Shown one piece after another: positions 1 through 64,000 of a DNA stretch of 64,000 bases. Numbering within the stretch: the first letter of the stretch is position 1; each line of letters starts with the position of its first letter. The translations under genes and the position numbers were made by a program. Under the pieces are notes generated by a model. It saw only the letters and a program-made list of their open reading frames with translations. It was not told the DNA's origin and did no database searches. Source of the stretch: Paraburkholderia sp. BL10I2N1 (GTDB lineage Bacteria > Pseudomonadota > Gammaproteobacteria > Burkholderiales > Burkholderiaceae); the NCBI RefSeq assembly GCF_004361815.1, contig NZ_SNWA01000002.1, forward strand, positions 1,798,001-1,862,000, in the 5' to 3' direction.

Positions 1-729
1 AACGATGCGCGCTTCATCGCGCACAACGAGGACGGCGACCCGTACCTACGCGACAGGTGCGCGCTTGTCGATGTTCGCCCGACCGGCAAGCCGGGTTTCC
101 TGAGCTTCTACTACCCGGGTTCGCTGCCCGGGCACACGTTCGCGGTGAACCGCGCGGGGCTCGTGCAGGCGATCAACAACATCCGCATCAAGACGCCCGC
201 GACCGGCGTCCCTCGCATGATCTTGTCGCGTGCGGTGCTGGACGCCAGTTCGCTCGATGAGGCCGTCAACACGCTAGGCGTTGCGCCGCGTTCAAGCGGC
301 TTTCACCATACCTTGGGGTGCGTCGGAGACGATCGTCTGCTCAGCATTGAAGCAACCGTGAAGCGCTGCTCAGTACAGACTATCGAGAAGCTTTCGGGCC
401 ACACGAATCATCTGATTCATCCGGGTTGCGAACGCGAGGCACAGATTGTCACCGCCTCGTCCGGCGACCGGCAGGCGAGACTCGGCCAGCTGCTCCCTGC
501 CCTTGGCGAAGTCGGTCGCGTGCCGCTGCTTCAGGTGCTGTCCGATCGCGCGCCACAGGGCTTACCCATTTACCGCGACGATCCGGCCGATCCCGACGAC
601 GAAAACACACTGGCAACCGCGCTCTTCGTCATCAGGGACGACGGAGTAGAGTTTGAAGTTCGCCAGCAAGGCGAGCTTCGGTTCAAGCAATTCGTTACGC
701 AAGAGCCGCGGCCAGCCGCCGCGTCCTGA
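1..729 (+). CDS. C45-family autoproteolytic acyltransferase/hydrolase, 5' truncated
   Basis: The reading frame is open from the first base of the window, so the start and the processed N-terminal nucleophile Cys expected for this family lie upstream. Visible are an AHNEDGDP motif near the edge and a VNRAGLVQAINNIR stretch, both typical of the isopenicillin-N acyltransferase-like (peptidase C45, Ntn-hydrolase) fold. The known family hydrolyses or transfers acyl groups on amide bonds after self-cleavage. About 242 residues are present. It ends 15 bases before a class III aminotransferase on the same strand, so the two are probably co-transcribed and may act on one amide or amine substrate (inference). 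Family call is good; substrate unknown. Confidence 0.75.
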   Translation, partial: NDARFIAHNEDGDPYLRDRCALVDVRPTGKPGFLSFYYPGSLPGHTFAVNRAGLVQAINNIRIKTPATGVPRMILSRAVLDASSLDEAVNTLGVAPRSSGFHHTLGCVGDDRLLSIEATVKRCSVQTIEKLSGHTNHLIHPGCEREAQIVTASSGDRQARLGQLLPALGEVGRVPLLQVLSDRAPQGLPIYRDDPADPDDENTLATALFVIRDDGVEFEVRQQGELRFKQFVTQEPRPAAAS

Positions 730-744
730 ACACTGAGGCAAAGA

Positions 745-2091
745 ATGACGACCGTATTTCACCGCGCGCCCCGCGCAACACTTCCCGTCGCCGTGGCTGG
801 CGACGGCATCGAGATCATCGATTCCAACGGCAGGCGCTACATCGACGCGTGCGGCGGCGCTGCGGTTTCCTGCCTGGGTCACAGCAATCAGCGGGTCATC
901 GACGCCATCAAGCGTCAGGTCCAGAAACTCCCGTTTGCACATACATCGTTCTTCACGACAGACATTGCCGAAGAACTCGCGGATCGCCTCGTCAACGCAG
1001 CGCCGAAAGGACTGGGACATGTGTACTTCGTCTCCGGCGGTTCCGAGGCTATCGAGGCCGCGCTGAAACTTGCACGTCAGTACTTTGTGGAGAAGGGGCA
1101 GCCCGAGCGGCGCCATTTCATCGCGCGCCGCCAGAGCTATCACGGCAACACGCTGGGTGCGCTGGCGATCGGCGGCAACGCATGGCGTCGTGAACCATTT
1201 CTGCCGATCCTGATCGAGGCACACCACGTCAGCCCTTGCTACGCGTATCGCGAACAACGCGCGGGCGAGACGGAAGAAGCGTTCGCGCAACGTCTCGCAG
1301 ACGAACTCGAAGCAAAGATTCTCGAACTCGGACCGGAGTCGGTTGCGGCCTTTGTCGCGGAGACTGTCGTCGGCGCGACGGCTGGCGCCGTGCCGCCGGT
1401 GCGTGAGTACTTCCGCAAGATTCGTGCAGTCTGCGATAAGTATGGCGTTCTGCTGATTCTCGATGAAATCATGTCAGGCATGGGGCGCACGGGCTATCTC
1501 TTCGCGTGCGAGGAAGACGGCATCTCGCCCGACATTCTCACCATCGCCAAGGGGCTGGGCGCCGGCTACCAGGCCATCGGTGCCACGCTCGTCAGCGACG
1601 AAATCTATAACACCATCGTCGCCGGCTCCGGCTTCTTCCAGCACGGCCACACGTACATCGGCCACGCCACGGCATGTGCAGCAGCACTCGAAGTGCAGCG
1701 TGTCATTGCGGAAGACCGGTTGCTCGACAACGTGAAGGCGCGCGGCGAACAGCTGCGTTCGCTGCTCCGCGGCCATTATGCGGATCATCCTTTTGTAGGG
1801 GACGTACGGGGGCGAGGTCTTTTTGTCGGCGTCGAACTCGTCCAGAATCGCGACACCAAGGCACCCTTCGACCCGCAGAAAAAGCTGAATTCAGTCGTCA
1901 AGAGCGAGGCGATGAAGCGCGGGCTGATGGTCTATCCGATGGGCGGCACCGTCGACGGCAATCAGGGCGACCATATTCTTGTCGCCCCCCCGTTCATCTG
2001 CACGGAGCAGCAGATCGAAACCATCGTCGGCCGGTTGACGGATGCCGTCGACGCAGCCCTGTCTTCTATCGGCGCCCCGGCAGCCCGCTGA
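745..2091 (+). CDS. Class III (omega) PLP-dependent aminotransferase
   Basis: 448 residues, normal length for fold-type I class III aminotransferases. The pyruvoyl/PLP landmarks are all visible: SGGSEAIEAALK near residue 97, the Asp-Glu pair at 240-241 in LILDEIMSGMGRTG, and the Schiff-base lysine K269 in TIAKGLGAGYQ. The ATG at 745 follows a purine-rich GAGGCAAAG stretch. It would move an amino group between an omega-amine or amino acid and a keto acid in the cytoplasm. Its upstream partner is a C45-type amide hydrolase/acyltransferase, so release of an amine followed by transamination is a plausible joint job (inference). Substrate cannot be told from sequence. Confidence 0.9.
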   Translation: MTTVFHRAPRATLPVAVAGDGIEIIDSNGRRYIDACGGAAVSCLGHSNQRVIDAIKRQVQKLPFAHTSFFTTDIAEELADRLVNAAPKGLGHVYFVSGGSEAIEAALKLARQYFVEKGQPERRHFIARRQSYHGNTLGALAIGGNAWRREPFLPILIEAHHVSPCYAYREQRAGETEEAFAQRLADELEAKILELGPESVAAFVAETVVGATAGAVPPVREYFRKIRAVCDKYGVLLILDEIMSGMGRTGYLFACEEDGISPDILTIAKGLGAGYQAIGATLVSDEIYNTIVAGSGFFQHGHTYIGHATACAAALEVQRVIAEDRLLDNVKARGEQLRSLLRGHYADHPFVGDVRGRGLFVGVELVQNRDTKAPFDPQKKLNSVVKSEAMKRGLMVYPMGGTVDGNQGDHILVAPPFICTEQQIETIVGRLTDAVDAALSSIGAPAAR

Positions 2092-2105
2092 CGACCATTC
2101 ACCCC

Positions 2106-2142
2106 GCCACCGGCGCGAAGTGACGATATGCGCGCCGGTGGC
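2106..2142. terminator. 12-bp perfect hairpin between convergent genes
   Basis: GCCACCGGCGCG and its exact reverse complement are separated by a 13-base loop. It starts 15 bases after the aminotransferase stop and ends just before the stop of the convergent small gene, where a bidirectional terminator is expected. There is no T-run, so Rho-independent function is uncertain. Confidence 0.5.
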
Positions 2143-2150
2143 CCATGACG

Positions 2151-2381
2151 TTATACGTGATTTTCCAGTAGCGCCAGCAGGTCGTCCTCGCTTGGGCGGG
2201 TACCCCAGTTGCGCGCGCCTGCTACGGAAGCAATGGCAAACCATGAGTGCGGCGGGAACCACTCGCGAATCAGAACGCCGTCCTGTCGAACGAGTAGCTG
2301 GCCCGTCTGTTCGCTAAATTCAGCGGACATCTGCTTGCCGCCAAGTTGAGCCGTAACCGATTGAAAGCTGTTTCGTGACAT
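2151..2381 (-). CDS. Small hypothetical protein (76 aa)
   Basis: A 76-residue protein with no recognised domain. It looks soluble, without signal or membrane segment, and has a Trp/Phe-rich centre (EWFPPHSWFAIAS) and an acidic C-terminus. The start is supported by a GGAGAGG ribosome site five bases before the ATG. It converges on the aminotransferase gene across a strong hairpin. Sequence gives no function; likely a conserved hypothetical of the genus (inference). Confidence 0.6.
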   Translation of the reverse strand: MSRNSFQSVTAQLGGKQMSAEFSEQTGQLLVRQDGVLIREWFPPHSWFAIASVAGARNWGTRPSEDDLLALLENHV

Positions 2382-2553
2382 GGTGCCTCTCCAGGGTCAT
2401 CAGCCTCAGGCCGGCGGATCATCCCCGGCCGTCGCGGCTGCGTGGCAAATACACCGCGAGGCAGATCAAGGACCTCTGACCAACACGGCTCACAGGAGAT
2501 AACGCGCCTGCAACAGGCACGGCGCGCGGGTGGCGCGGGCGGCAGCGTGGCTG

Positions 2554-2961
2554 TCAGTGATCGCCGTGATTGCCGCGTCCGCCTTCATCGTGACCATGAT
2601 TCCAGTCGTTTCGCGGGCCGTCGCCGCCATGGTCGTGTCCCCAACCACCGCGGTGGTCGTAGCGAGCTTCACGCCAGTCCCGGTCATCGTGGTGGCGCTC
2701 TTCCCAGTCGCGACGCGCCCAGTAACGGTGTCCATCGTAGTACCGCTCGCCGTACCATCCCGGCGCGATGACGACAGCAGGAGGTGGCGGCGCATACACA
2801 ACGGGGGGAGGTGCCGCATAGACTGGCTCTGGTGCATATACCACGCCAGGGATGCCGATGTTTACACCGACGTCCACGTGTGCGAGGGCAAGCGACGACA
2901 CGCTGCCGCCCACGCCGGCAATCAATGCCATCGCAAACCAGCGAGTGCTTGAGATTCTCAT
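2554..2961 (-). CDS. PXPV-repeat, His-rich periplasmic protein
   Basis: 135 residues from the ATG at 2961, which is preceded by GGAGAAG at good spacing; an upstream in-frame ATG at 3012 has no such site. A signal peptide runs to about residue 27 (cut after SLALA). Then comes a HVDVGVNIG segment, a run of Tyr/Pro repeats (YAPEPVYAAPPPVVYAPPPP), and a C-terminal half very rich in His, Asp, Gly and Arg (HDHGGD, NHGHDEG, NHGDH). This layout is known from Burkholderia PXPV/YXWGXW proteins of unknown role. The His/Asp tail could bind metal ions (inference). A His/Asp-rich lipoprotein gene lies 69 bases upstream on the same strand. Confidence 0.8.
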   Translation of the reverse strand: MRISSTRWFAMALIAGVGGSVSSLALAHVDVGVNIGIPGVVYAPEPVYAAPPPVVYAPPPPAVVIAPGWYGERYYDGHRYWARRDWEERHHDDRDWREARYDHRGGWGHDHGGDGPRNDWNHGHDEGGRGNHGDH

Positions 2962-3030
2962 AACCGCTTCTCCGGATTGATATTGAAGGGACCGTCCGGT
3001 CACAAAGACCACCGGCGGCCCGCCTGGTTT

Positions 3031-3156
3031 TTAGTAGCGGTCGCGATAGTGGTCGTGGTCGTGATAGGCGTAGCCGCCTCCCGGCACGACAATACAACCG
3101 CTGAGTGCGCTTCCAAGCGACACAGCCAGCAGCAGCAGCGCCAAGGTTCGTTTCAT
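3031..3156 (-). CDS. Tiny lipoprotein (41 aa) with His/Asp tail
   Basis: Begins MKRTLALLLLAVSLGSALSGC with a lipobox LSGC that places the lipidated cysteine at residue 21. The mature part is only about 20 residues: a GGGYAY spacer and a tail HDHDHYRDRY before TAA. Signal peptide, lipobox and stop are coherent, and the next gene downstream on the same strand encodes another His/Asp-rich envelope protein, which supports a real gene despite its size. The role is unknown; surface metal binding is a guess from composition. The ribosome site is weak (GGGGC). Confidence 0.65.
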   Translation of the reverse strand: MKRTLALLLLAVSLGSALSGCIVVPGGGYAYHDHDHYRDRY

Positions 3157-3411
3157 ACGGTGCCCCGCTCGTTAGTGTTGAGTCAACTATATCGGGTGAG
3201 CAAATTACCGTTGTGTTTGTGTGTATCCAAACGTGTACTTTGAAACAACTCACCGTAATGTATTCCGGGCGCACCTGTGCAGCCAGCGATGCGCTGGTTA
3301 CATGTGAGTTCGACGAGAGTGGAAACGTCGACGCCGCCGCTGGATAGATTCCGATGCGAGGCTGATCCTGGTCGATGCGGTGCGGTTTTGATTAGAGGCA
3401 ACCACTCCGCT

Positions 3412-4119
3412 TCAACTATCGGACGCCATGCCCTCGATGCGTCGTAACGGCTGGTGGCGAACGTCGGTGCCGTGCACCACGTAGACGACGGACTCGGCGA
3501 GGTTGGTCGCGTGGTCGCCGATGCGCTCGATGGCCTTCGCGATGAAGAGATAATCCAGGCCGGTAGAGATGGACCGGGGATCTTCCGTCATGCAGGTGAC
3601 CAGCTTGCGCATGAAGGCACGAAACTCGTTATCGATAGACACGTCGTCACGAATGATCTGTCTTGCCGACTCCGTGTCCATGCGTGCGAATGCGTCCAGC
3701 GCCCTGCGAAGAATCTGCAACGCCATCTCACCCGAGATCTTGATTTCAGCGATATCGACGCTGCGTCCTGCCCGATTCATCGCAAGGCTGCGAATCCGCT
3801 TGGCGATCTTGCCGGCCTCATCGCCCGCGCGCTCCAGGTTCGTGACGCATCGGGAAGTCGCCATCAGAAAGCGCAGGTCGCGAGCAGCCGGTTGCCGACG
3901 CGCAATGACGTTGCTCACTTCTTCGTCGACTTCGACTTCCATCGTGTTGAGTCGATGCTCACCCTCGAGAATCTGCTCGACGAGCGGCAAATCGAAGGTC
4001 TGCAGGGCATCCATTGCCGAGGCGATCTGCAGTTCCACGAGACCGCCCATCTCCAGCAAGCGGCTGGTGAGCCGCTTGAGGTCGCCATCGAATGTGCTCG
4101 AAGTGTGCTTGTCCGACAA
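3412..4119 (-). CDS. phoU: Phosphate signalling regulator PhoU
   Basis: 235 residues from a TTG start at 4119, preceded by AGGA six bases upstream. This gives the usual PhoU length and N-terminus (SDKHTSSTFDGDLKRL); the frame also runs open to 4344 but that extension looks like noise. It shows the two related three-helix repeats with the E/DxxxD-type metal motifs (DEEVSNVIARRQPAARDLRFLM; later IGDHATNLAESV). PhoU links the Pst transporter to PhoR and restrains phosphate-starvation signalling in the cytoplasm. Here it stands alone with no pst or phoBR next to it, so it may be a second copy (inference). Confidence 0.9.
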   Translation of the reverse strand: MSDKHTSSTFDGDLKRLTSRLLEMGGLVELQIASAMDALQTFDLPLVEQILEGEHRLNTMEVEVDEEVSNVIARRQPAARDLRFLMATSRCVTNLERAGDEAGKIAKRIRSLAMNRAGRSVDIAEIKISGEMALQILRRALDAFARMDTESARQIIRDDVSIDNEFRAFMRKLVTCMTEDPRSISTGLDYLFIAKAIERIGDHATNLAESVVYVVHGTDVRHQPLRRIEGMASDS

Positions 4120-4538
4120 GTTCGTTCCTGCGCGAAACCGCGAGTCCGATAATCTGCGGTTGCGGGCGGCATCGTGGCCCGAACCGTCATGCGTGTGAAC
4201 GATTACGACCGCATCCGGCCTCGTGTCCTCTTGGCATGCAAAGGACCATGCGATGCAGGGCCGCGACCTCACCCAACGACCGCCTCGGGCGACGTTATCA
4301 GATTCTCCTGAAGGGAACCTTATGCGGCGACTTCCGCCAGGCAAACCTTGAAGCCCGTGACGGGGGCAGCACTATTGTGGCCCGACAAAATACCGGCCAA
4401 CTGCGCCTGTCACGTCCGCACCACCGCGGACACAATATGCGTTCACGTCAACACGCTCGGCCTGGCGTATGACTCATCCGGTCACGCAATACGTCCTCTT
4501 CGCGCTGGCGTCCGGCGCGTGGCGCCGCAGCGCAGACC
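4120..4538. other. Non-coding stretch upstream of phoU
   Basis: Between the phoU start and the stop of the efflux gene. Reading frames here lack plausible ribosome sites and show no family resemblance. It presumably holds the phoU promoter; no clear Pho box was recognised. Confidence 0.4.
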
Positions 4539-5915
4539 TTAGACGTGATGCGGATGCGCCTTGCGACGCGTCGTGGCCACTGCCCGCCACCACACCAGCG
4601 CCGCCGCCAGCGACATCCCCGCAGCCGTCCACAGTACGGCCCGCATGCCGGCGTCGAACGGGTCACGCGCGGCAAGCAGCATGCCGAAGATAGCGACGCC
4701 CAACGCCGCACCCGTTTGACGCGCCGAGTTGAGCACCCCGGCCGCCATGCCGGCACGGCTCTTTTCGACGCTGCCCATCAGCGCTGCCGTTGCCGCTGGC
4801 GTGATGAAGCCGCCGCCGAGACCAATCGCCGGCAATGGCAATGCAACAAGCCAGTAAGGTGATGCGGGCGTGGAAAGTAGCAGACCAAGAAAGCCGGCGG
4901 CCTGCAGCAGCAAACCGGTGAGCACCGGCCAACGGGCGCCGTATGACTTGACCAGTCTGCCGGCAAGCATGTTGCCACCGGTCACCACAATAGTCAGCGG
5001 CAGAAACGCGACGCCCGCCCACAACGGAGCGTAGCCGCGCACCTGCTGGAAATACAGGCTGAGCACGAAGATGATGCCGAACGACGTCAGCGCCGTCGTC
5101 ATGGCTGCGATCGCTGAACCGACGAACACGCGGTCCGCGAAAAACGACAGCGGCAGCATCGGCTGTGAGTGTCGCGTTTCGATCGCTACGAACAGTATCC
5201 ACGCCGCCACACAAAGCAGGATGCCCGCAACGACCGGCGGCGAGCGCCAACCTGCGGCGCTGCCTTCGATCAATACGCCGACCAGCGAGCCGAGCGCCAC
5301 GATCGCGGTCAACTGTCCGCCGAGATCGAGCGGCCGGCTCGTGGCGGTCTGTGGGTCGCGGGCGATCCGCGATGTCAGCCATACGCCTGCGAGGCCAATC
5401 GGCACGTTGGCAAGAAAGATGCTGCGCCAGCCGAACAGATGGATCAGCACACCGCCCACCAGTGGACCGGCTGCGAGCGCGGCGCCACCCCCTCCGGCCC
5501 ACACGCCGATCGCACGCGCCCGTTCTCCCGGGTCAGGCCATGCGTGGTTGAGCAGCGTCAGCGAACACGGCACAAGCAACGCCGCGCCGATGCCCTGCAA
5601 GACGCGCGCGACTGTCAGCACCGTCAGACCAGGGGCGACGCCGCACAGTGCCGAAGCCAGCGTGAAAACCACGAGCCCGGCGAGATAGGTATTGCGTGCG
5701 CCCCACCGGTCGCCGAGGGCACCGCCCGTCGGCAGCAAGGCCGCGAACGTGAGCGTGTACGCGTTCACGATCCACTGCAGGCCGGCGATGTCGGTCGCGA
5801 GGGACTGTGCGATACGTTCGAGTGCGACGTTGACGATCGACGTGTCGAGAATGACCACGACGTAACTGACGCTCGTCGCCGCAAGCACGCGGCGCTGAAG
5901 AGCACGGTCTGACAT
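4539..5915 (-). CDS. MFS drug efflux transporter, DHA2 (14-TM type)
   Basis: 458 residues of almost continuous hydrophobic helices. It has the DHA2 signature N-terminus (VVILDTSIVNVALERI), motif A-like GGALGDRWGARNTY near residue 64, and the exporter-specific motif C glycine/proline run GGGGAALAAGPLVGG near 143. It should export drugs or metabolites by proton antiport at the inner membrane. It is divergent from an ArsR-family regulator gene with 127 bases between, a standard regulator/efflux pair, so that regulator probably represses it (inference). Substrate unknown. Confidence 0.88.
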   Translation of the reverse strand: MSDRALQRRVLAATSVSYVVVILDTSIVNVALERIAQSLATDIAGLQWIVNAYTLTFAALLPTGGALGDRWGARNTYLAGLVVFTLASALCGVAPGLTVLTVARVLQGIGAALLVPCSLTLLNHAWPDPGERARAIGVWAGGGGAALAAGPLVGGVLIHLFGWRSIFLANVPIGLAGVWLTSRIARDPQTATSRPLDLGGQLTAIVALGSLVGVLIEGSAAGWRSPPVVAGILLCVAAWILFVAIETRHSQPMLPLSFFADRVFVGSAIAAMTTALTSFGIIFVLSLYFQQVRGYAPLWAGVAFLPLTIVVTGGNMLAGRLVKSYGARWPVLTGLLLQAAGFLGLLLSTPASPYWLVALPLPAIGLGGGFITPAATAALMGSVEKSRAGMAAGVLNSARQTGAALGVAIFGMLLAARDPFDAGMRAVLWTAAGMSLAAALVWWRAVATTRRKAHPHHV

Positions 5916-6042
5916 GGCAGGCTTGTCCTGTGGGGAATCACAGGTTCAGTGTGGCCCGCAACGCCACGCGGATGCTTCGACGCGTATCGAAGCATCGGAT
6001 TCGCGCAGCCGACTATCATGGGAACGTCGCCGGAGATCCTGT

Positions 6043-6759
6043 ATGCCTGTCCAGCCGAACATCGCGTCCACCGCGTTCCTGATTGCCGAGCCCGCCCGCG
6101 CAAAAATCCTGATGGCGCTCGCCGACGGACGTGCCCTGCCCGCCGGCGAACTTGCCTATGCGGCTGGCGTCACCGCGCAGACCGCGAGCACCCACCTCGC
6201 AAAACTGCTCGCGGGCGGCTTGCTGGCCGTCGAAACCGAAGGGCGGCATCGTTATTACCGGCTTAGCGGCTCACACGTCGCGCAGGTGCTGGAGAATCTC
6301 GCGGCGATTCATCCGGTCAACGACGTGCGGCGTAAGCCCCTCACGCCGGAAGCGCGAAACCTGCGTTTCGCGCGCTGCTGCTACGACCATCTGGCGGGCG
6401 CAGTCGGCGTGGCGGTGACGCAGGCGTTGCAGCAGCGCGGCTTCATCGTCGCCTGCGCCGACAAGCAGTTCGAAGTCACGCTCGCGGGCGTCGCGTGGTT
6501 CGGCAGCGTGGGGCTCGACCTCGCCGCCGTGCGGCCCACCCGACGCGGCCTCGCGCGCCAATGTCTCGACTGGACCGAGCGGCAGCATCATCTGGCTGGG
6601 CCGCTCGGCGCGCAGTTCATGACCCTGCTATGCGCAGAGGGCTGGCTGCGGCGCGCGAAGGCATCGCGTGTCGTGCAGGTCACGCCGAAGGGCTGGGACG
6701 CGCTAAGGGAACATCTGGGTATCGAAGGCCGGCTGGGCGAGCTGTCGCACGGACACTGA
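6043..6759 (+). CDS. ArsR-family HTH transcriptional regulator
   Basis: 238 residues from the ATG at 6043, preceded by GGAGAT. The first 90 residues are an ArsR/SmtB winged helix (PARAKILMALADG, then recognition helix TAQTASTHLAKL and wing ETEGRHRYYRL). The remaining 145 residues are an extra C-terminal region found in the larger ArsR-like regulators, probably for ligand binding; I do not see the classical CxC metal site. It is transcribed away from a DHA2 efflux gene and likely controls it. A longer upstream frame exists but overlaps the pump gene start and has no ribosome site. Confidence 0.85.
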   Translation: MPVQPNIASTAFLIAEPARAKILMALADGRALPAGELAYAAGVTAQTASTHLAKLLAGGLLAVETEGRHRYYRLSGSHVAQVLENLAAIHPVNDVRRKPLTPEARNLRFARCCYDHLAGAVGVAVTQALQQRGFIVACADKQFEVTLAGVAWFGSVGLDLAAVRPTRRGLARQCLDWTERQHHLAGPLGAQFMTLLCAEGWLRRAKASRVVQVTPKGWDALREHLGIEGRLGELSHGH

Positions 6760-6786
6760 CCGTCCGTGCAACGAACGCAGAAGCAA

Positions 6787-8067
6787 TCAGCTGCGCTGCC
6801 CCATCTGGCTCGCACGCTCCAGCAGCAATTCGCGCTCGCGCAGGTTGCGGGTCATCGCGGCGGCGCGTTCGAACTCGGCGCGCGCTTCGCCGGTGCGGCC
6901 GAGCTTCGCGAGCAGATCGCCGCGTACGCTCGGCAACCAGTGATAGCTCACGAGCGACTGTTCGTCGCCCAACGCATCGACGATCTCCAGCGCTGCGGCC
7001 GGCCCGAAGGCCATGCCGATCGCCACCGCGCGATTCAGTTCGATCACCGGTGACGGCGCAACCTGGGCGAGCGCGTCGTAAAGCGCGACGATCTGCACCC
7101 AGTCGGTTTCCTCCGCCGTTCTGGCGCGGGCGTGACAAGCGGCCAGCGCCGATTGCAGCGTATAGGGCCCGCTCGCGCCGCCAAGGGCCACTGAACGCTC
7201 AAGCGCGGCCAGCCCTCGGCGGATCAGCAACGGGTCCCAACGGCTGCGGTCCTGATCGAGCAGCAGCACCGGGCGGCCTTGCGCATCGGTGCGGGCATGC
7301 GTGCGCGACGCCTGGATTTCCATCAGCGCGACCAGCCCGTGCACTTCGCTTTCATCAGGCATCAACCGCTCTAGAACGCGTCCCAGCCGCAGCGCTTCGT
7401 CGCAGAGCGCCGGTCGCATCCAGTCGTCGCCGGCAGTGGCCGAATAGCCTTCGTTGAAGATCAGATAGATCACTTCGAGTACCGATGCGAGGCGCGCCGC
7501 CCGCGCGTCAGCCTGCGGCACCTCGAAGGGCACGTGGGCCGCCTTGAGCGTGCGCTTCGCGCGCACGATGCGCTGTGCGATCGTCGCTTCGGGCGCAAGG
7601 AAAGCACGCGCGATTTCGCCGGTCGTGAGGCCGCCGATGAGGCGCAGCGTCAGCGCGACCCGCGCCTCGGTCGACAGCACCGGATGGCACGCTGTGAAGA
7701 CGAGCCGCAGCAGGTCGTCGCCGATATCGTCCTCGCGCGCCGCGTCGAGGCTATCGACGAAATCCGGCACCACGTGACTCTCCAGCGCGTCCATTTCGCG
7801 TCCGAGTTCTTCATGCTTGCGCGCGTGCAGCGCTTCCTGACGCAAGCGGTCGAGCGCGCGGTTCTTCGCTGTCGCCATCAGCCAGGCTCCCGGGTTGTCC
7901 GGCACGCCCGCTTCGGGCCAGTGTTCGAGTGCGGCGACGAGCGCATCCTGCGCTAGCTCCTCGGCAAGCCCCACATCGCGCACGATCCGCGCAACGTGGG
8001 CGATGACCCTGGCGGATTCGATCCGCCAGACTACCTCGATGGCTCGATGGGTGTCGGCCGGAATCAT
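6787..8067 (-). CDS. ECF42-type sigma factor with C-terminal TPR-like extension
   Basis: 426 residues from the ATG at 8067, eight bases after the VOC gene. The N-terminal 170 residues hold sigma region 2 (ESARVIAHVARIVRDVGLAEELAQDAL) and region 4 (LTLRLIGGLTTGEIARAFL). The rest is a long alpha-helical extension ending in tetratricopeptide-like helices (YHWLPSVRGDLLAKLGRTGEARAEFERA). That architecture, with neighbouring DGPF-domain genes, is the known ECF42 family, in which the C-terminal domain replaces an anti-sigma factor as the control element. No anti-sigma gene is present. It likely drives its own operon from the TGTCGA/CGTC site at 9560-9586. Confidence 0.9.
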   Translation of the reverse strand: MIPADTHRAIEVVWRIESARVIAHVARIVRDVGLAEELAQDALVAALEHWPEAGVPDNPGAWLMATAKNRALDRLRQEALHARKHEELGREMDALESHVVPDFVDSLDAAREDDIGDDLLRLVFTACHPVLSTEARVALTLRLIGGLTTGEIARAFLAPEATIAQRIVRAKRTLKAAHVPFEVPQADARAARLASVLEVIYLIFNEGYSATAGDDWMRPALCDEALRLGRVLERLMPDESEVHGLVALMEIQASRTHARTDAQGRPVLLLDQDRSRWDPLLIRRGLAALERSVALGGASGPYTLQSALAACHARARTAEETDWVQIVALYDALAQVAPSPVIELNRAVAIGMAFGPAAALEIVDALGDEQSLVSYHWLPSVRGDLLAKLGRTGEARAEFERAAAMTRNLRERELLLERASQMGQRS

Positions 8068-8075
8068 CGCGGACC

Positions 8076-8486
8076 TCAACGAGCGCCCGCCGCGGCGGGG
8101 TCCTCCATATAGACCAGTTCCCAGATATGGCCGTCGACGTCCTCGAAACCGTGGCCGTACATGAAGCCGTGATCCTGCGGCGCACGCGGCGCGGTGCCGC
8201 CCGCGGCCACGGCCTTCGCGACCAGTCCGTCGACTTCCGCGCGGCTCGCGCACGAAAGGCACACGAGGACTTCCGTGCTCTCTTTCGCGTCGGCTACCGG
8301 CTTGCCAGTGAAGCCCTTGAAGAAGTCCTTCACGAGCAGCATCGCATAGATGTTTTCGCCGATCTCGAGGCAGGCTGCGGAGTCGTTGGTGAACTGCGCG
8401 TTGAAGCCGAAACCCAGCGCCTTGAAGAAAGCCATCGACTTCGGCAGGTCGTTCACCGGGAGATTCACATAGATCTGCTTGTGCAT
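8076..8486 (-). CDS. VOC (glyoxalase/bleomycin-resistance fold) protein
   Basis: 136 residues, one VOC domain. It begins MHKQIYVNLPVNDLPKSMAF with the usual beta-alpha-beta module and ends with EDVDGHIWELVYM, where the terminal Glu of the family metal site is kept. Of the glyoxalase-I metal ligands the first position appears to be Asn or Gln rather than His, so enzymatic activity is uncertain. It sits between SRPBCC and ECF42 sigma genes (gaps of 44 and 8 bases), the usual companions of ECF42 cassettes. Stress or xenobiotic role is inferred only from this company. Confidence 0.85.
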   Translation of the reverse strand: MHKQIYVNLPVNDLPKSMAFFKALGFGFNAQFTNDSAACLEIGENIYAMLLVKDFFKGFTGKPVADAKESTEVLVCLSCASRAEVDGLVAKAVAAGGTAPRAPQDHGFMYGHGFEDVDGHIWELVYMEDPAAAGAR

Positions 8487-8530
8487 GATGTTCCCTTGTC
8501 AATTGCGTGCTGATGGCAGACTACGTCGCG

Positions 8531-9058
8531 TCAGCCTGCTTCGGCGATGTTCTTCAGGTTGCCGAGGCCGTCTTCGAAATCCTTGCCGATCATGCGATCC
8601 ATGTTGAAGAACACGCCGATGAGCTTCGAAACGTACGGCACGGGGCCGTGCATCGACCACGTGACTTCAGTCGCGCCGCCTTGCGGCTTCAGCATGAATT
8701 CGGCGACGTTGTGCGCCTCGAACGGTTTGACGAAATCGAGCTTCATCGTGATGCGTTCGGGCGATGAGGCGTCGACGATTTCCATCTGCCCGACACCGAC
8801 CTTGTTGCTCTGCCAGGCGTAGGCCGCGCCGGGTCCGCTGGCATTGCCGGTGTATTCACCCTTGATCGCAGTGTCCTTCTTTTCGTACGGATTCCATGTG
8901 TTGAACAGGTGCAGGTCGTTGATGAGCGCGAAAATCCGCTCGGGCGCAGCCTTGACAGTCGCGCTGCGTTCGACGCGGAACGTGTCGGGCCGCGTCGCGG
9001 CATAGGCCAGCAGTAGCGCCACGACGGCGACGCCGGCCAGCAGGATGGTCTTGAGCAT
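8531..9058 (-). CDS. SRPBCC-family (polyketide cyclase-like) protein with N-terminal membrane anchor
   Basis: 175 residues. A single hydrophobic helix at residues 3-20 is followed by a START/SRPBCC lipid-binding fold (ERSATVKAAPERIFALINDLHLFNTWNPYEKKD). The ATG at 9058 has GGAGG six bases upstream. Members bind hydrophobic ligands; the anchor suggests it sits at the inner membrane facing the periplasm (inference). It lies 24 bases after a DGPF gene and 44 before a VOC gene, in one likely operon with the ECF42 sigma factor. Confidence 0.87.
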   Translation of the reverse strand: MLKTILLAGVAVVALLLAYAATRPDTFRVERSATVKAAPERIFALINDLHLFNTWNPYEKKDTAIKGEYTGNASGPGAAYAWQSNKVGVGQMEIVDASSPERITMKLDFVKPFEAHNVAEFMLKPQGGATEVTWSMHGPVPYVSKLIGVFFNMDRMIGKDFEDGLGNLKNIAEAG

Positions 9059-9082
9059 GTGAGCCTCCGATGCCTGTGCGCA

Positions 9083-9499
9083 CTACCGCTTGCCAGCCTG
9101 CAGTTCGCGGAACCGCTCAACCGGCTCGCTCGGCTCGAAGTCGTCCATCTCGTAGAGCTGGCGTACTTCGATCTCGCCGTCGGCGGTTTCACCGAACGGT
9201 GCCGGGAAGCGGCGCGCCCATTCCATCGCCTCTTCGCGCGAGCGGACCTGGATCAGCGTATAGCCGGCAATCAGTTCTTTCGTCTCGGAGAACGGGCCGT
9301 CTACGACCGTGCGCTTGCCGCCGCTATAGCGGATCCGCCAGCCTTTCGAACTCGGCTGCAGGCCGGTGGCGTCGAGCAGCACGCCCGCCTTCGCCAGTTC
9401 TTCGTGGTAGGTCGCCATCGCCGCGAACACGGTATCGTCGTCGGGCATCACGCCGGCTTCGGACGTTGCGTTCGCCCGCACCATGATCATGAATCGCAT
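9083..9499 (-). CDS. YciI/DGPF-domain protein
   Basis: 138 residues. The name-giving DGPF motif is present near residue 68 (VVDGPFSETKELIAGYTL), in a ferredoxin-like YciI fold starting MRFMIMVRANATSE. The ribosome site AGGAGA precedes the ATG. DGPF proteins are the hallmark partners and targets of ECF42 sigma factors. Biochemical role is unknown. It appears to be the first gene of the operon ending with the sigma gene; a matching ECF42-type promoter lies 61 bases upstream. Confidence 0.9.
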   Translation of the reverse strand: MRFMIMVRANATSEAGVMPDDDTVFAAMATYHEELAKAGVLLDATGLQPSSKGWRIRYSGGKRTVVDGPFSETKELIAGYTLIQVRSREEAMEWARRFPAPFGETADGEIEVRQLYEMDDFEPSEPVERFRELQAGKR

Positions 9500-9559
9500 C
9501 GCAGTTTCTCCTGTGGTTTGGGGAGGAAAGCCGTTTGTTTTGCTGGCTTCTGCTTACAC

Positions 9560-9586
9560 GACGAACCACCCGCGAGCGGATCGACA
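9560..9586 (-). promoter_or_regulatory. Candidate ECF42 promoter
   Basis: On the minus strand TGTCGA (9586-9581) is followed after exactly 17 bases by CGTC (9563-9560). As I recall it, the published ECF42 consensus is TGTCGA in the -35 region and CGA/TC in the -10 region. It lies 61 bases upstream of the DGPF gene that leads the sigma-factor operon, the expected place for autoregulation. Confidence 0.55.
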
Positions 9587-9600
9587 TGAAAAATGCGACG

Positions 9601-9616
9601 CCAGGGATATCCCTGG
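9601..9616. repeat. 16-bp perfect palindrome
   Basis: CCAGGGATATCCCTGG reads identically on both strands. It lies between the two DGPF genes, 14 bases upstream of the candidate ECF42 promoter, and could be an operator for an unidentified regulator. No function can be assigned from sequence. Confidence 0.4.
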
Positions 9617-9704
9617 GCGATGTCAGGCATCGATTCTCATGTGGCCAATCTGGGTGGCGATCGCAGGAATCGGCAGGCAGCGGAACAGCGACCGCGCCGC
9701 GGAA

Positions 9705-10058
9705 TCACTCCCAGCAGGGTCCGATCTTGCGGACTTCAACCGTGCACCATGACGCCGCCGGGCACTCCTTGGCAATCGCGACCGCCTCTTCGAGCGTTTC
9801 GCAATTGAGCAGGAAGAAGCCGCCGATCATTTCTTTCGCTTCGGCGAACGGGCCGTCGATCACTTTGCTGCGACCGTCGCGCACCTCGACGCGCGCGGCC
9901 TTATCCTGCGATGCGAGCGATTCCACCGCGCGCAGCACGCCGCGCGACTGCAGCCCTTCGCCGAAGCGGACCATCTGGTCGTAGATCTCCTGCCCTTCCT
10001 CCCTGGTCCGCTGATCGCGCTGGTCGGTGGGTTCGATGATGAGCAACATGTAGGACAT
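9705..10058 (-). CDS. YciI/DGPF-domain protein (second copy)
   Basis: 117 residues from the ATG at 10058; the GGGAG just before it favours this start over an in-frame ATG 12 bases upstream. It contains the DGPF motif (VIDGPFAEAKEMIGGFFLL). It is a diverged paralogue of the DGPF gene 205 bases downstream. That gap holds a candidate ECF42 promoter and a palindrome, so this copy may be on a separate transcript. Function is unknown beyond its known association with ECF42 sigma factors. Confidence 0.87.
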   Translation of the reverse strand: MSYMLLIIEPTDQRDQRTREEGQEIYDQMVRFGEGLQSRGVLRAVESLASQDKAARVEVRDGRSKVIDGPFAEAKEMIGGFFLLNCETLEEAVAIAKECPAASWCTVEVRKIGPCWE

Positions 10059-10339
10059 GGGGTCTCCCATGAATGGCGCGACGCGTCATGCGTCGAAGCG
10101 GTGGGGCGCGCGAGGCGCGAGCGTTGACTGCCATCGCGGCCGCATCGAAGCGCGGCGGGCGATGTGTGCGATGGCAGTCTAGCAAGCGGATGTGGGGAGG
10201 TGCAAACGTCCCGTCAGGGACCTGCGCGCGCCGGCGGCGCGAATCCGCCGATGCGCCAAAGGCGTTCTGGACGCCGCGTGATTGCGAAGCGAGAACAATT
10301 CCGGCTGGATCACCCAGCCGGAGTTTCAGCGCAGCGGGC
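10059..10339. other. Intergenic stretch, no gene seen
   Basis: About 280 bases between the upstream DGPF gene and the stop of an SDR gene. Reading frames crossing it are antisense extensions of neighbours. No TGTCGA-type ECF site was found. The promoter of the second DGPF gene must lie here. Confidence 0.4.
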
Positions 10340-11173
10340 TTAGGCTGTGACGTGGGCCGCAACCCCGTAGCGGGCGGCTGCATGCTTGTGCGACAGATTC
10401 GGCCCGAGCGCGAGCCGCGCGTCGTTGAACGTTTTCCAGTCGCGCGCGTCGGGCAACGATGGAATCGTGACGAGTTCCTGCTGGTCGAGTCCCGCGAGCG
10501 CTGCGTCGACCATCTCGGCCGCCGACATCACGATCTGCTCGGGCAACGCAGAAACCGGTGTTCCCGCGCGGTCCCAGAACTCCGTGCTGGTCGCGCCGGG
10601 CAAAACGGCCTGAACCTGCACACCTTGCGCACTCACTTCGCGATGCAGCGACTGCGTCAGATTGAGCACGTACGCCTTCGTGCCGCTGTATGTGCCGTTC
10701 AGCAATTCCGGCGCCACCGCGACGATGGACGAGATGTTGACGACCACGCCATGGCGTCGCGCCACGAAACCCGGCACGGCCGCCGAAGTGAGGCGCGTCA
10801 ACGCGATGACGTTCAGCTGGATCATGCTTTCGAGACTGTCCGGGTCCGAATCGACCAGCGTGGCCGTCGCGCCCACGCCGGCGTTATTGACCAGCATCGT
10901 GATGCTCGTGTCGGAACGCAGACGCTCCTCGATGCGATGCAGATCCGGCTTCGCGGTCAGATCGGCGGCGACGACGTCGATATTGCGTCCTGTGTCACGC
11001 GCCATGCGTTCCGCCAGACCGGCAAGACGCTTCGCGTCACGCGCCACCAGAATCAGATCGTAACCGCGTCGCGCCAGGCGGTCGGCATAGACCGCGCCAA
11101 TGCCCGTCGATGCGCCCGTGATCAGCGCGGTGCCCTTCTTGGCACCTGCTTCCGCGTGTTCTTTAGTTGCCAT
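10340..11173 (-). CDS. SDR-family NAD(P)-dependent oxidoreductase
   Basis: 277 residues from the ATG at 11173, preceded by AAGGAG; an upstream in-frame start at 11224 lacks support. The classical short-chain dehydrogenase marks are intact: TGASTGIGAVYADRLA for the cofactor, NNAGVGAT, catalytic Ser in VNISSIVAV, and YSGTKAYV (Tyr-x3-Lys). It resembles the YqjQ/DltE-like SDRs. It is divergent from a GlxA-type regulator with about 180 bases between, which probably regulates it (inference). Substrate unknown. Confidence 0.88.
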   Translation of the reverse strand: MATKEHAEAGAKKGTALITGASTGIGAVYADRLARRGYDLILVARDAKRLAGLAERMARDTGRNIDVVAADLTAKPDLHRIEERLRSDTSITMLVNNAGVGATATLVDSDPDSLESMIQLNVIALTRLTSAAVPGFVARRHGVVVNISSIVAVAPELLNGTYSGTKAYVLNLTQSLHREVSAQGVQVQAVLPGATSTEFWDRAGTPVSALPEQIVMSAAEMVDAALAGLDQQELVTIPSLPDARDWKTFNDARLALGPNLSHKHAAARYGVAAHVTA

Positions 11174-11354
11174 TTGAAGCTCTCCTTGTGAACGCCGGAC
11201 CTGAGTGCCGCGCGCCCAAATCAATGTGAAAAACGAACCCTTATCGCTCCGGACACGCCGCCTTGGGGAAACGCATCTGGAATTGACATGAGCGAGTCTA
11301 GGCGCGTACGCTTATGTCTCAAATGACGTATTTACCTCGTTTTAGGACACAGCG

Positions 11355-12287
11355 ATGAAGCGTATCGGCGTGGTGGTCTTTCCCGGATTCCAGATCCTCG
11401 ATCTGGTGGCCGTGTCGGTATTCGAACTGGCCAACAAGGAGGCGGAGCGTCCCGCGTACGCAATCGAAGTCATCTCGGAACACGGTGGCCAAGTGCGCAG
11501 TTCGTCGGGTGTGCAGATCGACACGCAGGCCTTCGACGATCCGGCATTCGATACGGTCATCGTCAGCGGTGCGATGGATATCGCACCGTCTACGCCAGGG
11601 CTGTGCGCGTTTCTCGGTCGGGCGCTGGCCGCGTCGCGGCGCACCACCAGCATCTGTACCGGCGCGTTCGTGCTCGCCGAGGCGGGCATTCTGGATGGCC
11701 GCCGCGTCACGACGCACTGGCGCTTTGCGCGCGAACTCCAACACCGTTTTCCGCTGACCCAGGTAGACGAAGACCGGATCTTCATCGTCGACGGGTCAGT
11801 CTGGACGTCAGCCGGCATGACCGCCTGTATCGACCTGTGTCTCGCGCTGGTGGAAGCGGATCTTGCCGTCGAGGTATCGCGCGCGGTTGCGAAGAAGCTG
11901 GTGGTTTATCACCGGCGCACAGGTGGCCAGTCGCAGTTTTCGGCGATGCTCGATCTCGAGCCGCGTTCCGACCGGATCCAGACCGCGCTGACTTATGCAA
12001 AAAATCATCTGCACGAGCGTCTGTCGGTCGAAGAACTGGCGAAGGTCGCCCATCTGAGCCCGCGGCAGTTCAGCCGCGCGTTTCGTGATGAGACCCGGCA
12101 ATCCCCGGCCAAGGCGATCGAAAACCTGCGCGTGGAAGCGGCCCGTTCGATGATCGAAACCGGGCGTCATTCGCTGGACGTGGTCGCTGCCGAAACCGGA
12201 TTCGTCGATCCGGAGCGGATGCGGCGCGCCTTCCTGCGCGCGTTCGGGCAGCCGCCGCAGGCAATCAAGCGGGCCGCGCGGAGCTGA
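11355..12287 (+). CDS. GlxA-family transcriptional regulator (DJ-1/PfpI domain plus AraC HTH)
   Basis: 310 residues. Residues 1-180 form a DJ-1/PfpI-like amidotransferase fold with the nucleophile-elbow cysteine in TTSICTGAFVLAEAG. Residues about 215-305 carry the two AraC helix-turn-helix motifs (ERLSVEELAKVAHLSPRQFSRAFRDE and SLDVVAAETGFVDPERMRRAF). Such proteins sense small metabolites and activate adjacent genes. Its divergent neighbour is an SDR gene, the probable target. Confidence 0.9.
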   Translation: MKRIGVVVFPGFQILDLVAVSVFELANKEAERPAYAIEVISEHGGQVRSSSGVQIDTQAFDDPAFDTVIVSGAMDIAPSTPGLCAFLGRALAASRRTTSICTGAFVLAEAGILDGRRVTTHWRFARELQHRFPLTQVDEDRIFIVDGSVWTSAGMTACIDLCLALVEADLAVEVSRAVAKKLVVYHRRTGGQSQFSAMLDLEPRSDRIQTALTYAKNHLHERLSVEELAKVAHLSPRQFSRAFRDETRQSPAKAIENLRVEAARSMIETGRHSLDVVAAETGFVDPERMRRAFLRAFGQPPQAIKRAARS

Positions 12288-12717
12288 GCCCTGGGCGCTT
12301 CGTCGCCACTCGCTTCTATCTGTTGCCCGTTGCCTCCATTCGCCGCCGCAGATGAGCGCCGCTCGACTGCCTTCCATCTGAGTTTGTGAGAACCGGCCGC
12401 ACCATCACCGCGCGCCGGGCATGTTTTCCCCCTCTCTAGCGATGGCGCTGTTGCCCATCGTCCGCGCGGAATGTCGTTTTCGCGCAAAGGCATCCGTCAA
12501 ATAATTACAAAAAACCCACAAAACGTACGGGGTTTGTTGCGGGCGCTTACCATCTATGAAATGATAATGATTCGCATTTACTAACGCATACCGGGACTTT
12601 CAGCAAAGATCCCGGGGGGATGAACTCGCGCGTGCGCCATGACACGCGCCGGGTTGCGGCACGACGTCCGCGTTGCGCCGAGCCAGAAAAATGACAGTAA
12701 CAACAACAGGAATCGAG
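12288..12717. other. Intergenic region holding the siderophore receptor promoter
   Basis: About 430 bases without a convincing gene. It contains the Fur-like box at 12559-12579. Otherwise only a weak hairpin (CGATGG...CCATCG, 12440-12460) was noticed. Confidence 0.5.
12559..12579. promoter_or_regulatory. Fur box
   Basis: AAATGATAATGATTCGCATTT has inverted AAATG...CATTT arms and contains GATAATGAT, matching the first nine bases of the canonical 19-bp Fur box; I count about 14 of 19 matches overall. It lies about 140 bases before the TonB-dependent receptor gene, as expected for iron repression by Fur. Confidence 0.75.
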
Positions 12718-14946
12718 ATGCCTGGAACAACGCCGCTCGCCGCGGCCATCATGACTGTTTTCGCGGCGCCGCTTTACGCTCAAACTGCAACGCAACCCAC
12801 CGCACCCGTCGCACAGGCAGCGCAAGCGACACAGACCCCACCCGCAACAAACACCGCGGCCGACGGCAACGCCACACTGCCTGCAGTCAAGGTAACGGGC
12901 CAGGCCGACAACAGCCGCGACTTCCAGCCGGAGACATCGAGCGTCGGCGCCAAGGTTCCTACCGCACTGCGCGACATCCCGCAGGCTGTGGTGGTCGTAC
13001 CGAAAGCCGTCTTGCAGTCGCAGGCCGCGACATCGTTCAGCGACGCATTGCGCAACGTTCCGGGCGTCACGATTGGCGCAGCGGAAGGCGGCCAGATCGG
13101 CAACAACATCAACCTGCGCGGTTTCACGGCGCGCACCGATATCTATCTCGATGGATTCCGCGACCGCGGCCAGTACTATCGGGACACTTTCAACCTTGAA
13201 TCCATCGACGTGCTGTATGGCCCGTCGTCGCTGTATTTCGGGCGCGGGTCGACGGGCGGCGTGATCAACCAGGTCAGCAAGCAACCGGACCTCAAGCGCC
13301 GCGCCGACGTTTCGGTGATGGCCGGGACACACGACCGCTACCGCACCACCGTCGACGTGAACCAGCCGATCAGCGACACCGCCGCGATTCGCGTCAACGC
13401 GTTCGGTCAGGACATGGGTTCGACGCGTGACGTCATGAAGAACAAGGACTTCGGCGTCGCCCCTGAAGTGCGCTTTGGCATCGGCACGCCGACTGAAATC
13501 ACCCTGTCCGCGCTGATCCAGCACAACCGCGACCAGCCTGACTACGGCGTGCCGTCGCTCAATGGACAGCCGGCGCCGGTCGGCCGGGGCACCTTCTACG
13601 GCTTCACCGACGACCGCACGATCCAGGACGTGCAGACGTTCTCTGCACGCATCCAGCACCGCTTCAACGAAAACCTGACGTTGCGCAACCAGACGCAGTT
13701 CAGCCACTACAGCACCGACGCGCGCGCAACCAATGCGGCGGCAGTGCTGAGAGGACCGTTGGCCACCTCGACCGCGCTGACGAACGGGAATTTCACGTCG
13801 CTGCCGCTATCGCAGCTGTACGTCAAGCTGCAGGGCAAGGACCGCATCATCAACGATCACTCGGTCTATAACACGACCGATTTCGACGCGAAATTCACGA
13901 CCGGGCCGCTCAAGCATGAGGTGATCACCGGCGTCGACCTGAGTCATGAGACGTACAGCAACCAGACCTACACGTCGACCGCAGCAGGCTTGCCGTCCAA
14001 TACCCTCGCGATCGTGCCGCTGATCGATCCGACCTACACCACCCGCCCGTCCAGCACGAAGACGGTGGCGACCAACCTGGCCGAGTCGAGCGCGAACGGC
14101 ATCGGCCTCTTCGCGAACGATACGATTTCGATCGGCGAGCACTGGAAGGTAGTTGGCGGCGTGCGCTGGGACCGCTATGAAGCCTCGATCAGCAATTCGA
14201 TCAACGCGCCTTCGTACGCCACGCAAACGAACTTCTACACCAGCGTGCGCGGCGGCATCATCTGGCAACCAACCGACTGGCAGTCGTACTACGTGTCGTA
14301 TGGCACGTCGTTCGATCCGTCGCTGGAAGCACTGACGCTGACCAACGGACAGCAGAATCTGCCGCCGGAAAAGAACCGCTCGTACGAAGTGGGTTCGAAG
14401 TGGGACCTGCTGGGCGGTGGCCTGTCAATTTCGCAGTCGCTCTTCAACATCGAGAAGACCAACGCTCGCACACTGGATTCGACCGGCGCCTATCAGCTCG
14501 ATGGCGATATTCGCGTGCGCGGTTATCAGCTTGGCGTTGCCGGCCACATCACGAACAAGTGGCAGGTGTTCGGCGGTTATACGTACATGGACGGCACCGT
14601 GTTGAAGGCGCTCGACGGCACTGCCGGCAAGACACCCGCGAACACGCCACGCAACATGCTCACGCTCTGGACCACGTACGCGTTCACGCCGCACTGGGAA
14701 GCCGGCGGCGGCCCGGTCTACACGTCGTCGCGCTATGCAGCGAACACCAACTACGTGAAGGTTGGCGGCTATACGCGCTGGGATGCCATGGCCGCATATC
14801 ACGCGAAGAAGTATGACGTCCAGTTCAACGTGCTCAACATGACGGACAAGAAATACTACGATGCGCTGATTCCGTCGGATGGCGGGCGCGCGGTGCCGGG
14901 TCTCGGCCGTACCTTCCTCGCGACGGTAAACTACCGCTTCTTCTGA
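12718..14946 (+). CDS. TonB-dependent siderophore receptor (FiuA/PiuA-like)
   Basis: 742 residues from the ATG at 12718, chosen because AGGA lies six bases upstream; earlier in-frame starts (TTG 12673, ATG 12691) lack ribosome sites. A short signal ends near LYAQT. The plug domain follows (ALRDIPQAVVVVPKAVL, NINLRGFTARTDIYLDGFRD, YGPSSLYFGRGSTGG), then a 22-strand barrel ending in Phe-Phe. It imports ferric siderophores across the outer membrane using TonB energy. A Fur box lies upstream and a PiuC-type hydroxylase gene follows, the standard PiuA/PiuC arrangement. The exact siderophore cannot be told. Confidence 0.93.
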   Translation: MPGTTPLAAAIMTVFAAPLYAQTATQPTAPVAQAAQATQTPPATNTAADGNATLPAVKVTGQADNSRDFQPETSSVGAKVPTALRDIPQAVVVVPKAVLQSQAATSFSDALRNVPGVTIGAAEGGQIGNNINLRGFTARTDIYLDGFRDRGQYYRDTFNLESIDVLYGPSSLYFGRGSTGGVINQVSKQPDLKRRADVSVMAGTHDRYRTTVDVNQPISDTAAIRVNAFGQDMGSTRDVMKNKDFGVAPEVRFGIGTPTEITLSALIQHNRDQPDYGVPSLNGQPAPVGRGTFYGFTDDRTIQDVQTFSARIQHRFNENLTLRNQTQFSHYSTDARATNAAAVLRGPLATSTALTNGNFTSLPLSQLYVKLQGKDRIINDHSVYNTTDFDAKFTTGPLKHEVITGVDLSHETYSNQTYTSTAAGLPSNTLAIVPLIDPTYTTRPSSTKTVATNLAESSANGIGLFANDTISIGEHWKVVGGVRWDRYEASISNSINAPSYATQTNFYTSVRGGIIWQPTDWQSYYVSYGTSFDPSLEALTLTNGQQNLPPEKNRSYEVGSKWDLLGGGLSISQSLFNIEKTNARTLDSTGAYQLDGDIRVRGYQLGVAGHITNKWQVFGGYTYMDGTVLKALDGTAGKTPANTPRNMLTLWTTYAFTPHWEAGGGPVYTSSRYAANTNYVKVGGYTRWDAMAAYHAKKYDVQFNVLNMTDKKYYDALIPSDGGRAVPGLGRTFLATVNYRFF

Positions 14947-14973
14947 TCGCGCCAAGCGACGACCCACGAAACG

Positions 14974-15004
14974 CCGCCCGTCTCTCCGCCGGGGAAGCGG
15001 GCGG
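14974..15004 (+). terminator. Hairpin between receptor and piuC genes
   Basis: CCGCCCG pairs with CGGGCGG around a 17-base loop. It lies 28 bases after the receptor stop and 23 before the hydroxylase start. There is no T-run, so it may be a partial terminator or an mRNA-stabilising stem that lowers downstream expression. Confidence 0.4.
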
Positions 15005-15027
15005 TCTGACGCAGGAAGTATCCAGTC

Positions 15028-15714
15028 ATGATTGTCTCCATTCCGGACGTACTCAGTCCCACTGACGCCGCCACGATGCGCGCGCGTCTCGAAGCCGCCA
15101 CCGATTCCTGGGTCGACGGCCGTGCGACTGCCGGTTATCAGGGTGCGCCCGTCAAGCGCAACCAGCAGATCGCGGAAGGTTCGCCGATTGCACAGGAAAT
15201 GGGAGATATCATCGTCGGCGCGCTGGAACGGCATCCGCTCTTCATCAGCGCCGCGTTGCCGAACCGTGTCTACCCGCCGCTTTTCAACCGCTATGAAGGC
15301 GGCATGCATTTCGGCAGTCACGTGGACGGCGCGATCCGGCTCGTCCCTGGGCATGGTGCGCGGGTACGCACCGACCTGTCGATCACACTGTTTCTCACAC
15401 CACCCGACGAATACGACGGCGGCGAACTATTGATCGAAGACACCTACGGCGTACAGGAAGTCAAGCTGCCCGCTGGCCACGCGATTGTCTATCCCGGCAC
15501 GAGCCTGCATCAGGTCCGCCCTGTCACGCGCGGCACGCGAGTGTCGAGCTTCTTCTGGGCACAAAGCCTCGTGCGCGACGACACGCGCCGCTCGCTGCTG
15601 TTCGATATGGACAACGCTGTCCAGCGTCTCAATGCAACAAACGGCGATGAGGCGGCGAAACGCACATTGATTGGCTGCTATCACAACCTTCTGCGACTCT
15701 GGAGCGAGACGTAA
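15028..15714 (+). CDS. piuC: Fe(II)/2-oxoglutarate-dependent PKHD-type hydroxylase (PiuC/YbiX)
   Basis: 228 residues, the usual PiuC length. The iron triad is visible: H98-x-D100 in [12 protein letters not shown] and H161 in [12 protein letters not shown], with an Arg at 168/171 for 2-oxoglutarate. Family members are iron-starvation genes beside catecholate-type siderophore receptors; the hydroxylation target is not well established. It follows the TonB receptor by 81 bases and is probably part of the same Fur-controlled operon. Confidence 0.9.
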
Positions 15715-16540
15715 CCATCAGGGCGCAAACGCGTCTGCAACGGCGGCGGCGGTCCCAATGACATCGCGCGCATGAACGCCGCGCCGCCTCGACCGCGTCA
15801 TCATTACCGCGGAAAAGCTGGCCGGAGCAGACGAGCCGTGGATGGCTCGCCCTCTGCATGGCCCAAACCCGCCGGCACGATAACCAGGCCGTGAAGGCCG
15901 ACAACAAGGCACCCGCAGAGAGCGCCCAGATGTGCACACGCTTGCAAAATGCATAACCGTTAGACGACCTTCGATAATTCACTGCGCATAAACAGATCGC
16001 AAACGCCGACCTTCGGCGCAGCATCCGTAGGGCGCCACGTTTATTGCAACGGCGCACATTAAAAAATCAAGTGCCTACGCGTAACCGCGCCACGTGTACC
16101 AGGGCGGGTGCGACAAAGCTCGTGCGACGGCCTATGTCCGCGCCAAAGCTATAGCATTTTTCCTGACGCGATTGGCCGTAGCCGACCCATTCCTGCCTCT
16201 CGGTTAGCTTCTGCGAATGTCACCACCGAGTTCCAAAGCGGCCGTTTGCCGTACGCCGCCGATGTTGGACGTAACTGGAGACCGCCGGTTCGCGTTCGCC
16301 CTCATCCACGCTCACGAGGGACTATTCGGCACACGTTGCACTGGCAGGTCGTCGACGCATCCGCGACTCATCGAGGCTTTTGGCGACGCTAGGTTTTCCC
16401 CGATTGAAAGATCGTTCGCGTGTCCGACGCACACCTGTCGACGGTGCGCAATGGATGCACGCTGTCGTTTGTGTAATGTGAAGACTGGTTGCGTTGGATA
16501 GCAGTGCATAGTGACCGCCGAAAGTCCGAGAAGCAGAGCA
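15715..16540. other. Long non-coding stretch, no gene recognised
   Basis: About 825 bases between piuC and a LysR gene. Several short frames cross it on both strands, but none has a credible ribosome site, domain or composition. The base composition is more AT-rich in places (around 15960-16080). It may be decayed sequence; no repeat, tRNA or mobile-element end was recognised. Confidence 0.45.
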
Positions 16541-17533
16541 CTAGCGGCTTTGGGACACACGCCCCCCTGCCGGACGGCGACTGCGCTTGCGAACGGCGGC
16601 TTCGTCCTCCTCTGCCGCCGCTGCGCTTAGCGCAAGTTTGAGCGCCTTCTGGTCCCGTTCAAGCTGCATTCTCATGTGCCGCATGAACTGCCTCGCAGTT
16701 TCCGTGAGTGGGGTGCCGGGGCGAAACACCAGTACTCCTGTGAACATGACCTCGACGTCAATCGGCTTCACGACAAGACCTCGCTCCTCGAAGTCCAGCG
16801 TCACGAGCGGATGAGCGATGCCTATGCCCACTCCCGCGAGCGCCAGTGCGCATACGGTGTGCGAATACGGCGTCTCTACGACCGGCTTGAGGCGGATCTC
16901 GCGTGCTGTGAGCTGTGTTTCCAGGCGCAGCCTCGTGCTGTCTTCGGGATTCAGTGCGATGAAGGGAAATTCAGGCAGATCCGCGACGGCGATGAAAGGG
17001 CGCGCGGCTAAAGGGTGATGCCGGTTCATCACGGCTACAGCCGGCATACGCACGAATACCGAGTGCTCCAGGCCAGCCATCGACATCTCGTCGGACATCA
17101 GGCCGAAATCCGCCTGGCCCGCCGCGACCTTCTCATGCACTTCGCGCGAGCTCATCACCTGCAGCGATATTTGGACGTTTCTGGACGGAGCATCGAACGC
17201 CGCGATGACGCGAGGCAGAAAGCCTGTGCCGAGTGCCGGCTGACAGGCGATCGCCAGCCGCCCCAATCCGTAGGATCGCAAACTACGGATTCGATGCTCG
17301 ATGACCTCGAAACCTCGGAAGTACTGGTCTACCTCCCGCATCAGCGCGACGGCTTCCTGGGTGGGAACGAGCCGACTGCGTACGCGCTCGAACAGCCCGA
17401 AATCCGCCATGGTCTCCAGACGCCTGATGGCCTGGCTCACAGCCGGTTGCGAAATGCCGAGCAGGGCCGCCGCTTTGCTCGTGCTTCCCGCGTTCATGAC
17501 CGCCCTGAACACCTCAATATCCCGGATTCTCAT
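16541..17533 (-). CDS. LysR-family regulator of the adjacent lyase/ABC operon
   Basis: 330 residues. The N-terminal winged HTH is clear (IEVFRAVMNAGSTSKAAALLGISQPAVSQAIRRLE), then a co-inducer domain (residues about 90-295). The C-terminus carries a basic, Ala/Arg-rich tail of about 30 residues that is longer than usual. It is divergent from a PLP-dependent lyase gene and an amino-acid ABC transporter across 98 bases containing AT-rich LysR-type sequence, so it probably controls that operon in response to an amino acid (inference). Confidence 0.9.
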   Translation of the reverse strand: MRIRDIEVFRAVMNAGSTSKAAALLGISQPAVSQAIRRLETMADFGLFERVRSRLVPTQEAVALMREVDQYFRGFEVIEHRIRSLRSYGLGRLAIACQPALGTGFLPRVIAAFDAPSRNVQISLQVMSSREVHEKVAAGQADFGLMSDEMSMAGLEHSVFVRMPAVAVMNRHHPLAARPFIAVADLPEFPFIALNPEDSTRLRLETQLTAREIRLKPVVETPYSHTVCALALAGVGIGIAHPLVTLDFEERGLVVKPIDVEVMFTGVLVFRPGTPLTETARQFMRHMRMQLERDQKALKLALSAAAAEEDEAAVRKRSRRPAGGRVSQSR

Positions 17534-17631
17534 AACCTGCGCTTATTGACTTAATTATTTCCGATGTTGATGCAAAGCCGGGCGAAAGTAAACTGCAGTC
17601 GTCGATACACCACCACGCAATCACCGAGAGC

Positions 17632-18798
17632 ATGATGACAAGTCATACCCAGAAAGCGCCGCAGCCGTTCCGCAGCCTCTCGCCCGCCGTCATGCGGGCA
17701 TCCACGGTCGTATTCGATTCTCTGGCCGAATTTACGCGCCGTAAGGAGCGGCAACCGGACGGTTACAGCTATGGCATCACCGGGACGCCAACGGCTCGCG
17801 AACTGGAGCATCGCATCGCCGAACTTGAAGGCGGTGCGCATTGCGTGGTGACGCCCTCCGGTCAGTCCGCGCTGATGACGACCGTCATGGGTTTCGTGCG
17901 CGGTGGTGATCACCTGCTCGTGTCTGCTGCCTGCTACGGCGCGCTGAAGACGTTCGCGGAGAAGTGGCTGGCGCACTTCAACGTCGAGGTCGAAATGTAT
18001 CCGCCTGCGATCGGGACTGAGATTAGTCAGTACATCAAGCCCAACACGCGCATGATCTGCCTGGAGTCGCCGGGCACGGTGACAATGGAGATGCCCGACA
18101 TCCCGGCGATCGTCGAAGTCGCGAAACGTCATGGGGTATTGACGATGATGGACAACACCTGGGCAAGCCCGCTCGCTTTCAAGCCGCTCGAACACGGTGT
18201 GGACTTCAGCATCGAAGCCGCGACGAAATTTTTCGGCGGCCATTCTGATCTGCTGATGGGCTGCATCAGCATGAACGACGCGGATTACTACGCGAGCGTG
18301 CGCGAGACGCAGAGCATTCTCGGCCAGCAGACTAGTCCCGACGATTGCTTCCTCGTGATGCGCGGTCTGGCAACCCTGAAGCTCCGCTTCGCCGCCCAGA
18401 GCGCCTCGACGCTGCAGATTGCGAGGAAACTCGAACGCCACCCGGAAGTGAGCAAGGTGCTGTTCCCGGCGCTACAGTCCGACACCGGCCACGCCATCTG
18501 GAAGCGGGACTTTTTGAGCAGCGGGTGTCTCTTCTCCCTGATTCTCCAGCCCGCGCCAGCGGCCGCGTTCAGCGCGTTCTTCGATGCGCTCCAGCATTTC
18601 GCCATCGGTGCGAGCTGGGGGGGCGTGCATAGCCTCGCTGCCTTCTATCCGGCCCCGTTGCAGGCCGAGCGCGCATTCCCGCTGACCGACCAGCCTGTTG
18701 TGCGCCTTTCGATCGGGTTGGAGGATCCGGCGATGCTACTTGAAGACCTGTTTGCCGGTCTCGACGCATTCAAACGAACCCGCGTAGCCGGTACCTAG
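17632..18798 (+). CDS. metC: Cystathionine beta-lyase-like PLP enzyme (Cys/Met metabolism family)
   Basis: 388 residues, normal for the trans-sulfuration family. Landmarks: SGQSALMTTVMGF, CYG near residue 102, the PLP-contacting D174-N175 in MMDNTWASPL, and the Schiff-base lysine K199 in EAATKFFGGHSDLLMG. The gene could start at either of two adjacent ATGs. Known members cleave cystathionine or related thioethers to homocysteine, pyruvate and ammonia. Its place before an amino-acid ABC importer suggests breakdown of an imported sulfur amino acid (inference), so the metC label may describe family rather than true biosynthetic role. Confidence 0.85.
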   Translation: MMTSHTQKAPQPFRSLSPAVMRASTVVFDSLAEFTRRKERQPDGYSYGITGTPTARELEHRIAELEGGAHCVVTPSGQSALMTTVMGFVRGGDHLLVSAACYGALKTFAEKWLAHFNVEVEMYPPAIGTEISQYIKPNTRMICLESPGTVTMEMPDIPAIVEVAKRHGVLTMMDNTWASPLAFKPLEHGVDFSIEAATKFFGGHSDLLMGCISMNDADYYASVRETQSILGQQTSPDDCFLVMRGLATLKLRFAAQSASTLQIARKLERHPEVSKVLFPALQSDTGHAIWKRDFLSSGCLFSLILQPAPAAAFSAFFDALQHFAIGASWGGVHSLAAFYPAPLQAERAFPLTDQPVVRLSIGLEDPAMLLEDLFAGLDAFKRTRVAGT

Positions 18799-18837
18799 TA
18801 TTTTTCCGTTCAACTTACCTGGATTAGTGAGTACGAG

Positions 18838-19677
18838 ATGAAAGCAATCAATGGATGGAGACGCGCTCTCACGGCAGTGAGTTTCGTGGCACTTTGCACG
18901 GCGTTCAGCTTTCCCGCTGCTGTGCAAGCGGCAGACCTGCTTGCGCAGGCGAAGGCGAGCGGCACACTGCGCGTGGCCAACACTCAGAGCAGTCCGCCGT
19001 GGAGCATGCTTGACGACAGCAATAATCCTGTTGGCTATGACGTCGCGATTGCAAAGGAAGTCGGCAAGCGCATTGGCGTGCCGAATGTAGTATTCGTCGC
19101 CGATTCGTTCAAGAACTTTGTGGAGGGGTTAAAGACGGGCAAGTATGACCTCGTCATGAACGATCTCACGCCTACGCCTGAACGCGAGCAACAGGTTGAT
19201 TTCGGCGATCCATACGGCGTGGAGGATTTCCGTATTTTCGTACCTGCCGGCAACACGGACATCAAGGGCAAAGACACGCTTAAAGGCAAGCGGGTGGGCG
19301 TGGTCACCGGCTCGAGCAATGAAACATGGGCACGAGCACACCTGAAAGACTCCGATATTCGTTCCTACGACAATGGGGCGCTCATCTTCAACGATCTGGG
19401 CAGTGGACGGATCGACGCGGTAATTATTTCTCACTTCGGCGGTATGAAGTATGCCAACGTCAACCACTTACCCGTGAAGGAAGTGGGCGACCCCTTGATC
19501 TATCAGCTGTCAGCGCCGGCTATCGTAAAAGGCCAACCGGCCCTGCGCGTAGCAGTCAATAAGGCGATCTCGGAAATGATGGCTGACGGGACGATTGAGG
19601 CCATTGCGAAGAAGTGGGTTGGGAGCGATTACGATATGGCAGGCATGATCGCGAAAGCCAAGGCGCAAAAGGATTAA
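18838..19677 (+). CDS. Amino-acid ABC transporter, periplasmic substrate-binding protein
   Basis: 279 residues with a cleavable signal peptide (about 1-31, ending AVQAADL). The family-3 solute-binding fold is clear: SGTLRVANTQSSPPWSMLDDSNNPVGYDVAIAKEVGKRIG, and GKRVGVVTGSSNETWA in the hinge region. It captures an amino acid, probably sulfur-containing given the lyase gene 39 bases upstream. It is followed by permease and ATPase genes with a 2-base gap and a 4-base overlap, forming one transporter. Confidence 0.92.
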   Translation: MKAINGWRRALTAVSFVALCTAFSFPAAVQAADLLAQAKASGTLRVANTQSSPPWSMLDDSNNPVGYDVAIAKEVGKRIGVPNVVFVADSFKNFVEGLKTGKYDLVMNDLTPTPEREQQVDFGDPYGVEDFRIFVPAGNTDIKGKDTLKGKRVGVVTGSSNETWARAHLKDSDIRSYDNGALIFNDLGSGRIDAVIISHFGGMKYANVNHLPVKEVGDPLIYQLSAPAIVKGQPALRVAVNKAISEMMADGTIEAIAKKWVGSDYDMAGMIAKAKAQKD

Positions 19678-19679
19678 TC

Positions 19680-20330
19680 ATGACCGAACTTTTCATGCGC
19701 TCGCTGCCGCTGTTGAGGAGCGCGGTGCTGATGACGATCTTTCTCGGCTTAACGTCGTTCGTGCTGGGCTCGACGCTGGGGTTGCTCGTCGCGCTAGCCC
19801 GTGTCTCGAGCATAGGCGTACTGCGCGCGTTTGCATTCGCATACGTATCCATCTTCCGTGGCACGCCGCTGCTCGTGCAGATACTGCTTATCTATTTCGG
19901 CTTGCCCCGGTACGGTCTGACACTTGACCCGGTTCCTGCCGCGCTCCTCGCGCTAACGCTGTTCTCGGCAGCGTATCTGAGCGAGAACTTCCGTTCCGGC
20001 ATCAACGCAGTGGACAAAGGCCAGTGGGAAGCTGCGATGTCGCTGGGCATGGGTTATTGGAAAGCCATGTCGCGGGTTATCCTCCCGCAGGGTCTGCGCG
20101 TCGCCATTCCGCCCGTAGGCAGCCGCCTGATTGCACTAATCAAAGATACGTCGCTCGCTTCGACCATCACGGTGGTGGAACTGACCCGCGTGGCCGACCA
20201 GGTCGGCGCATCCACCTTCCGCTACATGGAAATGTTCCTGATGGTCGGCATCATCTACTGGGGCATCAACCAGATTCTCACGATAGTCCAGACGGTGCTC
20301 GAGAATCGCTTGTCGAGGCGTTTTGTATGA
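19680..20330 (+). CDS. Amino-acid ABC transporter permease
   Basis: 216 residues from the ATG at 19680, two bases after the previous stop. About five membrane helices and the HisM-type EAA loop (GQWEAAMSLGMGYWKAMSRVILPQGLR, near residues 119-145) that docks to the ATPase. The N-terminus contains GTPLLVQILLIYFGLP, common to polar amino-acid permeases. It overlaps the ATPase gene by ATGA, implying translational coupling. Confidence 0.93.
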   Translation: MTELFMRSLPLLRSAVLMTIFLGLTSFVLGSTLGLLVALARVSSIGVLRAFAFAYVSIFRGTPLLVQILLIYFGLPRYGLTLDPVPAALLALTLFSAAYLSENFRSGINAVDKGQWEAAMSLGMGYWKAMSRVILPQGLRVAIPPVGSRLIALIKDTSLASTITVVELTRVADQVGASTFRYMEMFLMVGIIYWGINQILTIVQTVLENRLSRRFV

Positions 20331-21097
20331 ATACGGATAGCAGGACAATCGAAGTTCGTGGGCTTTCGAAGGCCTTCGGCGACAACCAGGTGTTGCGCGG
20401 CGTCGACTTCAGCGTATCGAAAGGCGAAGTTGTCGTGGTGATGGGGCCGTCCGGGTCGGGCAAGACCACGCTGCTGCGCTCACTGAATTTCCTCGAAATG
20501 CCGGATGCCGGCACCGTGACTGTGTGCGGCATTGATGTCGATTGCGCCGGTTCATCGAAACCGTCACGCGAGCATCAAAAGAAGATCCGCGCAATCCGCC
20601 AGCGCACGGCAATGGTGTTCCAGTCGTTCAACCTGTTTCCGCACAGGACAGCACTGGAAAACGTGATGGAAGGTCCGGTCAGCGTCAAGGGCGTTCCCCG
20701 CGCGCAGGCATCGGAGCGTGCAATGCACCTGCTGACACAGGTTGGCCTGGCGGCAAAAGCCAACGAGTATCCGGGACGGCTGTCCGGGGGGCAGAAGCAG
20801 CGCGTAGCGATCGCGCGTGCGCTCGCGATGGATCCGGAAGTCATACTCTTCGACGAGCCGACGTCCGCTCTCGATCCAGCGCTACGAGAGGATGTCCTAA
20901 ACGTAATGCGCGATGTCGCAAAACTGGGCATGACGATGCTGATCGTCACGCACGAAGTGCGGTTTGCGCGAGATGTTGCGGATCGGGTCGTTTTCATGGA
21001 CGGCGGCGTGGTTGCCGAAGACACGACACCGCAAGCCTTCTTTGGTGAGGGCTGCAGTCCACGCGCAAAGCAGTTCCTTCATCTGATCGAGACCTGA
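20327..21097 (+). CDS. Amino-acid ABC transporter ATP-binding protein
   Basis: 256 residues from the ATG at 20327, which overlaps the permease stop. Walker A is GPSGSGKTT, the signature is LSGGQKQRVAIARALA, and Walker B is VILFDEPTSALDP; the switch His is in LIVTHEV. This is the GlnQ/HisP type. It powers import by the preceding permease and binding protein. The operon seems to end here. Confidence 0.95.
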   Translation: MNTDSRTIEVRGLSKAFGDNQVLRGVDFSVSKGEVVVVMGPSGSGKTTLLRSLNFLEMPDAGTVTVCGIDVDCAGSSKPSREHQKKIRAIRQRTAMVFQSFNLFPHRTALENVMEGPVSVKGVPRAQASERAMHLLTQVGLAAKANEYPGRLSGGQKQRVAIARALAMDPEVILFDEPTSALDPALREDVLNVMRDVAKLGMTMLIVTHEVRFARDVADRVVFMDGGVVAEDTTPQAFFGEGCSPRAKQFLHLIET

Positions 21098-22112
21098 GCG
21101 TTGAGTACGCCGAGATAAATCGTCCCTGCGTACTGCGGGTCGCGCAGCGTTTCCATCCTGATAGCCCGAGGTGCAGGGACGGATTGCTCGAGCTGAAGGC
21201 GTCGTCCGCGAGAATCTCCATTTGAATCTAAGCCGCCGTACAAAGCGCGCGAAAACGATGTTGGCTCGGCCGATGAATCGAAGGCCGCCGTCGCTTTACC
21301 AAATGGTGACTCGTCGCTTATCAGGAGACATTCGCCATGCGACTGCGAAAGACTGTTTATGGCCGCACTCGGACCGATGATGCGGGTCTGTTCAGGCACC
21401 AACCCGATGCACGGAAGTGCGGACATCGACCATCGGCTAACGCCCCCGGTTCGCTGGCATACCGGCCTCAGGGATCGCAGGGGCGAGCATTCGTAACAAC
21501 TTAGGCCAGTCGCACCAACTCCGTCGCCCAGTCGCAAAACTGTGGCGCCAGTCTCACGTACTCTGGCGTCCTACGGCAGCATCCTGCGGGATAGGAAAAA
21601 CCCTACACTAAAAAAATGAACTTCTTGTCCGTTAATACGGAAAGCGGCGGTGTCTGAACCGATCCACAATCCCCGCCAGAGCGACACCATGACAGGCAAG
21701 ATGCTCCTTCACGACTGGATTCCCTCGACGCTCACAGGAGACAGCGGCCGCACGACGACGCGTGCCCGCTCGCCTATGCTGGAGGCTCCATGCAGCCGCG
21801 AACGGTCGTCGTTTGCTGATGATATGGCTTGCGCGCATATCCCCACCGGTTCGCGCGCCTATGCAAAGAGCATGGGCCGCGCTACGGCTCATGCGGAACA
21901 ACGACATTGCATTCGCCTTGAACCGCAAGCCTTCCGAATTTCTGATCAAGCGCGCCAATCTGGGGCATTGCATATTGCGAAGGCCACGGAAAACCATACG
22001 TTCCGGTTCGCGACGACCGATTCATCGAGCCGGGACCTCGGTGCGCTGTAGAAATGTTTTTGCACGCGTCCGAACTGGAGCATGATCGGCTAACGGCCCG
22101 TATCGCGATCGT
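21098..22112. other. 1-kb stretch without a recognised gene
   Basis: Frames on both strands (for example 21079-21537 minus and 21650-22051 plus) lack domains, signals and good ribosome sites. Composition is lower in GC and codon bias is absent. It may be decayed coding or mobile DNA between two intact operons; I could not identify any source. Confidence 0.4.
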
Positions 22113-24572
22113 GTGCGCCATGTACGTATTAACGAAACACCTGGCAGAACAGGCATCAAATTGAAACTGTCGCGTTTAAGCCGTTCGATTCCCGGGAGCG
22201 GCACGCCAAGCGTCCCTTTGAGCGACGGCGCCACGCCGCCGCAGAACCAGCTTTTTCTGTCGTACTTCGTCGGCTGGCACGCGCGCTACCAGGGAACCGG
22301 TGCAGCGGAGACGCTGATCAGCGCTGCCGCTGCGTTCGGTGCGGGCGCACTGAGCCTGTACGCCCCCGTGTGGTCGCTGTTTCCCGAGAGCCTGCCACGA
22401 AGCGCGAGTCTGGCAAGCGCCATCGCAGTGGGCACCGTCGTCTTCATTGCCGCCTATCGGACCCAGGCCAGCAAGCGCTCCCGGCAGATGGCGACAGGCA
22501 AGCTGGCCTCCGCGCTGCTCGACACGAACCGGGAATGCATGAAGCTGCTCGACGTCAATGGACGCATGCTGCGCATTTCCGAATACGGCGCGACGCTGAT
22601 GGACGCGCCCTCACCGCTCGAACTGGCGGGGGCCGACTGGCTCAGCTTCTGGAAAGGCGCCGACAGCGTGGCGGCCAGGGCCGCCTTCGACGACGTGCTG
22701 GCGGGCCGGGACGCGTCGTTTCGCGCGCTTTGTCACACGACGACCGGGCGGCCGAAATGGTGGGACAGCCGCTTGACGCCGGTTCGCGACAGCGGCGGCA
22801 AAGTTGTTGCCGTGGTATGCGCATCGTCCGACATCACCGACGAAGCCGAACTGCTGACGCAGTTGCAGGCGAAAAATGCGCTGATGTCGGAGATGGAAGC
22901 GCACATGCCCATCGTGTTCTATTCGTACAGTGCGAACTTCGACTATTTTCACTACATCACGGCAGGCTGCACAAAGGTGTTCGGTCTGGAACCGGCGGTT
23001 TTCGTCAAGGATCCATCCGCCTGGATGAAGCTGATTGTCGCCGCCGATCTCGAGCCGCTGCTTGCCGAAATGAACCGCATCGTCAGGGAATCGACGGACG
23101 GACGGGCGCAATACCGCATCCGGAAGGCCGACGGATCCTTGCGCTGGTTGCGCAGCACCGGTTATCCGGTCAGCGATGAGAACGGCAGGGTATTGCGCAT
23201 CGTCGGCATCACCGAGGACATCACCGCCGAGCAGGAGCGGATCATGGCCCTCGACCGGCTCGCCTACACCGACTCGCTCACCGGGCTCGCCAATCGGGCG
23301 GCGCTGCTGCGGGAGCTAGAGGCGCGCTGCACGGCAGGCAAGCCGTTCGGCCTCATGTTCGTCGACCTCGACCGCTTCAAGGTGCTCAACGACACGCTCG
23401 GCCATGTGGCGGCTGACCACCTGCTGCATAGCGTCGGCTGCGTAATCAGGAAGGCGCTTCCCGGCGATGCCTTCGTCGCCCGGCTGGGCGGCGACGAATT
23501 CGCTGTGCTGATCGGCAGCGTGCCGGACAAAGCGGGGCTCGGGCGGCTGGCCGGGTCTTTGCTGGCCGACCTGTCGCGCAGCCACCTCGAACACCGCGTC
23601 GGCGTGTTCACGACGGCGTCCATCGGCATCTCGCAGTTTCCGGATCACGGCGCCAATCCCGAAACGCTGCTGAGCAGCGCGGACGTCGCGATGTACGCCG
23701 CCAAAAAGGCCGGCCGCAACAGCTTCCAGTTCGCCGGCAAGGAAGCCGCGGCGACCATCGACGATTTCGAACTCGAGCGCGATTTGCCCGAAGCGCTGGT
23801 GTCCAGCCAGTTCCTGCTTCACTTCCAGACTATCCATGAGCCGGCCACGCTCGCCGTGTGCGGTGTCGAGGCCTTGATCCGCTGGCGGCATCCCACGCGC
23901 GGCCTGATCCCGCCGGGCGTATTCATTCCGATCCTCGAAGAAACGGGATTTATCGCCGATGTCGGCGTGTGGGTGCTCGACAGCGCGCTGAGCCAGCTGG
24001 CCGCGTGGCGACGTGCGGGCGCTACGGGTCTTTGCATGTCGGTGAACGTGTCGGCGAGGCAGCTCGCCGACGATGTCATCGTGAGAGAGGTCGAGCGCGC
24101 GCTGAAGCAATACGGCGTGCCCGCTGATCAACTCGAAATCGAGCTGACCGAAACGGCGCTGATGCAAAACCCGTCCAAGGCGCAAAAGACGGTCAACGCG
24201 CTGAAGCGGCTCGGCGTGCGGATCGCCATTGACGATTTCGGCACCGGCTATTCAAGCCTGATCTACCTGGCCGACTTCGCGCCTGAGACGCTGAAAATCG
24301 ACCGCCATTTCACCTCGAAGATCGCCCACGACGCCGCGACCCAGACCATCGTCGAAGGCATCATTGGCCTGTCGCGCAAACTGGGTATCAAGGTCGTCGC
24401 CGAAGGCGTCGAGGAGCAGGAGCAACTTGACATTCTGCGGCAGGTGCAATGCGACTATGTGCAGGGTTACCTCCTGAGCAGGCCACAACCGCCCGAGGCG
24501 CTGACCGACGCAATCAGCTCCGCCGAGGCCAGCGAAAGAGACACGTCGCGCGGCACCAGCAACGTGACCTGA
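22113..24572 (+). CDS. Membrane PAS-GGDEF-EAL bifunctional c-di-GMP protein
   Basis: About 819 residues from a GTG at 22113; a TTG at 22161 is another possible start. Two membrane helices lie near residues 65-115, then two PAS/PAC regions (about 140-250 and 265-375), a GGDEF domain with intact GGDEF at 459-463, and an EAL domain with intact EAL at 586-588 plus ELTE, DDFGTGYSS and EGVE motifs. The inhibitory RxxD site expected five residues before GGDEF reads LPGD, so feedback inhibition is likely lost. It can in principle make and break cyclic di-GMP; net direction unknown. It stands alone. Confidence 0.9.
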   Translation: MRHVRINETPGRTGIKLKLSRLSRSIPGSGTPSVPLSDGATPPQNQLFLSYFVGWHARYQGTGAAETLISAAAAFGAGALSLYAPVWSLFPESLPRSASLASAIAVGTVVFIAAYRTQASKRSRQMATGKLASALLDTNRECMKLLDVNGRMLRISEYGATLMDAPSPLELAGADWLSFWKGADSVAARAAFDDVLAGRDASFRALCHTTTGRPKWWDSRLTPVRDSGGKVVAVVCASSDITDEAELLTQLQAKNALMSEMEAHMPIVFYSYSANFDYFHYITAGCTKVFGLEPAVFVKDPSAWMKLIVAADLEPLLAEMNRIVRESTDGRAQYRIRKADGSLRWLRSTGYPVSDENGRVLRIVGITEDITAEQERIMALDRLAYTDSLTGLANRAALLRELEARCTAGKPFGLMFVDLDRFKVLNDTLGHVAADHLLHSVGCVIRKALPGDAFVARLGGDEFAVLIGSVPDKAGLGRLAGSLLADLSRSHLEHRVGVFTTASIGISQFPDHGANPETLLSSADVAMYAAKKAGRNSFQFAGKEAAATIDDFELERDLPEALVSSQFLLHFQTIHEPATLAVCGVEALIRWRHPTRGLIPPGVFIPILEETGFIADVGVWVLDSALSQLAAWRRAGATGLCMSVNVSARQLADDVIVREVERALKQYGVPADQLEIELTETALMQNPSKAQKTVNALKRLGVRIAIDDFGTGYSSLIYLADFAPETLKIDRHFTSKIAHDAATQTIVEGIIGLSRKLGIKVVAEGVEEQEQLDILRQVQCDYVQGYLLSRPQPPEALTDAISSAEASERDTSRGTSNVT

Positions 24573-24594
24573 CCTGACAGACACGCGCGCCGGC

Positions 24595-25512
24595 TCACGC
24601 GAACATGTCGATACCCTTGACCAGCCGCTCCGAGAGCCGCGGCTGGCGCAACTGTTCGAGCCACCATTGCAGCGCGCGTCCTTCGTGGTCGCCACGCCAG
24701 GCAACGTACAACACGTTCGGTTCGCGCGGGTCGGCGGTCGGCTTCTCCACCAGTTCACCGCGTTTGAGCAGTGATGCAACGCGATGGCGCGGCAGCCAGC
24801 CGACGCCAAGCCCGTCGCGCTGCGCCAGCACCTTCGCGCGCATGGCCGGCACGGCTAGCGCCGGCTGCCCGCCGACCACGCCGTAGGCCCGGCCTGCCGT
24901 TCTGCGCGACGAATCCGCCACCACGACGGCCCGATGCGCGACGATCTGCTCGCGCTTCAGTGGCCCCTCGACGGCCGCCAGCGGGTGGCGCGGCGACACC
25001 GCAAACACCCAGTCCATTACGCCGAGTTCGAACCAGCGCAGCCCGGGAATCGCCGGCGGCTCGTTGGTTGCACCGACGATCAGGTCCGCGCGCCCGTCGC
25101 GCAGCGCTTCCCACGTGCCGGCGAGCACCTCGTGCTTAAAACGCAGCATGACGCCGGATTGCAGGGCGTCGAAGGCCTTCACGACCGGCATCAAGAACTC
25201 GAATTCGAGAATTTCGTCGGTCACGATCCACAGCCGGTCCTCCCAGCCGCTCGCGATCTGGCGGACGCGCTGCGTCATCCGCGACACGTCCTGCATCAGC
25301 CGTGCCGCCTCTTCCGCCAACATGTGGCCAGCCGGCGTGAGCTGCAGACGGTAGCGCCGGCGGTCGAACAGCAACGCGTCGAAGCGGGTTTCGAGCTGCC
25401 GGACCGCATGCGACACCGTCGAAGGCGCCTTGCCGAGCCGCGCCGCCGCTCGCGACAGGCTGCCGCTTTCCCGGATCGCCTCCAGTAAGGCCAGTTCTTC
25501 CTCAGACAACAT
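24595..25512 (-). CDS. LysR-family transcriptional regulator
   Basis: 305 residues from the ATG at 25512, which fits the normal LysR N-terminus (LSEEELALLEAIRESGSLSRAAARLGKAPSTVSHAVRQLE). The co-inducer domain follows from about residue 90 and ends in a stretch typical of the YhjC/YafC type. It is divergent from a broken alpha/beta hydrolase gene with 127 bases between, the usual layout of regulator and target, so it may have lost its target. Confidence 0.88.
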   Translation of the reverse strand: MLSEEELALLEAIRESGSLSRAAARLGKAPSTVSHAVRQLETRFDALLFDRRRYRLQLTPAGHMLAEEAARLMQDVSRMTQRVRQIASGWEDRLWIVTDEILEFEFLMPVVKAFDALQSGVMLRFKHEVLAGTWEALRDGRADLIVGATNEPPAIPGLRWFELGVMDWVFAVSPRHPLAAVEGPLKREQIVAHRAVVVADSSRRTAGRAYGVVGGQPALAVPAMRAKVLAQRDGLGVGWLPRHRVASLLKRGELVEKPTADPREPNVLYVAWRGDHEGRALQWWLEQLRQPRLSERLVKGIDMFA

Positions 25513-25639
25513 GTTCAACTCCGTCGAACGAGTTGGTCGGGAAAATCGTACGGCAAAAGGTGGGCGCCAGTCCACCATGACATCACGTCAACAGAATGTC
25601 CTCCAGCAAAACGCTGGCCCGTCATCGGAGAAACCTGTT

Positions 25640-26628
25640 ATGAGCCTGTTCACTCAAGTCACACAGCGTGTGGGCGCCGCTGCTTTGCTTGCCGGCGCAC
25701 TACTTGTCCACCTCGCACGCGGCGACGAATCCGCCCATCGAGAGTCATTCGATCAACGCGAACGGTATCGAGCTGCACTATCTCGAAGCCGGAAAGGGCG
25801 GCGAAACGCCCGTCGTGCTGCTGCACGGCTACGCCGAATCGAGCCACATGTGGCCGCCGCTGATCAAAGCGCTGGACGACCGCCGCGTCGTGCTCGCGCC
25901 GGACCTGCCCGGCCCGCGGGTCAATCGTCGATGCCGGAAACCGGCTATGACAAGAAAGCCATGGCGCAGGACATCCATGCGATGGTTCGGCAACTCGGCT
26001 ACCGCAAGGTGAAGATTGTCGGCCACGACATCGGCCTGATGGTCGCCTATGCGTACGCGGCGCAATTTCCGGACGAAGTCGAAAGCATCACGCTGATGGA
26101 TGCGTTCCTGCCGGGCGTCGGCGACTGGCAGAAGGTCTGGCTGCTGCGCGACAAATGGCACTTCAACTTCTACGGCGAAACGCCGCTGAAGCTGGTGCAG
26201 GGTCGCGAGCGGACCTACTTCGAGCACTTCTGGAACGACATCGCCGCCGATCCGTCGCACGGGCTGTCGGAAGCCGATCGCCGGCGCTACGCCGCCGAAT
26301 ACGCTCGACCGTGCCGGATGCGCGCGGGTTTCGAATACTTCCACGCGTTCCCGCAGGACGCTGAAGACTTCGCCGGCTTCGCGAAAACGCCCCTGCCGAT
26401 GCCTATGCTGGTTCTTGCCGGTGAAAGGCGTCCGGCAGTTTCCTGATCGACCAGGCACGTCTGGTCGACAACAACGTGCAGGGCGTGATCATCAAGGGAT
26501 CGGGGCACTGGCTGATGGAGGAAGCGCCAGAGCAGACGATTCCGGCGATCGTCCAGTTCATCGACGCACCGCCGGCGCAGCAGGCCGCGCAGGAAGCGGC
26601 AGGTACACGCAGTAGCGACAGGGACTGA
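25640..26628 (+). pseudogene. Alpha/beta hydrolase (epoxide-hydrolase-like), three frameshifts
   Basis: The protein is recoverable only by changing frame three times. A signal peptide starts at the ATG 25640 (MSLFTQVTQRVGAAALLAGALL). A second frame from about 25710 gives INANGIELHYLEAGKGG, VVLLHGYAESSHMW and LAPDLPG. A third from about 25925 gives QSSMPETGYDKKAMAQDI and VKIVGHDIGLMVAYAYA (nucleophile Asp). A fourth from about 26427 gives SGSFLIDQARLVDNN and KGSGHWLMEEAPEQ (catalytic His) and ends at TGA 26626-26628. Each break looks like a single-base indel in a G/C or A run. Either a recent pseudogene or sequencing error; catalytic residues are otherwise intact. Confidence 0.8.
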
Positions 26629-26640
26629 GACGACAAAGCG

Positions 26641-27132
26641 CTAAAGCGCACTCCCCCAACGCTCGGCGAGCGTCTCATGCAACAGCGCGCGCACCGTCTC
26701 GACGGCAACTTCGTTCTGCCTGTCATCGCTGGTGATCGCATGAAGCGACGCGAAGGCGCATCGATGACCGCAGACTGAACCAAGCCAGTCGAGCGATCTC
26801 GCCGACTGCGTGCAAAGCAGAAGCCGGCACGATGCCGACAGCAGCGCGAGCAGGCCGTCAATTCGCCGCTGTCCTCGGCGCTCGGCCCGGACTGCACCCA
26901 GGCATGAAGACATCCAGGCGAGCCTCTGCTGCTCGGGTGCGTCGAGATGGAGCAAAGCGAACTGCGGCACATCGCCAAAGCGCTCGATCAACGCGGCGCG
27001 AACCGCGCGCGGTGTGGTGTTATCCGTCACCGCGCACACCTGCGTAAGCGGCGACGGCGGCTGAACCCAGATCCCTGCTCCAGGCTCATGGTCGTAACCG
27101 TGCTCATCTGAAGTTTCAGTCAGCGGGTCCAT
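26641..27132 (-). CDS. Hypothetical protein downstream of acdS (163 aa)
   Basis: No family recognised. The start is well supported by GGAGG five bases before the ATG, and the gene begins 43 bases after the acdS stop on the same strand, so it is probably co-transcribed with ACC deaminase. The sequence has a Cys-containing, Leu-rich middle (LLALLSASCRLLLCTQSARS) and no signal peptide. The low frequency of Lys and the high Arg/Ala content leave some chance that it is a chance frame. Confidence 0.5.
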   Translation of the reverse strand: MDPLTETSDEHGYDHEPGAGIWVQPPSPLTQVCAVTDNTTPRAVRAALIERFGDVPQFALLHLDAPEQQRLAWMSSCLGAVRAERRGQRRIDGLLALLSASCRLLLCTQSARSLDWLGSVCGHRCAFASLHAITSDDRQNEVAVETVRALLHETLAERWGSAL

Positions 27133-27175
27133 CAGTGCCTCCGTCGTTCGATCAGGGCGCGCTCGCCAACAGGCT

Positions 27176-28192
27176 TCAGCCGTTGCGGAAGATGAAGCTA
27201 TAGCCGTTCAACGCCGGCACACCGCCGAGATGCGCATACAGGACTCTCGATCCTTCTGGAAATTCGCCACGCCGTACCTTGTCGATCATCCCGTGCATCG
27301 ACTTTCCCTCGTAGACGGGATCCGTCAGCACGCCTTCGAGACGCGCGCATAGACGGATCGCCTCGAGCGTGCCTTCATTCGGTAGCCCATACTCGGGACC
27401 GCCGTAACGTGTATCCAGAACGACGTCCTTGTCGGTGATGTCACGCTCCAGCCCGACGAGCCCTGCGGTGTGCTTCGCGATGCGGGTGATCTGCTCGTGC
27501 GTCTTCTCGGGTTTCGCTGAAGCATCGATACCGATCACGCGATCCGCGCGCCCGTCCGCCGCAAAGCCGACGACCATCCCCGCCTGCGTGCTCCCCGTCA
27601 CCGAACACACGACGATGTAGTTGAATTTGAAGCCCAGTTCCGCTTCCTGCTGCCGAACTTCTTCGGCGAAGCCGACGAACCCCAGGCCACCGAGCCGGTG
27701 TTCCGAACACCCTGCGGGAATCGCGTAAGGCTTGCCGCCTGCTGCGCGCACGCTTTCGAGTGCGTCTTCCCAGCTCTTGCGGATGCCGATGTCGAAACCG
27801 TCCGCCACGAGGCGCACATCCGCCCCCATGATCCGCGACATCTGAATGTTGCCGACACGGTCGTACACCGCGTCGGAGTAGTTGACCCAGTTTTCCTGCA
27901 CGAGCACGCACTTCATGCCGAGATGCGCGGCGACGGCCGCCACCTGACGCGTCTGGTTCGACTGGATGCCGCCGATCGATACGAGCGTGTCGCAGCCCTG
28001 CTCCAGCGCTTCCGGAATCAGGTACTCGAGCTTGCGCGTCTTGTTGCCGCCGAACGCGAGACCGCTGTTGCAGTCCTCGCGCTTGGCGTAGAGATGCACC
28101 TTGCCGCCAAGGTGATCGCTGAGCCGCTTCAATGGCTGGATCGGCGTCGGGCCGAACGTCAGCGGATAACGGGGGAAACGTTGCAGGTTCAT
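27176..28192 (-). CDS. acdS: 1-aminocyclopropane-1-carboxylate deaminase
   Basis: 338 residues, exactly the AcdS length. The PLP lysine is K51 in [11 protein letters not shown]. The two residues that separate true ACC deaminases from D-cysteine desulfhydrases are both present at their expected numbers: E295 (PVYEGKS) and L322 (AHLGGVP). The enzyme splits the plant ethylene precursor ACC into 2-oxobutyrate and ammonia in the cytoplasm, lowering plant ethylene. A GGAG site precedes the ATG. The Lrp-type gene acdR is divergent across 200 bases, the standard activator arrangement. Confidence 0.96.
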
Positions 28193-28335
28193 GGTCTGGC
28201 TCCGGATGGTCGAGATGCGGTTGAGGGGTTACGGGCCTCGACGAGCCGGAGCTATTCATCGGCAGGACGAAGCGGCGATGAATGAAATGTTAGGCAAGAG
28301 CCGCCGAAATGAGCTTGCGAAAAAAATTGCTGAGG

Positions 28336-28350
28336 CCTACGTTTAGTAGG
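28336..28350. promoter_or_regulatory. Inverted repeat in the acdS-acdR intergenic region
   Basis: CCTAC-GTTTA-GTAGG, five-base perfect arms around an AT-rich centre, lies between the divergent acdS and acdR starts. The spacing and imperfect symmetry suit an Lrp/AcdR-type operator. An A-run at about 28319-28326 lies next to it. Function is inferred from position. Confidence 0.5.
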
Positions 28351-28392
28351 TGCGACAAAACACTTCCGCTTCCGAATTGCATAGGTCAAAAC

Positions 28393-28902
28393 ATGAACGC
28401 AACAAAATTTCGCAGCGAAGCGACGCGGGACGAAAGCGCGCTACAGCAACTCGACCGCATCGACCGTGCGATCCTGCGGCAGCTACAGAGCGACGCGTCG
28501 ATCTCGAACGTGAGTCTCGCGGCAAAGGTGAATCTGAGCGCACCGGCCTGCCTGCGACGGGTCGAACGGCTCAAGGAGATGGGACTGATACGGGGGCTTG
28601 TCGCACTGCTCGATCCGAAGGCGGTGGGTGCGGGGATGCTGGTCGTGATCGGCGTCGTGCTCGACCGGTCGACGCCCGAGTCGTTCGCTGCGTTCGAGAA
28701 GGCCGCGCAGAAAGTGGTCGGCTGTATGGAATGCCACGTGGTGACGGGCGAGTTCGACTATTTCATGCTGGTCCGCACGAAAGACAGCGACAGCTTCAAC
28801 CGGCTTCACGCGGAACAGTTGCTGTATCTGCCCGGCGTGCGGCAGATACGAACGTTCATGGTGCTCAAGGAAATCCTGTCGACGACGAAATTTCCGATCT
28901 GA
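28393..28902 (+). CDS. acdR: Lrp/AsnC-family regulator AcdR
   Basis: 169 residues from the ATG at 28393. It has an N-terminal HTH (LDRIDRAILRQLQSDASISNVSLAAKVNLSAPACLRRVERL) and a C-terminal RAM/AsnC effector domain (VIGVVLDRSTPES through SFNRLHAEQLLYLPGVRQIRT). Adjacent and divergent to acdS, it matches the known AcdR activator of ACC deaminase in plant-associated proteobacteria. Its stop lies only three bases from the stop of the convergent cardiolipin synthase gene, so no separate terminator fits between them. Confidence 0.92.
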   Translation: MNATKFRSEATRDESALQQLDRIDRAILRQLQSDASISNVSLAAKVNLSAPACLRRVERLKEMGLIRGLVALLDPKAVGAGMLVVIGVVLDRSTPESFAAFEKAAQKVVGCMECHVVTGEFDYFMLVRTKDSDSFNRLHAEQLLYLPGVRQIRTFMVLKEILSTTKFPI

Positions 28903-28905
28903 CTG

Positions 28906-30174
28906 CTACAACTGCCAGTCGATCAGCGGCAACGCCTTGTCGATCGCCTTTTCCAGCATCGGCCGATGCAGCCAGTCTTCGAGCGTCACGCGCTTCGACA
29001 TCGCGATGTCCCTGGCGAAAATCGCCGTCTGCTGCCGCGCGAAATCGCGGTCGTAGATGTTGAGGTTGGCCTCATCGTTCAGCTTGAACGAGCGGCTGTC
29101 GAAGTTCGTGGAGCCCACCGACACCAGATATTCGTCGACCACCAGCAGCTTGCAGTGGAACATCGTAGGCTGATACTCGTAGATTTCCGCGCCCGCCTTC
29201 AGCAGATCGCCCCAGCGTCCGCGCGAGGCTTCACGCACCGTGTGCGTGTCAATGCGCTGACCGGGCGTCACGATCTGGATCTTCACGCCGCGCCGCGCCG
29301 CCTCGACAAGCGCGTTGATCGCGAGGCCATCGGGAACGAAATAGGCGTTCGCCAGATGAATCGAAAACGTCGCGGCGGTGATCGCCATCAGGTACATCAA
29401 CTCCATGTCGTCGGCGCCGTTGGTGGGCGAGCTGCTGAACATGTGCGCGACACCGCCGCCCGCGTCAGGAATCTCCGGGAAGTAACTGGGGCCGTGCAGC
29501 ACGTTGCCGCTCGCCTTGATCCAGTTGTCCATGAAGACGGCCTGCATGTGCCCCACCACCGGCCCTTCGACACGAAAGTGGGTATCGCGCCAGTGTTTCG
29601 GGCCCTGCGCGTTGCCGGTCCATTGCTCGGCGATGCCGACGCCGCCGGTAAAGCCGGTGTGGCCGTCGATCACCAGCAGCTTGCGGTGCGTCCGGTTGTT
29701 CATGCGGCCAAGACCGGTCCAGTGCGGCTTGTGATACTGGATGACTTCAGCGCCGGCCTCCCTGAGCATGTCGAGGTAGCCGTGATCCATCTTCGACGAT
29801 CCCACCCAGTCAAGCAGCACGTGAACCGAGACGCCTGCGCGTGCCTTGTCCGATAGCGCCCTCGCAAACTTTTCGCCAATCTCGCCCGACCAGTAGATGA
29901 ACGTTTCGAACGTAATGGTTTGCGTGGCAGAGTGGATGCCCTCCAGCATCGACGGGAAAATCTGGTCGCCGTTCAGCAACACCTTGAAGCGGTTTCCCGC
30001 TACGACAGGCGGCCCGAGCAGCAGGCTCATCGAGCGGACGAACTGTGGATCGTCGCTCGCGTACTGTCGCTTGATGTTGTGCTCGACCTTCTTCTCGCCG
30101 CTCGTGAAATTCGCGACGATCAACACGACGATAAGCGTTACGACGACTGTGATGGATATGACGAGCATGGGCAT
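28906..30174 (-). CDS. Cardiolipin synthase / phospholipase D-family protein
   Basis: 422 residues. One N-terminal membrane helix (residues 3-25), then two PLD domains, each with an intact HxKx4D motif: HRKLLVIDGHTGFTGG near residue 165 and HCKLLVVDEYLVSVGSTN near 345. Family members condense phosphatidylglycerol or transfer phosphatidyl groups at the inner membrane; with a single TM helix it is nearer the ClsB/ClsC type than ClsA. It converges on acdR with three bases between stops. Confidence 0.9.
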   Translation of the reverse strand: MPMLVISITVVVTLIVVLIVANFTSGEKKVEHNIKRQYASDDPQFVRSMSLLLGPPVVAGNRFKVLLNGDQIFPSMLEGIHSATQTITFETFIYWSGEIGEKFARALSDKARAGVSVHVLLDWVGSSKMDHGYLDMLREAGAEVIQYHKPHWTGLGRMNNRTHRKLLVIDGHTGFTGGVGIAEQWTGNAQGPKHWRDTHFRVEGPVVGHMQAVFMDNWIKASGNVLHGPSYFPEIPDAGGGVAHMFSSSPTNGADDMELMYLMAITAATFSIHLANAYFVPDGLAINALVEAARRGVKIQIVTPGQRIDTHTVREASRGRWGDLLKAGAEIYEYQPTMFHCKLLVVDEYLVSVGSTNFDSRSFKLNDEANLNIYDRDFARQQTAIFARDIAMSKRVTLEDWLHRPMLEKAIDKALPLIDWQL

Positions 30175-30356
30175 ACACGCGCCGGGTCACGCGGGTCAGG
30201 GAAGTGTCGACGTATTCTAGTCAGTAAGAGCGCTGCTTGATGCCCCAGCATGCATTCTCATATGTAACGATGCACAGGTTTGTGGCTTCGTCGCTGACAT
30301 CGGCACCGGCGTGCTGCGGCGTGAAGGGTCCGTTCGGGTTATCCGTCACGTCGCCG

Positions 30357-30995
30357 TCAGATGCCCACCTTATGCGCGGTGAAAACCAGCCGTAGTCCGA
30401 GCGCCCCGACTGCTCCGGCCGCAATGCGGTCGACCCAAACCTTCGCCCTCAGATAAAGCTCGCGCGGACGACGGCTCGAAAAGCCGACCGCGACGACGGT
30501 GTACCAGCCGGCTTCGATCGCAAACACCATCGGCGGCAGCAGGAAGTAACACCACGTTGGCGGATGCTGCGGCAACAGCGCAGCGAAGATACTGCCGTAG
30601 TAGATCGCCGTCTTCGGGTTGCTCAGTTGCGTGCTGAGACCGATCCAGAATGACTTGCGCGGATTGCGTCCGGGACCGGACGACGCCGCGTCGACCGTCA
30701 GCGAAGTTTTCGCGCCGCGCCAGATTTTCGAAGCGATGTAGACCAGATACAGGCCGCCCGCCACCTTGAGACCGACATAAAGCCATTCGACCGCCGCCAG
30801 CAGCGTATAGAGCCCCGCGAGCGCAATGCCACTGAAGAACACGCCGCCGAAGCCCATGCCCAGTGCGGTTGCGAGGCCATCGCGGCGCGATAGACCGATC
30901 GAGTTACGCGCGACGATCACGAAGCTGGGCCCGGGGCTCATCGCGCCGACCAGCAGCGCGGCAAGGATCGCGGCAATCGCGGTGGACGGGTTCAT
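30357..30995 (-). CDS. LysE-family amino-acid exporter
   Basis: 212 residues from the ATG at 30995, preceded by AGGAGCC. Six hydrophobic helices and the family N-terminal motif MSPGPSFVIVARNSIGLSRR near residues 19-38, then GLATALGMGFGG. RhtB/LysE proteins export amino acids or their derivatives by proton exchange at the inner membrane. It is flanked by unrelated genes and no regulator is adjacent, so substrate is open. Confidence 0.9.
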   Translation of the reverse strand: MNPSTAIAAILAALLVGAMSPGPSFVIVARNSIGLSRRDGLATALGMGFGGVFFSGIALAGLYTLLAAVEWLYVGLKVAGGLYLVYIASKIWRGAKTSLTVDAASSGPGRNPRKSFWIGLSTQLSNPKTAIYYGSIFAALLPQHPPTWCYFLLPPMVFAIEAGWYTVVAVGFSSRRPRELYLRAKVWVDRIAAGAVGALGLRLVFTAHKVGI

Positions 30996-31157
30996 GCGTG
31001 GCTCCTGAACGGGTAAGGACAATGATTGTACAGTCGAAGCGGAGCCGGTAATCAGCCCCTTCAGCAGGACATCCATCGGCCTCGCGCCGAAATGCCGGAA
31101 CACGGACACCTTTGAGCGGCGACACTTTATCCGGCGTCAGGTGTCATGAGTCGGCCG

Positions 31158-31790
31158 TTATCCGTCGCGCGGACTCTCCGCCGTCGCGCTCGCTACCTCC
31201 CTCAATGCATCTTCGAGGCGATCGTTGCCCCAGAACATGTCATCGCCAGCGAAGAACATCGGTGCGCCGAAGACGCCGCGCCGCTGTGCCGTTTCCGTCT
31301 GCTCGCGCAGGCGCTGTTTGTTCGCATCCGATATCGCCGCCTCGATGATCTGCACTGCGGGCAGGTTCATCGCGACGAGAACTTCGGTCACGGCGTCGGG
31401 TGTGTCAATGTCGCGATCGTCGGCGAAATTGAGTTGCATCATCCGTCGCGTGTATTCGCCGATCCACGGCTCCTCCGCGCCCAGCATCGCGACGCGCATC
31501 GGCAGCAGCGCGCGACGCGGGAAGGTTGTCGGCCGTTGCCAGGGCACGCCGTATTTCATGCATTCGCGTGCAAGGTCGCGCAGTGCGTAAGCGCCTTTTT
31601 CCTTCTGCAGCACGAACGGCGAACTGTCCCAACCGAACGACCGGAAAATCGGGCCGAGCAGGAAAGGCTTCCATGCGACCCTCACGCCATGCCGCGCTGC
31701 CAGCGTCTCGATGCGCATCGCACTCAGATAGCTATAAGGACTGCCGCACTCGAACCAGAACTCGAGCATTGCGGGTTGGGCTTGATTCAT
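31158..31790 (-). CDS. 2-hydroxychromene-2-carboxylate isomerase-like (DsbA-fold, GST kappa type)
   Basis: 210 residues. The start MLEFWFECGSPYSYLSAMRIE shows the conserved SPYSY motif of HCCA isomerases, and the C-terminal GVFGAPMFFAGDDMFWGNDRL is the thioredoxin-fold cis-Pro motif of that family. Such enzymes isomerise a chromene carboxylate in naphthalene-type degradation using glutathione. It starts 18 bases after a CmcJ/NvfI-type gene and has GGAG before its ATG, so the two form a unit. No naphthalene genes are nearby, so the real substrate is probably different. Confidence 0.87.
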   Translation of the reverse strand: MNQAQPAMLEFWFECGSPYSYLSAMRIETLAARHGVRVAWKPFLLGPIFRSFGWDSSPFVLQKEKGAYALRDLARECMKYGVPWQRPTTFPRRALLPMRVAMLGAEEPWIGEYTRRMMQLNFADDRDIDTPDAVTEVLVAMNLPAVQIIEAAISDANKQRLREQTETAQRRGVFGAPMFFAGDDMFWGNDRLEDALREVASATAESPRDG

Positions 31791-31808
31791 CGCGGTCTCC
31801 AGAGTCAG

Positions 31809-32750
31809 TCAGTCGTAGACAACGAGGCATCGCGCCTCGATACTTTCGCGCAGCGGCGCATCCGCGGGTGCGTCGGGATGATCGAAAGCCGCGTGCGGCG
31901 TGTAGCGGGCGACGCCGCTGATCTGCGAATCGTACTGCTTGAATACGAGCGCTTCATGCCGGTTCATCGCCGAAAAATACGACCAGCGGTGCCGGGGCGC
32001 GTACTGCGCCAGATAGATCTCTCCGGTGCGTCGCGGATAGCGCACGTCCGCGACGACAAGATCAGTCACATCGACGGACCGCGCATCGCAGACCGCGAGC
32101 GGCGTATCGAGAACCGGACCCTTGATCGAGCGCCACACATTGACGATGCTGTAGCGCCCCACTCCTCTACAAGCCATTGCGTCGCCCAGCACGAGTGAAA
32201 GCCGGCGGCGGCCGGATGCCTCGGTGTAGTCGTTGTGGACCACGCCGTTCGCGGCGGCCGGCGCGCCGATGCCGGCCCGTCCAAATCCGAGCGGCCGCCG
32301 GTCCGCTTCGCGTCGACGCACAAGGTGATCGAAGACATACCCGCGTGTGGCGCCTGTGACAGCACACGCCAGTTCTGCGACCTCCGGATAGTACGACCGG
32401 AAAATCTCGTCATGGTCGTCGAAATCACGCAGCGCTGATGGCGCGTCCCAGAGTTCGAAGCCTTCGCTGTGAATGGATCCTGGCGCCGATGCCAGACGTC
32501 CATCGACGGCGCGCATCAGGCGTTCGTCCCGTGTGTAGTTTTCCCATGGCGCGCCTTCGGGCGGATCGAACGCATAGTTGTAAGGACGCTCGCCTGTCGG
32601 CCGCAGATAGCCAAATGTCGCTTGAACAGATGGGGACTGGATGGCTGCCGGCCTGAACCGGAACGCGGATGCAACCTCGCCTTCGGTGTGGGTGTCAGGG
32701 CGCTGCGAGTAGTGCGGTTCCGCCATGCCGGCGGACTGATTGACGTTCAT
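31809..32750 (-). CDS. CmcJ/NvfI-family oxidoreductase
   Basis: 313 residues from the ATG at 32750 with AGGAG upstream. It shows the family's marks: VVHNDYTEASG (His-x-Asp of a 2-oxoglutarate-type double-stranded beta-helix), SIVNVWRSIKGPVLDTPLAVCD, and PRHRWSYFSAMNRHEALVFKQYDS. Known members act as Fe(II)/2-oxoglutarate oxygenases or were first described in cephamycin 7-methoxylation. It is co-oriented with an HCCA isomerase-like gene (18-base gap), and a LysR gene lies upstream in the same direction. Substrate unknown. Confidence 0.82.
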   Translation of the reverse strand: MNVNQSAGMAEPHYSQRPDTHTEGEVASAFRFRPAAIQSPSVQATFGYLRPTGERPYNYAFDPPEGAPWENYTRDERLMRAVDGRLASAPGSIHSEGFELWDAPSALRDFDDHDEIFRSYYPEVAELACAVTGATRGYVFDHLVRRREADRRPLGFGRAGIGAPAAANGVVHNDYTEASGRRRLSLVLGDAMACRGVGRYSIVNVWRSIKGPVLDTPLAVCDARSVDVTDLVVADVRYPRRTGEIYLAQYAPRHRWSYFSAMNRHEALVFKQYDSQISGVARYTPHAAFDHPDAPADAPLRESIEARCLVVYD

Positions 32751-32870
32751 CGTGTGGCTCCTGGAATGCCGCCGCTGGTGCGGTGGCCCGTCACCCATTA
32801 AGCCTCGCGGACATCACCACGCTCAAGCGCAGAACGCGCACTGTTCACATGCGCCGTATGCATGCGAACG

Positions 32871-33782
32871 CTAACTGTTGCCTCGCGCTTCCGACGTAAC
32901 CCACTTAATTACGGCGGCGACGTCTGGCCGCGGCGCGTCCTCTGCCTGGATCAGCCAGTAAGCGTGATCGCCATGCGGCCCCTGTAACGACGTCGGCAGT
33001 AGCATCAGACGCTGGTCGGCCAGCATTGGGCGGATCAGTTCGACCCGTCCCAGAGCGACACCCTGCCCGGCCATCGCCGACTGCACGACCTGATCGTACT
33101 GGTTGAAGCGCAGGACACCCCTGGGCTTCACGCCGCTCCAGCCTGCTGCGGCCAGCCAGTCGTCCCAGTGCAGCCAGGGCCGGCCGGGGTCGTCGAATTC
33201 CAGCAGCACCTGGGCCGCGAGGTCTTCCGGCGAACGGATACCACCGCCAGCCAGCGATGGATGCGCCACCGGTGCAACCGTCTCGCGGAACAGCAGCGTG
33301 GCGCCAGGGTGAGCCGACGACCTCGGACCATAACGGATCGCCAGATCGATGCCTTCGCTCGCCAGATCCAGCAGCCGGTTGCTGGCCGCTACCCGCACGT
33401 CGATATCCGGGTGCAGTTGCTGGAAGCGCCCGAGCCGCGGCAAAACCCACAGGCCCGTTACGCCAATGCTCGCACTCAGCGTGACGGGCGGCCTGCGACT
33501 GCGCGCGCTGACCGCGCCGACGGCATCCTGCAATTGCTGGAGCGCGCCGTTCGCGCTGCGAAAAAGCCGCTCGCCTTCCGGGGTGAACGCGATCGAGCGA
33601 TGACCGCGAATCAGCAACTTCACGCCAAGCCGCTCTTCGAGCGCCTGCACCTGGCGGCTGAGGGCGGATTGCGTCAGACACAGGTCACCGGCCGCGACGG
33701 TGATGCTCATCCGACGCCCGACCGCGACGAAGCCTCGCAGCGGCTCCATCAATGCAGCCAGACCGGGCAGTGACATTGACAT
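32871..33782 (-). CDS. LysR-family regulator (GcvA-like)
   Basis: 303 residues. The HTH begins PLRGFVAVGRRMSITVAAGDLCLTQSALSRQVQALEERLG, characteristic of GcvA-type LysR proteins, with an effector domain from residue 95. It lies 120 bases upstream of the CmcJ/NvfI gene on the same strand and could regulate it or the divergent chemoreceptor gene. No strong operator was recognised for it. Confidence 0.88.
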   Translation of the reverse strand: MSMSLPGLAALMEPLRGFVAVGRRMSITVAAGDLCLTQSALSRQVQALEERLGVKLLIRGHRSIAFTPEGERLFRSANGALQQLQDAVGAVSARSRRPPVTLSASIGVTGLWVLPRLGRFQQLHPDIDVRVAASNRLLDLASEGIDLAIRYGPRSSAHPGATLLFRETVAPVAHPSLAGGGIRSPEDLAAQVLLEFDDPGRPWLHWDDWLAAAGWSGVKPRGVLRFNQYDQVVQSAMAGQGVALGRVELIRPMLADQRLMLLPTSLQGPHGDHAYWLIQAEDAPRPDVAAVIKWVTSEARGNS

Positions 33783-33906
33783 GCGCGAGCCTCATGGGAA
33801 AGAGAGAACCATCGTACCGCGCAAGACGTGCGTCCGATACGTCGGCCGGCCCCTTACCCTGCTTCACCGACCCTTTTGGACTTAATTTTCCACGCATTTG
33901 AGCCGT

Positions 33907-33951
33907 TATACTTTCCATACAAGGCACGTCGTTCCTTATATGAAACATAAC
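33907..33951 (+). promoter_or_regulatory. Chemoreceptor promoter with IclR-type operator
   Basis: A -10-like TATACT (33907-33912) is followed at once by TTCCATA and, after exactly 18 bases, by GTTCCTTATATGAAACAT (33931-33948). The same layout and spacing occur before the ferredoxin-led operon (minus strand, 57766-57725) and the porin gene (57988-58029). The nearest -35 is weak. The element lies in the leader about 40 bases before the chemoreceptor ATG and probably binds an IclR-family protein. Confidence 0.65.
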
Positions 33952-33987
33952 GAGACATCCTCGCCACCTGACCGACCCATCAAAACC

Positions 33988-35550
33988 ATGAAAAATCTGA
34001 CGATCAATACGCGGATCGCGCTCACGATCGCCTTCCTCGGCGTGCTCCTGATTGCGACGGGTGTCCTCGGCATTCTCGGCATGGCCGAAAGCAATGAGGC
34101 GCAGCGCGAAGCGTATTCGGTTCACTTTGCTTCGGTGGTGGCGCTCGGCAAGTCCGCCACTGCGATGTCCCGCGCGCGTTTCGGTCTCGACTGGGCGATG
34201 GCGAATCCCCACTCGCCGCAACTGTCCACGCAGCTCGACCGCGCGAAGATGCTGCTCGGTGAATCGGACAAGTGGTGGGCAACGTTTCGCGATCTGCCGA
34301 AAACACCGCAGCTGCAAACGCTCACCGAGGATCTCGGCGCGAAGCGCACCGCGGTGCTGCGCGACGGCATCGACCAGCTGATCGAAGCCATCCATACTGG
34401 CGACGCAAGCTGGATGGACGAAAGCCGCGCGAATCATCTGATCGGTCTGTACACCGCGATGAACGCAAGCCAGAGCGCGCTCGAGCAGTATCTGAACGAC
34501 CAGGCCCAGGACGCAAGCGACCACTCCGCCACGCTCTTTCACACGTTGCTGGCGGCTTGTGCCGCTAGCGTCGTGCTCGGTCTGACGGTTGCGTTCTTTA
34601 GCTGGAGAACGCTGCGCAGCGCGATCATGTCGCCGCTGCGCGACGCGATGCGCCAGTTCGACGCCATCGCCGCCGGCGAACTGACGACCCGCGTGGCGAT
34701 CCGCTCCGACGACGAAATGGGCGCCTTGCTACATGGTCTCGCGGCCATGCAGGACAAGCTCGGTGCAACAGTGACCAACGTGCGCACGGGTTCGCATTCG
34801 ATCGCGACCTCGACGCAGCAGATCGCCGCCGGCAATCTCGACCTGTCGCAACGGACGGAAGAGCAGGCCGCCTCGCTCGAAGAGACCGCGTCGGCGATGG
34901 AGCAGCTCACCGCAACAGTGCAACTGAACGCCGCCAATGCGCAGCATGCGAGCGAACTCGCGCTCGGCGCATCGGACATGGCGGCGCGCGGACGTCACGC
35001 CGTCGGCAGCATGGTCGAGACGATGCGGGCGATTCACGCCGGCTCGTCGAAGATGACAGGCATCATCACCGCGATCGAAGGCATCGCGTTCCAGACCAAC
35101 ATTCTTGCGCTGAACGCCGCTGTCGAAGCCGCGCGCGCCGGTGAAGAAGGACGCGGCTTTGCCGTCGTCGCGGGCGAAGTGCGCAGCCTCGCACAGCGCT
35201 CGTCCGCGGCGGCGAAGGAGATCGGCACGCTGATCGCCGAGTCGACGGGGCGCGTGGAAACCGGCGCGGGTCTCGTCAACGAAGCGGGCAACACGATGCA
35301 GGAAATCGAAACCGCGACTACGCGCGTCGCGCGCCTCGTCGGCGAAATTGCCCAGGCTTCGCAGGAACAGAGCGACGGCATCCAGCAGGTCAGCCTCGCC
35401 GTCACGCAGATGGATGAGGTCACGCAGCAGAACGCGGCGCTCGTCGAGGAAAGCGCGGCGACGGCCGCGTCACTCGCGGAGCAGGCGCGCAAGCTGAGCG
35501 AGCTGACCGCATCGTTCAAGGTCGCGGGCGAGAACAACGTCTACGCATGA
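33988..35550 (+). CDS. Methyl-accepting chemotaxis protein
   Basis: 520 residues from the ATG at 33988; an upstream in-frame ATG at 33940 lies inside the operator-like element. TM1 is near residues 8-30, followed by a four-helix-bundle periplasmic sensor, TM2 near 190-212, HAMP ([28 protein letters not shown]) and a cytoplasmic signalling domain with the hairpin tip [20 protein letters not shown]. There is no C-terminal CheR-docking pentapeptide. It should bind a small ligand and signal to CheA. Its promoter element matches those of the catabolic operon and porin, so its attractant may be the substrate of that pathway (inference). Confidence 0.93.
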
Positions 35551-35794
35551 CAGAACGTCCGGTGACCGGATAGCGAACGCATAAGCAGATAACAACCGGC
35601 TAACAACCAGGTGGAAACCGGATGGCGCCTGACAAGCAGCCGTGCAGCTCACTCCCGTGACCACGAAACGCATGCGATCACGTCCGATCAAAACTCCGGC
35701 GTGACCCTTGTTCGAGTAGACTGACCGACGTTGTCTTCATGTTCTTTAGAGTCAACTCACCGGGCTGGCTCGGTCGCGCAAGGAGGCGTTACCC

Positions 35795-36955
35795 ATGCAT
35801 GCAGTCCCCACGCTCGAAAGCGGCACCCGCAACGATGCTGCTTCCGGAGCAAGCGCGGAGGCGCCCGTGCGCGACCTGCGCCGCGTCCCTATTCATCCCG
35901 ACCACTGGTATCCCCTGGCGTGGTCGCACGAAGTCAAGCGCGGCAAGGCCCATGGCGTGCGCTTCGCCGGCCAGCCGATCGTGATCGTGCGCACGGAATC
36001 CGGCACTGTGTTCGCGCTGGAGGATCGCTGCGCGCATCGACAGGTGCCGCTGCACGCAGGCGTGGTCAAGGGCGAATCGATCCGCTGCTGCTATCACGGC
36101 TGGACCTACGATTGCACCGGCCGCTGCATCGACGTGCCGTATCTGGGCCGGGAGCGGCTGCCCAATGGCGTGCGTTCGTATCCGTGCCGCGAAAAGGAAG
36201 GCCTGATCTTCGTATTCCCCGGCGACGCTGCGATTGCTGAAGAACGGCCGTTACCCGAACTGGGTTCGGTGGCCGACAAGACGTACAAGACCCGTCGCTT
36301 TGGCCGCGAGGTGAAGTGTCACTATTCGTTCATGCACGAGAACCTGATGGACATGAACCATCAGTTCCTGCATCGCAGGCAGATGGGTCAGATGCGCGCG
36401 CGTTCACTGGGACGCCGTCGCGGTGACGACTGGGTCGAAGTGAACTATACGTTCGCGCGGATGGAGGGCAAGCAGCCGGTCGGCGAGGCGCTCGTGTTCG
36501 GTCAGAGCCGTACGGACGGAGGGCAGAACGACAAGGACGTCATGACGATCCGTACCTGCTATCCGTACCAGACGCTGCAGATCCGCACCGCCGCGCAGAA
36601 TCTCGTGATGAACCTGTGGATCGTGTATGTGCCGCTCGATGCGGAACAGCGCACCAACCGCACGTTCGGCCTGCTGTCGATCAAGAAGCCGGGCATTCCC
36701 GGCGCGCTCGACCTGGCGTGGCCGTTGCTCGTGTGGTTCACGGAACGCATCTTCAAGGAAGATCGCGAGATCGTCGAAGCGGAACAGGAAGCGCACGACA
36801 AACAGGGCTCGGACTGGAATCACGAGGTGTTTCCTGTGATCCTCGAACTGCGGGATCTGCTGCGTGAGCGCGGTGTGCTGGAATTGACGCCACGCGGCGC
36901 GAGTCATGAAACCAGGGCAGAGGCATGGCAACCGTTGACGCGAATGCCACGCTGA
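35795..36955 (+). CDS. Rieske [2Fe-2S] aromatic ring-hydroxylating oxygenase, alpha type
   Basis: 386 residues. The Rieske cluster ligands are C79-x-H81 (RCAHRQVPLHAG) and C98-x2-H101 (CCYHGWTYD). The catalytic iron motif is ENLMDMNHQFLHR (Asp, His, His). It belongs to the vanillate demethylase/phenylpropionate-type single-component oxygenases that need separate reductase partners; none is adjacent. Its last 31 bases overlap the start of an isochorismatase-family remnant, so the two were once translationally coupled. The gene follows the chemoreceptor by 244 bases. Confidence 0.9.
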   Translation: MHAVPTLESGTRNDAASGASAEAPVRDLRRVPIHPDHWYPLAWSHEVKRGKAHGVRFAGQPIVIVRTESGTVFALEDRCAHRQVPLHAGVVKGESIRCCYHGWTYDCTGRCIDVPYLGRERLPNGVRSYPCREKEGLIFVFPGDAAIAEERPLPELGSVADKTYKTRRFGREVKCHYSFMHENLMDMNHQFLHRRQMGQMRARSLGRRRGDDWVEVNYTFARMEGKQPVGEALVFGQSRTDGGQNDKDVMTIRTCYPYQTLQIRTAAQNLVMNLWIVYVPLDAEQRTNRTFGLLSIKKPGIPGALDLAWPLLVWFTERIFKEDREIVEAEQEAHDKQGSDWNHEVFPVILELRDLLRERGVLELTPRGASHETRAEAWQPLTRMPR

Positions 36956-37075
36956 TCGTCATCGACATGCAGACCGGCATCCAGCATCCGAAGCTGGGCC
37001 GGCGCACCAATCCGCACAACCGTGCAGGTCCCCGACGCGGCTGCCACGGGGCAATCGCACCACAACACCAGCGCG
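36925..37075 (+). pseudogene. Remnant of an isochorismatase-family cysteine hydrolase
   Basis: The ATG at 36925 opens a frame reading ATLIVIDMQTGIQHPKLGRR, the unmistakable N-terminus of isochorismatase-like hydrolases (catalytic Asp in VIDMQ). After about residue 34 the family resemblance stops, near 37025, and the remaining bases run into the stop of a convergent LysR gene at 37080. The nucleophile Cys and most of the roughly 190-residue domain are missing. A deletion or the arrival of the LysR segment appears to have cut it off. Confidence 0.7.
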
Positions 37076-37079
37076 GCAG

Positions 37080-37970
37080 TCAGATGGCGGTCTTCCCGGC
37101 CAACTCCTCACGCAGGAACGATGTGAACGCTCGAATCGTGCTGGAGCGCTGCCGATGCTGCGGGTAAACCGCGTATAGCCCGAACGGCGGCGGCTCGAAT
37201 GCCTGCAACACGGCGACGAGCGTACCGACCTTCAATGCATGCGCGACGATGAACTCAGGTAACACCGCGATGCCGAGGCCGGCGGCGGCAGCATCGCGGA
37301 TCAGTTCGCCATTGTTCACATGCAGCCGGCCATCCACTTCGACCGCCTTGCGCGCGCCGCCGATCACGAACTCCCACGTCACGGGACGCTCGTGCCCATA
37401 CAACAGACATTCATGCGCATCGAGTTCTAGCGGACTCGACGGTTCACCGCGCCGTCTGCGGTAACCCGGGCTGCAGCACGCCACGACGTGGAGGTCGGCG
37501 ATCTTCTGTGCGATCAGCGTCGAATCGGCCAGCATGCCGATGCGGATCGCCATGTCGAAACCTTCGCCGATCACGTCCACCGAGCGGTCGCTCAGCACGA
37601 TATCGAAGCGCACCGCGTCGTTACGCTTCAGGAACTCAGTGACAAGCGGCGACAGATGTGTCATGCCGAACGACATCGGCGCACTCACGCGCAGCAGCCC
37701 ACGCGGCTCCGCGTGTTGCGACGACATCGCCTGCTCCGCGTCTTCCACTTCGGCGACGATGCGGCGCGCGCGATCGTACAGTTCGCGGCCGAGGTCGGTC
37801 ACTGCCAGCTTGCGCGTATTGCGCACCAGCAGGCGCACACCGAGTTCGGCTTCGAGCGCCATCACGCGTCGGCTTACGAACTGCTTCGACAGTGACAGCT
37901 TGCGGGAAGCCGCCGTGAAGCTCTGTGCGTCGACCGTGGCGAGAAAAATTCTCAGGTCATCCAGTTGCAT
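37080..37970 (-). CDS. LysR-family transcriptional regulator
   Basis: 296 residues, CrgA/DsdC-like subgroup. HTH at MQLDDLRIFLATVDAQSFTAASRKLSLSKQFVSRRVMALE; effector domain from about residue 90. It is divergent from the pirin-DoxX pair across 193 bases that contain an inverted repeat (38052-38077), its probable operator. Its 3' end abuts the truncated isochorismatase gene. Confidence 0.9.
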   Translation of the reverse strand: MQLDDLRIFLATVDAQSFTAASRKLSLSKQFVSRRVMALEAELGVRLLVRNTRKLAVTDLGRELYDRARRIVAEVEDAEQAMSSQHAEPRGLLRVSAPMSFGMTHLSPLVTEFLKRNDAVRFDIVLSDRSVDVIGEGFDMAIRIGMLADSTLIAQKIADLHVVACCSPGYRRRRGEPSSPLELDAHECLLYGHERPVTWEFVIGGARKAVEVDGRLHVNNGELIRDAAAAGLGIAVLPEFIVAHALKVGTLVAVLQAFEPPPFGLYAVYPQHRQRSSTIRAFTSFLREELAGKTAI

Positions 37971-38051
37971 CGCTGCCCACCCTCATCTGCCGCCTCGTTT
38001 GCAGTACAACCTGGCCGCTGATTGTCCACCCTAATGAGACGATCTGTCATT

Positions 38052-38077
38052 TTCAGGCGTGATTATAACGCCCTGAA
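38052..38077. promoter_or_regulatory. Inverted repeat between LysR and pirin genes
   Basis: TTCAGGCGT and ACGCCCTGAA form near-perfect arms (one extra C) around GATTATA. Size and place fit a LysR-type binding site for the divergent regulator, and the centre could double as a -10 region. Confidence 0.55.
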
Positions 38078-38163
38078 TTGACCTAAACTTGCATCACATC
38101 GCGACACCGACGGCCACCCGTAGCACCAGCCATCGACGCGCAACGCCTAACTGGAGAACCATC

Positions 38164-38889
38164 ATGCTAGACATTCGCAAAGCAGATCAACGCGGTCGGG
38201 GCGAGCACGGCTGGCTCAGCTCGCGTCACAGCTTTTCATTCGCGCAGTATTTCGACCCGCAGCAAGTCGGCTTCTCCGACCTGCTCGTGATCAATGACGA
38301 CCGCGTCGCTCCCGCCCGCGGTTTCGGCAAGCATCCGCACCGTGACATGGAGATCTTTTCGTATGTTCTGGAAGGCGCGCTGGAACACGCGGACACGATG
38401 GGCACGGGCTCGGTCATCCGTCCCGGCGACGTGCAGCTCATGAGCGCAGGCACGGGCGTCGCCCACAGCGAGTACAACCACTCGAAGCGCGAACCGGTGC
38501 ATTTCATGCAGATCTGGATCGCACCGTCGACAAATGGCGCTGAGCCGCGTTATCAGCAAAAGCACTTTTCGGAGGCCGACAAGCGCGGCGCCCTGCGTCT
38601 CATCATCTCGCCGGATGGCGCGAATGATTCGCTCGAGGTGCGTCAGGATGCGCGTGTCTACGCCGGGCTTTTCGATGGCGACGAACAGGCGCGCCTCGAA
38701 CTGCCAGCCGACCGCTTTGCCTACATTCATGTGGCCCGCGGCAGCGTGTCGGTGAACGGCACACGCCTGAATGAAGGCGATGGCGCACGTGTTCGCAACG
38801 AATCCGCGCTGACCTTCTCGGAAGGCGACGGTGCAGAAGTGCTCGTATTCGACCTCCGGCCGATCGAAGTTTCCGCCCTCTGGTCCTGA
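38164..38889 (+). CDS. Pirin-family protein (bicupin, YhhW-like)
   Basis: 241 residues from the ATG at 38164. The N-terminal cupin carries the metal ligands of pirins: FGKHPHRDMEIFSYVLEGALEH and GTGVAHSEYNHS (His, His, His, Glu). The E. coli homologue YhhW is a quercetin 2,3-dioxygenase in vitro, but physiological roles are open. The gene is divergent from a LysR regulator and 50 bases upstream of a DoxX gene on the same strand; pirin-DoxX pairs under LysR control are common. Confidence 0.9.
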   Translation: MLDIRKADQRGRGEHGWLSSRHSFSFAQYFDPQQVGFSDLLVINDDRVAPARGFGKHPHRDMEIFSYVLEGALEHADTMGTGSVIRPGDVQLMSAGTGVAHSEYNHSKREPVHFMQIWIAPSTNGAEPRYQQKHFSEADKRGALRLIISPDGANDSLEVRQDARVYAGLFDGDEQARLELPADRFAYIHVARGSVSVNGTRLNEGDGARVRNESALTFSEGDGAEVLVFDLRPIEVSALWS

Positions 38890-38939
38890 TGGACTGAAGT
38901 CCTCATACCCTATAGATGGATCGAAAGGAGAAACACAAG

Positions 38940-39350
38940 ATGAACGCAATGATTGAACGCAACAAGGACGCCCTGATTCTCGTGGCGCGTGTACTGCTAA
39001 TGGTGCTGTTCGTGCTGTTCGGCTGGGCGAAGCTCACGAACTTCGGCGGAACGGTCGGCTACATGGGATCGCTCGGCGCACCGATGCCGGCCGTATCGGC
39101 CGCCATTGCGGTGGCGATGGAGTTCTTCGTCGCGATTGCGCTGATCCTCGGCGTGTTCACCCGGCCGCTGGCGCTGGTGTTCGTGCTGTACACGTTCGGC
39201 ACAGCACTGATCGGCCACCATTACTGGACGCTCGACGGTGCTGAACGGATGATGAACATGATCAACTTCTACAAGAACATCAGCATCATGGGCGGCCTGC
39301 TTCTGCTCGCCGTCACGGGTCCGGGCAAGTTCGCGATCCACCGCAGCTAG
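38940..39350 (+). CDS. DoxX-family membrane protein
   Basis: 136 residues from the ATG at 38940 with AAGGAG upstream. Four membrane helices; the DoxX signature FVLFGWAKLTNFGGTVGYMGSLGAP is at about residues 20-44, and GHHYWTLDG near 95. Family members sit in the inner membrane and have been linked to oxidative stress and redox sinks. It is in a likely operon with the pirin gene and is followed by a good terminator. Confidence 0.9.
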   Translation: MNAMIERNKDALILVARVLLMVLFVLFGWAKLTNFGGTVGYMGSLGAPMPAVSAAIAVAMEFFVAIALILGVFTRPLALVFVLYTFGTALIGHHYWTLDGAERMMNMINFYKNISIMGGLLLLAVTGPGKFAIHRS

Positions 39351-39375
39351 ACGTTAGAAGAGTTGTAACGCTCTG

Positions 39376-39401
39376 ACGGGACGCCGACGGCGTCCCGTTT
39401 T
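39376..39401 (+). terminator. Rho-independent terminator after DoxX gene
   Basis: ACGGGACGCC-GAC-GGCGTCCCGT forms a 10-bp perfect stem with a 3-base loop and then TTTT. It lies 25 bases after the DoxX stop and also serves the convergent AraC gene. Confidence 0.85.
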
Positions 39402-39422
39402 CGTTGACTGCAGCGTGAACGA

Positions 39423-40289
39423 TCAGATCGAACGCATCGCGCGCCGGAATGCGGACGGCGTCGCCCCGACAGCACCGCGGAAGCGATGGCTCAGGTGGCT
39501 CGAATCGGCGTAGCCGCAACGGATGGCGACCTGTTCGAGCGGAAGGTCCGTGGCGCGCAGCAGGGAGCGGGCGTGGTCGAGCCGCTGCTGCGCGATCCAC
39601 GCATGCGGCGGCAGACCGAACGACGTGCGGAACATCCGCGCAAGGTGAAATTCCGACAGACACGCGACATCAGCCAGCGCGCCTAGTGTTAGCGACCCGG
39701 TCAGGTTCGCGTCGATGAAGTCGCGCAACCGGCGCCGCGTCGCCGCCGACAGCCCGCCCTTCAGCCCCGCATGTGGCCGATGCACTGATTGCGCCCGCAG
39801 CAGGAGGCTCAGCACTTCGTGCGAGGTCTCGTTGGCGCGAAGGCGTCCGTCAGGATCTTCCCAGGTCTCGTTCGCCAGCGACTGGCAAAGCTGCGCAATC
39901 TGCGCGTGTTCGAAATAGGTGCGATCGGCCAGCGTCAGTTCGCGCGGCTCGCGGTCGAGTTCCAGCACGGCGCGGCGCGTGAAGTGTTCGGGCAGAAAAT
40001 ACAGATGCATGAAGTGCATATGACCGCGCACCCACCAGCGCGATTCGTGATCGCCAGGCAGCGCGCAAAGGCGGCTGGGTGCGCCGTACAGTCCGGGCAG
40101 CTTATGCCGCTCGGTTCGGTAGCCGCCGTTCAGATAGCACGACAGCGTGTGATGGCCCGGCTGCTCGTAGACTGTCTCGACTTCCAGCGTATAGCGCCGC
40201 CAGATCGCGATCGCCAGCTGATCGCCCAGCCACGCGAAACGCTCGAGCGTCGCGTTCGACTCGCCCAGCGTCCGACACACCGAATGCAT
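39423..40289 (-). CDS. AraC-family transcriptional regulator
   Basis: 288 residues from the ATG at 40289; a GTG at 40343 would add 18 residues that look plausible, and neither has a strong ribosome site. The C-terminal 100 residues hold two HTH motifs (SLTLGALADVACLSEFHLARMFRTSFG and PLEQVAIRCGYADSSHLSHRFRGAVG). The N-terminal 180 residues are an effector or dimerisation domain without a clear cupin motif. The frame stays open far upstream only because it runs antisense to the EamA gene. It is divergent from that transporter and may control it. Confidence 0.87.
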   Translation of the reverse strand: MHSVCRTLGESNATLERFAWLGDQLAIAIWRRYTLEVETVYEQPGHHTLSCYLNGGYRTERHKLPGLYGAPSRLCALPGDHESRWWVRGHMHFMHLYFLPEHFTRRAVLELDREPRELTLADRTYFEHAQIAQLCQSLANETWEDPDGRLRANETSHEVLSLLLRAQSVHRPHAGLKGGLSAATRRRLRDFIDANLTGSLTLGALADVACLSEFHLARMFRTSFGLPPHAWIAQQRLDHARSLLRATDLPLEQVAIRCGYADSSHLSHRFRGAVGATPSAFRRAMRSI

Positions 40290-40514
40290 GCCGAAGGGTG
40301 GCTCAGCGAGATCGATCAGCGAATCGGGCGGACGGGGGTTCACGGGGCGTAGGTGGTATGACGGGCTGGAGGGTTCGAGTATAGGGTGAACGCCGGGTGA
40401 ACGCGTGCGCGGCACTTCGTTCACCCGGCAAAAGAGCGCAATCCTGGACAAATGCAAAGACGCGTTGCGGCGCATAGTCGGGCTCCCGAAATTGCCGCCT
40501 GCGCCTCGCCTGCC

Positions 40515-41420
40515 ATGAATCTTTCGCTCTACGCCCTGACCGTGCTGATCTGGGGCACGACCTGGATCGCCATCAAGTGGCAGCTCGGCGTGACGCCGCC
40601 CCCGGTTTCGATTGCGTGGCGTTTCTGGATCGCGGCGCTGGTGCTGTTCGCATTGCTGCGCATCATGCGCCGCCCGATATGGCCGGCGCGCGCCGCCTGG
40701 CCCTACCTCGCGGCGCAAGGGCTCGCGCTCTTCTGCGTGAACTTCCTCTGCTTCTACTATGCCGAGCAGGTCGTGCCGAGCGGACTCGTCGCCGTGGTGT
40801 TTTCGACCGCGCCGTTGCTGAACTCGATCAACGGCCGCCTCTTCATGGGCCGCAAACTGCAGCCATCGGTGATCGTCGGGGCGTTGCTGGGTCTGATCGG
40901 GATTGCCTGCCTGTTCGAGCAGCAGATGGCTGGCCATGCGGGCGACCTCGTCATGTGGCGCGGACTCGCAATCGCATTTCTGGGGACGATGTGTTTTTCG
41001 GCGGGCAACCTGCTGTCCAGCCGGATGCAGGGGATGGGTCTGCATCCGCTCGTCACCAACGGCTGGGCGATGCTGATCGGCGCGAGCGTGTTGACAGTCG
41101 GCAGCCTCGCCGCCGGCCTGCCGTTCGCGTTGGAGCCGGAGCCGCGCTACCTGGGCGCGCTGCTGTATCTCGCGATTCCGGGATCGGTGATTGGCTTTAC
41201 GGCTTATCTGACGCTCGTCGGTCGGATCGGGCCGGAACGCGCCGCGTATTGCACGGTGCTGTTTCCGATTGTCGCGCTGGCGGTTTCGACTGTGTTTGAA
41301 GGCTACCAGTGGTCGATTCTGGCCGTGGTCGGGCTGGTGCTGGTGGTCGCGGGAAATCTTGTCGCCTTCGACCTGACGCGCCGGATGTTTGGCGCACGCG
41401 TCACGAAGCGCCCGGCGTAG
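40515..41420 (+). CDS. EamA/DMT-superfamily transporter
   Basis: 301 residues from the ATG at 40515. Ten membrane helices in two EamA repeats: the first starts YALTVLIWGTTWIAIKWQLG, the second LAIAFLGTMCFSAGNLLSSR. These are inner-membrane exporters of metabolites or amino acids. Divergent from an AraC regulator (about 225 bases). Substrate unknown. Confidence 0.9.
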   Translation: MNLSLYALTVLIWGTTWIAIKWQLGVTPPPVSIAWRFWIAALVLFALLRIMRRPIWPARAAWPYLAAQGLALFCVNFLCFYYAEQVVPSGLVAVVFSTAPLLNSINGRLFMGRKLQPSVIVGALLGLIGIACLFEQQMAGHAGDLVMWRGLAIAFLGTMCFSAGNLLSSRMQGMGLHPLVTNGWAMLIGASVLTVGSLAAGLPFALEPEPRYLGALLYLAIPGSVIGFTAYLTLVGRIGPERAAYCTVLFPIVALAVSTVFEGYQWSILAVVGLVLVVAGNLVAFDLTRRMFGARVTKRPA

Positions 41421-41680
41421 CCCACCGCACACGCGGCGGGTCCTGCGCCCGCCGCCTAGGCCGCCGCCTTCCGATGTCAGGCCACGGTATTTAACCGCCT
41501 GTTGCCGCACCCAGCTTGTAGCGGTTGGCCGTGTGAATCCCGTCAATACAGGAAACGCTTAATACAATCATTTGGGAATGTTTCACGCCGTGTGCCTTGC
41601 CTGGCAATCGTTTGCGCATTGAGGGGTAAACCATTCGCCGTCCCTGCCGATAAGGCAATTTCCATTCGAAGGGGACAAAC

Positions 41681-42064
41681 TTGAAACTGCTAGCCAGCCT
41701 CCTCGTTGTGTCCGTGCTCGCCGGGTGCGCTCAGTTGCAAGCCGGCCGCACCGACGCGAACTCCGATGCGCACGCCGACGCCCATGCCGCGCCGGTCAAC
41801 CTCGTCGACTTCGTCATACCGGCGGACGCGCTCGGCGCCCGGGATCCCAAGCTGACCGAAATCCTCACCAAGGTGGGGAGCGTAGCCTCAAAGCAGTCAC
41901 AGTCAACGACCATAGTCGTCGCCGCTCTTCCGCAGGACTTTGCCTGGCTGAACCAGTCGATCCGGCGAGGGATTGCGCCTCAGCGGACGAACTCGATCCA
42001 GCTGGAGAACCTGGCCGTTGGAAGCTGCCAGCCGTACAGCATTCAGGTCAGACCGACCGAATAA
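41681..42064 (+). CDS. Small lipoprotein, function unknown
   Basis: 127 residues from a TTG at 41681, supported by AAGGGG eight bases upstream. A lipoprotein signal ends in the lipobox LAGC (Cys at residue 16), followed by an Asp/Ala/His-rich linker and a folded part (DFVIPADALGARDPKLTEIL ... QDFAWLNQSIRRGI ... VGSCQPYSIQV). No family recognised. It heads a group with a secreted Pro/Ala-rich protein 16 bases later and a VirB1-like lytic transglycosylase, so it may belong to an envelope-spanning apparatus (inference). Confidence 0.75.
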   Translation: MKLLASLLVVSVLAGCAQLQAGRTDANSDAHADAHAAPVNLVDFVIPADALGARDPKLTEILTKVGSVASKQSQSTTIVVAALPQDFAWLNQSIRRGIAPQRTNSIQLENLAVGSCQPYSIQVRPTE

Positions 42065-42080
42065 CCCGGGGTCACTCGCC

Positions 42081-42491
42081 ATGTTTCGATTCACCCTCCT
42101 CGTCGCGACATTCGCGTCCACGACCGCGCTTGCCGGCTCACCGGCGGACGATGCTTCGTCGCATGCTGCGGGCTCCGCAGCGGCAAAGCCGGTCGCAGCG
42201 GCAGCCAGCCCGAACCAGCTCCTTCCGCCGCTCCCGCCGCTGGCTTCCCTGCCTGCCGCTGTCGCAGCGAGCGTCGACGAGGCGCCACCCACGCCGGGCA
42301 GCCCGTCTGCGAAGAAGTCGAAGCGCCCTCCTGGCCGGAAAGCGCCCGAAGCCTCCGTGCGCCTGGTGGTGACCGACAAGTCGCGTCTATATCTCACAGA
42401 TGTGGAACGGCAACTCGATGCAATGCTGCAAGCCGGTCCATCCGACCGACGCCCTTCACCCGCCGCGCAGGCAGTCGCCTTGTCGCGATAG
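42081..42491 (+). CDS. Secreted Ala/Pro-rich hypothetical protein
   Basis: 136 residues from the ATG at 42081. Signal peptide to about residue 19 (TALAGSP), then a low-complexity Ala/Pro linker (LLPPLPPLASLPAAVAAS) and a basic patch SAKKSKRPPGRKAPE. A short folded-looking C-terminal module follows (VRLVVTDKSRLYLTDVERQLDAML). No family recognised. It lies between a lipoprotein and a lytic transglycosylase gene, with 22 bases to the next start, suggesting one envelope-related operon. Confidence 0.65.
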   Translation: MFRFTLLVATFASTTALAGSPADDASSHAAGSAAAKPVAAAASPNQLLPPLPPLASLPAAVAASVDEAPPTPGSPSAKKSKRPPGRKAPEASVRLVVTDKSRLYLTDVERQLDAMLQAGPSDRRPSPAAQAVALSR

Positions 42492-42513
42492 CCAGCCGCC
42501 GGAGGCAAGCTTG

Positions 42514-42990
42514 ATGATCAACATGTTGCTCTTTGTGCCGTTGCGCTGGCTGCGGATCGCCCTCGTTTTGCTTCTGGCTGTGGCAGCTGCCGCATTGCCG
42601 GGCGTCGCTCACGCGGATGAAAACTGCTTCGAGGAAGCGGGCGTCTATCAAGGTGTGAACCCCGTCATCCTGAAGGCCATCGCCTGGTTCGAGTCGAAAG
42701 GCGATCCGGAAGCCGTGCATCGCAACGCCGACGGTAGCGTGGACGTCGGCCAGGCGCAGATCAACTCCGTGCATTTCGGTGAACTGCGCCGCAACGGCGT
42801 GCCTCCGGGCGCGCTCAGGAACGCGTGCGTCAACATCTATGTCGCGGCATGGATGCTGAAGCAGAAGATGCTGCGCTATGGCAACACCTGGCGAGCAATC
42901 GGCGCTTTCCATTCGGAGACGCCCAAGCTCCGCGACCAGTACGCACGGGACATACACGCCGTGCTCGTCTCCTGGGGCAACGCGGAGTAA
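42514..42990 (+). CDS. Lytic transglycosylase, VirB1/IpgF/PilT-like
   Basis: 158 residues from the ATG at 42514, with GGAGG upstream. Signal or membrane segment at residues 5-30, then an SLT-type domain: ENCFEEAGVYQGVNPVILKAIAWFESKGDP contains the catalytic Glu in the ESK motif, and GSVDVGQAQINSVHF is the GLMQI-like motif. VirB1-type enzymes open peptidoglycan for type III/IV secretion or type IV pili. Only two small unknown envelope genes accompany it; no pilus or secretion genes are seen nearby. Confidence 0.85.
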   Translation: MINMLLFVPLRWLRIALVLLLAVAAAALPGVAHADENCFEEAGVYQGVNPVILKAIAWFESKGDPEAVHRNADGSVDVGQAQINSVHFGELRRNGVPPGALRNACVNIYVAAWMLKQKMLRYGNTWRAIGAFHSETPKLRDQYARDIHAVLVSWGNAE

Positions 42991-43243
42991 GGGATTTCCG
43001 CGCGCTGTCAGGTGCGCACGACGAGGTGCCCGCAAAGACTCCGAAAGAGGCTGCTAGCCACCCGCAGACCGGATCGCGGAATCCGCGTTCGCGCGACGCC
43101 CGTCGAAGAAGATCGTGGCCGCAATATCCGCTACTCTTTTTGGAAAGGACGTGGACGAACGAATCGCCCTGCTTCGTTGCTGGCCGGCTGCCGCCAGATG
43201 CGGGAGCCATAGGCTTTCTGCGATTGCAGTTAGACTATTCATC

Positions 43244-43504
43244 ATGGACAAATGCCGTTACTGCGAAAAAGTCCGTGACGAGCTGGATTGCCACGGGCCC
43301 GAATGCCGGAGAGCCATCGCCAAGGCTCTGCGGCGCCGGCGCGCGGGGCTGCCGATGGTGCCGAACGTCATCCGCAATGAGATTCCCGCTGGCGCATCCA
43401 CCGGCGAGGTCATTACCGTACTGTCGCGCCAGCGCCTGCGCGCTCGCCGCGGCAACGAAGAACGCCGGGAGCGCAAAGAAGTAGAGGGTGGTGACGGAGA
43501 CTGA
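43244..43504 (+). CDS. Small Cys-rich basic protein, unknown
   Basis: 86 residues from the ATG at 43244. The N-terminus MDKCRYCEKVRDELDCHGPEC has a CxxC pair followed by CHxxxC, a plausible zinc or metal site, then an Arg-rich stretch and a charged C-terminal tail. No family recognised and no clear ribosome site, so the call rests on the cysteine pattern and position after the transglycosylase gene. Possibly a small nucleic-acid-binding protein (guess). Confidence 0.4.
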   Translation: MDKCRYCEKVRDELDCHGPECRRAIAKALRRRRAGLPMVPNVIRNEIPAGASTGEVITVLSRQRLRARRGNEERRERKEVEGGDGD

Positions 43505-43659
43505 CGGTCCGCGCGTGAATCGATAAAACGTAGCGTGGCTCCAGATTCCCGTCTCATTGTGGGCCTAACAATAGCACCACAAATTTCCTATCCTTGCGTG
43601 GATCGACCGGGATCGAAAATCGCAGATTGCCGGCCGCACACGCCAAAGGAGCCACCAAC

Positions 43660-44121
43660 TTGACCGCCCCCACCCACGTTCGCCCCGTCACACGCGACGA
43701 CTTCGACAACTGGCTGCCGCTCTGGGACGCGTACAACGCGTTCTACGGACGCTCCGGCGAAACCGCATTGCCGCGCGACATTACCGATCTCACCTGGTCG
43801 CGCTTCTTCGACGGTTACGAGCCCATGCATGCGCTGGTCGCCGAAAGCGACGGCAAGCTGCTGGGCCTCGTGCACTACCTGTTCCATCGACACACGACGA
43901 TGGCCGGCCCGATCTGCTATCTGCAGGATCTGTACACGGTGGAAACGGCTCGTGGAAAAGGCATCGGCCGGGCGTTGATCAACGCCGTGTACGCGCAGGC
44001 GAAAGCGGCGAACTCGCAGCGCGTCTACTGGCAGACGCATGAAACGAATCACACGGCGATGCGCCTATACGATGACGTCGCCGACCGTTCAGGCTTTGTG
44101 GTCTATCGCAAGGCCTTGTAG
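43660..44121 (+). CDS. GNAT-family N-acetyltransferase
   Basis: 153 residues from a TTG at 43660, chosen because AAAGGAG lies eight bases upstream and the length then fits the family. It contains the GNAT acetyl-CoA motif A: LYTVETARGKGIGRALINAVY (Arg/Gly-rich loop), preceded by a beta-strand of YLQD. It acetylates an amine of unknown identity. It is followed by a strong bidirectional terminator shared with the catabolic operon. Confidence 0.88.
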   Translation: MTAPTHVRPVTRDDFDNWLPLWDAYNAFYGRSGETALPRDITDLTWSRFFDGYEPMHALVAESDGKLLGLVHYLFHRHTTMAGPICYLQDLYTVETARGKGIGRALINAVYAQAKAANSQRVYWQTHETNHTAMRLYDDVADRSGFVVYRKAL

Positions 44122-44141
44122 AAGTCGCACGACGACCCACA

Positions 44142-44186
44142 AGCAGAAAGGGCACGCCTTACGGCGCGCCCTTTCTGCTTTCTTCT
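44142..44186. terminator. Strong bidirectional terminator at the end of the catabolic operon
   Basis: A 12-bp perfect outer stem (AGCAGAAAGGGC with GCCCTTTCTGCT) plus a 4-bp inner stem after one mismatch, with a TTAC loop. A T-rich tail (TTCTTCT) lies on one side; on the other strand the A-rich arm gives a weaker tail. It separates the convergent GNAT gene and the 14-gene operon ending at 44202. Confidence 0.85.
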
Positions 44187-44201
44187 ACGCTAAAGCCTGA
44201 A

Positions 44202-45605
44202 TCAGGCCTCCAGTTGCTCCAGCACCTTGCCCTTCGTCTCGATCCCGAGGAAGTGCACGGTGATCGCCGCAAGGAACGGCACGGCCGCGAGGATATAGAA
44301 CGCGACGTCGAGATTGCCGCCGATCATCGTCTTCGACACGATGGCCGGCGCGAAGATCGCCGCCACCTTCAGCCACGCGCCGCCGACGCCACAGCCGAAC
44401 GCACGGATGCTGGTCGGGTAAAGCTCAGGCGTGTAGACATACGCCGTGATGAAGCCGCAAGCCAGCAACCCGAGCGCCAGGGCGCAGAACGTCGCGACCA
44501 CATACACCGACGACGCGTGGAACACGCCGGCCAGTACCAGTGACAGCGCACACAGCAGGAACGACACGTTGATGATCGGCTTGCGTCCCACCTTGTCGAC
44601 CAGCAGCGCGCAAGTCAGCGACCCGAGCACGCCTAGCACCGAAGCCGCGACGGCCAGATTCAACGCGAGTTGCAGCGGCGCGTGATAAACGGTGCGGTAG
44701 ATCGTCGGCAACCAGGTCGACAGACCATACTGGATGAAGCCGCAGGTGATCCAGAGCATCGCGACCGCCAGCGTGCGCTTCAGGTAAGCCGGGCCGAACA
44801 GGTCTTTCATGCGGCGCTTCGGATGGCGATTCGCCAGCGCGTCGAATTCCGCCGCTTGCGTAACGGGCGCGAGCGAGCCCTTCGCGGTGCGTTCGAACGC
44901 CTGCACGGCAGCGTCGGCATCGTTCATCCGTTCGCGCTCGGCGAGCCAGCGCGGCGATTCCGGCACGAGCTTGCGCAGCGTGAAGAACAGGATCAACGGC
45001 ATACCGCCGATAAAGTACATCGCTTCCCAACCGAAACGCGGCACGATCCAGGCGCCGAGCGCGTTCGATGCGAGCAACCCGATCGGAAACACGATTTCAT
45101 ATAGCAGCACGAAGCGGCCGCGGCCGTGCGCACGGCTGATTTCGTTGATGTACGTGGCCGCCACCGGCAATTCACCACCCAGCCCGAAGCCCTGAATCAC
45201 GCGCAGCGCGACGAACACAACGAAGGTCGGCGCAAACCCGCACGCGATACTCGTCAAACCGATGATCCCCGAACTCCAGGCGATGGCGCGCACGCGGCCA
45301 TGACGCTCGGCGAGCCAGGGGAACAGGAACGCTCCAAATAGCTGGCCGACCGAACCCGAAGCGATCAGAAAGCCGATCTCCCACGGCGTCAGATGCCATT
45401 TCTGGATCAGGATCGGCAGCGTCGCGGCAATCGCGATGACGTCGAAGCCATCGAAAAACGTTGCCAGTCCGATCAGGATCCGCGCGCGGATCTGCATTGC
45501 GTTGGTCGGCAGCCGCTCGAGCCGCGCAATGATCGATCCCCGCGTGACGGGGCCGAAGACACCGGCGCCGCCTCGATGCTCAATGATGTTGTCGATGGTT
45601 CTCAT
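44202..45605 (-). CDS. MFS transporter, aromatic-acid/sugar porter type
   Basis: 467 residues, 12 membrane helices. The N-terminus FFDGFDVIAIAATLPILIQKW carries the DGFD motif of aromatic acid:H+ symporters (PcaK/BenK-like), and WLAERHGRVRAIAWS is the MFS loop 2-3 motif; VPESPRWLAERERM follows helix 6. It probably imports the substrate of the operon across the inner membrane. It is the last gene of the 14-gene catabolic unit, 27 bases after the ferredoxin reductase gene, and ends just before a terminator. Confidence 0.9.
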   Translation of the reverse strand: MRTIDNIIEHRGGAGVFGPVTRGSIIARLERLPTNAMQIRARILIGLATFFDGFDVIAIAATLPILIQKWHLTPWEIGFLIASGSVGQLFGAFLFPWLAERHGRVRAIAWSSGIIGLTSIACGFAPTFVVFVALRVIQGFGLGGELPVAATYINEISRAHGRGRFVLLYEIVFPIGLLASNALGAWIVPRFGWEAMYFIGGMPLILFFTLRKLVPESPRWLAERERMNDADAAVQAFERTAKGSLAPVTQAAEFDALANRHPKRRMKDLFGPAYLKRTLAVAMLWITCGFIQYGLSTWLPTIYRTVYHAPLQLALNLAVAASVLGVLGSLTCALLVDKVGRKPIINVSFLLCALSLVLAGVFHASSVYVVATFCALALGLLACGFITAYVYTPELYPTSIRAFGCGVGGAWLKVAAIFAPAIVSKTMIGGNLDVAFYILAAVPFLAAITVHFLGIETKGKVLEQLEA

Positions 45606-45632
45606 GCCTGGTGTCCCGTGCCGTTGTTGGGG

Positions 45633-46886
45633 TTACGCGAGTGCTTTGGCGGCGTCGGTCAACGTCGCGAGGTCGATCGTGCGTCCCTGGTTCATCCATT
45701 TCCGCGCGAGCTTCAGGTCGCGCGGCGTGTTGATTGCGATTGCCCCGCGCAGGATGCCGTCCCGTACGAAGAACAGCGTTGCGCGTTTTTCCTGGACGCT
45801 GCCGCGTACTGCGAGTTCGGCGTCCACAGGAATGTCGCCGAGAATCTGTAGATTCACGTCGTACTGATCGGACCAGAACCACGGGATGTCCGCGTACGCT
45901 TCCGATACGCCAAGTACCGCTTTCGCTGCAGCGATGGCCTGGTTCTGCGCATTCGCCCACGATTCGAGCCGCACGCGGCGCTTGAGCCATGCATTCGGAT
46001 GATTCGCCACGTCGCCGCACGCGAAGATACGCGGGTCGGCCGTCGCACCGAATTCGTCGACGACGATGCCGTCCGCGACCGGCAGGCCTGCCGCTTCGGC
46101 AATCGCCGTATGCGGGGCGAGGCCAATGCCGGCGACGGCGAAATCGGCGTCGATGGTTGTGCCATCCGCGAGTGTGGCGCGTACGCGGCCCGGATCGTCA
46201 GGGTGATCGTCGAGCGTGACGAGCGCTGCGCTGAGCCGTACATCGACGCCATTCGCGCGATGCAGTTCCAGCAGGAAATCCGACACAGCCGGCGGCAACG
46301 AACGCGCGCACAGACGCGGCGCGCCTTCCACTACCGCTGCTTCGACGCCGAGCTTGCGCGCGGTCGCCGCCACTTCCAGTCCAATCCAGCCGCCGCCGAT
46401 GACGAGCACGCGCTGGCTCTTGCGCAGGCGCTCGCCGAGCACGACCGCTTCATCGAGCGTGCGCAGATAGGTGATGTGCGACGTCTTCACGAGCGCATCG
46501 GGCAAACGGCGCGCCGCGCCGCCCGTCGCGATCACGAGCCGGTCATACGACACTTCCCGGCCCGAGCGCGTATGCACCACGCGCGCTTCGCGGTCGACCG
46601 ACGTCGCGCAATCCGGCTGCCATGCCTCGACGTTCAGCGCGGCGAAGTCGTCCGGCTTCACGATGCGCACGGTTTCGATATCCGCTTCGCCGGCGAGCAC
46701 CGCTTTCGACAGCGGCGGCCGCTCGTACGGCAGATGGATTTCGTCGGCGATCATCACGAGACGGCCGTCGAAGCCTTCCTTGCGCAGCGTCTTCACGATC
46801 CAGCCCGCGGCCTGGCCACCGCCGATCACGACAATCGTCTGTGGTTCGTCGACAGCGCCTTTGCCCTGCGTCGTGTCTTCGCTCAT
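45633..46886 (-). CDS. FAD-dependent ferredoxin reductase of a Rieske oxygenase
   Basis: 417 residues. FAD-binding GGGQAAG at 22-28, the family motif PYERPPLSK at 53-61, NAD-binding GGGWIG at 164-169, and a second FAD motif FACGDVAN near residue 290. This is the BphA4/rhodocoxin reductase type that passes electrons from NADH to a Rieske ferredoxin. With the ferredoxin and oxygenase genes at the other end of the same operon it completes a three-component oxygenase (inference). Its ATG overlaps the stop of the VOC dioxygenase gene (ATGA). Confidence 0.92.
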   Translation of the reverse strand: MSEDTTQGKGAVDEPQTIVVIGGGQAAGWIVKTLRKEGFDGRLVMIADEIHLPYERPPLSKAVLAGEADIETVRIVKPDDFAALNVEAWQPDCATSVDREARVVHTRSGREVSYDRLVIATGGAARRLPDALVKTSHITYLRTLDEAVVLGERLRKSQRVLVIGGGWIGLEVAATARKLGVEAAVVEGAPRLCARSLPPAVSDFLLELHRANGVDVRLSAALVTLDDHPDDPGRVRATLADGTTIDADFAVAGIGLAPHTAIAEAAGLPVADGIVVDEFGATADPRIFACGDVANHPNAWLKRRVRLESWANAQNQAIAAAKAVLGVSEAYADIPWFWSDQYDVNLQILGDIPVDAELAVRGSVQEKRATLFFVRDGILRGAIAINTPRDLKLARKWMNQGRTIDLATLTDAAKALA

Positions 46887-47845
46887 TTTTTCTGCTCCGT
46901 CATGAACTTGCCTGCCGGCGCACTCACGTTCTTCTGACGACGCGTATTACCGTCGATGCCGCCGTCGATCGCCCATTCGGCGAACACGGTCGGGCCCGGT
47001 TCGAAGTCGCGCGGCTGCCATTCGGGCGTGAGCATGTCTTCGTCGGCGTAGTACTCGATCAGGCCGCCGGCCGGATTCTTGAAGTACCAGAAGTACGCCG
47101 ACGAAACCGGATGCCGGCCCGGTCCGAGCTGCGTTTCCCAGCCGCAACGGCTGATATGCATGCCGCCGCCGAACACTTCGTGGATGTCGCGCACGGTGAA
47201 CGCCACGTGATTCAGGCCGCGCTTGCCGTTGGGCAGCGCAAGCAGAAAGATGTCGTGGTGGCCGCCGTGCGGGGCGCAGCGCATGAACGCGCCGCGGCCC
47301 GGGTAACGGTCCGACATCTCGAAGCCGAGCAGTTCCTGATAGAACTTCTCCTGCTCCGCGAGGCAGTTCGTGAAGAACACGACGTGCCCCACTTCGACCG
47401 GTTCCGCGCGCTCGTAAATCGGCGACGGCTGGTCGACGCGCAACGTCTGGCCCCACACGTTAGACGGGGAGCCGTGCACGTCGACCGCCCGCTTGCGCGT
47501 GACTTCAACGCGGATCGCCATGCCGCCCGGGTCGAAACAGCCGACGGCGTCGTCCGTTTCGAAATGGCCCGGCTGACCGGCGAAGCGCCCGCGCAGTGCG
47601 TCGAGATCGGCGCGCGTGGCGACGCCCCAGGTCACTTCGCGCAACGTCGGGCCTTCTTCGAAGGCGGGCGGCAGCGACGGATCGTTCGCGTCGACGACGA
47701 GGATCGTGCAGCCGTTCAGCGTTTCGAAGCGGGCGCGTGTTTCATCGTGCGCGGTCTCTTTCAGGCCCCAATCGGCGAAAAACCGCCGACAGGTAGCGAG
47801 ATCCGTCACGCCATAGGTAATCTGTTCGATGCCGAGAATGCTCAT
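46883..47845 (-). CDS. Extradiol-type VOC dioxygenase
   Basis: 320 residues with two VOC modules (residues 1-140 and 145-300), as in type I extradiol catechol dioxygenases. The metal triad appears intact in the second module: H154 (EVGHVVFF), H213 (LNHVAFTVRD) and E264 (GGLIEYYAD), with an active-site His around 193-197. It should open a catecholic ring next to the hydroxyls using Fe(II) and O2. Overlaps both neighbours by ATGA, so it is tightly coupled to the aldehyde dehydrogenase and reductase genes. Substrate unknown. Confidence 0.88.
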   Translation of the reverse strand: MSILGIEQITYGVTDLATCRRFFADWGLKETAHDETRARFETLNGCTILVVDANDPSLPPAFEEGPTLREVTWGVATRADLDALRGRFAGQPGHFETDDAVGCFDPGGMAIRVEVTRKRAVDVHGSPSNVWGQTLRVDQPSPIYERAEPVEVGHVVFFTNCLAEQEKFYQELLGFEMSDRYPGRGAFMRCAPHGGHHDIFLLALPNGKRGLNHVAFTVRDIHEVFGGGMHISRCGWETQLGPGRHPVSSAYFWYFKNPAGGLIEYYADEDMLTPEWQPRDFEPGPTVFAEWAIDGGIDGNTRRQKNVSAPAGKFMTEQKK

Positions 47846-49371
47846 TGCTTACCTCTTGAGTGCTCTTCAATGCGCCGTTCCTGGTTAGCCCACGGCAGCG
47901 GGGCGTCGTTCAAGCCCCAGTAAAGGCTCTTTTGCTGCATGTATTCGCGGATGCCGAGGCGGCCCTTCTCGCGACCCATGCCGCTTTCCTTCCAGCCGCT
48001 GAACGGCGTCGAAATCGAAAACAGCTTGTAGGTATTGATCCACACGGTGCCCGCTTCCAGCGCACGGGCGACGCGCCATGCGCGCTTGTAGTCGCGCGTC
48101 CAGATGCCGGCGGCGAGACCGAAGACGCTGTCGTTTGCATCCTTGATCAGCGACGCTTCGTCATCGAACGGCATGGCGACCAGCACCGGCCCGAAGATTT
48201 CTTCCTGGCAGATGCGCGCGCTGTTCGGCAGACCTTCGAGGATCGTCGGCTGGTAGAAGAAGCCGTTTTCGCGTCCCTCGCCAGGCGGGCGTTCGCCGCC
48301 GCACAGCAGACGGCCGCCCTCTTCCAGCCCGAGCGCAACGTAACGTTCGACCGACTCGCGATGCTTTGCGGAAATCAGCGGACCCATCTGCGTTTCAGCG
48401 TGCGACGGATCGCCGACGCGCAGCTTGCGTGCGCCTTCGGCGAGCCGCTTCATGAATTCAGCGTAGAGGGGACGCTGCACGAAGAGCCGCGACCCCGCGA
48501 TGCATGCCTCGCCCGAAGAGCTGAAAATACCGTACAGCACGCCGTTGACCGCGTGGTCGAGATCGGCGTCGTCGAATACGATGGTCGGCGATTTGCCGCC
48601 CAGTTCAAGCGACACGGGCATCAGCTTTTCAGCGGCGATACGCGCGATGCCGCGGCCAACGTCGGTGCCGCCGGTAAATGACACTTTCTTCACGAGCGGA
48701 TGGCGCACCAGCGCGTCGCCGATCACCGAGCCCTTGCCGGGCAGCACGCTCAACACGCCTTTCGGCACGCCCGCTTCTTCGCAGATGCGCGCGAGCGCCA
48801 GCGAGACGAGCGGCGTCACTTCCGCCGGCTTCAGCACGACCGCGTCACCTGCTGCGAGCGCCGGCGCCAGCTTCTGCGCGTCGGAAGCGATCGGCGAGTT
48901 CCACGGCGTGATCGCCGCGATGACGCCGATCGGCTCATGCACGCTCATCGTCAGATAGTCGCCGCGCGATGGCGTCAGTTCTTCGTCGAGCGTTTCGAGG
49001 CACGCCGCGAAATAGCGGAACGTGTTCGCGGCACTCGCCACGAGGACACGCGTTTCGGCAATCGGCTTGCCGTTGTCGCGGCGTTGCAGATGCGCAAGCG
49101 CTTCGTGGCGCTGCGTGATCAGATCGGCGATGCGATACAGCACCAGTGCGCGCTGATGTGGCTTCAGTCCCGCCCAGTCCGCCTGGCGCCAGGCGAGATC
49201 GGCGGCTTCGACAGCTTCCTTCGCGTCCTCGGCGCTGGCCGTGGAGATTTCCATGTTCACCGACTGATCCGCCGGGTAAATGCTCGTGTAAGGCGCAGCG
49301 CGGCCGCGCCGCCATTCGCCGCCAATCAGGATGTCGCAGGATGGAACCAGGCTGGTATCGAAAGGAGTCAT
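47842..49371 (-). CDS. NAD(P)-dependent aldehyde dehydrogenase
   Basis: 509 residues. The active-site set is complete: N158 (PWNSP), E256 (LELGGKSP) and nucleophile C290 (SSGEACIAGSR); cofactor loop SFTGGTDVGR at about 232-241. It resembles the 2-hydroxymuconic-semialdehyde/betaine aldehyde dehydrogenase group. It would oxidise an aldehyde made by ring cleavage or by the ThDP-dependent decarboxylase of the operon (inference). It overlaps the VOC dioxygenase start by four bases. Confidence 0.93.
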   Translation of the reverse strand: MTPFDTSLVPSCDILIGGEWRRGRAAPYTSIYPADQSVNMEISTASAEDAKEAVEAADLAWRQADWAGLKPHQRALVLYRIADLITQRHEALAHLQRRDNGKPIAETRVLVASAANTFRYFAACLETLDEELTPSRGDYLTMSVHEPIGVIAAITPWNSPIASDAQKLAPALAAGDAVVLKPAEVTPLVSLALARICEEAGVPKGVLSVLPGKGSVIGDALVRHPLVKKVSFTGGTDVGRGIARIAAEKLMPVSLELGGKSPTIVFDDADLDHAVNGVLYGIFSSSGEACIAGSRLFVQRPLYAEFMKRLAEGARKLRVGDPSHAETQMGPLISAKHRESVERYVALGLEEGGRLLCGGERPPGEGRENGFFYQPTILEGLPNSARICQEEIFGPVLVAMPFDDEASLIKDANDSVFGLAAGIWTRDYKRAWRVARALEAGTVWINTYKLFSISTPFSGWKESGMGREKGRLGIREYMQQKSLYWGLNDAPLPWANQERRIEEHSRGKQ

Positions 49372-49439
49372 GTCTAGGGTCCGTCAGATCAGGTACTTCA
49401 GCTCAATTGCATTCGCTCAGTTGCGTCAGCTCAGTTGCG

Positions 49440-50276
49440 TCAAATGACGCAGTGCGCCGCGCGGTTGCGCAGCGCGCGGATCGCGCTGTACGCGGTCAGT
49501 GCGGACGTCTTGGGGTTGTCAGGCAATGGTTTGCCGCACATTTCCAGCGACATCTCACCGAACGCGCCCCGCGCGACGATGCGGTGCACGTTGCGTGTCA
49601 CCGACGGATCCGCGATCAGGCGCACCAGCGTCTGGTCGAGACCGAGGCCGGCGAGCGCAATGGTCGCCGCGACGTTCGCGTTCTTCGGATAGAGTCGCGC
49701 CGCGTCCCGTGCACTGCCTTCGAAGATCACGCGTTCAGCGGCGAGCGTGTTCAGGTCGCACACTTCTTCGGCCGGCGTGCCGAGCCAGCCGACCGGCGGC
49801 TTGCGGCCCGTGTACACCACTTCGTCGAGACCGCCGAGTTTCGCCGCCGACAGCGCATCGATGCCGCCGATCGCGCCGGACAGCAACGTCAGCGTGGCAT
49901 CGCCCTGGTCCGCCGCGGCGGACAGCAGGTCGAGCAGCGTGACATCGGACAGCGCGCCGATCGACGCGACCGCGCAGTCGGTGCCCGCCTTCAGGAGCGG
50001 CACGACATGGTCGACGAGCGCGCCGTGCCCTGCGCATTCCAGCGCGAACTGCGGGCGGCTCGACAACGCATCGACCGACGACACCACGTCGACCGACGAT
50101 CCCACGACTTCACGCACCGATGCCGTATAGCGCTCCGGCACGATCACATGCGACACACGTACCTGCGGATCGGCCGCAACAGCGCGGTACACCGTCTGTC
50201 CGATCGCGCCGAAGCCGATCATCGCGATGTCGATGGGCGCATGGTTCGCACCACGCGCGTGATGGGCATCACGCAT
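49440..50276 (-). CDS. Aspartate dehydrogenase-like protein (NadX family)
   Basis: 278 residues. The Rossmann motif GFGAIGQ is at 21-27, and the C-terminal DUF108 domain contains [18 protein letters not shown] and [17 protein letters not shown], as in L-aspartate dehydrogenases. Such enzymes interconvert aspartate and oxaloacetate with NAD(P)H and ammonia, and often feed NAD synthesis. Here it sits in a catabolic operon, overlapping the ThDP enzyme gene by eight bases, so it may act on a pathway imine or amine intermediate instead (inference). Confidence 0.85.
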
Positions 50277-51927
50277 GTTCCGGCTCCTCTTTCTTGACCG
50301 GCGGCCCCGCGAACGCGGTCGTGAAGCTGCCGACCGACTTCATGTCGACTTCGACCAGCACCGGGCCGACCTTGTCGAGACCTTGCCGGATGATGTCGTC
50401 GGCCTGATTGAGCGACGACAGACGGTAATGAGTGAGACCCAGGCTCGCGCAGAACTGCGAGAAGTCCGGTTGGTGCAGATCGACGTAGTAGCGACGGCCG
50501 CCGTACTGCGCGTCCTGAATGTTGCGGATCACGCCGTAGCACTGGTCGTTCATCAGCACGATCATCACGTTGGCGTTTTCCTGCACGGCCGTCGCGAGTT
50601 CGCCGACGTTGACCATCAGGCCGCCGTCGCCAACCAGACAGACGGTCTTCGATGCCGATTCCGCCAGCGCCGCGCCGATCGCCATCTGCATGCCCTGGCC
50701 GATGCCGCCGCCAAGCGCGTGCACGCCCGCACGCGGCGTAAAGATCTTCAGCATGCGGTTGCCCCACGTGCTGTTCGAGATCGTCACGTCGCGGACCCAG
50801 TTGTAGTCGCGGCCCACCAGGCGTTGCAGCGATTCGACCAGCTGGCGATACGGGCCGAGACCCTTCGCGGTTTCCGCAACAGCCGTCTCGCGTGCGGCAG
50901 CGAGGTCGCCGGCGAACGAAGGATCGACCTTCAGCTTGCCTTCGAGACGCGTCGCCAGTGCATCGAGGACCGCCGCGGCGTCGCCGTGCACGAACAGATC
51001 GTTGCGATAGCCGCGGTTGTCGGCGAGCGCGTCGGCGTCGATGCGATAGAGCGGCTGCGGCAGCGCAAGCTTGTACTTCAGCGTTTCGTTGCCACGCAGA
51101 CGCGAACCGACCACCACCAGTGCGTCGCACGTCTTGTAGAAGCTTTCGACGGCCGGATGCACGTTGAACGCGCCGAGCGTCGCCGGATGATCTTCCGGCA
51201 GCACGCCGCGACCCTGCACGCTGGTCACGACGCCAAAGCCGAGCGCCACCAGACGTTCGACCGCGGAACGCGCATGGCGCGTGCCGCCGCCCAGCCACAG
51301 CAGCGGACGCTTCGCATTCGTCAGCGCCTGCGCGAGTTTTTCGACGCGTGCGTCGTCGTGCGTCAGCGTCGTGACGTGCGGCGCCGTCATGTCTTCCGGC
51401 CAGTCGGCGAGAGCCGCCTGGATGTCGATCGGGATTTCCACGCTAACCGGGCCACTCGGTGCCGTATGCGCGACGCGCACGGCTTCGCGGATCGTCGGCA
51501 GGGCGGTTTCCACCGAGCGCACGCGGAACGCGGCCTTCGAGATCGACTGAAGCATCGACAGCTGATCCGGCGCTTCGTGGATGTATGCGAGGTCCTGATC
51601 AAGGTATTCGGTTTCGATCTGGCCGGTGATGTGCAGCATCGCGGTGCCGGCGGTCAGTGCCTCGACCAGCGCGCCTGCCGCGTTGCCTGCGGCCGTGCCG
51701 GTGCTCGTAAACGCCACGCCGAGACTGCCCGACACCCGCGCGAGGCCGTCAGCCATGTTGACCGCGCCGGCTTCGCCGCGCGCGCCGACATAGCGGATGT
51801 TGCCGCGTCGCCCGATCGCGTCGAGGATCGGCATGTTGTGGATCGAGATCACGCCGAACGCCGTACGCACGCCGCATTGTTCGAGAAAGGCGGCAATCAG
51901 CTCGCCGATGGTGGTTTTGTTAGACAT
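50269..51927 (-). CDS. ThDP-dependent enzyme, acetolactate synthase/benzoylformate decarboxylase family
   Basis: 552 residues from the ATG at 51927. The cofactor-activating glutamate is E52 ([14 protein letters not shown]). The central domain follows, then the ThDP/Mg motif [21 protein letters not shown] with [10 protein letters not shown] near 440-480. Family members decarboxylate 2-keto acids or join them. In this operon, next to an aldehyde dehydrogenase gene, a 2-keto-acid decarboxylase role is most likely (inference). It overlaps both the preceding SDR and the following dehydrogenase genes by eight bases. Confidence 0.9.
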
Positions 51928-52726
51928 GACGTGCATTGCCTCCAGAAACATCGATGTGACTGCCCGTCGTGTAGGACGACTGAGCGGTGGCCAGATAAAA
52001 GAGTGCCTGCGCCGCTTCTTCGGGACGTCCGAAGCGGCCGAGCGGAATGTTCTTCCTGCGCGCGAGTTCGCCGGTCCAGTCTTCCCAGCTTTGACCCGGC
52101 TGCGCCTGGGTTTCGAAACGGCGGCGCCATTGCCCCGACTCGACGATGCCGATCAAAATCGAATTCACGCGAATCCGCTGCGGCGCGAGTTCACCAGCCA
52201 GCGACTTGATGAGACTCAGCACGCCCGCGCGGGCCGACGAAGTCGCCACCATGTGCGGCTCCGGCTGCAACGCAAGCAGCGAGTTCACGCAGACGATCGA
52301 CGCGTTGCCCGAGCCCGCGGCATCGCGCAGCATCGGCAGGAACGCGCGCGTCGGGCGAATGATGCTGAAGTACTTCAGGTCGAGTTCCTCGCGCCAGGCG
52401 TCGTCCGTGGTGTCGGCGAACGTCGAGACGCGGCCCTGGCCGGCGTTGTTCACCAGCATGTCGATGCGGCCAAAGCGCGTTTGCACCGCCTGCGCGAACG
52501 CGTTGACGTCGTCGCCGTCGAGCACGTCGCAGCGCGCCGCCAGCAGCTGAGCTTGCGGGAAGCGCTCGCGCAGCGCGCTTTCGGCGCACGCGAGACGCCC
52601 GCCGTCGCGGCCGCAGATCGCCACCGATGCGCCAGCCTGCAGAAAGAGTTCGGCCGTCGCGAGCCCGATGCCGGACGACCCGCCCGTCACCACTGCGACC
52701 TGTCCGGTCAAGTCGATTTGAATCAT
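51920..52726 (-). CDS. SDR-family protein with altered catalytic residues
   Basis: 268 residues with normal Rossmann motif TGGSSGIG (14-21) and NNAG (93-96). The active site is unusual: Ser149 is in place (VCVNSLLAL), but the Tyr expected 13 residues later is Thr162 and the following Lys is Arg166 (ATSSARAG). The rest of the helix (SLIKSLAGELAPQRIRVNSI) is standard. It may be catalytically changed or a non-enzymatic subunit. Gene order and overlap with the ThDP gene make it part of the catabolic operon. Confidence 0.88.
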   Translation of the reverse strand: MIQIDLTGQVAVVTGGSSGIGLATAELFLQAGASVAICGRDGGRLACAESALRERFPQAQLLAARCDVLDGDDVNAFAQAVQTRFGRIDMLVNNAGQGRVSTFADTTDDAWREELDLKYFSIIRPTRAFLPMLRDAAGSGNASIVCVNSLLALQPEPHMVATSSARAGVLSLIKSLAGELAPQRIRVNSILIGIVESGQWRRRFETQAQPGQSWEDWTGELARRKNIPLGRFGRPEEAAQALFYLATAQSSYTTGSHIDVSGGNARHV

Positions 52727-53586
52727 CAGATCCCCAATGCCTTCATGTACTGGCTTCTTGCCGGCGGCCGGTAGTTGAGCCGCTTCGAGAGTTCGTCGGC
52801 CGCGCGCCGGACCTTGTCGACGAGGCCGCTGTCGAGCAGCGACGCATCGATCTCAGGCCGCGGAATCGTCGTCGTAATGACCGCGACGATGCGGCCGGTG
52901 TCGTTGCGCACCGGCGCCGACACCACCGAAATACCGCGCTCGAACGACGACTCGCTGATCGCGAAGCCGCGAATTGCATCGTCGCGGATGCGCTCATAAA
53001 GCGCTTCGATCGTTTCCGGCGTGTGCTGCGTATAGCGTTCGAGCTTCGGCTCGGGATACAGCTCGCGCAGATCGTCGAGCGTGAAGTCGCCCATCAGCAC
53101 CTGGCCGTGCGTCGTTGCATGAGCAGGCAGGCGCGTGCCGACGTTCACCTTCACCGAGCTGAAAATCGGCGCATGGCTTTGCGCCTTCGCAACGAAGACG
53201 ACATCGCGTCCATCGCGGATCACGATGTGGCTCGTGAGGCCGGTTTCGTTGCGCAGCCCTTCGATGATCGGCAGACCAAGATCCGTCAATTCCAGCGAGC
53301 TCAGGTATTCAAAACCAAGGCGCAGCACGGCGACGCCCAGGCGATAGTTGCGATCGCGGTCGGCCCGCTCGAGAAAGCCCAGCGATTCGAGCGTCTGCAG
53401 CAGACGGAATACCGTCGTACGGGGAATGCCAAGACGCTTCGACAGTTCGGGCGCGCCGAGCACCGGCTCGCGTGGCGAAAATTCAGTGAGAATCCGCAGA
53501 CCGCGTTCGAGACCCGGCACGCGATAGTTCGTATCGCTGCGGTCTTCGTCTGCTTCGCGGGCTGGATCCGTCATATCAGGGGTCAT
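52726..53586 (-). CDS. IclR-family regulator inside the catabolic operon
   Basis: 286 residues. The N-terminal winged HTH is VPGLERGLRILTEFS through IPRTTVFRLLQTLESLGFLERA, followed by the IclR effector domain (GLTSHIVIRDGRDVVFVAKAQS and ISVVSAPVRNDTGRIVAVITTTIP). It is highly similar to the IclR gene at 59265-60221, with a near-identical recognition helix. Embedded in the operon, it is probably autoregulated and binds the operators upstream of the ferredoxin, porin and chemoreceptor genes (inference). Confidence 0.92.
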   Translation of the reverse strand: MTPDMTDPAREADEDRSDTNYRVPGLERGLRILTEFSPREPVLGAPELSKRLGIPRTTVFRLLQTLESLGFLERADRDRNYRLGVAVLRLGFEYLSSLELTDLGLPIIEGLRNETGLTSHIVIRDGRDVVFVAKAQSHAPIFSSVKVNVGTRLPAHATTHGQVLMGDFTLDDLRELYPEPKLERYTQHTPETIEALYERIRDDAIRGFAISESSFERGISVVSAPVRNDTGRIVAVITTTIPRPEIDASLLDSGLVDKVRRAADELSKRLNYRPPARSQYMKALGI

Positions 53587-54501
53587 TCAGAGACTCCGTT
53601 GTCCAGCGTTTGCGGCGTTGACAACACCTGCTGCACCCGCACGGCAGAAGGTATCGAGGATGGCGTTGTACGCGGAGGGCGCTTCGATGTAGCCCGCGTG
53701 TCCGGCACGCGGCACGATCTGAAACGGCGCGCGTGCAAGCTGGGCGAGACGCTCGCAGGCAGCGGGCGGCGTGATGCTGTCTTCCGCGCCAACTGCCACG
53801 GCTACGCGACCGTCGAATGCGGCCAGATCGGAGGCGAGGTCGGCGTTGGCGAGCAGATGCGTCGCCTGCGCATAACCGTGCGGCACGACGCGCGACATGT
53901 TCCAGCGGACCCAGCTGCGTGCGGTGTCGTCGGCATACGCCGACAGCATGTTCGCGCTGCGCTTTTCAGCGAGGCCTGCGGGGCCGAGTTCGGCGAGCAT
54001 CGCAAGACGCGCGTCACGCTTGGACGCACGCACCTCGGGCGACGCGGCACCATACCCGCCAGCGGGCGAAACCAGCAGCAGACCGGCAACCCGATGCGCG
54101 TTCGCCGCGGCGAATGCGCCCGCGACGATCGCGCCCAGCGAATGTCCGACCAGCATGCAACGCCCGATACCGAGCGCGTCGAGCCACGCCTTCAGCACGT
54201 TCGCGTAGTCTGAAGCGACCGGCGACGATGCGTCGACCGGCGTCGAAGCGCCATAACCGGGCGCATCCCACGCAAGGACGCGCCGGGTCGAACCGAGCCC
54301 TTCGAACTGCTGAACCCATGACGCCGCGCCCGAACCGATGCCATGCAGCAGCACGAGCGGCAACGCTTCAGTATTCGCAGCGCCCGCTTCGCGATAGCTC
54401 ACGATGCGCTGTGCGGTGACGACCTGCTGCGCGGGAAACTGCGCGAGGCGCGTTTCGAGCGAAGCAGCAGATTGAGCGGTGACGGTGATGGCTTCTGACA
54501 T
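53587..54501 (-). CDS. Alpha/beta hydrolase (C-C bond or ester hydrolase type)
   Basis: 304 residues. Oxyanion region LLHGIGSGAASW near residue 52, nucleophile elbow GHSLG with S121, acid Asp in VGAEDSITPP, and His in GHAGYIEAP. This resembles meta-cleavage product hydrolases of aromatic pathways (BphD/MhpC class), which split the ring-opened product after extradiol cleavage; 3-oxoadipate enol-lactonase-like activity is an alternative. It immediately precedes the IclR gene with no gap, 42 bases after the cupin gene. Confidence 0.88.
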   Translation of the reverse strand: MSEAITVTAQSAASLETRLAQFPAQQVVTAQRIVSYREAGAANTEALPLVLLHGIGSGAASWVQQFEGLGSTRRVLAWDAPGYGASTPVDASSPVASDYANVLKAWLDALGIGRCMLVGHSLGAIVAGAFAAANAHRVAGLLLVSPAGGYGAASPEVRASKRDARLAMLAELGPAGLAEKRSANMLSAYADDTARSWVRWNMSRVVPHGYAQATHLLANADLASDLAAFDGRVAVAVGAEDSITPPAACERLAQLARAPFQIVPRAGHAGYIEAPSAYNAILDTFCRAGAAGVVNAANAGQRSL

Positions 54502-54543
54502 GACTTCGATTGAAGGGTGCGGGTGACCTGGCGGGCGCGTGAC

Positions 54544-55083
54544 TTAGCGCGTGACTGAGCTCTTGAGCTTCGCGAGCGGCGAATCCGGCGGATAGGTCGG
54601 CGTGATGGGCTTCGGCGAACCGAGCATCACGCACATCAGCGCGTCTTCCTCACCGATGTTCACTTCCGTGCGGTACACGCCGGGCGGCACCGAGATCAGA
54701 TCGCGTTCACCGATCACGGATTCCCACGTTTCGCCGTCCTTCTCGCAGATCACCTTCATCTTTCCGCGCAGCACGAAGAAGATTTCCTCGACATCCATAT
54801 GGATGTGGCTCGGGCCGATGTTGCCGGCCGGAATCACCATCGTCGAGAACGTGAAGCCGCCGGCCGGGACCGTGTTCACATCCTTCGCGACGCCCGTGCC
54901 GCCCGTGCCGACGTAGCGCATCTGCGCACGGCGGTACTTCGGGTCGTAGTCGGCCTGGAACCTCAGGGCGTCCCAGTCATAACGGCGGGTTTCAAGGCGC
55001 GCGACGCGGCTTTCCATCCACTGCGCAAAGCTCGCATCCGTAGGTTGGTCCCACGATTTGCGTTCGATATCTGCATCGGCCAT
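54544..55083 (-). CDS. Cupin-domain protein
   Basis: 179 residues from the ATG at 55083 with AAGGAG upstream. A single cupin barrel: GPSHIHMDVEEIFFVLRGKMKV (His, His, Glu) and ERDLISVPPGVYRTEVNIGEEDA (the family's last His is replaced by Tyr or Glu here). An N-terminal extension of about 75 residues precedes it. Could be a ring-cleaving or isomerising enzyme, or a non-enzymatic metal-binding partner. Part of the catabolic operon, 26 bases after an SDR gene. Confidence 0.85.
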   Translation of the reverse strand: MADADIERKSWDQPTDASFAQWMESRVARLETRRYDWDALRFQADYDPKYRRAQMRYVGTGGTGVAKDVNTVPAGGFTFSTMVIPAGNIGPSHIHMDVEEIFFVLRGKMKVICEKDGETWESVIGERDLISVPPGVYRTEVNIGEEDALMCVMLGSPKPITPTYPPDSPLAKLKSSVTR

Positions 55084-55109
55084 CGATTTCTCCTTTCGAT
55101 TCGACTGGG

Positions 55110-55877
55110 TCAATTCATCACAAAGCCGCCATTGACCGGCAACAACTGGCCAGTCACAAAGCGCGCGGCGTCGGACAACAGAAACAGGACCGGCCCCGTG
55201 ACGTCGTCGGGAACCTGCGCGCGCGTCAGCGCGCGACCTTGTTTGTAGTATTCGTGGCGCTCGGCGGGCACATACGCCGTCGCCTCGACTTCGGTGAGCC
55301 CCGGCGCGATTGCGTTGACCGTAATGCCGTGAGCGCCGAATTCGCGTGCGAGCGAGTGCGTCATCGAAATCACCGCGCCCTTGCTCGCGACATAGGCGAG
55401 CAGCTTCGGCGCGCCCCACAGGGCGGTGTCCGACGCGATGTTCACAATGGCGCCGCGGCCCGAATCACGCAGATGCGGCAGCGCTGCGATGCTCGCGAGC
55501 CAGGTGCCGCGCACGTTCACATTCATCACCGCATCCCACGTTTCCGTGCTCAGTTCGGTTGCGAGCTTGCCGCCGGAATAGGTGATCGCCGCGTTGTTGA
55601 TGAGGCCGTCGATGCCTCCCAAACGCTTCGCACCTTCGTCGACGAACGCCGTGATGGTTTGCGGTTGCGACAGATCGAGCGGCACGTACGACACGTCATG
55701 CCCCTGCTCGCACAGCGAGGCAGCGAGTGCGCGGCCTTCGTCGTGCAGCAGGTCGCCGAACACCACGCGGGCTCCCGCTGCGCCGAGCGCCGCGACGAAC
55801 GCCGCGCCGAGCCCGCGCGCGCCACCCGTGACGAGTACGCGCCGGCCAGCCAGTGCCCCGGACGCAGCGTTATGCAT
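55110..55877 (-). CDS. SDR-family dehydrogenase
   Basis: 255 residues from the ATG at 55877, overlapping the oxygenase gene by eight bases. Intact motifs: TGGARGLG at 17-24, NNAA in place of NNAG, Ser in VNIASDTALW, and YVASKGAV (Tyr-x3-Lys). Directly after a Rieske oxygenase gene, it is the natural candidate for the cis-dihydrodiol dehydrogenase that rearomatises the ring to a catechol (inference), although those enzymes differ in detail. Confidence 0.9.
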   Translation of the reverse strand: MHNAASGALAGRRVLVTGGARGLGAAFVAALGAAGARVVFGDLLHDEGRALAASLCEQGHDVSYVPLDLSQPQTITAFVDEGAKRLGGIDGLINNAAITYSGGKLATELSTETWDAVMNVNVRGTWLASIAALPHLRDSGRGAIVNIASDTALWGAPKLLAYVASKGAVISMTHSLAREFGAHGITVNAIAPGLTEVEATAYVPAERHEYYKQGRALTRAQVPDDVTGPVLFLLSDAARFVTGQLLPVNGGFVMN

Positions 55878-56958
55878 GGCTATGTCCCGCGTGGCTGGCT
55901 TCGGTCGCGGCGCCTGCGAGCTGCACGCGGTGCGCATCAAGATCTACGAAGTGCTGTTGGGCACGTTGACGCAGCATGCGGCGCACGCGCGTCATGCCGA
56001 CGTCGTGCTGATACAGGAATTCGTGATCGCGCGCATTCGGCGCCATGCTTTCGAGGACGTAGCGGTCCTGCTCGAGCACCGCCCAGTGCAGTCCTTCGAG
56101 GCGGTTGCGGTACATGAAGCGCCATGCGTCGCGCTGCCAGCCCGATACCTTGCGGGTGCGCCAGAAGTAGACCTGGCAGTTGTCTCCATCGGTAGGAACG
56201 GCGAAACCGATAATCCCGAAGTTGCCGCCCGGGCCGAACTTCTTCTTGTACGGAATCGCGAGGCGCATCCACAGGACACCGGTCTCGCCGAGCTCGACCC
56301 AGTCGAAGTTCACATCGCGCTGACCGACCTTTTCGAACATCAGACCGGTTTCGGTCTTGCGCACGCGCATGTCGGCCTGCTTGTCGCCTTCGGCCATCGA
56401 GTGCGACGTCGCGTGCAGATACGCGCCGTGCATCGGGTCCATCACGTTGTCGATAGCGTACTGATAGTTGCACTTCCAGTTCGACACGCAGAGGAAGCTC
56501 GCGTATTCCTCGCCGACCAGTTCTTCCGGCAGCGCGAGCGGCGTGGGTTCCTTGTGCGCGTCGTCGCCGAACCACAGGAAGATCGCGCCTGCGTGCTCTT
56601 CGACCGGATACGACTTCACGCACTTCTGCCCTTCAAGCGGACAGGCCGACACGGCCGGCACCTTGGCCACCGTGCCGCCACCGTCGATTTCGATGCCGTG
56701 ATACCAGCAGGCGACGCTGCCGCCCAGGTTCCAGCCCAGCGACAGACGCGCGCCGCGGTGCGGGCAGCGATCTTCGAGTGCGTGGACGCGGCCTTCCTGA
56801 TCGCGCCACAGCACGATCTGGTCGCCGAGGCGCGTGAGGCCGACCGGGGCGTTGCTGACCTGCCAGCTCGGTGCCACGGGATACCAGTAGTTGCGCAGGC
56901 CACGGTCGAGGTAAGCCTGGACCGGATCGACGGAATTTGCAGTTGTGGGGGACGTCAT
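55870..56958 (-). CDS. Rieske oxygenase alpha subunit of the catabolic operon
   Basis: 362 residues from the ATG at 56958 with CGGAG upstream. Rieske ligands C65-x-H67 and C84-x2-H87. The catalytic iron site is NVMDPMHGAYLH with D174, H177 and H182. It belongs to the alpha-only, carbazole/phenoxybenzoate-type oxygenases; no beta subunit gene is present. With the ferredoxin (57387) and reductase (45633) it forms a three-component system. The His-rich tail (ASHAGHSHA) is unusual. It would insert oxygen into an aromatic ring or carry out demethylation. Confidence 0.92.
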   Translation of the reverse strand: MTSPTTANSVDPVQAYLDRGLRNYWYPVAPSWQVSNAPVGLTRLGDQIVLWRDQEGRVHALEDRCPHRGARLSLGWNLGGSVACWYHGIEIDGGGTVAKVPAVSACPLEGQKCVKSYPVEEHAGAIFLWFGDDAHKEPTPLALPEELVGEEYASFLCVSNWKCNYQYAIDNVMDPMHGAYLHATSHSMAEGDKQADMRVRKTETGLMFEKVGQRDVNFDWVELGETGVLWMRLAIPYKKKFGPGGNFGIIGFAVPTDGDNCQVYFWRTRKVSGWQRDAWRFMYRNRLEGLHWAVLEQDRYVLESMAPNARDHEFLYQHDVGMTRVRRMLRQRAQQHFVDLDAHRVQLAGAATEASHAGHSHA

Positions 56959-57073
56959 GAAAAGACTCCGGGTACGTGTTCTTTGAGACTTGATCGGGGC
57001 CGGCTTGCAGTGGACCAACCACCGGGGCAGGCCGAGACGGGCGTGAGCCCATCCCGTTCGTGCAGGTCGTTCT

Positions 57074-57385
57074 TTATTCAGCGAGCAGACGGAATTCGGC
57101 GGCGAGACGCTCGGCGTTCCATTGGCAGCCTTCCGGCGTGCGGAAACCGATACGGTTCAAACCGTCGACCACCTCGTCGAGCTCCACCGCGCCTGCTTCG
57201 AACACTTTTTCGAGCGCATCGCCGAAGTCGTTCTCGTACTGCGTCGGCTCGGCTTTGCGCGTTTGCCAGATGAAGTTTTCGGTTTCGCCCGGCTTCTCGA
57301 TGACGCCCTTGCCGGCCACGTTGTTCGGCTGCGGCGCAAGCCACGGCTTGAGATGAGGATTGAAGTTCACGGCTACCTCTCGCAT
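57074..57385 (-). CDS. Small protein with recombinase-like HTH domain
   Basis: 103 residues from the ATG at 57385, with AGGTGG upstream and one base after the ferredoxin stop. It matches what I recall being annotated as a recombinase-like helix-turn-helix protein: NPHLKPWLAPQPNNVAGKGV near the start, GETENFIWQTR in the middle, and FGDALEKVFEAGAVELDEVV with DGLNRIGFRTPEGCQWN at the end. The role is unknown. Its fixed place between ferredoxin and oxygenase genes suggests an accessory to the oxygenase rather than a DNA recombinase (inference). Confidence 0.8.
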   Translation of the reverse strand: MREVAVNFNPHLKPWLAPQPNNVAGKGVIEKPGETENFIWQTRKAEPTQYENDFGDALEKVFEAGAVELDEVVDGLNRIGFRTPEGCQWNAERLAAEFRLLAE

Positions 57386-57386
57386 G

Positions 57387-57701
57387 TCATTCCACCTTGA
57401 TCTGGATTTCTTCACCGGCGAGGCGCACCGCGTACATCTTCAGATCGCGGCCGCCCGGCTCTTTCAGACACTTGCCGGTCGGGATATGGAACACGGCTTC
57501 GTGCAGCGGACATTCGACGGTGTCGCCATCGATAAAGCCCTGCGTCAGCAACGCGTACGCATGAGGGCAGACGTTTTCGAGCGCATAAAGCTCGTCGCCC
57601 ACCTTGTAGATGCCGATTTCGGTGCCGTCGAGTTTGTACTCGAGCGGTTCGTCATCGGACAGGTCGCCGGCATGTCCGGCACAGCGCCATTCTTCAGCCA
57701 T
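57387..57701 (-). CDS. Rieske-type [2Fe-2S] ferredoxin
   Basis: 104 residues, the size of BphA3/NahAb-type ferredoxins. Cluster ligands C45-x-H47 (VCPHAYALL) and C64-x2-H67 (ECPLHEAVF). It carries electrons from the FAD reductase to the oxygenase alpha subunit. It is the first gene of the 14-gene operon; a promoter with TATAAT and an IclR-type palindrome lies 24-65 bases upstream. Confidence 0.95.
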   Translation of the reverse strand: MAEEWRCAGHAGDLSDDEPLEYKLDGTEIGIYKVGDELYALENVCPHAYALLTQGFIDGDTVECPLHEAVFHIPTGKCLKEPGGRDLKMYAVRLAGEEIQIKVE

Positions 57702-57724
57702 TTCTCACCTTCTCCAGGACACTC

Positions 57725-57766
57725 ATGTTCCATATAAGGAACATTAGTTTATGTATGGTCATTATA
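57725..57766 (-). promoter_or_regulatory. Promoter and IclR-type operator of the catabolic operon
   Basis: On the minus strand TATAAT (57766-57761) is followed by GACCATACA and, after 18 bases, by GTTCCTTATATGGAACAT (57742-57725). On the plus strand the site is a perfect 20-bp inverted repeat, ATGTTCC-ATATAA-GGAACAT (57725-57744). A TTGTCG 15 bases upstream of TATAAT is a possible -35. A palindrome just downstream of the -10 suits a repressor. Confidence 0.75.
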
Positions 57767-57987
57767 GAAGTCGGTCCGCGGCGACAAAATAGAAATCTGC
57801 CGTTTCCAGGGAAAACACCGAGTGCGCGTCTCGAAATTGGTAGGCGTGTGGTACGAAGAATCCCGCTTCTGGTTGCCGAAACGCCCACCGCCAAAGGCTT
57901 TGCGCTGATTACAGAGAAACCCTGAGCTCCGCCGACTAAGGGTTTTCACTATCGCGAAAAAGTATTTTGACCAACTCCGAGTATCTC

Positions 57988-58032
57988 TATACTTTCCATA
58001 GGCGATACATACGCCCATAGGTGGAACATAAC
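57988..58032 (+). promoter_or_regulatory. Porin promoter with IclR-type operator
   Basis: TTGACC (57967-57972), 15 bases, then TATACT (57988-57993), TTCCATA, and after 18 bases CGCCCATAGGTGGAACAT (58012-58029). It matches the corresponding site before the ferredoxin gene at 12 of 18 positions with identical spacing, and the first 13 and last 8 bases of the block equal those of the chemoreceptor promoter. A probable regulon member. Confidence 0.65.
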
Positions 58033-58146
58033 AGCAGGGGCAACCTTGACGCAAGAGACCAGGGTCGCAGCCATTTAACGAAGGCTTGCTGGAGAAACCG
58101 GAGCAGGGCTCCGGCTATTCGTCATCCGATCAGGAGTACATAAAAG

Positions 58147-59220
58147 GTGAAACAGATCATCGCCGCGGGGTTGACCGGCATTTGCGCCATGTCCGGTGCC
58201 TGGGCACAAAGCAGTGTCACGCTGTACGGCAGCCTGGATGCCGGTATCGCGTACGTCAGCAATGTCGGAGGCAGTACGAAATGGATGGCGGAAAACGGCA
58301 ACATGCAGCCGGACCGCTGGGGCCTGAAGGGTGTTGAAGATCTCGGCGGCGGTCTGAAGGCGGTCTTCCAGCTGGAGAACGGCTTCTCCACGACCACGGG
58401 TGCGTTCGCGGTGGCCAACACGATATTCAACCGGCAGGCGTATGTGGGGCTCAGTTCTGATCAGTTCGGCACGTTGACCTTCGGCCGCCAGACGCCGTTC
58501 AGCTTCGACGTGCTCGGCCCGCTCAGCACCGGGTATCTCGCAGCGAGCTGGTTTGCGTTCCACCCGGGCAATATCGACCAGCTCGCGGACACAGGCGTCG
58601 TGCCGTACAACAACTCGGGGAAATATCGTTCGCCGAGCTGGTACGGCGTAACGTTCGGCGCAATGATGGGCCTCGGCAACACGACCAACTTCGCGACCGG
58701 CCGCACGTGGAGTGTTGCGCTGAGCTATGCGAACGGCCCGCTGAAGGCGGGCGCGACGTATTCGAACGAGAACAACCGCTCACCGGCGATCGTGACAACC
58801 GGCATCACCACGTTCCAGGGGCAGCCGGCTGCAACCTACATGGCCGACAAGGTGGAGAACATGGGAGCCGGCTTGTCCTACCAGTTCGGCAACCTGCTCG
58901 TGCACGGCCTCTACACGCGCGTGAAGCTGCAATCGAATGGCTTCTCCGATACGTATCAGAGCTACGACGCCGGCGCGAACTACCAGTTCACGCCCGCGAA
59001 CAGCGTCGGCGGCGGCGCGGCCACGACGACGCTGTCCGGCCGTCGCTGGACGCAGTTCATGATCGGCGATGTCTACGCGCTGTCGAAGTCGACGCAGGTT
59101 TATGTGAACGTGCTGTATCAGCATGCGAATGAAAATGCGCACGCTGCGTTCTTTACGGCGGGCGTGTCGAGCGGGCGTAACCAGACCATCGTCCTGACCG
59201 GCATCCACCACTCGTTCTGA
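58147..59220 (+). CDS. Gram-negative general porin (Burkholderia OpcP/OmpC type)
   Basis: 357 residues from a GTG with AGGAG upstream. Signal peptide ends AWA-QSS near residue 20; the mature chain starts SVTLYGSLDAGIAYVSN and contains the EDLGGGLKAVFQLENGF and RQAYVGLSSDQFGTLTFGRQ segments common to beta-proteobacterial 16-strand porins, ending in the outer-membrane Phe. It is divergent from the catabolic operon and has a matching operator, so it likely admits the pathway substrate (inference). Confidence 0.94.
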   Translation: MKQIIAAGLTGICAMSGAWAQSSVTLYGSLDAGIAYVSNVGGSTKWMAENGNMQPDRWGLKGVEDLGGGLKAVFQLENGFSTTTGAFAVANTIFNRQAYVGLSSDQFGTLTFGRQTPFSFDVLGPLSTGYLAASWFAFHPGNIDQLADTGVVPYNNSGKYRSPSWYGVTFGAMMGLGNTTNFATGRTWSVALSYANGPLKAGATYSNENNRSPAIVTTGITTFQGQPAATYMADKVENMGAGLSYQFGNLLVHGLYTRVKLQSNGFSDTYQSYDAGANYQFTPANSVGGGAATTTLSGRRWTQFMIGDVYALSKSTQVYVNVLYQHANENAHAAFFTAGVSSGRNQTIVLTGIHHSF

Positions 59221-59264
59221 TGCCGCAACGCTGAATGATCAGGCAACCGGCGCGGTGCTGTATT

Positions 59265-60221
59265 TCAGCCTGCTGCGACCGGTTTGCCTTGCGCGTGCGC
59301 GACGGTTGGATCGTCCGCCTTCGCGCGGTAATTCAGGCGGGTCGACAGATCGACCGCCGCGCCGCACACCGCCGCGATGAGCGGCGCTCGTTCGCCCGCG
59401 CCGCCGATATCCGAGCGCGGCACCGTAGCGGTAATCGCCGCGACGATCTTACCCGACTGATCGCGCACCGGCGCGCTTACCACCGAAATGCCCCGTTCGA
59501 ACGACGCTTCACTCAGCGCAAAGCCAAGCGCCGCACTTTCGCGCACGCGTTCGTATAGCTCGTCGACGGTGCCCGGCGTGCGTTCGGTAAAGCGCTCGAG
59601 CTGCTGCTCCGGATAGAGCGCGCGCAACTCGTCGAGCGTGAGGTCGCCCATCAGTACCTGGCCGTGCACCGTCGCGTGTGCGGGCAGGCGTGTGCCGACA
59701 TGGACCTTCACCGAGCTGAACATCGGATCGTGCGTCTGCGCCTTCGCAACGAAGACGACGTCGCGCCCGTCGCGGATCAGCAGGTGCGTGCTCAGGCCCG
59801 TGGCATCGCGCAGCCGCTCGAGCACCGGAGTGCCGAAGTCGGTCAGTTCCAGCGAACTCAGGTATTCGAAGCCGAGCCGCAACACCGCGACGCCCAGCCG
59901 GAAATGCCGGTCGCCGTGGGCACGTTCGAGAAAACCCAGCGCTTCGAGCGTCTGCAGCAAACGGAACGTCGTGGTGCGTGGAATGCCGATGCGCTTCGAC
60001 AGCTCCGGTGCGCCCAGTACCGACTCGCGCGCCGAAAATTCCGCGAGGATGCGCAGGCCGCGTTCGAGGCCCGGCACGAGATAGGTGGCAGGCGACGCGT
60101 TGTCGTCGTCGGTTGCTTCGATGGATTCCACGGATGCCACGACCTCATCGTCGGCGGTCAGGCTGTCGCCGCGCGGCCCCACGCTCTTGCGTCCCGCTCC
60201 TGTCTTGTCTTCTTTTGCCAT
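59265..60221 (-). CDS. IclR-family regulator, paralogue of the operon-internal one
   Basis: 318 residues, with an extra acidic N-terminal 40 residues. HTH: VPGLERGLRILAEFS through IPRTTTFRLLQTLEALGFLERA; effector domain with LLIRDGRDVVFVAKAQ and ISVVSAPVRDQSGKIVAAIT. By eye roughly 70 percent identical to the IclR at 52726-53586, with one difference in the recognition helix. It lies 44 bases downstream of, and convergent with, the porin gene. The pair may share operators but answer to different ligands (inference). Confidence 0.92.
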   Translation of the reverse strand: MAKEDKTGAGRKSVGPRGDSLTADDEVVASVESIEATDDDNASPATYLVPGLERGLRILAEFSARESVLGAPELSKRIGIPRTTTFRLLQTLEALGFLERAHGDRHFRLGVAVLRLGFEYLSSLELTDFGTPVLERLRDATGLSTHLLIRDGRDVVFVAKAQTHDPMFSSVKVHVGTRLPAHATVHGQVLMGDLTLDELRALYPEQQLERFTERTPGTVDELYERVRESAALGFALSEASFERGISVVSAPVRDQSGKIVAAITATVPRSDIGGAGERAPLIAAVCGAAVDLSTRLNYRAKADDPTVAHAQGKPVAAG

Positions 60222-60313
60222 GTCCGGCTTTCATATTGCTGATGGTTCGTAGATCAGCATGATAGCGCGAAGCACGCCGGGAAAATCCGCCGGGGCAGCC
60301 GCGGGAGGCCGCC

Positions 60314-60895
60314 CTACCTGAGGTCTTTCACCAGCGAAGCCCGAACGCTCGAGTCGATCGTGTGAACCGGCACCGGGTAGTTCGGATGATCGCTGCCGAT
60401 CTGCAACGCCGCACCGTCCCGCAGGCGCGCCTTCATCGACGGCGTCAGCTCGAAGCGCACAAAGTGCACCGCAGACGTCTTTTCTTCGTTCTCGCGCTCC
60501 AGATCTTCATCGGCGATGGCATACACCGGGGGCTCGCCGTCGACCTGCAGGAATACGCGATCCTCGATGCCGATCAGCCGCCCCAAGGCCGCGCGCCGTT
60601 CGATCTCGTTTTCATACTCGATCTGCATGGTCGCTTTCAGGTTGCTGCCGTCGGGCACGAGCGGCAGGTAAGCATCGAGTTCGCCCTGAATGCCCTCTTC
60701 GTCGAAGATTTTCTCGATGTGAAGCATTTCCTGGATCTGATAGCGAATCGTCGTCTCGTCTTCGAACAGGAACGTCACGTGGTTGCCGAGCGGGACGGTG
60801 CGCAGTTTCTTGTGTTCGATCACCTGCTCGCGCAGCGTTTCGCGCGACTTCGCGTACATTTCAAGCGACAGCAACGAGTTGCGGGCGATGCTCAT
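60314..60895 (-). CDS. DUF3501 family protein
   Basis: 193 residues. N-terminus LEMYAKSRETLREQVIEHKKLRTVPLGNHVTFLFEDETTIRYQIQEML and the C-terminal ERREAL-like and HFVRFELTPSMKARLRDGA stretches are as remembered for DUF3501. Members occur with rubrerythrin and GlpC-like Fe-S proteins; that same trio is present here (60314-62920, all minus strand). Function unknown; an oxidative-stress or redox role is inferred from partners. Confidence 0.85.
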   Translation of the reverse strand: MSIARNSLLSLEMYAKSRETLREQVIEHKKLRTVPLGNHVTFLFEDETTIRYQIQEMLHIEKIFDEEGIQGELDAYLPLVPDGSNLKATMQIEYENEIERRAALGRLIGIEDRVFLQVDGEPPVYAIADEDLERENEEKTSAVHFVRFELTPSMKARLRDGAALQIGSDHPNYPVPVHTIDSSVRASLVKDLR

Positions 60896-60946
60896 GGCGC
60901 TTTCCTTGCGTTTGCGGTGTTGTTGGGGTGCCTGCGGTTTGCGGTG

Positions 60947-62284
60947 TCAGATGCCATAGGCCTTGCGCAGCAGCGTCAATGGATGCGCGAGCGTTGCCCG
61001 GCGTGATCCGCTTTCGTCCATACCCTGTTCGATGTGATGTCCCGCCAGCTGGCAATCCGACGAGATGTAATCGGGCTCGGGCTGCGCCATCGCCTTGAAG
61101 ACCGGCTTGCCAATCTTCATCGCCATGGCGTGAAACTCCTTCTTCACGCCAAACGTTCCGGCATGACCGGAGCAACGTTCGACGACGTCGATCTGCGTGT
61201 CCGGCACGAGCTTCAGTGTTTCGAAAGTCTTGCGGCCAATGTTCTGCACGCGAGCGTGACACGGCACGTGATACGACACCTTGCCGAGCGCGCTCTTGAA
61301 GTCCGTCTTGAACAGCCCGTCGCGATGCCGCGCGACGAAGTACTCGAAGGGATCCCAGAATGCTTCACTGACCGCGCGCACGTCCTCGTCGTCAGGGAAC
61401 ATCAACGGCAGTTCGTGCTTGTACATCAGCACGCAGCTCGGTATGGCGCCGATGATCGCGTAGCCTTCGCGCGCGTACCTCGCAAGCACGGGCATGTTCC
61501 TCTCTTTCTTGGCCGCGACGCCTTGCAGGTTGCCCTGCTCGAGCAGCGGCATGCCGCAGCATGCCTCGCTCGCGACCAGTTCGTACGGAATGTCGTTGTG
61601 CGCCAGCACGGCGAGCAGATCGTGGCCGATGCCCGGCTCGTTGAAATTCACATAGCAGGTGGCGTAAATCGCGACCTTACCGGGCGTGCGCTCGCCGTCG
61701 CGAACCTGCGCAGCCTGCGATTTCTTCGCCGAGCTGCGGAACTTGTGCGCCGCGAAATCGGGCAGCCACGCATCCTTGTCCACGCCGAGCGCTTTTTCCA
61801 TTACGCCGCGTGCCACCGCGGTGTGATTCACCGCGTTAACCGTCTGCGTGACGATGGGAATGCCCGCGAAGTGACCGAGCGCGTCGGTGTTGGAGAGAAA
61901 TTTGTCCCGTATCGGCACGTCGCCGCGCCGGTAGTTGACGGCCTTGGCGCGCAGCATCAGATGGGGAAAATCCACGTTCCACGGATGCGGCGGCACATAT
62001 GGGCATTTCGTCATGTAGCACAGATCGCACAGATAACACTGGTCGACGACCTTGCCGAATTGTCGTTTATCGACATCGTGCGCTTCGCCGCTATCGGTTT
62101 CATCGACGAGATCGAACAACGCCGGAAACGCGCCGCACAGCGACACGCAACGCCGGCATCCGGCACAGATATCGAACACGCGCGCCAACTCCGTGTCGAG
62201 CGAGTTCTGATCGTAAAACCCGTCCGAGAGCCAGTCGAGCGGGTGACGGGTGGGCGCCTCGAGACTGCCTTCCTTGTGGGGCAT
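60947..62284 (-). CDS. GlpC/heterodisulfide reductase-like Fe-S protein
   Basis: 445 residues. Two [4Fe-4S] motifs near the N-terminus (CAGCRRCVSLCGAFP at about 42 and CYLCDLCYMTKCPY at about 82) and two CCG-type cysteine domains (ATCYVNFNEPGIG with ACCGMPLLEQG, and CHARVQNIG with RCSGHAGTFG). This is the CCG-domain electron-transfer family of GlpC/HdrB. It is soluble with no membrane segment. It is 51 bases before DUF3501 and 213 bases after rubrerythrin. Its redox partner is unknown. Confidence 0.9.
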   Translation of the reverse strand: MPHKEGSLEAPTRHPLDWLSDGFYDQNSLDTELARVFDICAGCRRCVSLCGAFPALFDLVDETDSGEAHDVDKRQFGKVVDQCYLCDLCYMTKCPYVPPHPWNVDFPHLMLRAKAVNYRRGDVPIRDKFLSNTDALGHFAGIPIVTQTVNAVNHTAVARGVMEKALGVDKDAWLPDFAAHKFRSSAKKSQAAQVRDGERTPGKVAIYATCYVNFNEPGIGHDLLAVLAHNDIPYELVASEACCGMPLLEQGNLQGVAAKKERNMPVLARYAREGYAIIGAIPSCVLMYKHELPLMFPDDEDVRAVSEAFWDPFEYFVARHRDGLFKTDFKSALGKVSYHVPCHARVQNIGRKTFETLKLVPDTQIDVVERCSGHAGTFGVKKEFHAMAMKIGKPVFKAMAQPEPDYISSDCQLAGHHIEQGMDESGSRRATLAHPLTLLRKAYGI

Positions 62285-62497
62285 GGCATCAGGCTCCTGT
62301 GCGAAGACGATGCAGTGGGTCGAAGTTCAGACGAACAAATGCTGCACCGCGCAGCACGCGGTGCAGCCACTCGATGGGCGCAGCCGGCAAATGAAAGCCG
62401 CAGGCAGTACGGCCTGCCAGCCTCAGCGCGTGGACGACGCCAACGCGCCCCCGACCCGGTCAACGCGAGTCGTCTTTTACCGCCCCACCGTGACGCG

Positions 62498-62920
62498 CTA
62501 GTCGGAGAGTACTTCGAGCGCCTTCGTATAGCGGTTGGCGTGGCTGCGCTCGGCTTTCGCCAGCGTTTCGAACCAGTTCGCGATTTCGTCGAAGCCTTCT
62601 TCGCGCGCCGCTTTCGCCATACCCGGGTACATGTCCGTGTATTCGTGCGTTTCGCCAGCGATCGCCGCCTGCAGATTCAGACGCGACGAGCCGATCGGCA
62701 AGCCAGTAGCGGGATCGCCGACCGCTTCCAGATATTCGAGGTGACCGTGTGCGTGACCGGTTTCCCCTTCCGCCGTTGAGCGGAACAGCGCGGCGACGTC
62801 GTTCTGTCCCTCCACGTCCGCCTTCGCAGCAAAGTATAGATAGCGGCGGTTCGCCTGGGATTCGCCGGCAAACGCGAACTTCAGATTCTCTTCGGTCTTC
62901 GAACCTTTCAGTTGTGACAT
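62498..62920 (-). CDS. Rubrerythrin-family ferritin-like protein
   Basis: 140 residues from the ATG at 62920, preceded by GGAGG; a longer frame to 62986 has no ribosome site. A four-helix diiron domain with [46 protein letters not shown] and [15 protein letters not shown], which supply the Glu/His ligands. The C-terminal rubredoxin domain of classical rubrerythrins is absent, so electrons must come from another protein, possibly the neighbouring Fe-S protein. Likely peroxide reduction. Confidence 0.9.
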
Positions 62921-63266
62921 CTGAACCTCCATCCAGCCTGGATTGTGGGCGCGCGAATGGACGAGCAATCGTCTCTGTGAGCGCACGGCAGCACGCGCGC
63001 GTCTGAACCGTGCCTTCTTAATCTAGAAGCTGTGGAACCTGTTCCCCAATTGTGTTTTTCAATGCCTTCGATAGTCGATTGTGTGCTTTTTGCCGCGCTT
63101 GTGGTGAATTTCCGGGCGGGTTCTACAAATTGTTGTGCTGCAGCACGGCGGCGCTACTGCGCAATCCGTTACATCTGTCGTGCCGAAGTTTCGGGAACGT
63201 CTTGCATAAGCAATGCTCCGACATAGACTAGTTAGGCCTTTCTGTTTTTTTTTGCCGGAGCCGGTT
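62921..63266. other. Intergenic region upstream of rubrerythrin
   Basis: About 345 bases between divergent genes. No gene was recognised. A run of ten T residues occurs at 63244-63253, just before the ribosome site of the next gene. Promoters for both neighbours must lie here but no clear boxes were identified. Confidence 0.4.
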
Positions 63267-63626
63267 ATGCGTCTCACCATTTTGATTAACGGGTCCGATC
63301 CCACCGTGAATCATGACTACGCTGTGCTATGGCTTGATATCGATCAGCATCGGTGGTCGAGAGAATCACACCAGGGGATCGACATTCCACCATGGGGCGA
63401 ATTGCGCGACGTCGATGGCGTCACGATGCTCTGCGCGCCCAGCACGGATGCGCCGCTTTGTACGCTGCGCGGTTTGCATGTCGACCGGAAACAGCGTGTA
63501 AGCGCGGCGCAGGGATCGGCAGCGTGGTCCTCGCCCAAAGCTCGCGCACCGACGAACGGATACTGGCGGCTGCAGGCTGTCGACAGACAACCCGTGCACG
63601 CCGAGCATGGCGTCTTCGATGGCTGA
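63267..63626 (+). CDS. Hypothetical protein (119 aa)
   Basis: Starts at the ATG 63267 with GGAG nine bases upstream. It begins MRLTILINGSDPTVNHDYAV and is soluble, with several Trp residues; no family recognised. A good hairpin terminator follows its stop. It may be a conserved hypothetical of the genus. No functional clue from neighbours (divergent rubrerythrin, convergent GFA protein). Confidence 0.6.
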   Translation: MRLTILINGSDPTVNHDYAVLWLDIDQHRWSRESHQGIDIPPWGELRDVDGVTMLCAPSTDAPLCTLRGLHVDRKQRVSAAQGSAAWSSPKARAPTNGYWRLQAVDRQPVHAEHGVFDG

Positions 63627-63645
63627 GTTGCCGCGCTTTTTTGCG

Positions 63646-63678
63646 GGGCGTGCCTGGTTTCGTCGGCACGCCCTTTTT
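63646..63678. terminator. Rho-independent terminator between convergent genes
   Basis: GGGCGTGCC and GGCACGCCC form a 9-bp perfect stem with a 10-base loop, followed by TTTTT. It lies 20 bases after the hypothetical gene stop and 14 before the stop of the convergent GFA gene. Confidence 0.85.
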
Positions 63679-63691
63679 GCGTGTGGAGGAA

Positions 63692-64000
63692 TCAGCGGCT
63701 CGCGCCGTCGAACGGTGTCGGATGCAGCGCGTCGAGGTCGATACCGTCCAGATAGCGCACGTTGATCGCAGCGGTTTTCGTTCCATCCGGCGCCGTACCG
63801 AAAGCAAAAGCTTCGACTCCGCATACCGTACAGAAGCGATGCCGAATCGCATACTTGTTGAACAGATATTCACGGGTCGCGTTTTCGGCCGCCGCCAGGC
63901 TGAACCTGCTGGCCGGCGCGAATGCCCAGATCAAGCCGCGTTTCGTGCAGATGGAACAGTTGCAGACGATCGCCTGGTCGAGATCGACGTCGACTGCAAA
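63692..64000 (-). CDS. GFA-family (glutathione-dependent formaldehyde-activating-like) protein, 5' truncated
   Basis: The frame is open to the window edge, so the N-terminus is missing; 102 residues are visible. Near the edge is VCNCSICTKRG (CxCxxC zinc motif) and later HRFCTVCGVEAFAFG (CxxC), the two metal sites of the GFA/CENP-V fold. Members are mostly uncharacterised zinc proteins despite the family name. It is convergent with the hypothetical gene across a terminator. Confidence 0.88.
   Translation of the reverse strand, partial: FAVDVDLDQAIVCNCSICTKRGLIWAFAPASRFSLAAAENATREYLFNKYAIRHRFCTVCGVEAFAFGTAPDGTKTAAINVRYLDGIDLDALHPTPFDGASR

Follow-up and report, generated by a model that had tools for sequence, protein, structure and literature searches.

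The stretch of DNA that was analysed from the soil-type bacterium Paraburkholderia sp. BL10I2N1, hereafter the window, comprises 64,000 nucleotides and carries a 14-gene catabolic operon, a porin gene, two genes for IclR paralogs and a chemoreceptor gene. These are located as follows:

33988..35550, plus strand, chemoreceptor (TarH ligand domain, HAMP, MCP signal domain), with its start codon placed by comparison with orthologs
44202..57701, minus strand, catabolic operon, 14 genes
52726..53586, minus strand, IclR1, seventh operon gene
55870-57018, minus strand, Rieske oxygenase of the operon
57074-57415, minus strand, HTH_62 protein, second operon gene
57387-57701, minus strand, ferredoxin of the operon
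58147..59220, plus strand, outer-membrane porin (Porin_4), transcribed divergently to the operon
59265..60221, minus strand, IclR2, convergent with the porin gene

The operon encodes, in order, a ferredoxin, the HTH_62 protein, the Rieske oxygenase, an SDR, a cupin, an alpha/beta hydrolase and IclR1 (genes 1-7), followed by an SDR, a TPP enzyme, an AspDH-like protein, an ALDH, an extradiol dioxygenase, a ferredoxin reductase and an MFS transporter (genes 8-14). Its conservation was judged among the matches listed, the MFS gene lying beyond the flanks compared; P. xenovorans LB400 also carries the cluster (locus L009). A substrate search through NCBIfam, Pfam, PDB and homologs returned enzyme classes only, with no substrate named. 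From the kinds of genes present (VOC dioxygenase, cupin, alpha/beta hydrolase), the cluster might be of the flavonoid (fde/ifc) type; the accessible part of PMC11069340 does not mention IclR, a porin or aspartate dehydrogenase. A further Rieske gene, Rieske2 (35795-36955), lies about 245 bases from the receptor gene, and its product shares 36% identity with the oxygenase of the operon over 161 aa. It was not found in the 25 longer of the 55 receptor-ortholog loci and was not counted as a regulon member sharing the chemoreceptor operator.

IclR1 and IclR2 were found to be 70% identical over 264 aa, with 86% agreement across the HTH and 65% across the effector domain. IclR2 matched PF09339 and PF01614 above cut-off, and so has the winged HTH and effector domain of the IclR family. 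IclR1 was assigned to the family by its identity to IclR2; it matched IclR-type NCBIfam models, none above cut-off. The two proteins scored 168.8 and 169.4 bits with the PcaR/PcaU/PobR family model (TIGR02431), below its cut-off of 284.75. As the seventh gene of the operon, IclR1 is therefore under its own operator, and no match to the operator model described below was found upstream of IclR2.

The promoter regions of the three transcription units contain the following elements:

33882..33912, plus strand, presumed chemoreceptor promoter, with sigma-28-like TTAA-N16-GCCGTTA (33882-33908) overlapping TATACT
33907-33912, plus strand, presumed -10 TATACT of the chemoreceptor, read directly
33913..33948, plus strand, chemoreceptor operator (own-genome model match, E 6.3e-8)
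33913-33926, plus strand, its upstream site TTCCATACAAGGCA
33931-33946, plus strand, its downstream site GTTCCTTATATGAAAC, 19 bp from the upstream site
33931-33948, plus strand, chemoreceptor 18-mer GTTCCTTATATGAAACAT, read directly
57766-57761, minus strand, presumed -10 TATAAT of the operon, read directly
57725..57760, minus strand, catabolic operon operator (own-genome model match, E 2.8e-7)
57760-57747, minus strand, its upstream site GACCATACATAAAC
57742-57727, minus strand, its downstream palindrome GTTCCTTATATGGAAC
57742-57725, minus strand, catabolic 18-mer GTTCCTTATATGGAACAT, read directly
57988-57993, plus strand, presumed -10 TATACT of the porin, read directly
57994..58029, plus strand, porin operator (own-genome model match, E 3.1e-5)
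57994-58007, plus strand, its upstream site TTCCATAGGCGATA
58012-58027, plus strand, its downstream site CGCCCATAGGTGGAAC, left arm weak
58012-58029, plus strand, porin 18-mer CGCCCATAGGTGGAACAT, read directly

As the earlier note had described, TATAxT is followed at all three promoters by CCATA from the third base after the -10 and, across a gap of 18 bases, by an 18-mer. Direct reading gave the identities to the catabolic element that had been reported, 17/18 for the chemoreceptor and 12/18 for the porin. The common operator consists of two IclR-type sites with 19 bp spacing, TTCCATA-N12-TTCC-N6-GGAACAT, the upstream site being the degenerate one. According to the part of PMC8222616 available, group-1 IclR operators have GTTYC/GRAAC-type palindromes, and tandem sites lie 18-22 nt apart from centre to centre. 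The present element (GTTCC-N6-GGAAC, 19 nt) agrees with this class in motif and tandem spacing, with a degenerate upstream site and a weak left arm at the porin, and is accordingly read as a putative group-1 operator. The IclR assignment made earlier is also favoured by a relative (genome G457, locus L220) in which the motif accompanies an IclR pair beside a different porin, Rieske and ABC-transporter set.

The 18-mer, searched with up to 3 mismatches, gave 3 matches in the 64-kb window, the third being the catabolic site on the opposite strand, and 0 in 100 shuffles. The loose palindrome ATRTTCC-N6-GGAACAT alone, with up to 3 mismatches, did not exceed chance expectation in the window (5 matches vs 3.5). 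When the three-block pattern was searched in the whole genome with up to 3 mismatches, the three sites ranked first (1, 2 and 2 mismatches), and the 2 extra matches at 3 mismatches equalled the reversed control (2). A model was then built from 107 of 108 sites, all chosen from other genomes; the porin site of locus L044 was excluded for its apparent wrong register. In the 9.2 Mb of the present genome this model matched just the three promoters (E 6e-8, 3e-7 and 3e-5; E up to 10), and the many unrelated promoters that the earlier note had named as grounds for abandoning the regulon did not appear.

Among relatives, the operator was found with at most 4 mismatches in 18 upstream of 79/79 usable catabolic operons, 77/77 porins and 51/55 chemoreceptor orthologs. 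Patterns with shuffled letters (60 shuffles) reached that threshold in 0.0002 of operon, 0 of porin and 0.0012 of chemoreceptor regions. One of 80 operon loci and three of 80 porin loci were left out of these counts for a poor ferredoxin or porin match or too little upstream DNA; the L044 porin site, likely mis-registered, is still among the 77. The operator was absent at two chemoreceptors, L147 in G409, a genome that has the system, and L169 in G399, where the system is diverged (7 and 9 mismatches, respectively); at two further receptors the best match had 5 mismatches. A family-wide search with the pattern matched 85 of 398 genomes, with one for the reversed control among the matches listed.

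Within the genus, 48 genomes were scanned with the model under stricter filters, which can lose weak sites. Sites were present in 34/34 genomes with the system and in 0/14 without it. Exactly the operon, porin and receptor sites were found in 20 of the 34, and exactly the operon and porin sites in 13 that have no receptor; G399 was the one genome where the receptor is present without its site. Two other weak places were matched, and reverse-strand repeat rows, each duplicating a listed site, were left out of the counts.

All 55 receptor genomes fell inside the 103 of 144 genomes having the system (Fisher p 3e-11); without counting the diverged system of G399, the figure was 54/55 (p 8e-10). 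The receptor gene was on a different contig from the system in 44 of the 55 genomes (many assemblies are drafts), and therefore regulation acts in trans; in 7 more it was over 760 kb distant. The IclR2 genome list comprised the same 103 genomes as that of the oxygenase, compared by eye, and at least two IclR matches were present in 101 of the 103. The two paralogs are the likely readers of the operator.

The equal distance from the -10 box, which had been considered improbable by chance, holds at the three sites in the window and is not a conserved feature. Gaps of 0, 1, 3 and 10 bases were seen in related operons and porins (in 3 rows a -10 could not be assigned), and of 9 or 12 in some related receptors. 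This variation led to its replacement as evidence; the rigid feature is the 19-bp spacing inside the operator.

The earlier proposal of a single regulon joining chemoreceptor, porin and operon is supported by the exclusivity of the sites in their own genome, their conservation at orthologs and the split of 34/34 against 0/14 genomes. With a chemoreceptor, an uptake protein and catabolic genes behind one operator, the present genome seems to hold a sensing-uptake-catabolism regulon, and very probably the cell turns on finding, admitting and degrading one compound together. We consider it highly probable that the regulon is closed on these three promoters and that an IclR-family regulator blocks them until it is released by the pathway substrate or by an early intermediate. 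Either or both of the cluster-adjoining paralogs would bind the tandem sites with their 19-bp spacing, probably in the form of a pair of adjacent dimers (a tetramer), and the bound DNA would extend over the presumed start of transcription and the bases transcribed first. The IclR proteins are probably repressors because the operator covers the presumed start. In the absence of ligand, the operon, including the IclR1 gene, would be silent together with the porin and the chemoreceptor; upon release, receptor, entry pore and enzymes would be made together. We infer the reading by IclR, the repression and the sensing, admission and degradation of one compound from this arrangement; the receptor ligand and the pathway substrate may differ.

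An IclR protein acting mainly as an activator of the same regulon, with the assumed -10 boxes not being real promoters, is unlikely. It would fit the poor appearance of the -35 elements adjoining these boxes and the relatives in which the presumed -10 lies 9-12 bases 5' of the operator, versus 0-3; PcaU and PobR are activators. Activator sites are expected 5' of the -35 region, whereas the operator here is 3' of a well-kept TATAAT/TATACT, and at the operon it ends 23 bases 5' of the start codon, which leaves no space for a downstream promoter.

We give very little credence to reading by another DNA-binding protein, chiefly the small HTH_62 protein, whose gene sits in the operon of relatives among the matches listed. 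The motif belongs to the IclR class, no HTH_62 match was found in the 19-kb G457 locus that has the operator and an IclR pair, and in G399 the HTH_62 protein is only 41% identical whereas the IclRs are 75-77% identical and the operator has been retained. Shared promoter sequence or chance, with no regulatory site at all, is scarcely credible. The three sites do have TATAxT and an A/T-rich upstream stretch in common, and the loose palindrome alone is at chance level in the window, but the operator persists where the -10 is displaced or the promoter has a different appearance. Within the limits of sequence evidence, the near-zero shuffled controls, the restriction of model matches to three promoters in the own genome and the presence of sites in system genomes alone across the 48 refute this explanation.

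IclR regulons uniting uptake, chemotaxis and catabolism are already known as a kind; the IclR-repressed regulon favoured here was not found in the literature searched. As for PcaR, PcaU, PobR and HmgR, an IclR protein adjoins an aromatic-type catabolic cluster. The motif in that group is GTNCG-N5-6-CGNAC, versus GTTCC-N6-GGAAC here, and the present system differs further in its operator 3' of the -10, its two paralogs and proteins under the NCBIfam PcaR/PcaU/PobR cut-off. PcaR controls pcaY. In the PcaR-PcaY/pcaRKF system of Pseudomonas putida, as far as the available source text describes it, an IclR-type regulator likewise links chemotaxis and uptake with a catabolic pathway, whereas pathway and receptor are different, and here a porin is a target and the receptor gene is mostly unlinked. 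The accessible part of PMC8222616 describes for PcaU, PobR and HmgR a palindrome with an extra half-site, or a tandem site about two turns away, resembling the accompanying site seen here. For the IclR repressor PheR of Sphingobium sp. SHPJ-2, the available part of PMC13273656 reports protection from +23 to -21 of the promoter and repression of uptake and catabolism; as is proposed here, the site overlaps the start of an operon for ring hydroxylation, and outer-membrane uptake is also restrained. In contrast, its motif has a GCAACG core, its uptake is TonB-type, and that part of the paper does not mention a chemoreceptor.

From sequence alone, the operator connects a catabolic pathway with a porin and an orphan chemoreceptor, whose predicted ligand is the substrate of that pathway. 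Receptor ligand, porin cargo and operon substrate thereby become a single testable question. A clean three-site regulon with a paralogous regulator pair would be a good small model for the recruitment of a chemotaxis gene to a pathway, because 48 of the 103 system genomes gave no receptor match at E 1e-30.

More tentatively, the two IclRs may be anciently duplicated paralogs with closely matching DNA-reading domains and diverged ligand domains, each acting on one shared set of tandem operators. Two chemical inputs, e.g. substrate and intermediate, would then gate chemotaxis, entry and catabolism, and the receptor would in addition depend on the motility sigma factor. The sigma-28 (FliA) consensus is a TAAA-N15/16-GCCGATAA-like element. 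With up to 1 mismatch, TAAA-N15/16-GCCGWTA was found at 6 of 21 MCP loci including the present receptor (control 0; 7 weaker of 28 MCP matches were excluded), and the bare pattern occurred 13 times genome-wide vs 16 for the control. TWAA-N16-GCCGWTA was present in 15 of the 55 receptor orthologs (reversed control 0).

Direct reading of the sequence showed that the elements described in the earlier note are present at the promoters of the catabolic operon, the porin and the chemoreceptor. Each was found to belong to a longer unit, TTCCATA-N12-TTCC-N6-GGAACAT, of which it is the downstream half. The unit contains two IclR-like sites with a centre-to-centre spacing of 19 bp and begins immediately after TATAxT at all three promoters of this window. 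We interpret it as a tandem pair whose first site is degenerate, rather than as a single site with a stray CCATA, because in the receptor orthologs the first site frequently retains TTCC-N6-GG (1.8 and 1.4 bits at its two Gs). In its available part, a survey of IclR sites reports palindromes of the GTTYC type as well as tandem sites with a spacing of 18-22 nt, mostly 19-21, and links these to tetramer binding (PMC8222616).

In order to evaluate specificity, the genome (9.2 Mb in 4 contigs, the window being positions 1,798,001-1,862,000 of contig 2) was scanned. The perfect 20-mer, allowing up to 3 mismatches, had matches at just two places, the operon and the chemoreceptor. With a three-block pattern the three promoters ranked top (1, 2 and 2 mismatches), and 2 more matches appeared at 3 mismatches, the same number as in the reversed control (2). 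The loose palindrome by itself was not enriched in the window (5 vs 3.5 by chance). A sequence-only model was then built from 107 sites of other genomes, and scoring covered 150 of the 1280 first-look candidates. It detected the chemoreceptor at E 6.3e-8, the operon at E 2.8e-7 and the porin at E 3.1e-5, and the remaining matches to E 10 were only the operon and chemoreceptor sites read on the opposite strand (0.04 and 0.4). The refuting outcome named in the earlier note, a matrix with many hits at unrelated promoters, did not occur, the hits of this model being at the three promoters only.

A set of 80 named loci that carry the Rieske oxygenase was fetched from Paraburkholderia, Caballeronia, Trinickia and Burkholderia. 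Among the matches listed, gene order across the operon, the divergently oriented porin and the two IclR genes was the same as here. Exceptions were contigs with an early end and cases such as L055, whose porin is only 32% identical and whose IclR2 is reversed. In this comparison the MFS gene was outside the fetched flanks. Judged by its cassette, the window belongs to Paraburkholderia or a very close genus. The nearest named record among these matches was that of P. sartisoli (L039). Taking the best match with up to 4/18 mismatches as presence, the operator was found upstream of 79/79 usable operons and 77/77 usable porins, a count that includes the porin site of L044, which seems mis-registered. 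Among 144 genomes of the genus, 55 had an ortholog of the receptor ligand domain (E up to 1e-30); the operator preceded 51 of them at up to 4 mismatches and 53 at up to 5, and no operator was detected within 5 mismatches in L147 and L169. In a shuffled-letter control (60 shuffles), 4 mismatches were reached in 0.02% (operon), 0% (porin) and 0.12% (receptor) of the regions. Family-wide, a related pattern matched in 85/398 genomes, with 1 match in the reversed control among the matches listed.

The equal distance between -10 box and operator, which had been taken as the sign of a common regulon, holds at the three promoters here and varies in the relatives. The gap from the presumed -10 to the first site was 0 in 36 and 1 in 41 of the 79 operons (2 without a -10 call); among the 77 porins it was 0 in 39, 1 in 25, 3 in 8 and 10 in 4 (1 without a call), and for the receptors it read 9 in several cases and 12 in L157. 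The 19 bp inside the unit remained constant while this gap varied. What is constrained is the operator itself; the equal -10 distance is a by-product.

The oxygenase was detected in 103/144 genomes (E up to 1e-120) and so was IclR2 (E up to 1e-90); the two lists were identical when compared by eye, and 101 genomes had at least two IclR matches. All 55 receptor genomes were among the 103 with the system (p 3e-11), or 54/55 (p 8e-10) when G399, whose oxygenase is about 55-56% identical, was not counted. The receptor was on a different contig in 44/55 (many being draft assemblies), more than 760 kb away in 7 further genomes, and within 22 kb in 4, including this one; the regulon would thus act in trans. 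Scanning 48 genomes with the model gave sites in 34/34 with the system and 0/14 without it. In 20 genomes there were exactly three sites, one each at operon, porin and receptor, and 13 receptor-less genomes showed the operon and porin sites alone; in G399 the operon type of site occurred twice and the porin type once, with no site at its receptor. Extra matches occurred in only two places, with E about 1e-3. The one in G340 (L223 2875-2910; tandem, 2 mismatches) is outside the system, directly 5' of the HTH domain of a Cro/C1-type gene and within the longest reading frame of that gene, and the one in G225 is upstream of an aconitase B gene.

Chemotaxis, transport and catabolism are reportedly tied together by IclR-type regulators in other systems, pcaRKF and PcaY being the precedents suggested by titles. 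The three-promoter regulon, well supported by sequence, would be a new instance of such a link. A search of openly accessible papers revealed nothing on this regulon; an earlier prediction is possible.

The likely readers of the operator are the following:
IclR1, gene 7 of the catabolic operon
IclR2, adjoining the porin

These proteins are 70% identical; compared over 77 loci each, their HTH agrees to 86% and their effector domain to 65%. Both are named IclR-family only, because NCBIfam does not assign them to the PcaR/PcaU/PobR family. The DUF3501 and GlpC-like iron-sulfur genes (60314-62284) lead into IclR2 on the same strand, and IclR2 may be part of their transcript. HTH_62, a small protein with a recombinase-like HTH (57074-57415), is encoded by operon gene 2 between ferredoxin and oxygenase, and recurs among the relatives listed.

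In G399 (L217) the IclRs are still 75-77% identical, with the oxygenase diverged to about 55-56%. This locus is rearranged, the oxygenase, HTH_62 and MFS genes lying past the porin and IclR2, and an extra operator copy precedes them. A second IclR pair (73% and 69% identical) was found in G457 (L220, about 5500-16300) together with another porin, a Rieske gene, a Fer2 reductase and an ABC transporter. The operator is present there with 2 and 3 mismatches, HTH_62 had no match at this locus, and the set is probably a sister regulon for a different substrate. Taken together, G399 and the G457 pair argue that the operator tracks the IclR proteins rather than the enzymes. At the locus of a more distant IclR (62%) in G310 (L218), no such operator was found within 4 mismatches.

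The operator spans the presumed transcription start together with the bases transcribed first, which is where a repressor usually sits. The IclR-type PheR, according to the accessible part of its description, covers its promoter from +23 to -21 in protection assays and is a repressor of both uptake and catabolism (PMC13273656). Given the weak -35 elements, room should be left for activation. Upstream of the operator, a sigma-28-like TWAA-N16-GCCGWTA was observed in 15/55 receptor orthologs, including this one (reversed control 0), at exactly 4 bases from it in 10 cases and 14 bases in 5 (L159, L161, L164, L165 and L167), that is, about one helical turn farther. In this genome, near matches were found at 6/21 MCP loci, one of them the present receptor (control 0); the bare pattern was not enriched genome-wide (13 vs 16 in the control). 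As a lead, receptor expression may also require the motility sigma factor.

A second Rieske oxygenase, a distant relative of the operon enzyme, is encoded about 245 bases downstream of the chemoreceptor (35795-36955); it was not detected beside the receptor in the 25 longer ortholog loci examined. A pirin/quercetinase-type gene (38089-38889) neighbours a divergent LysR gene (37080-37970).
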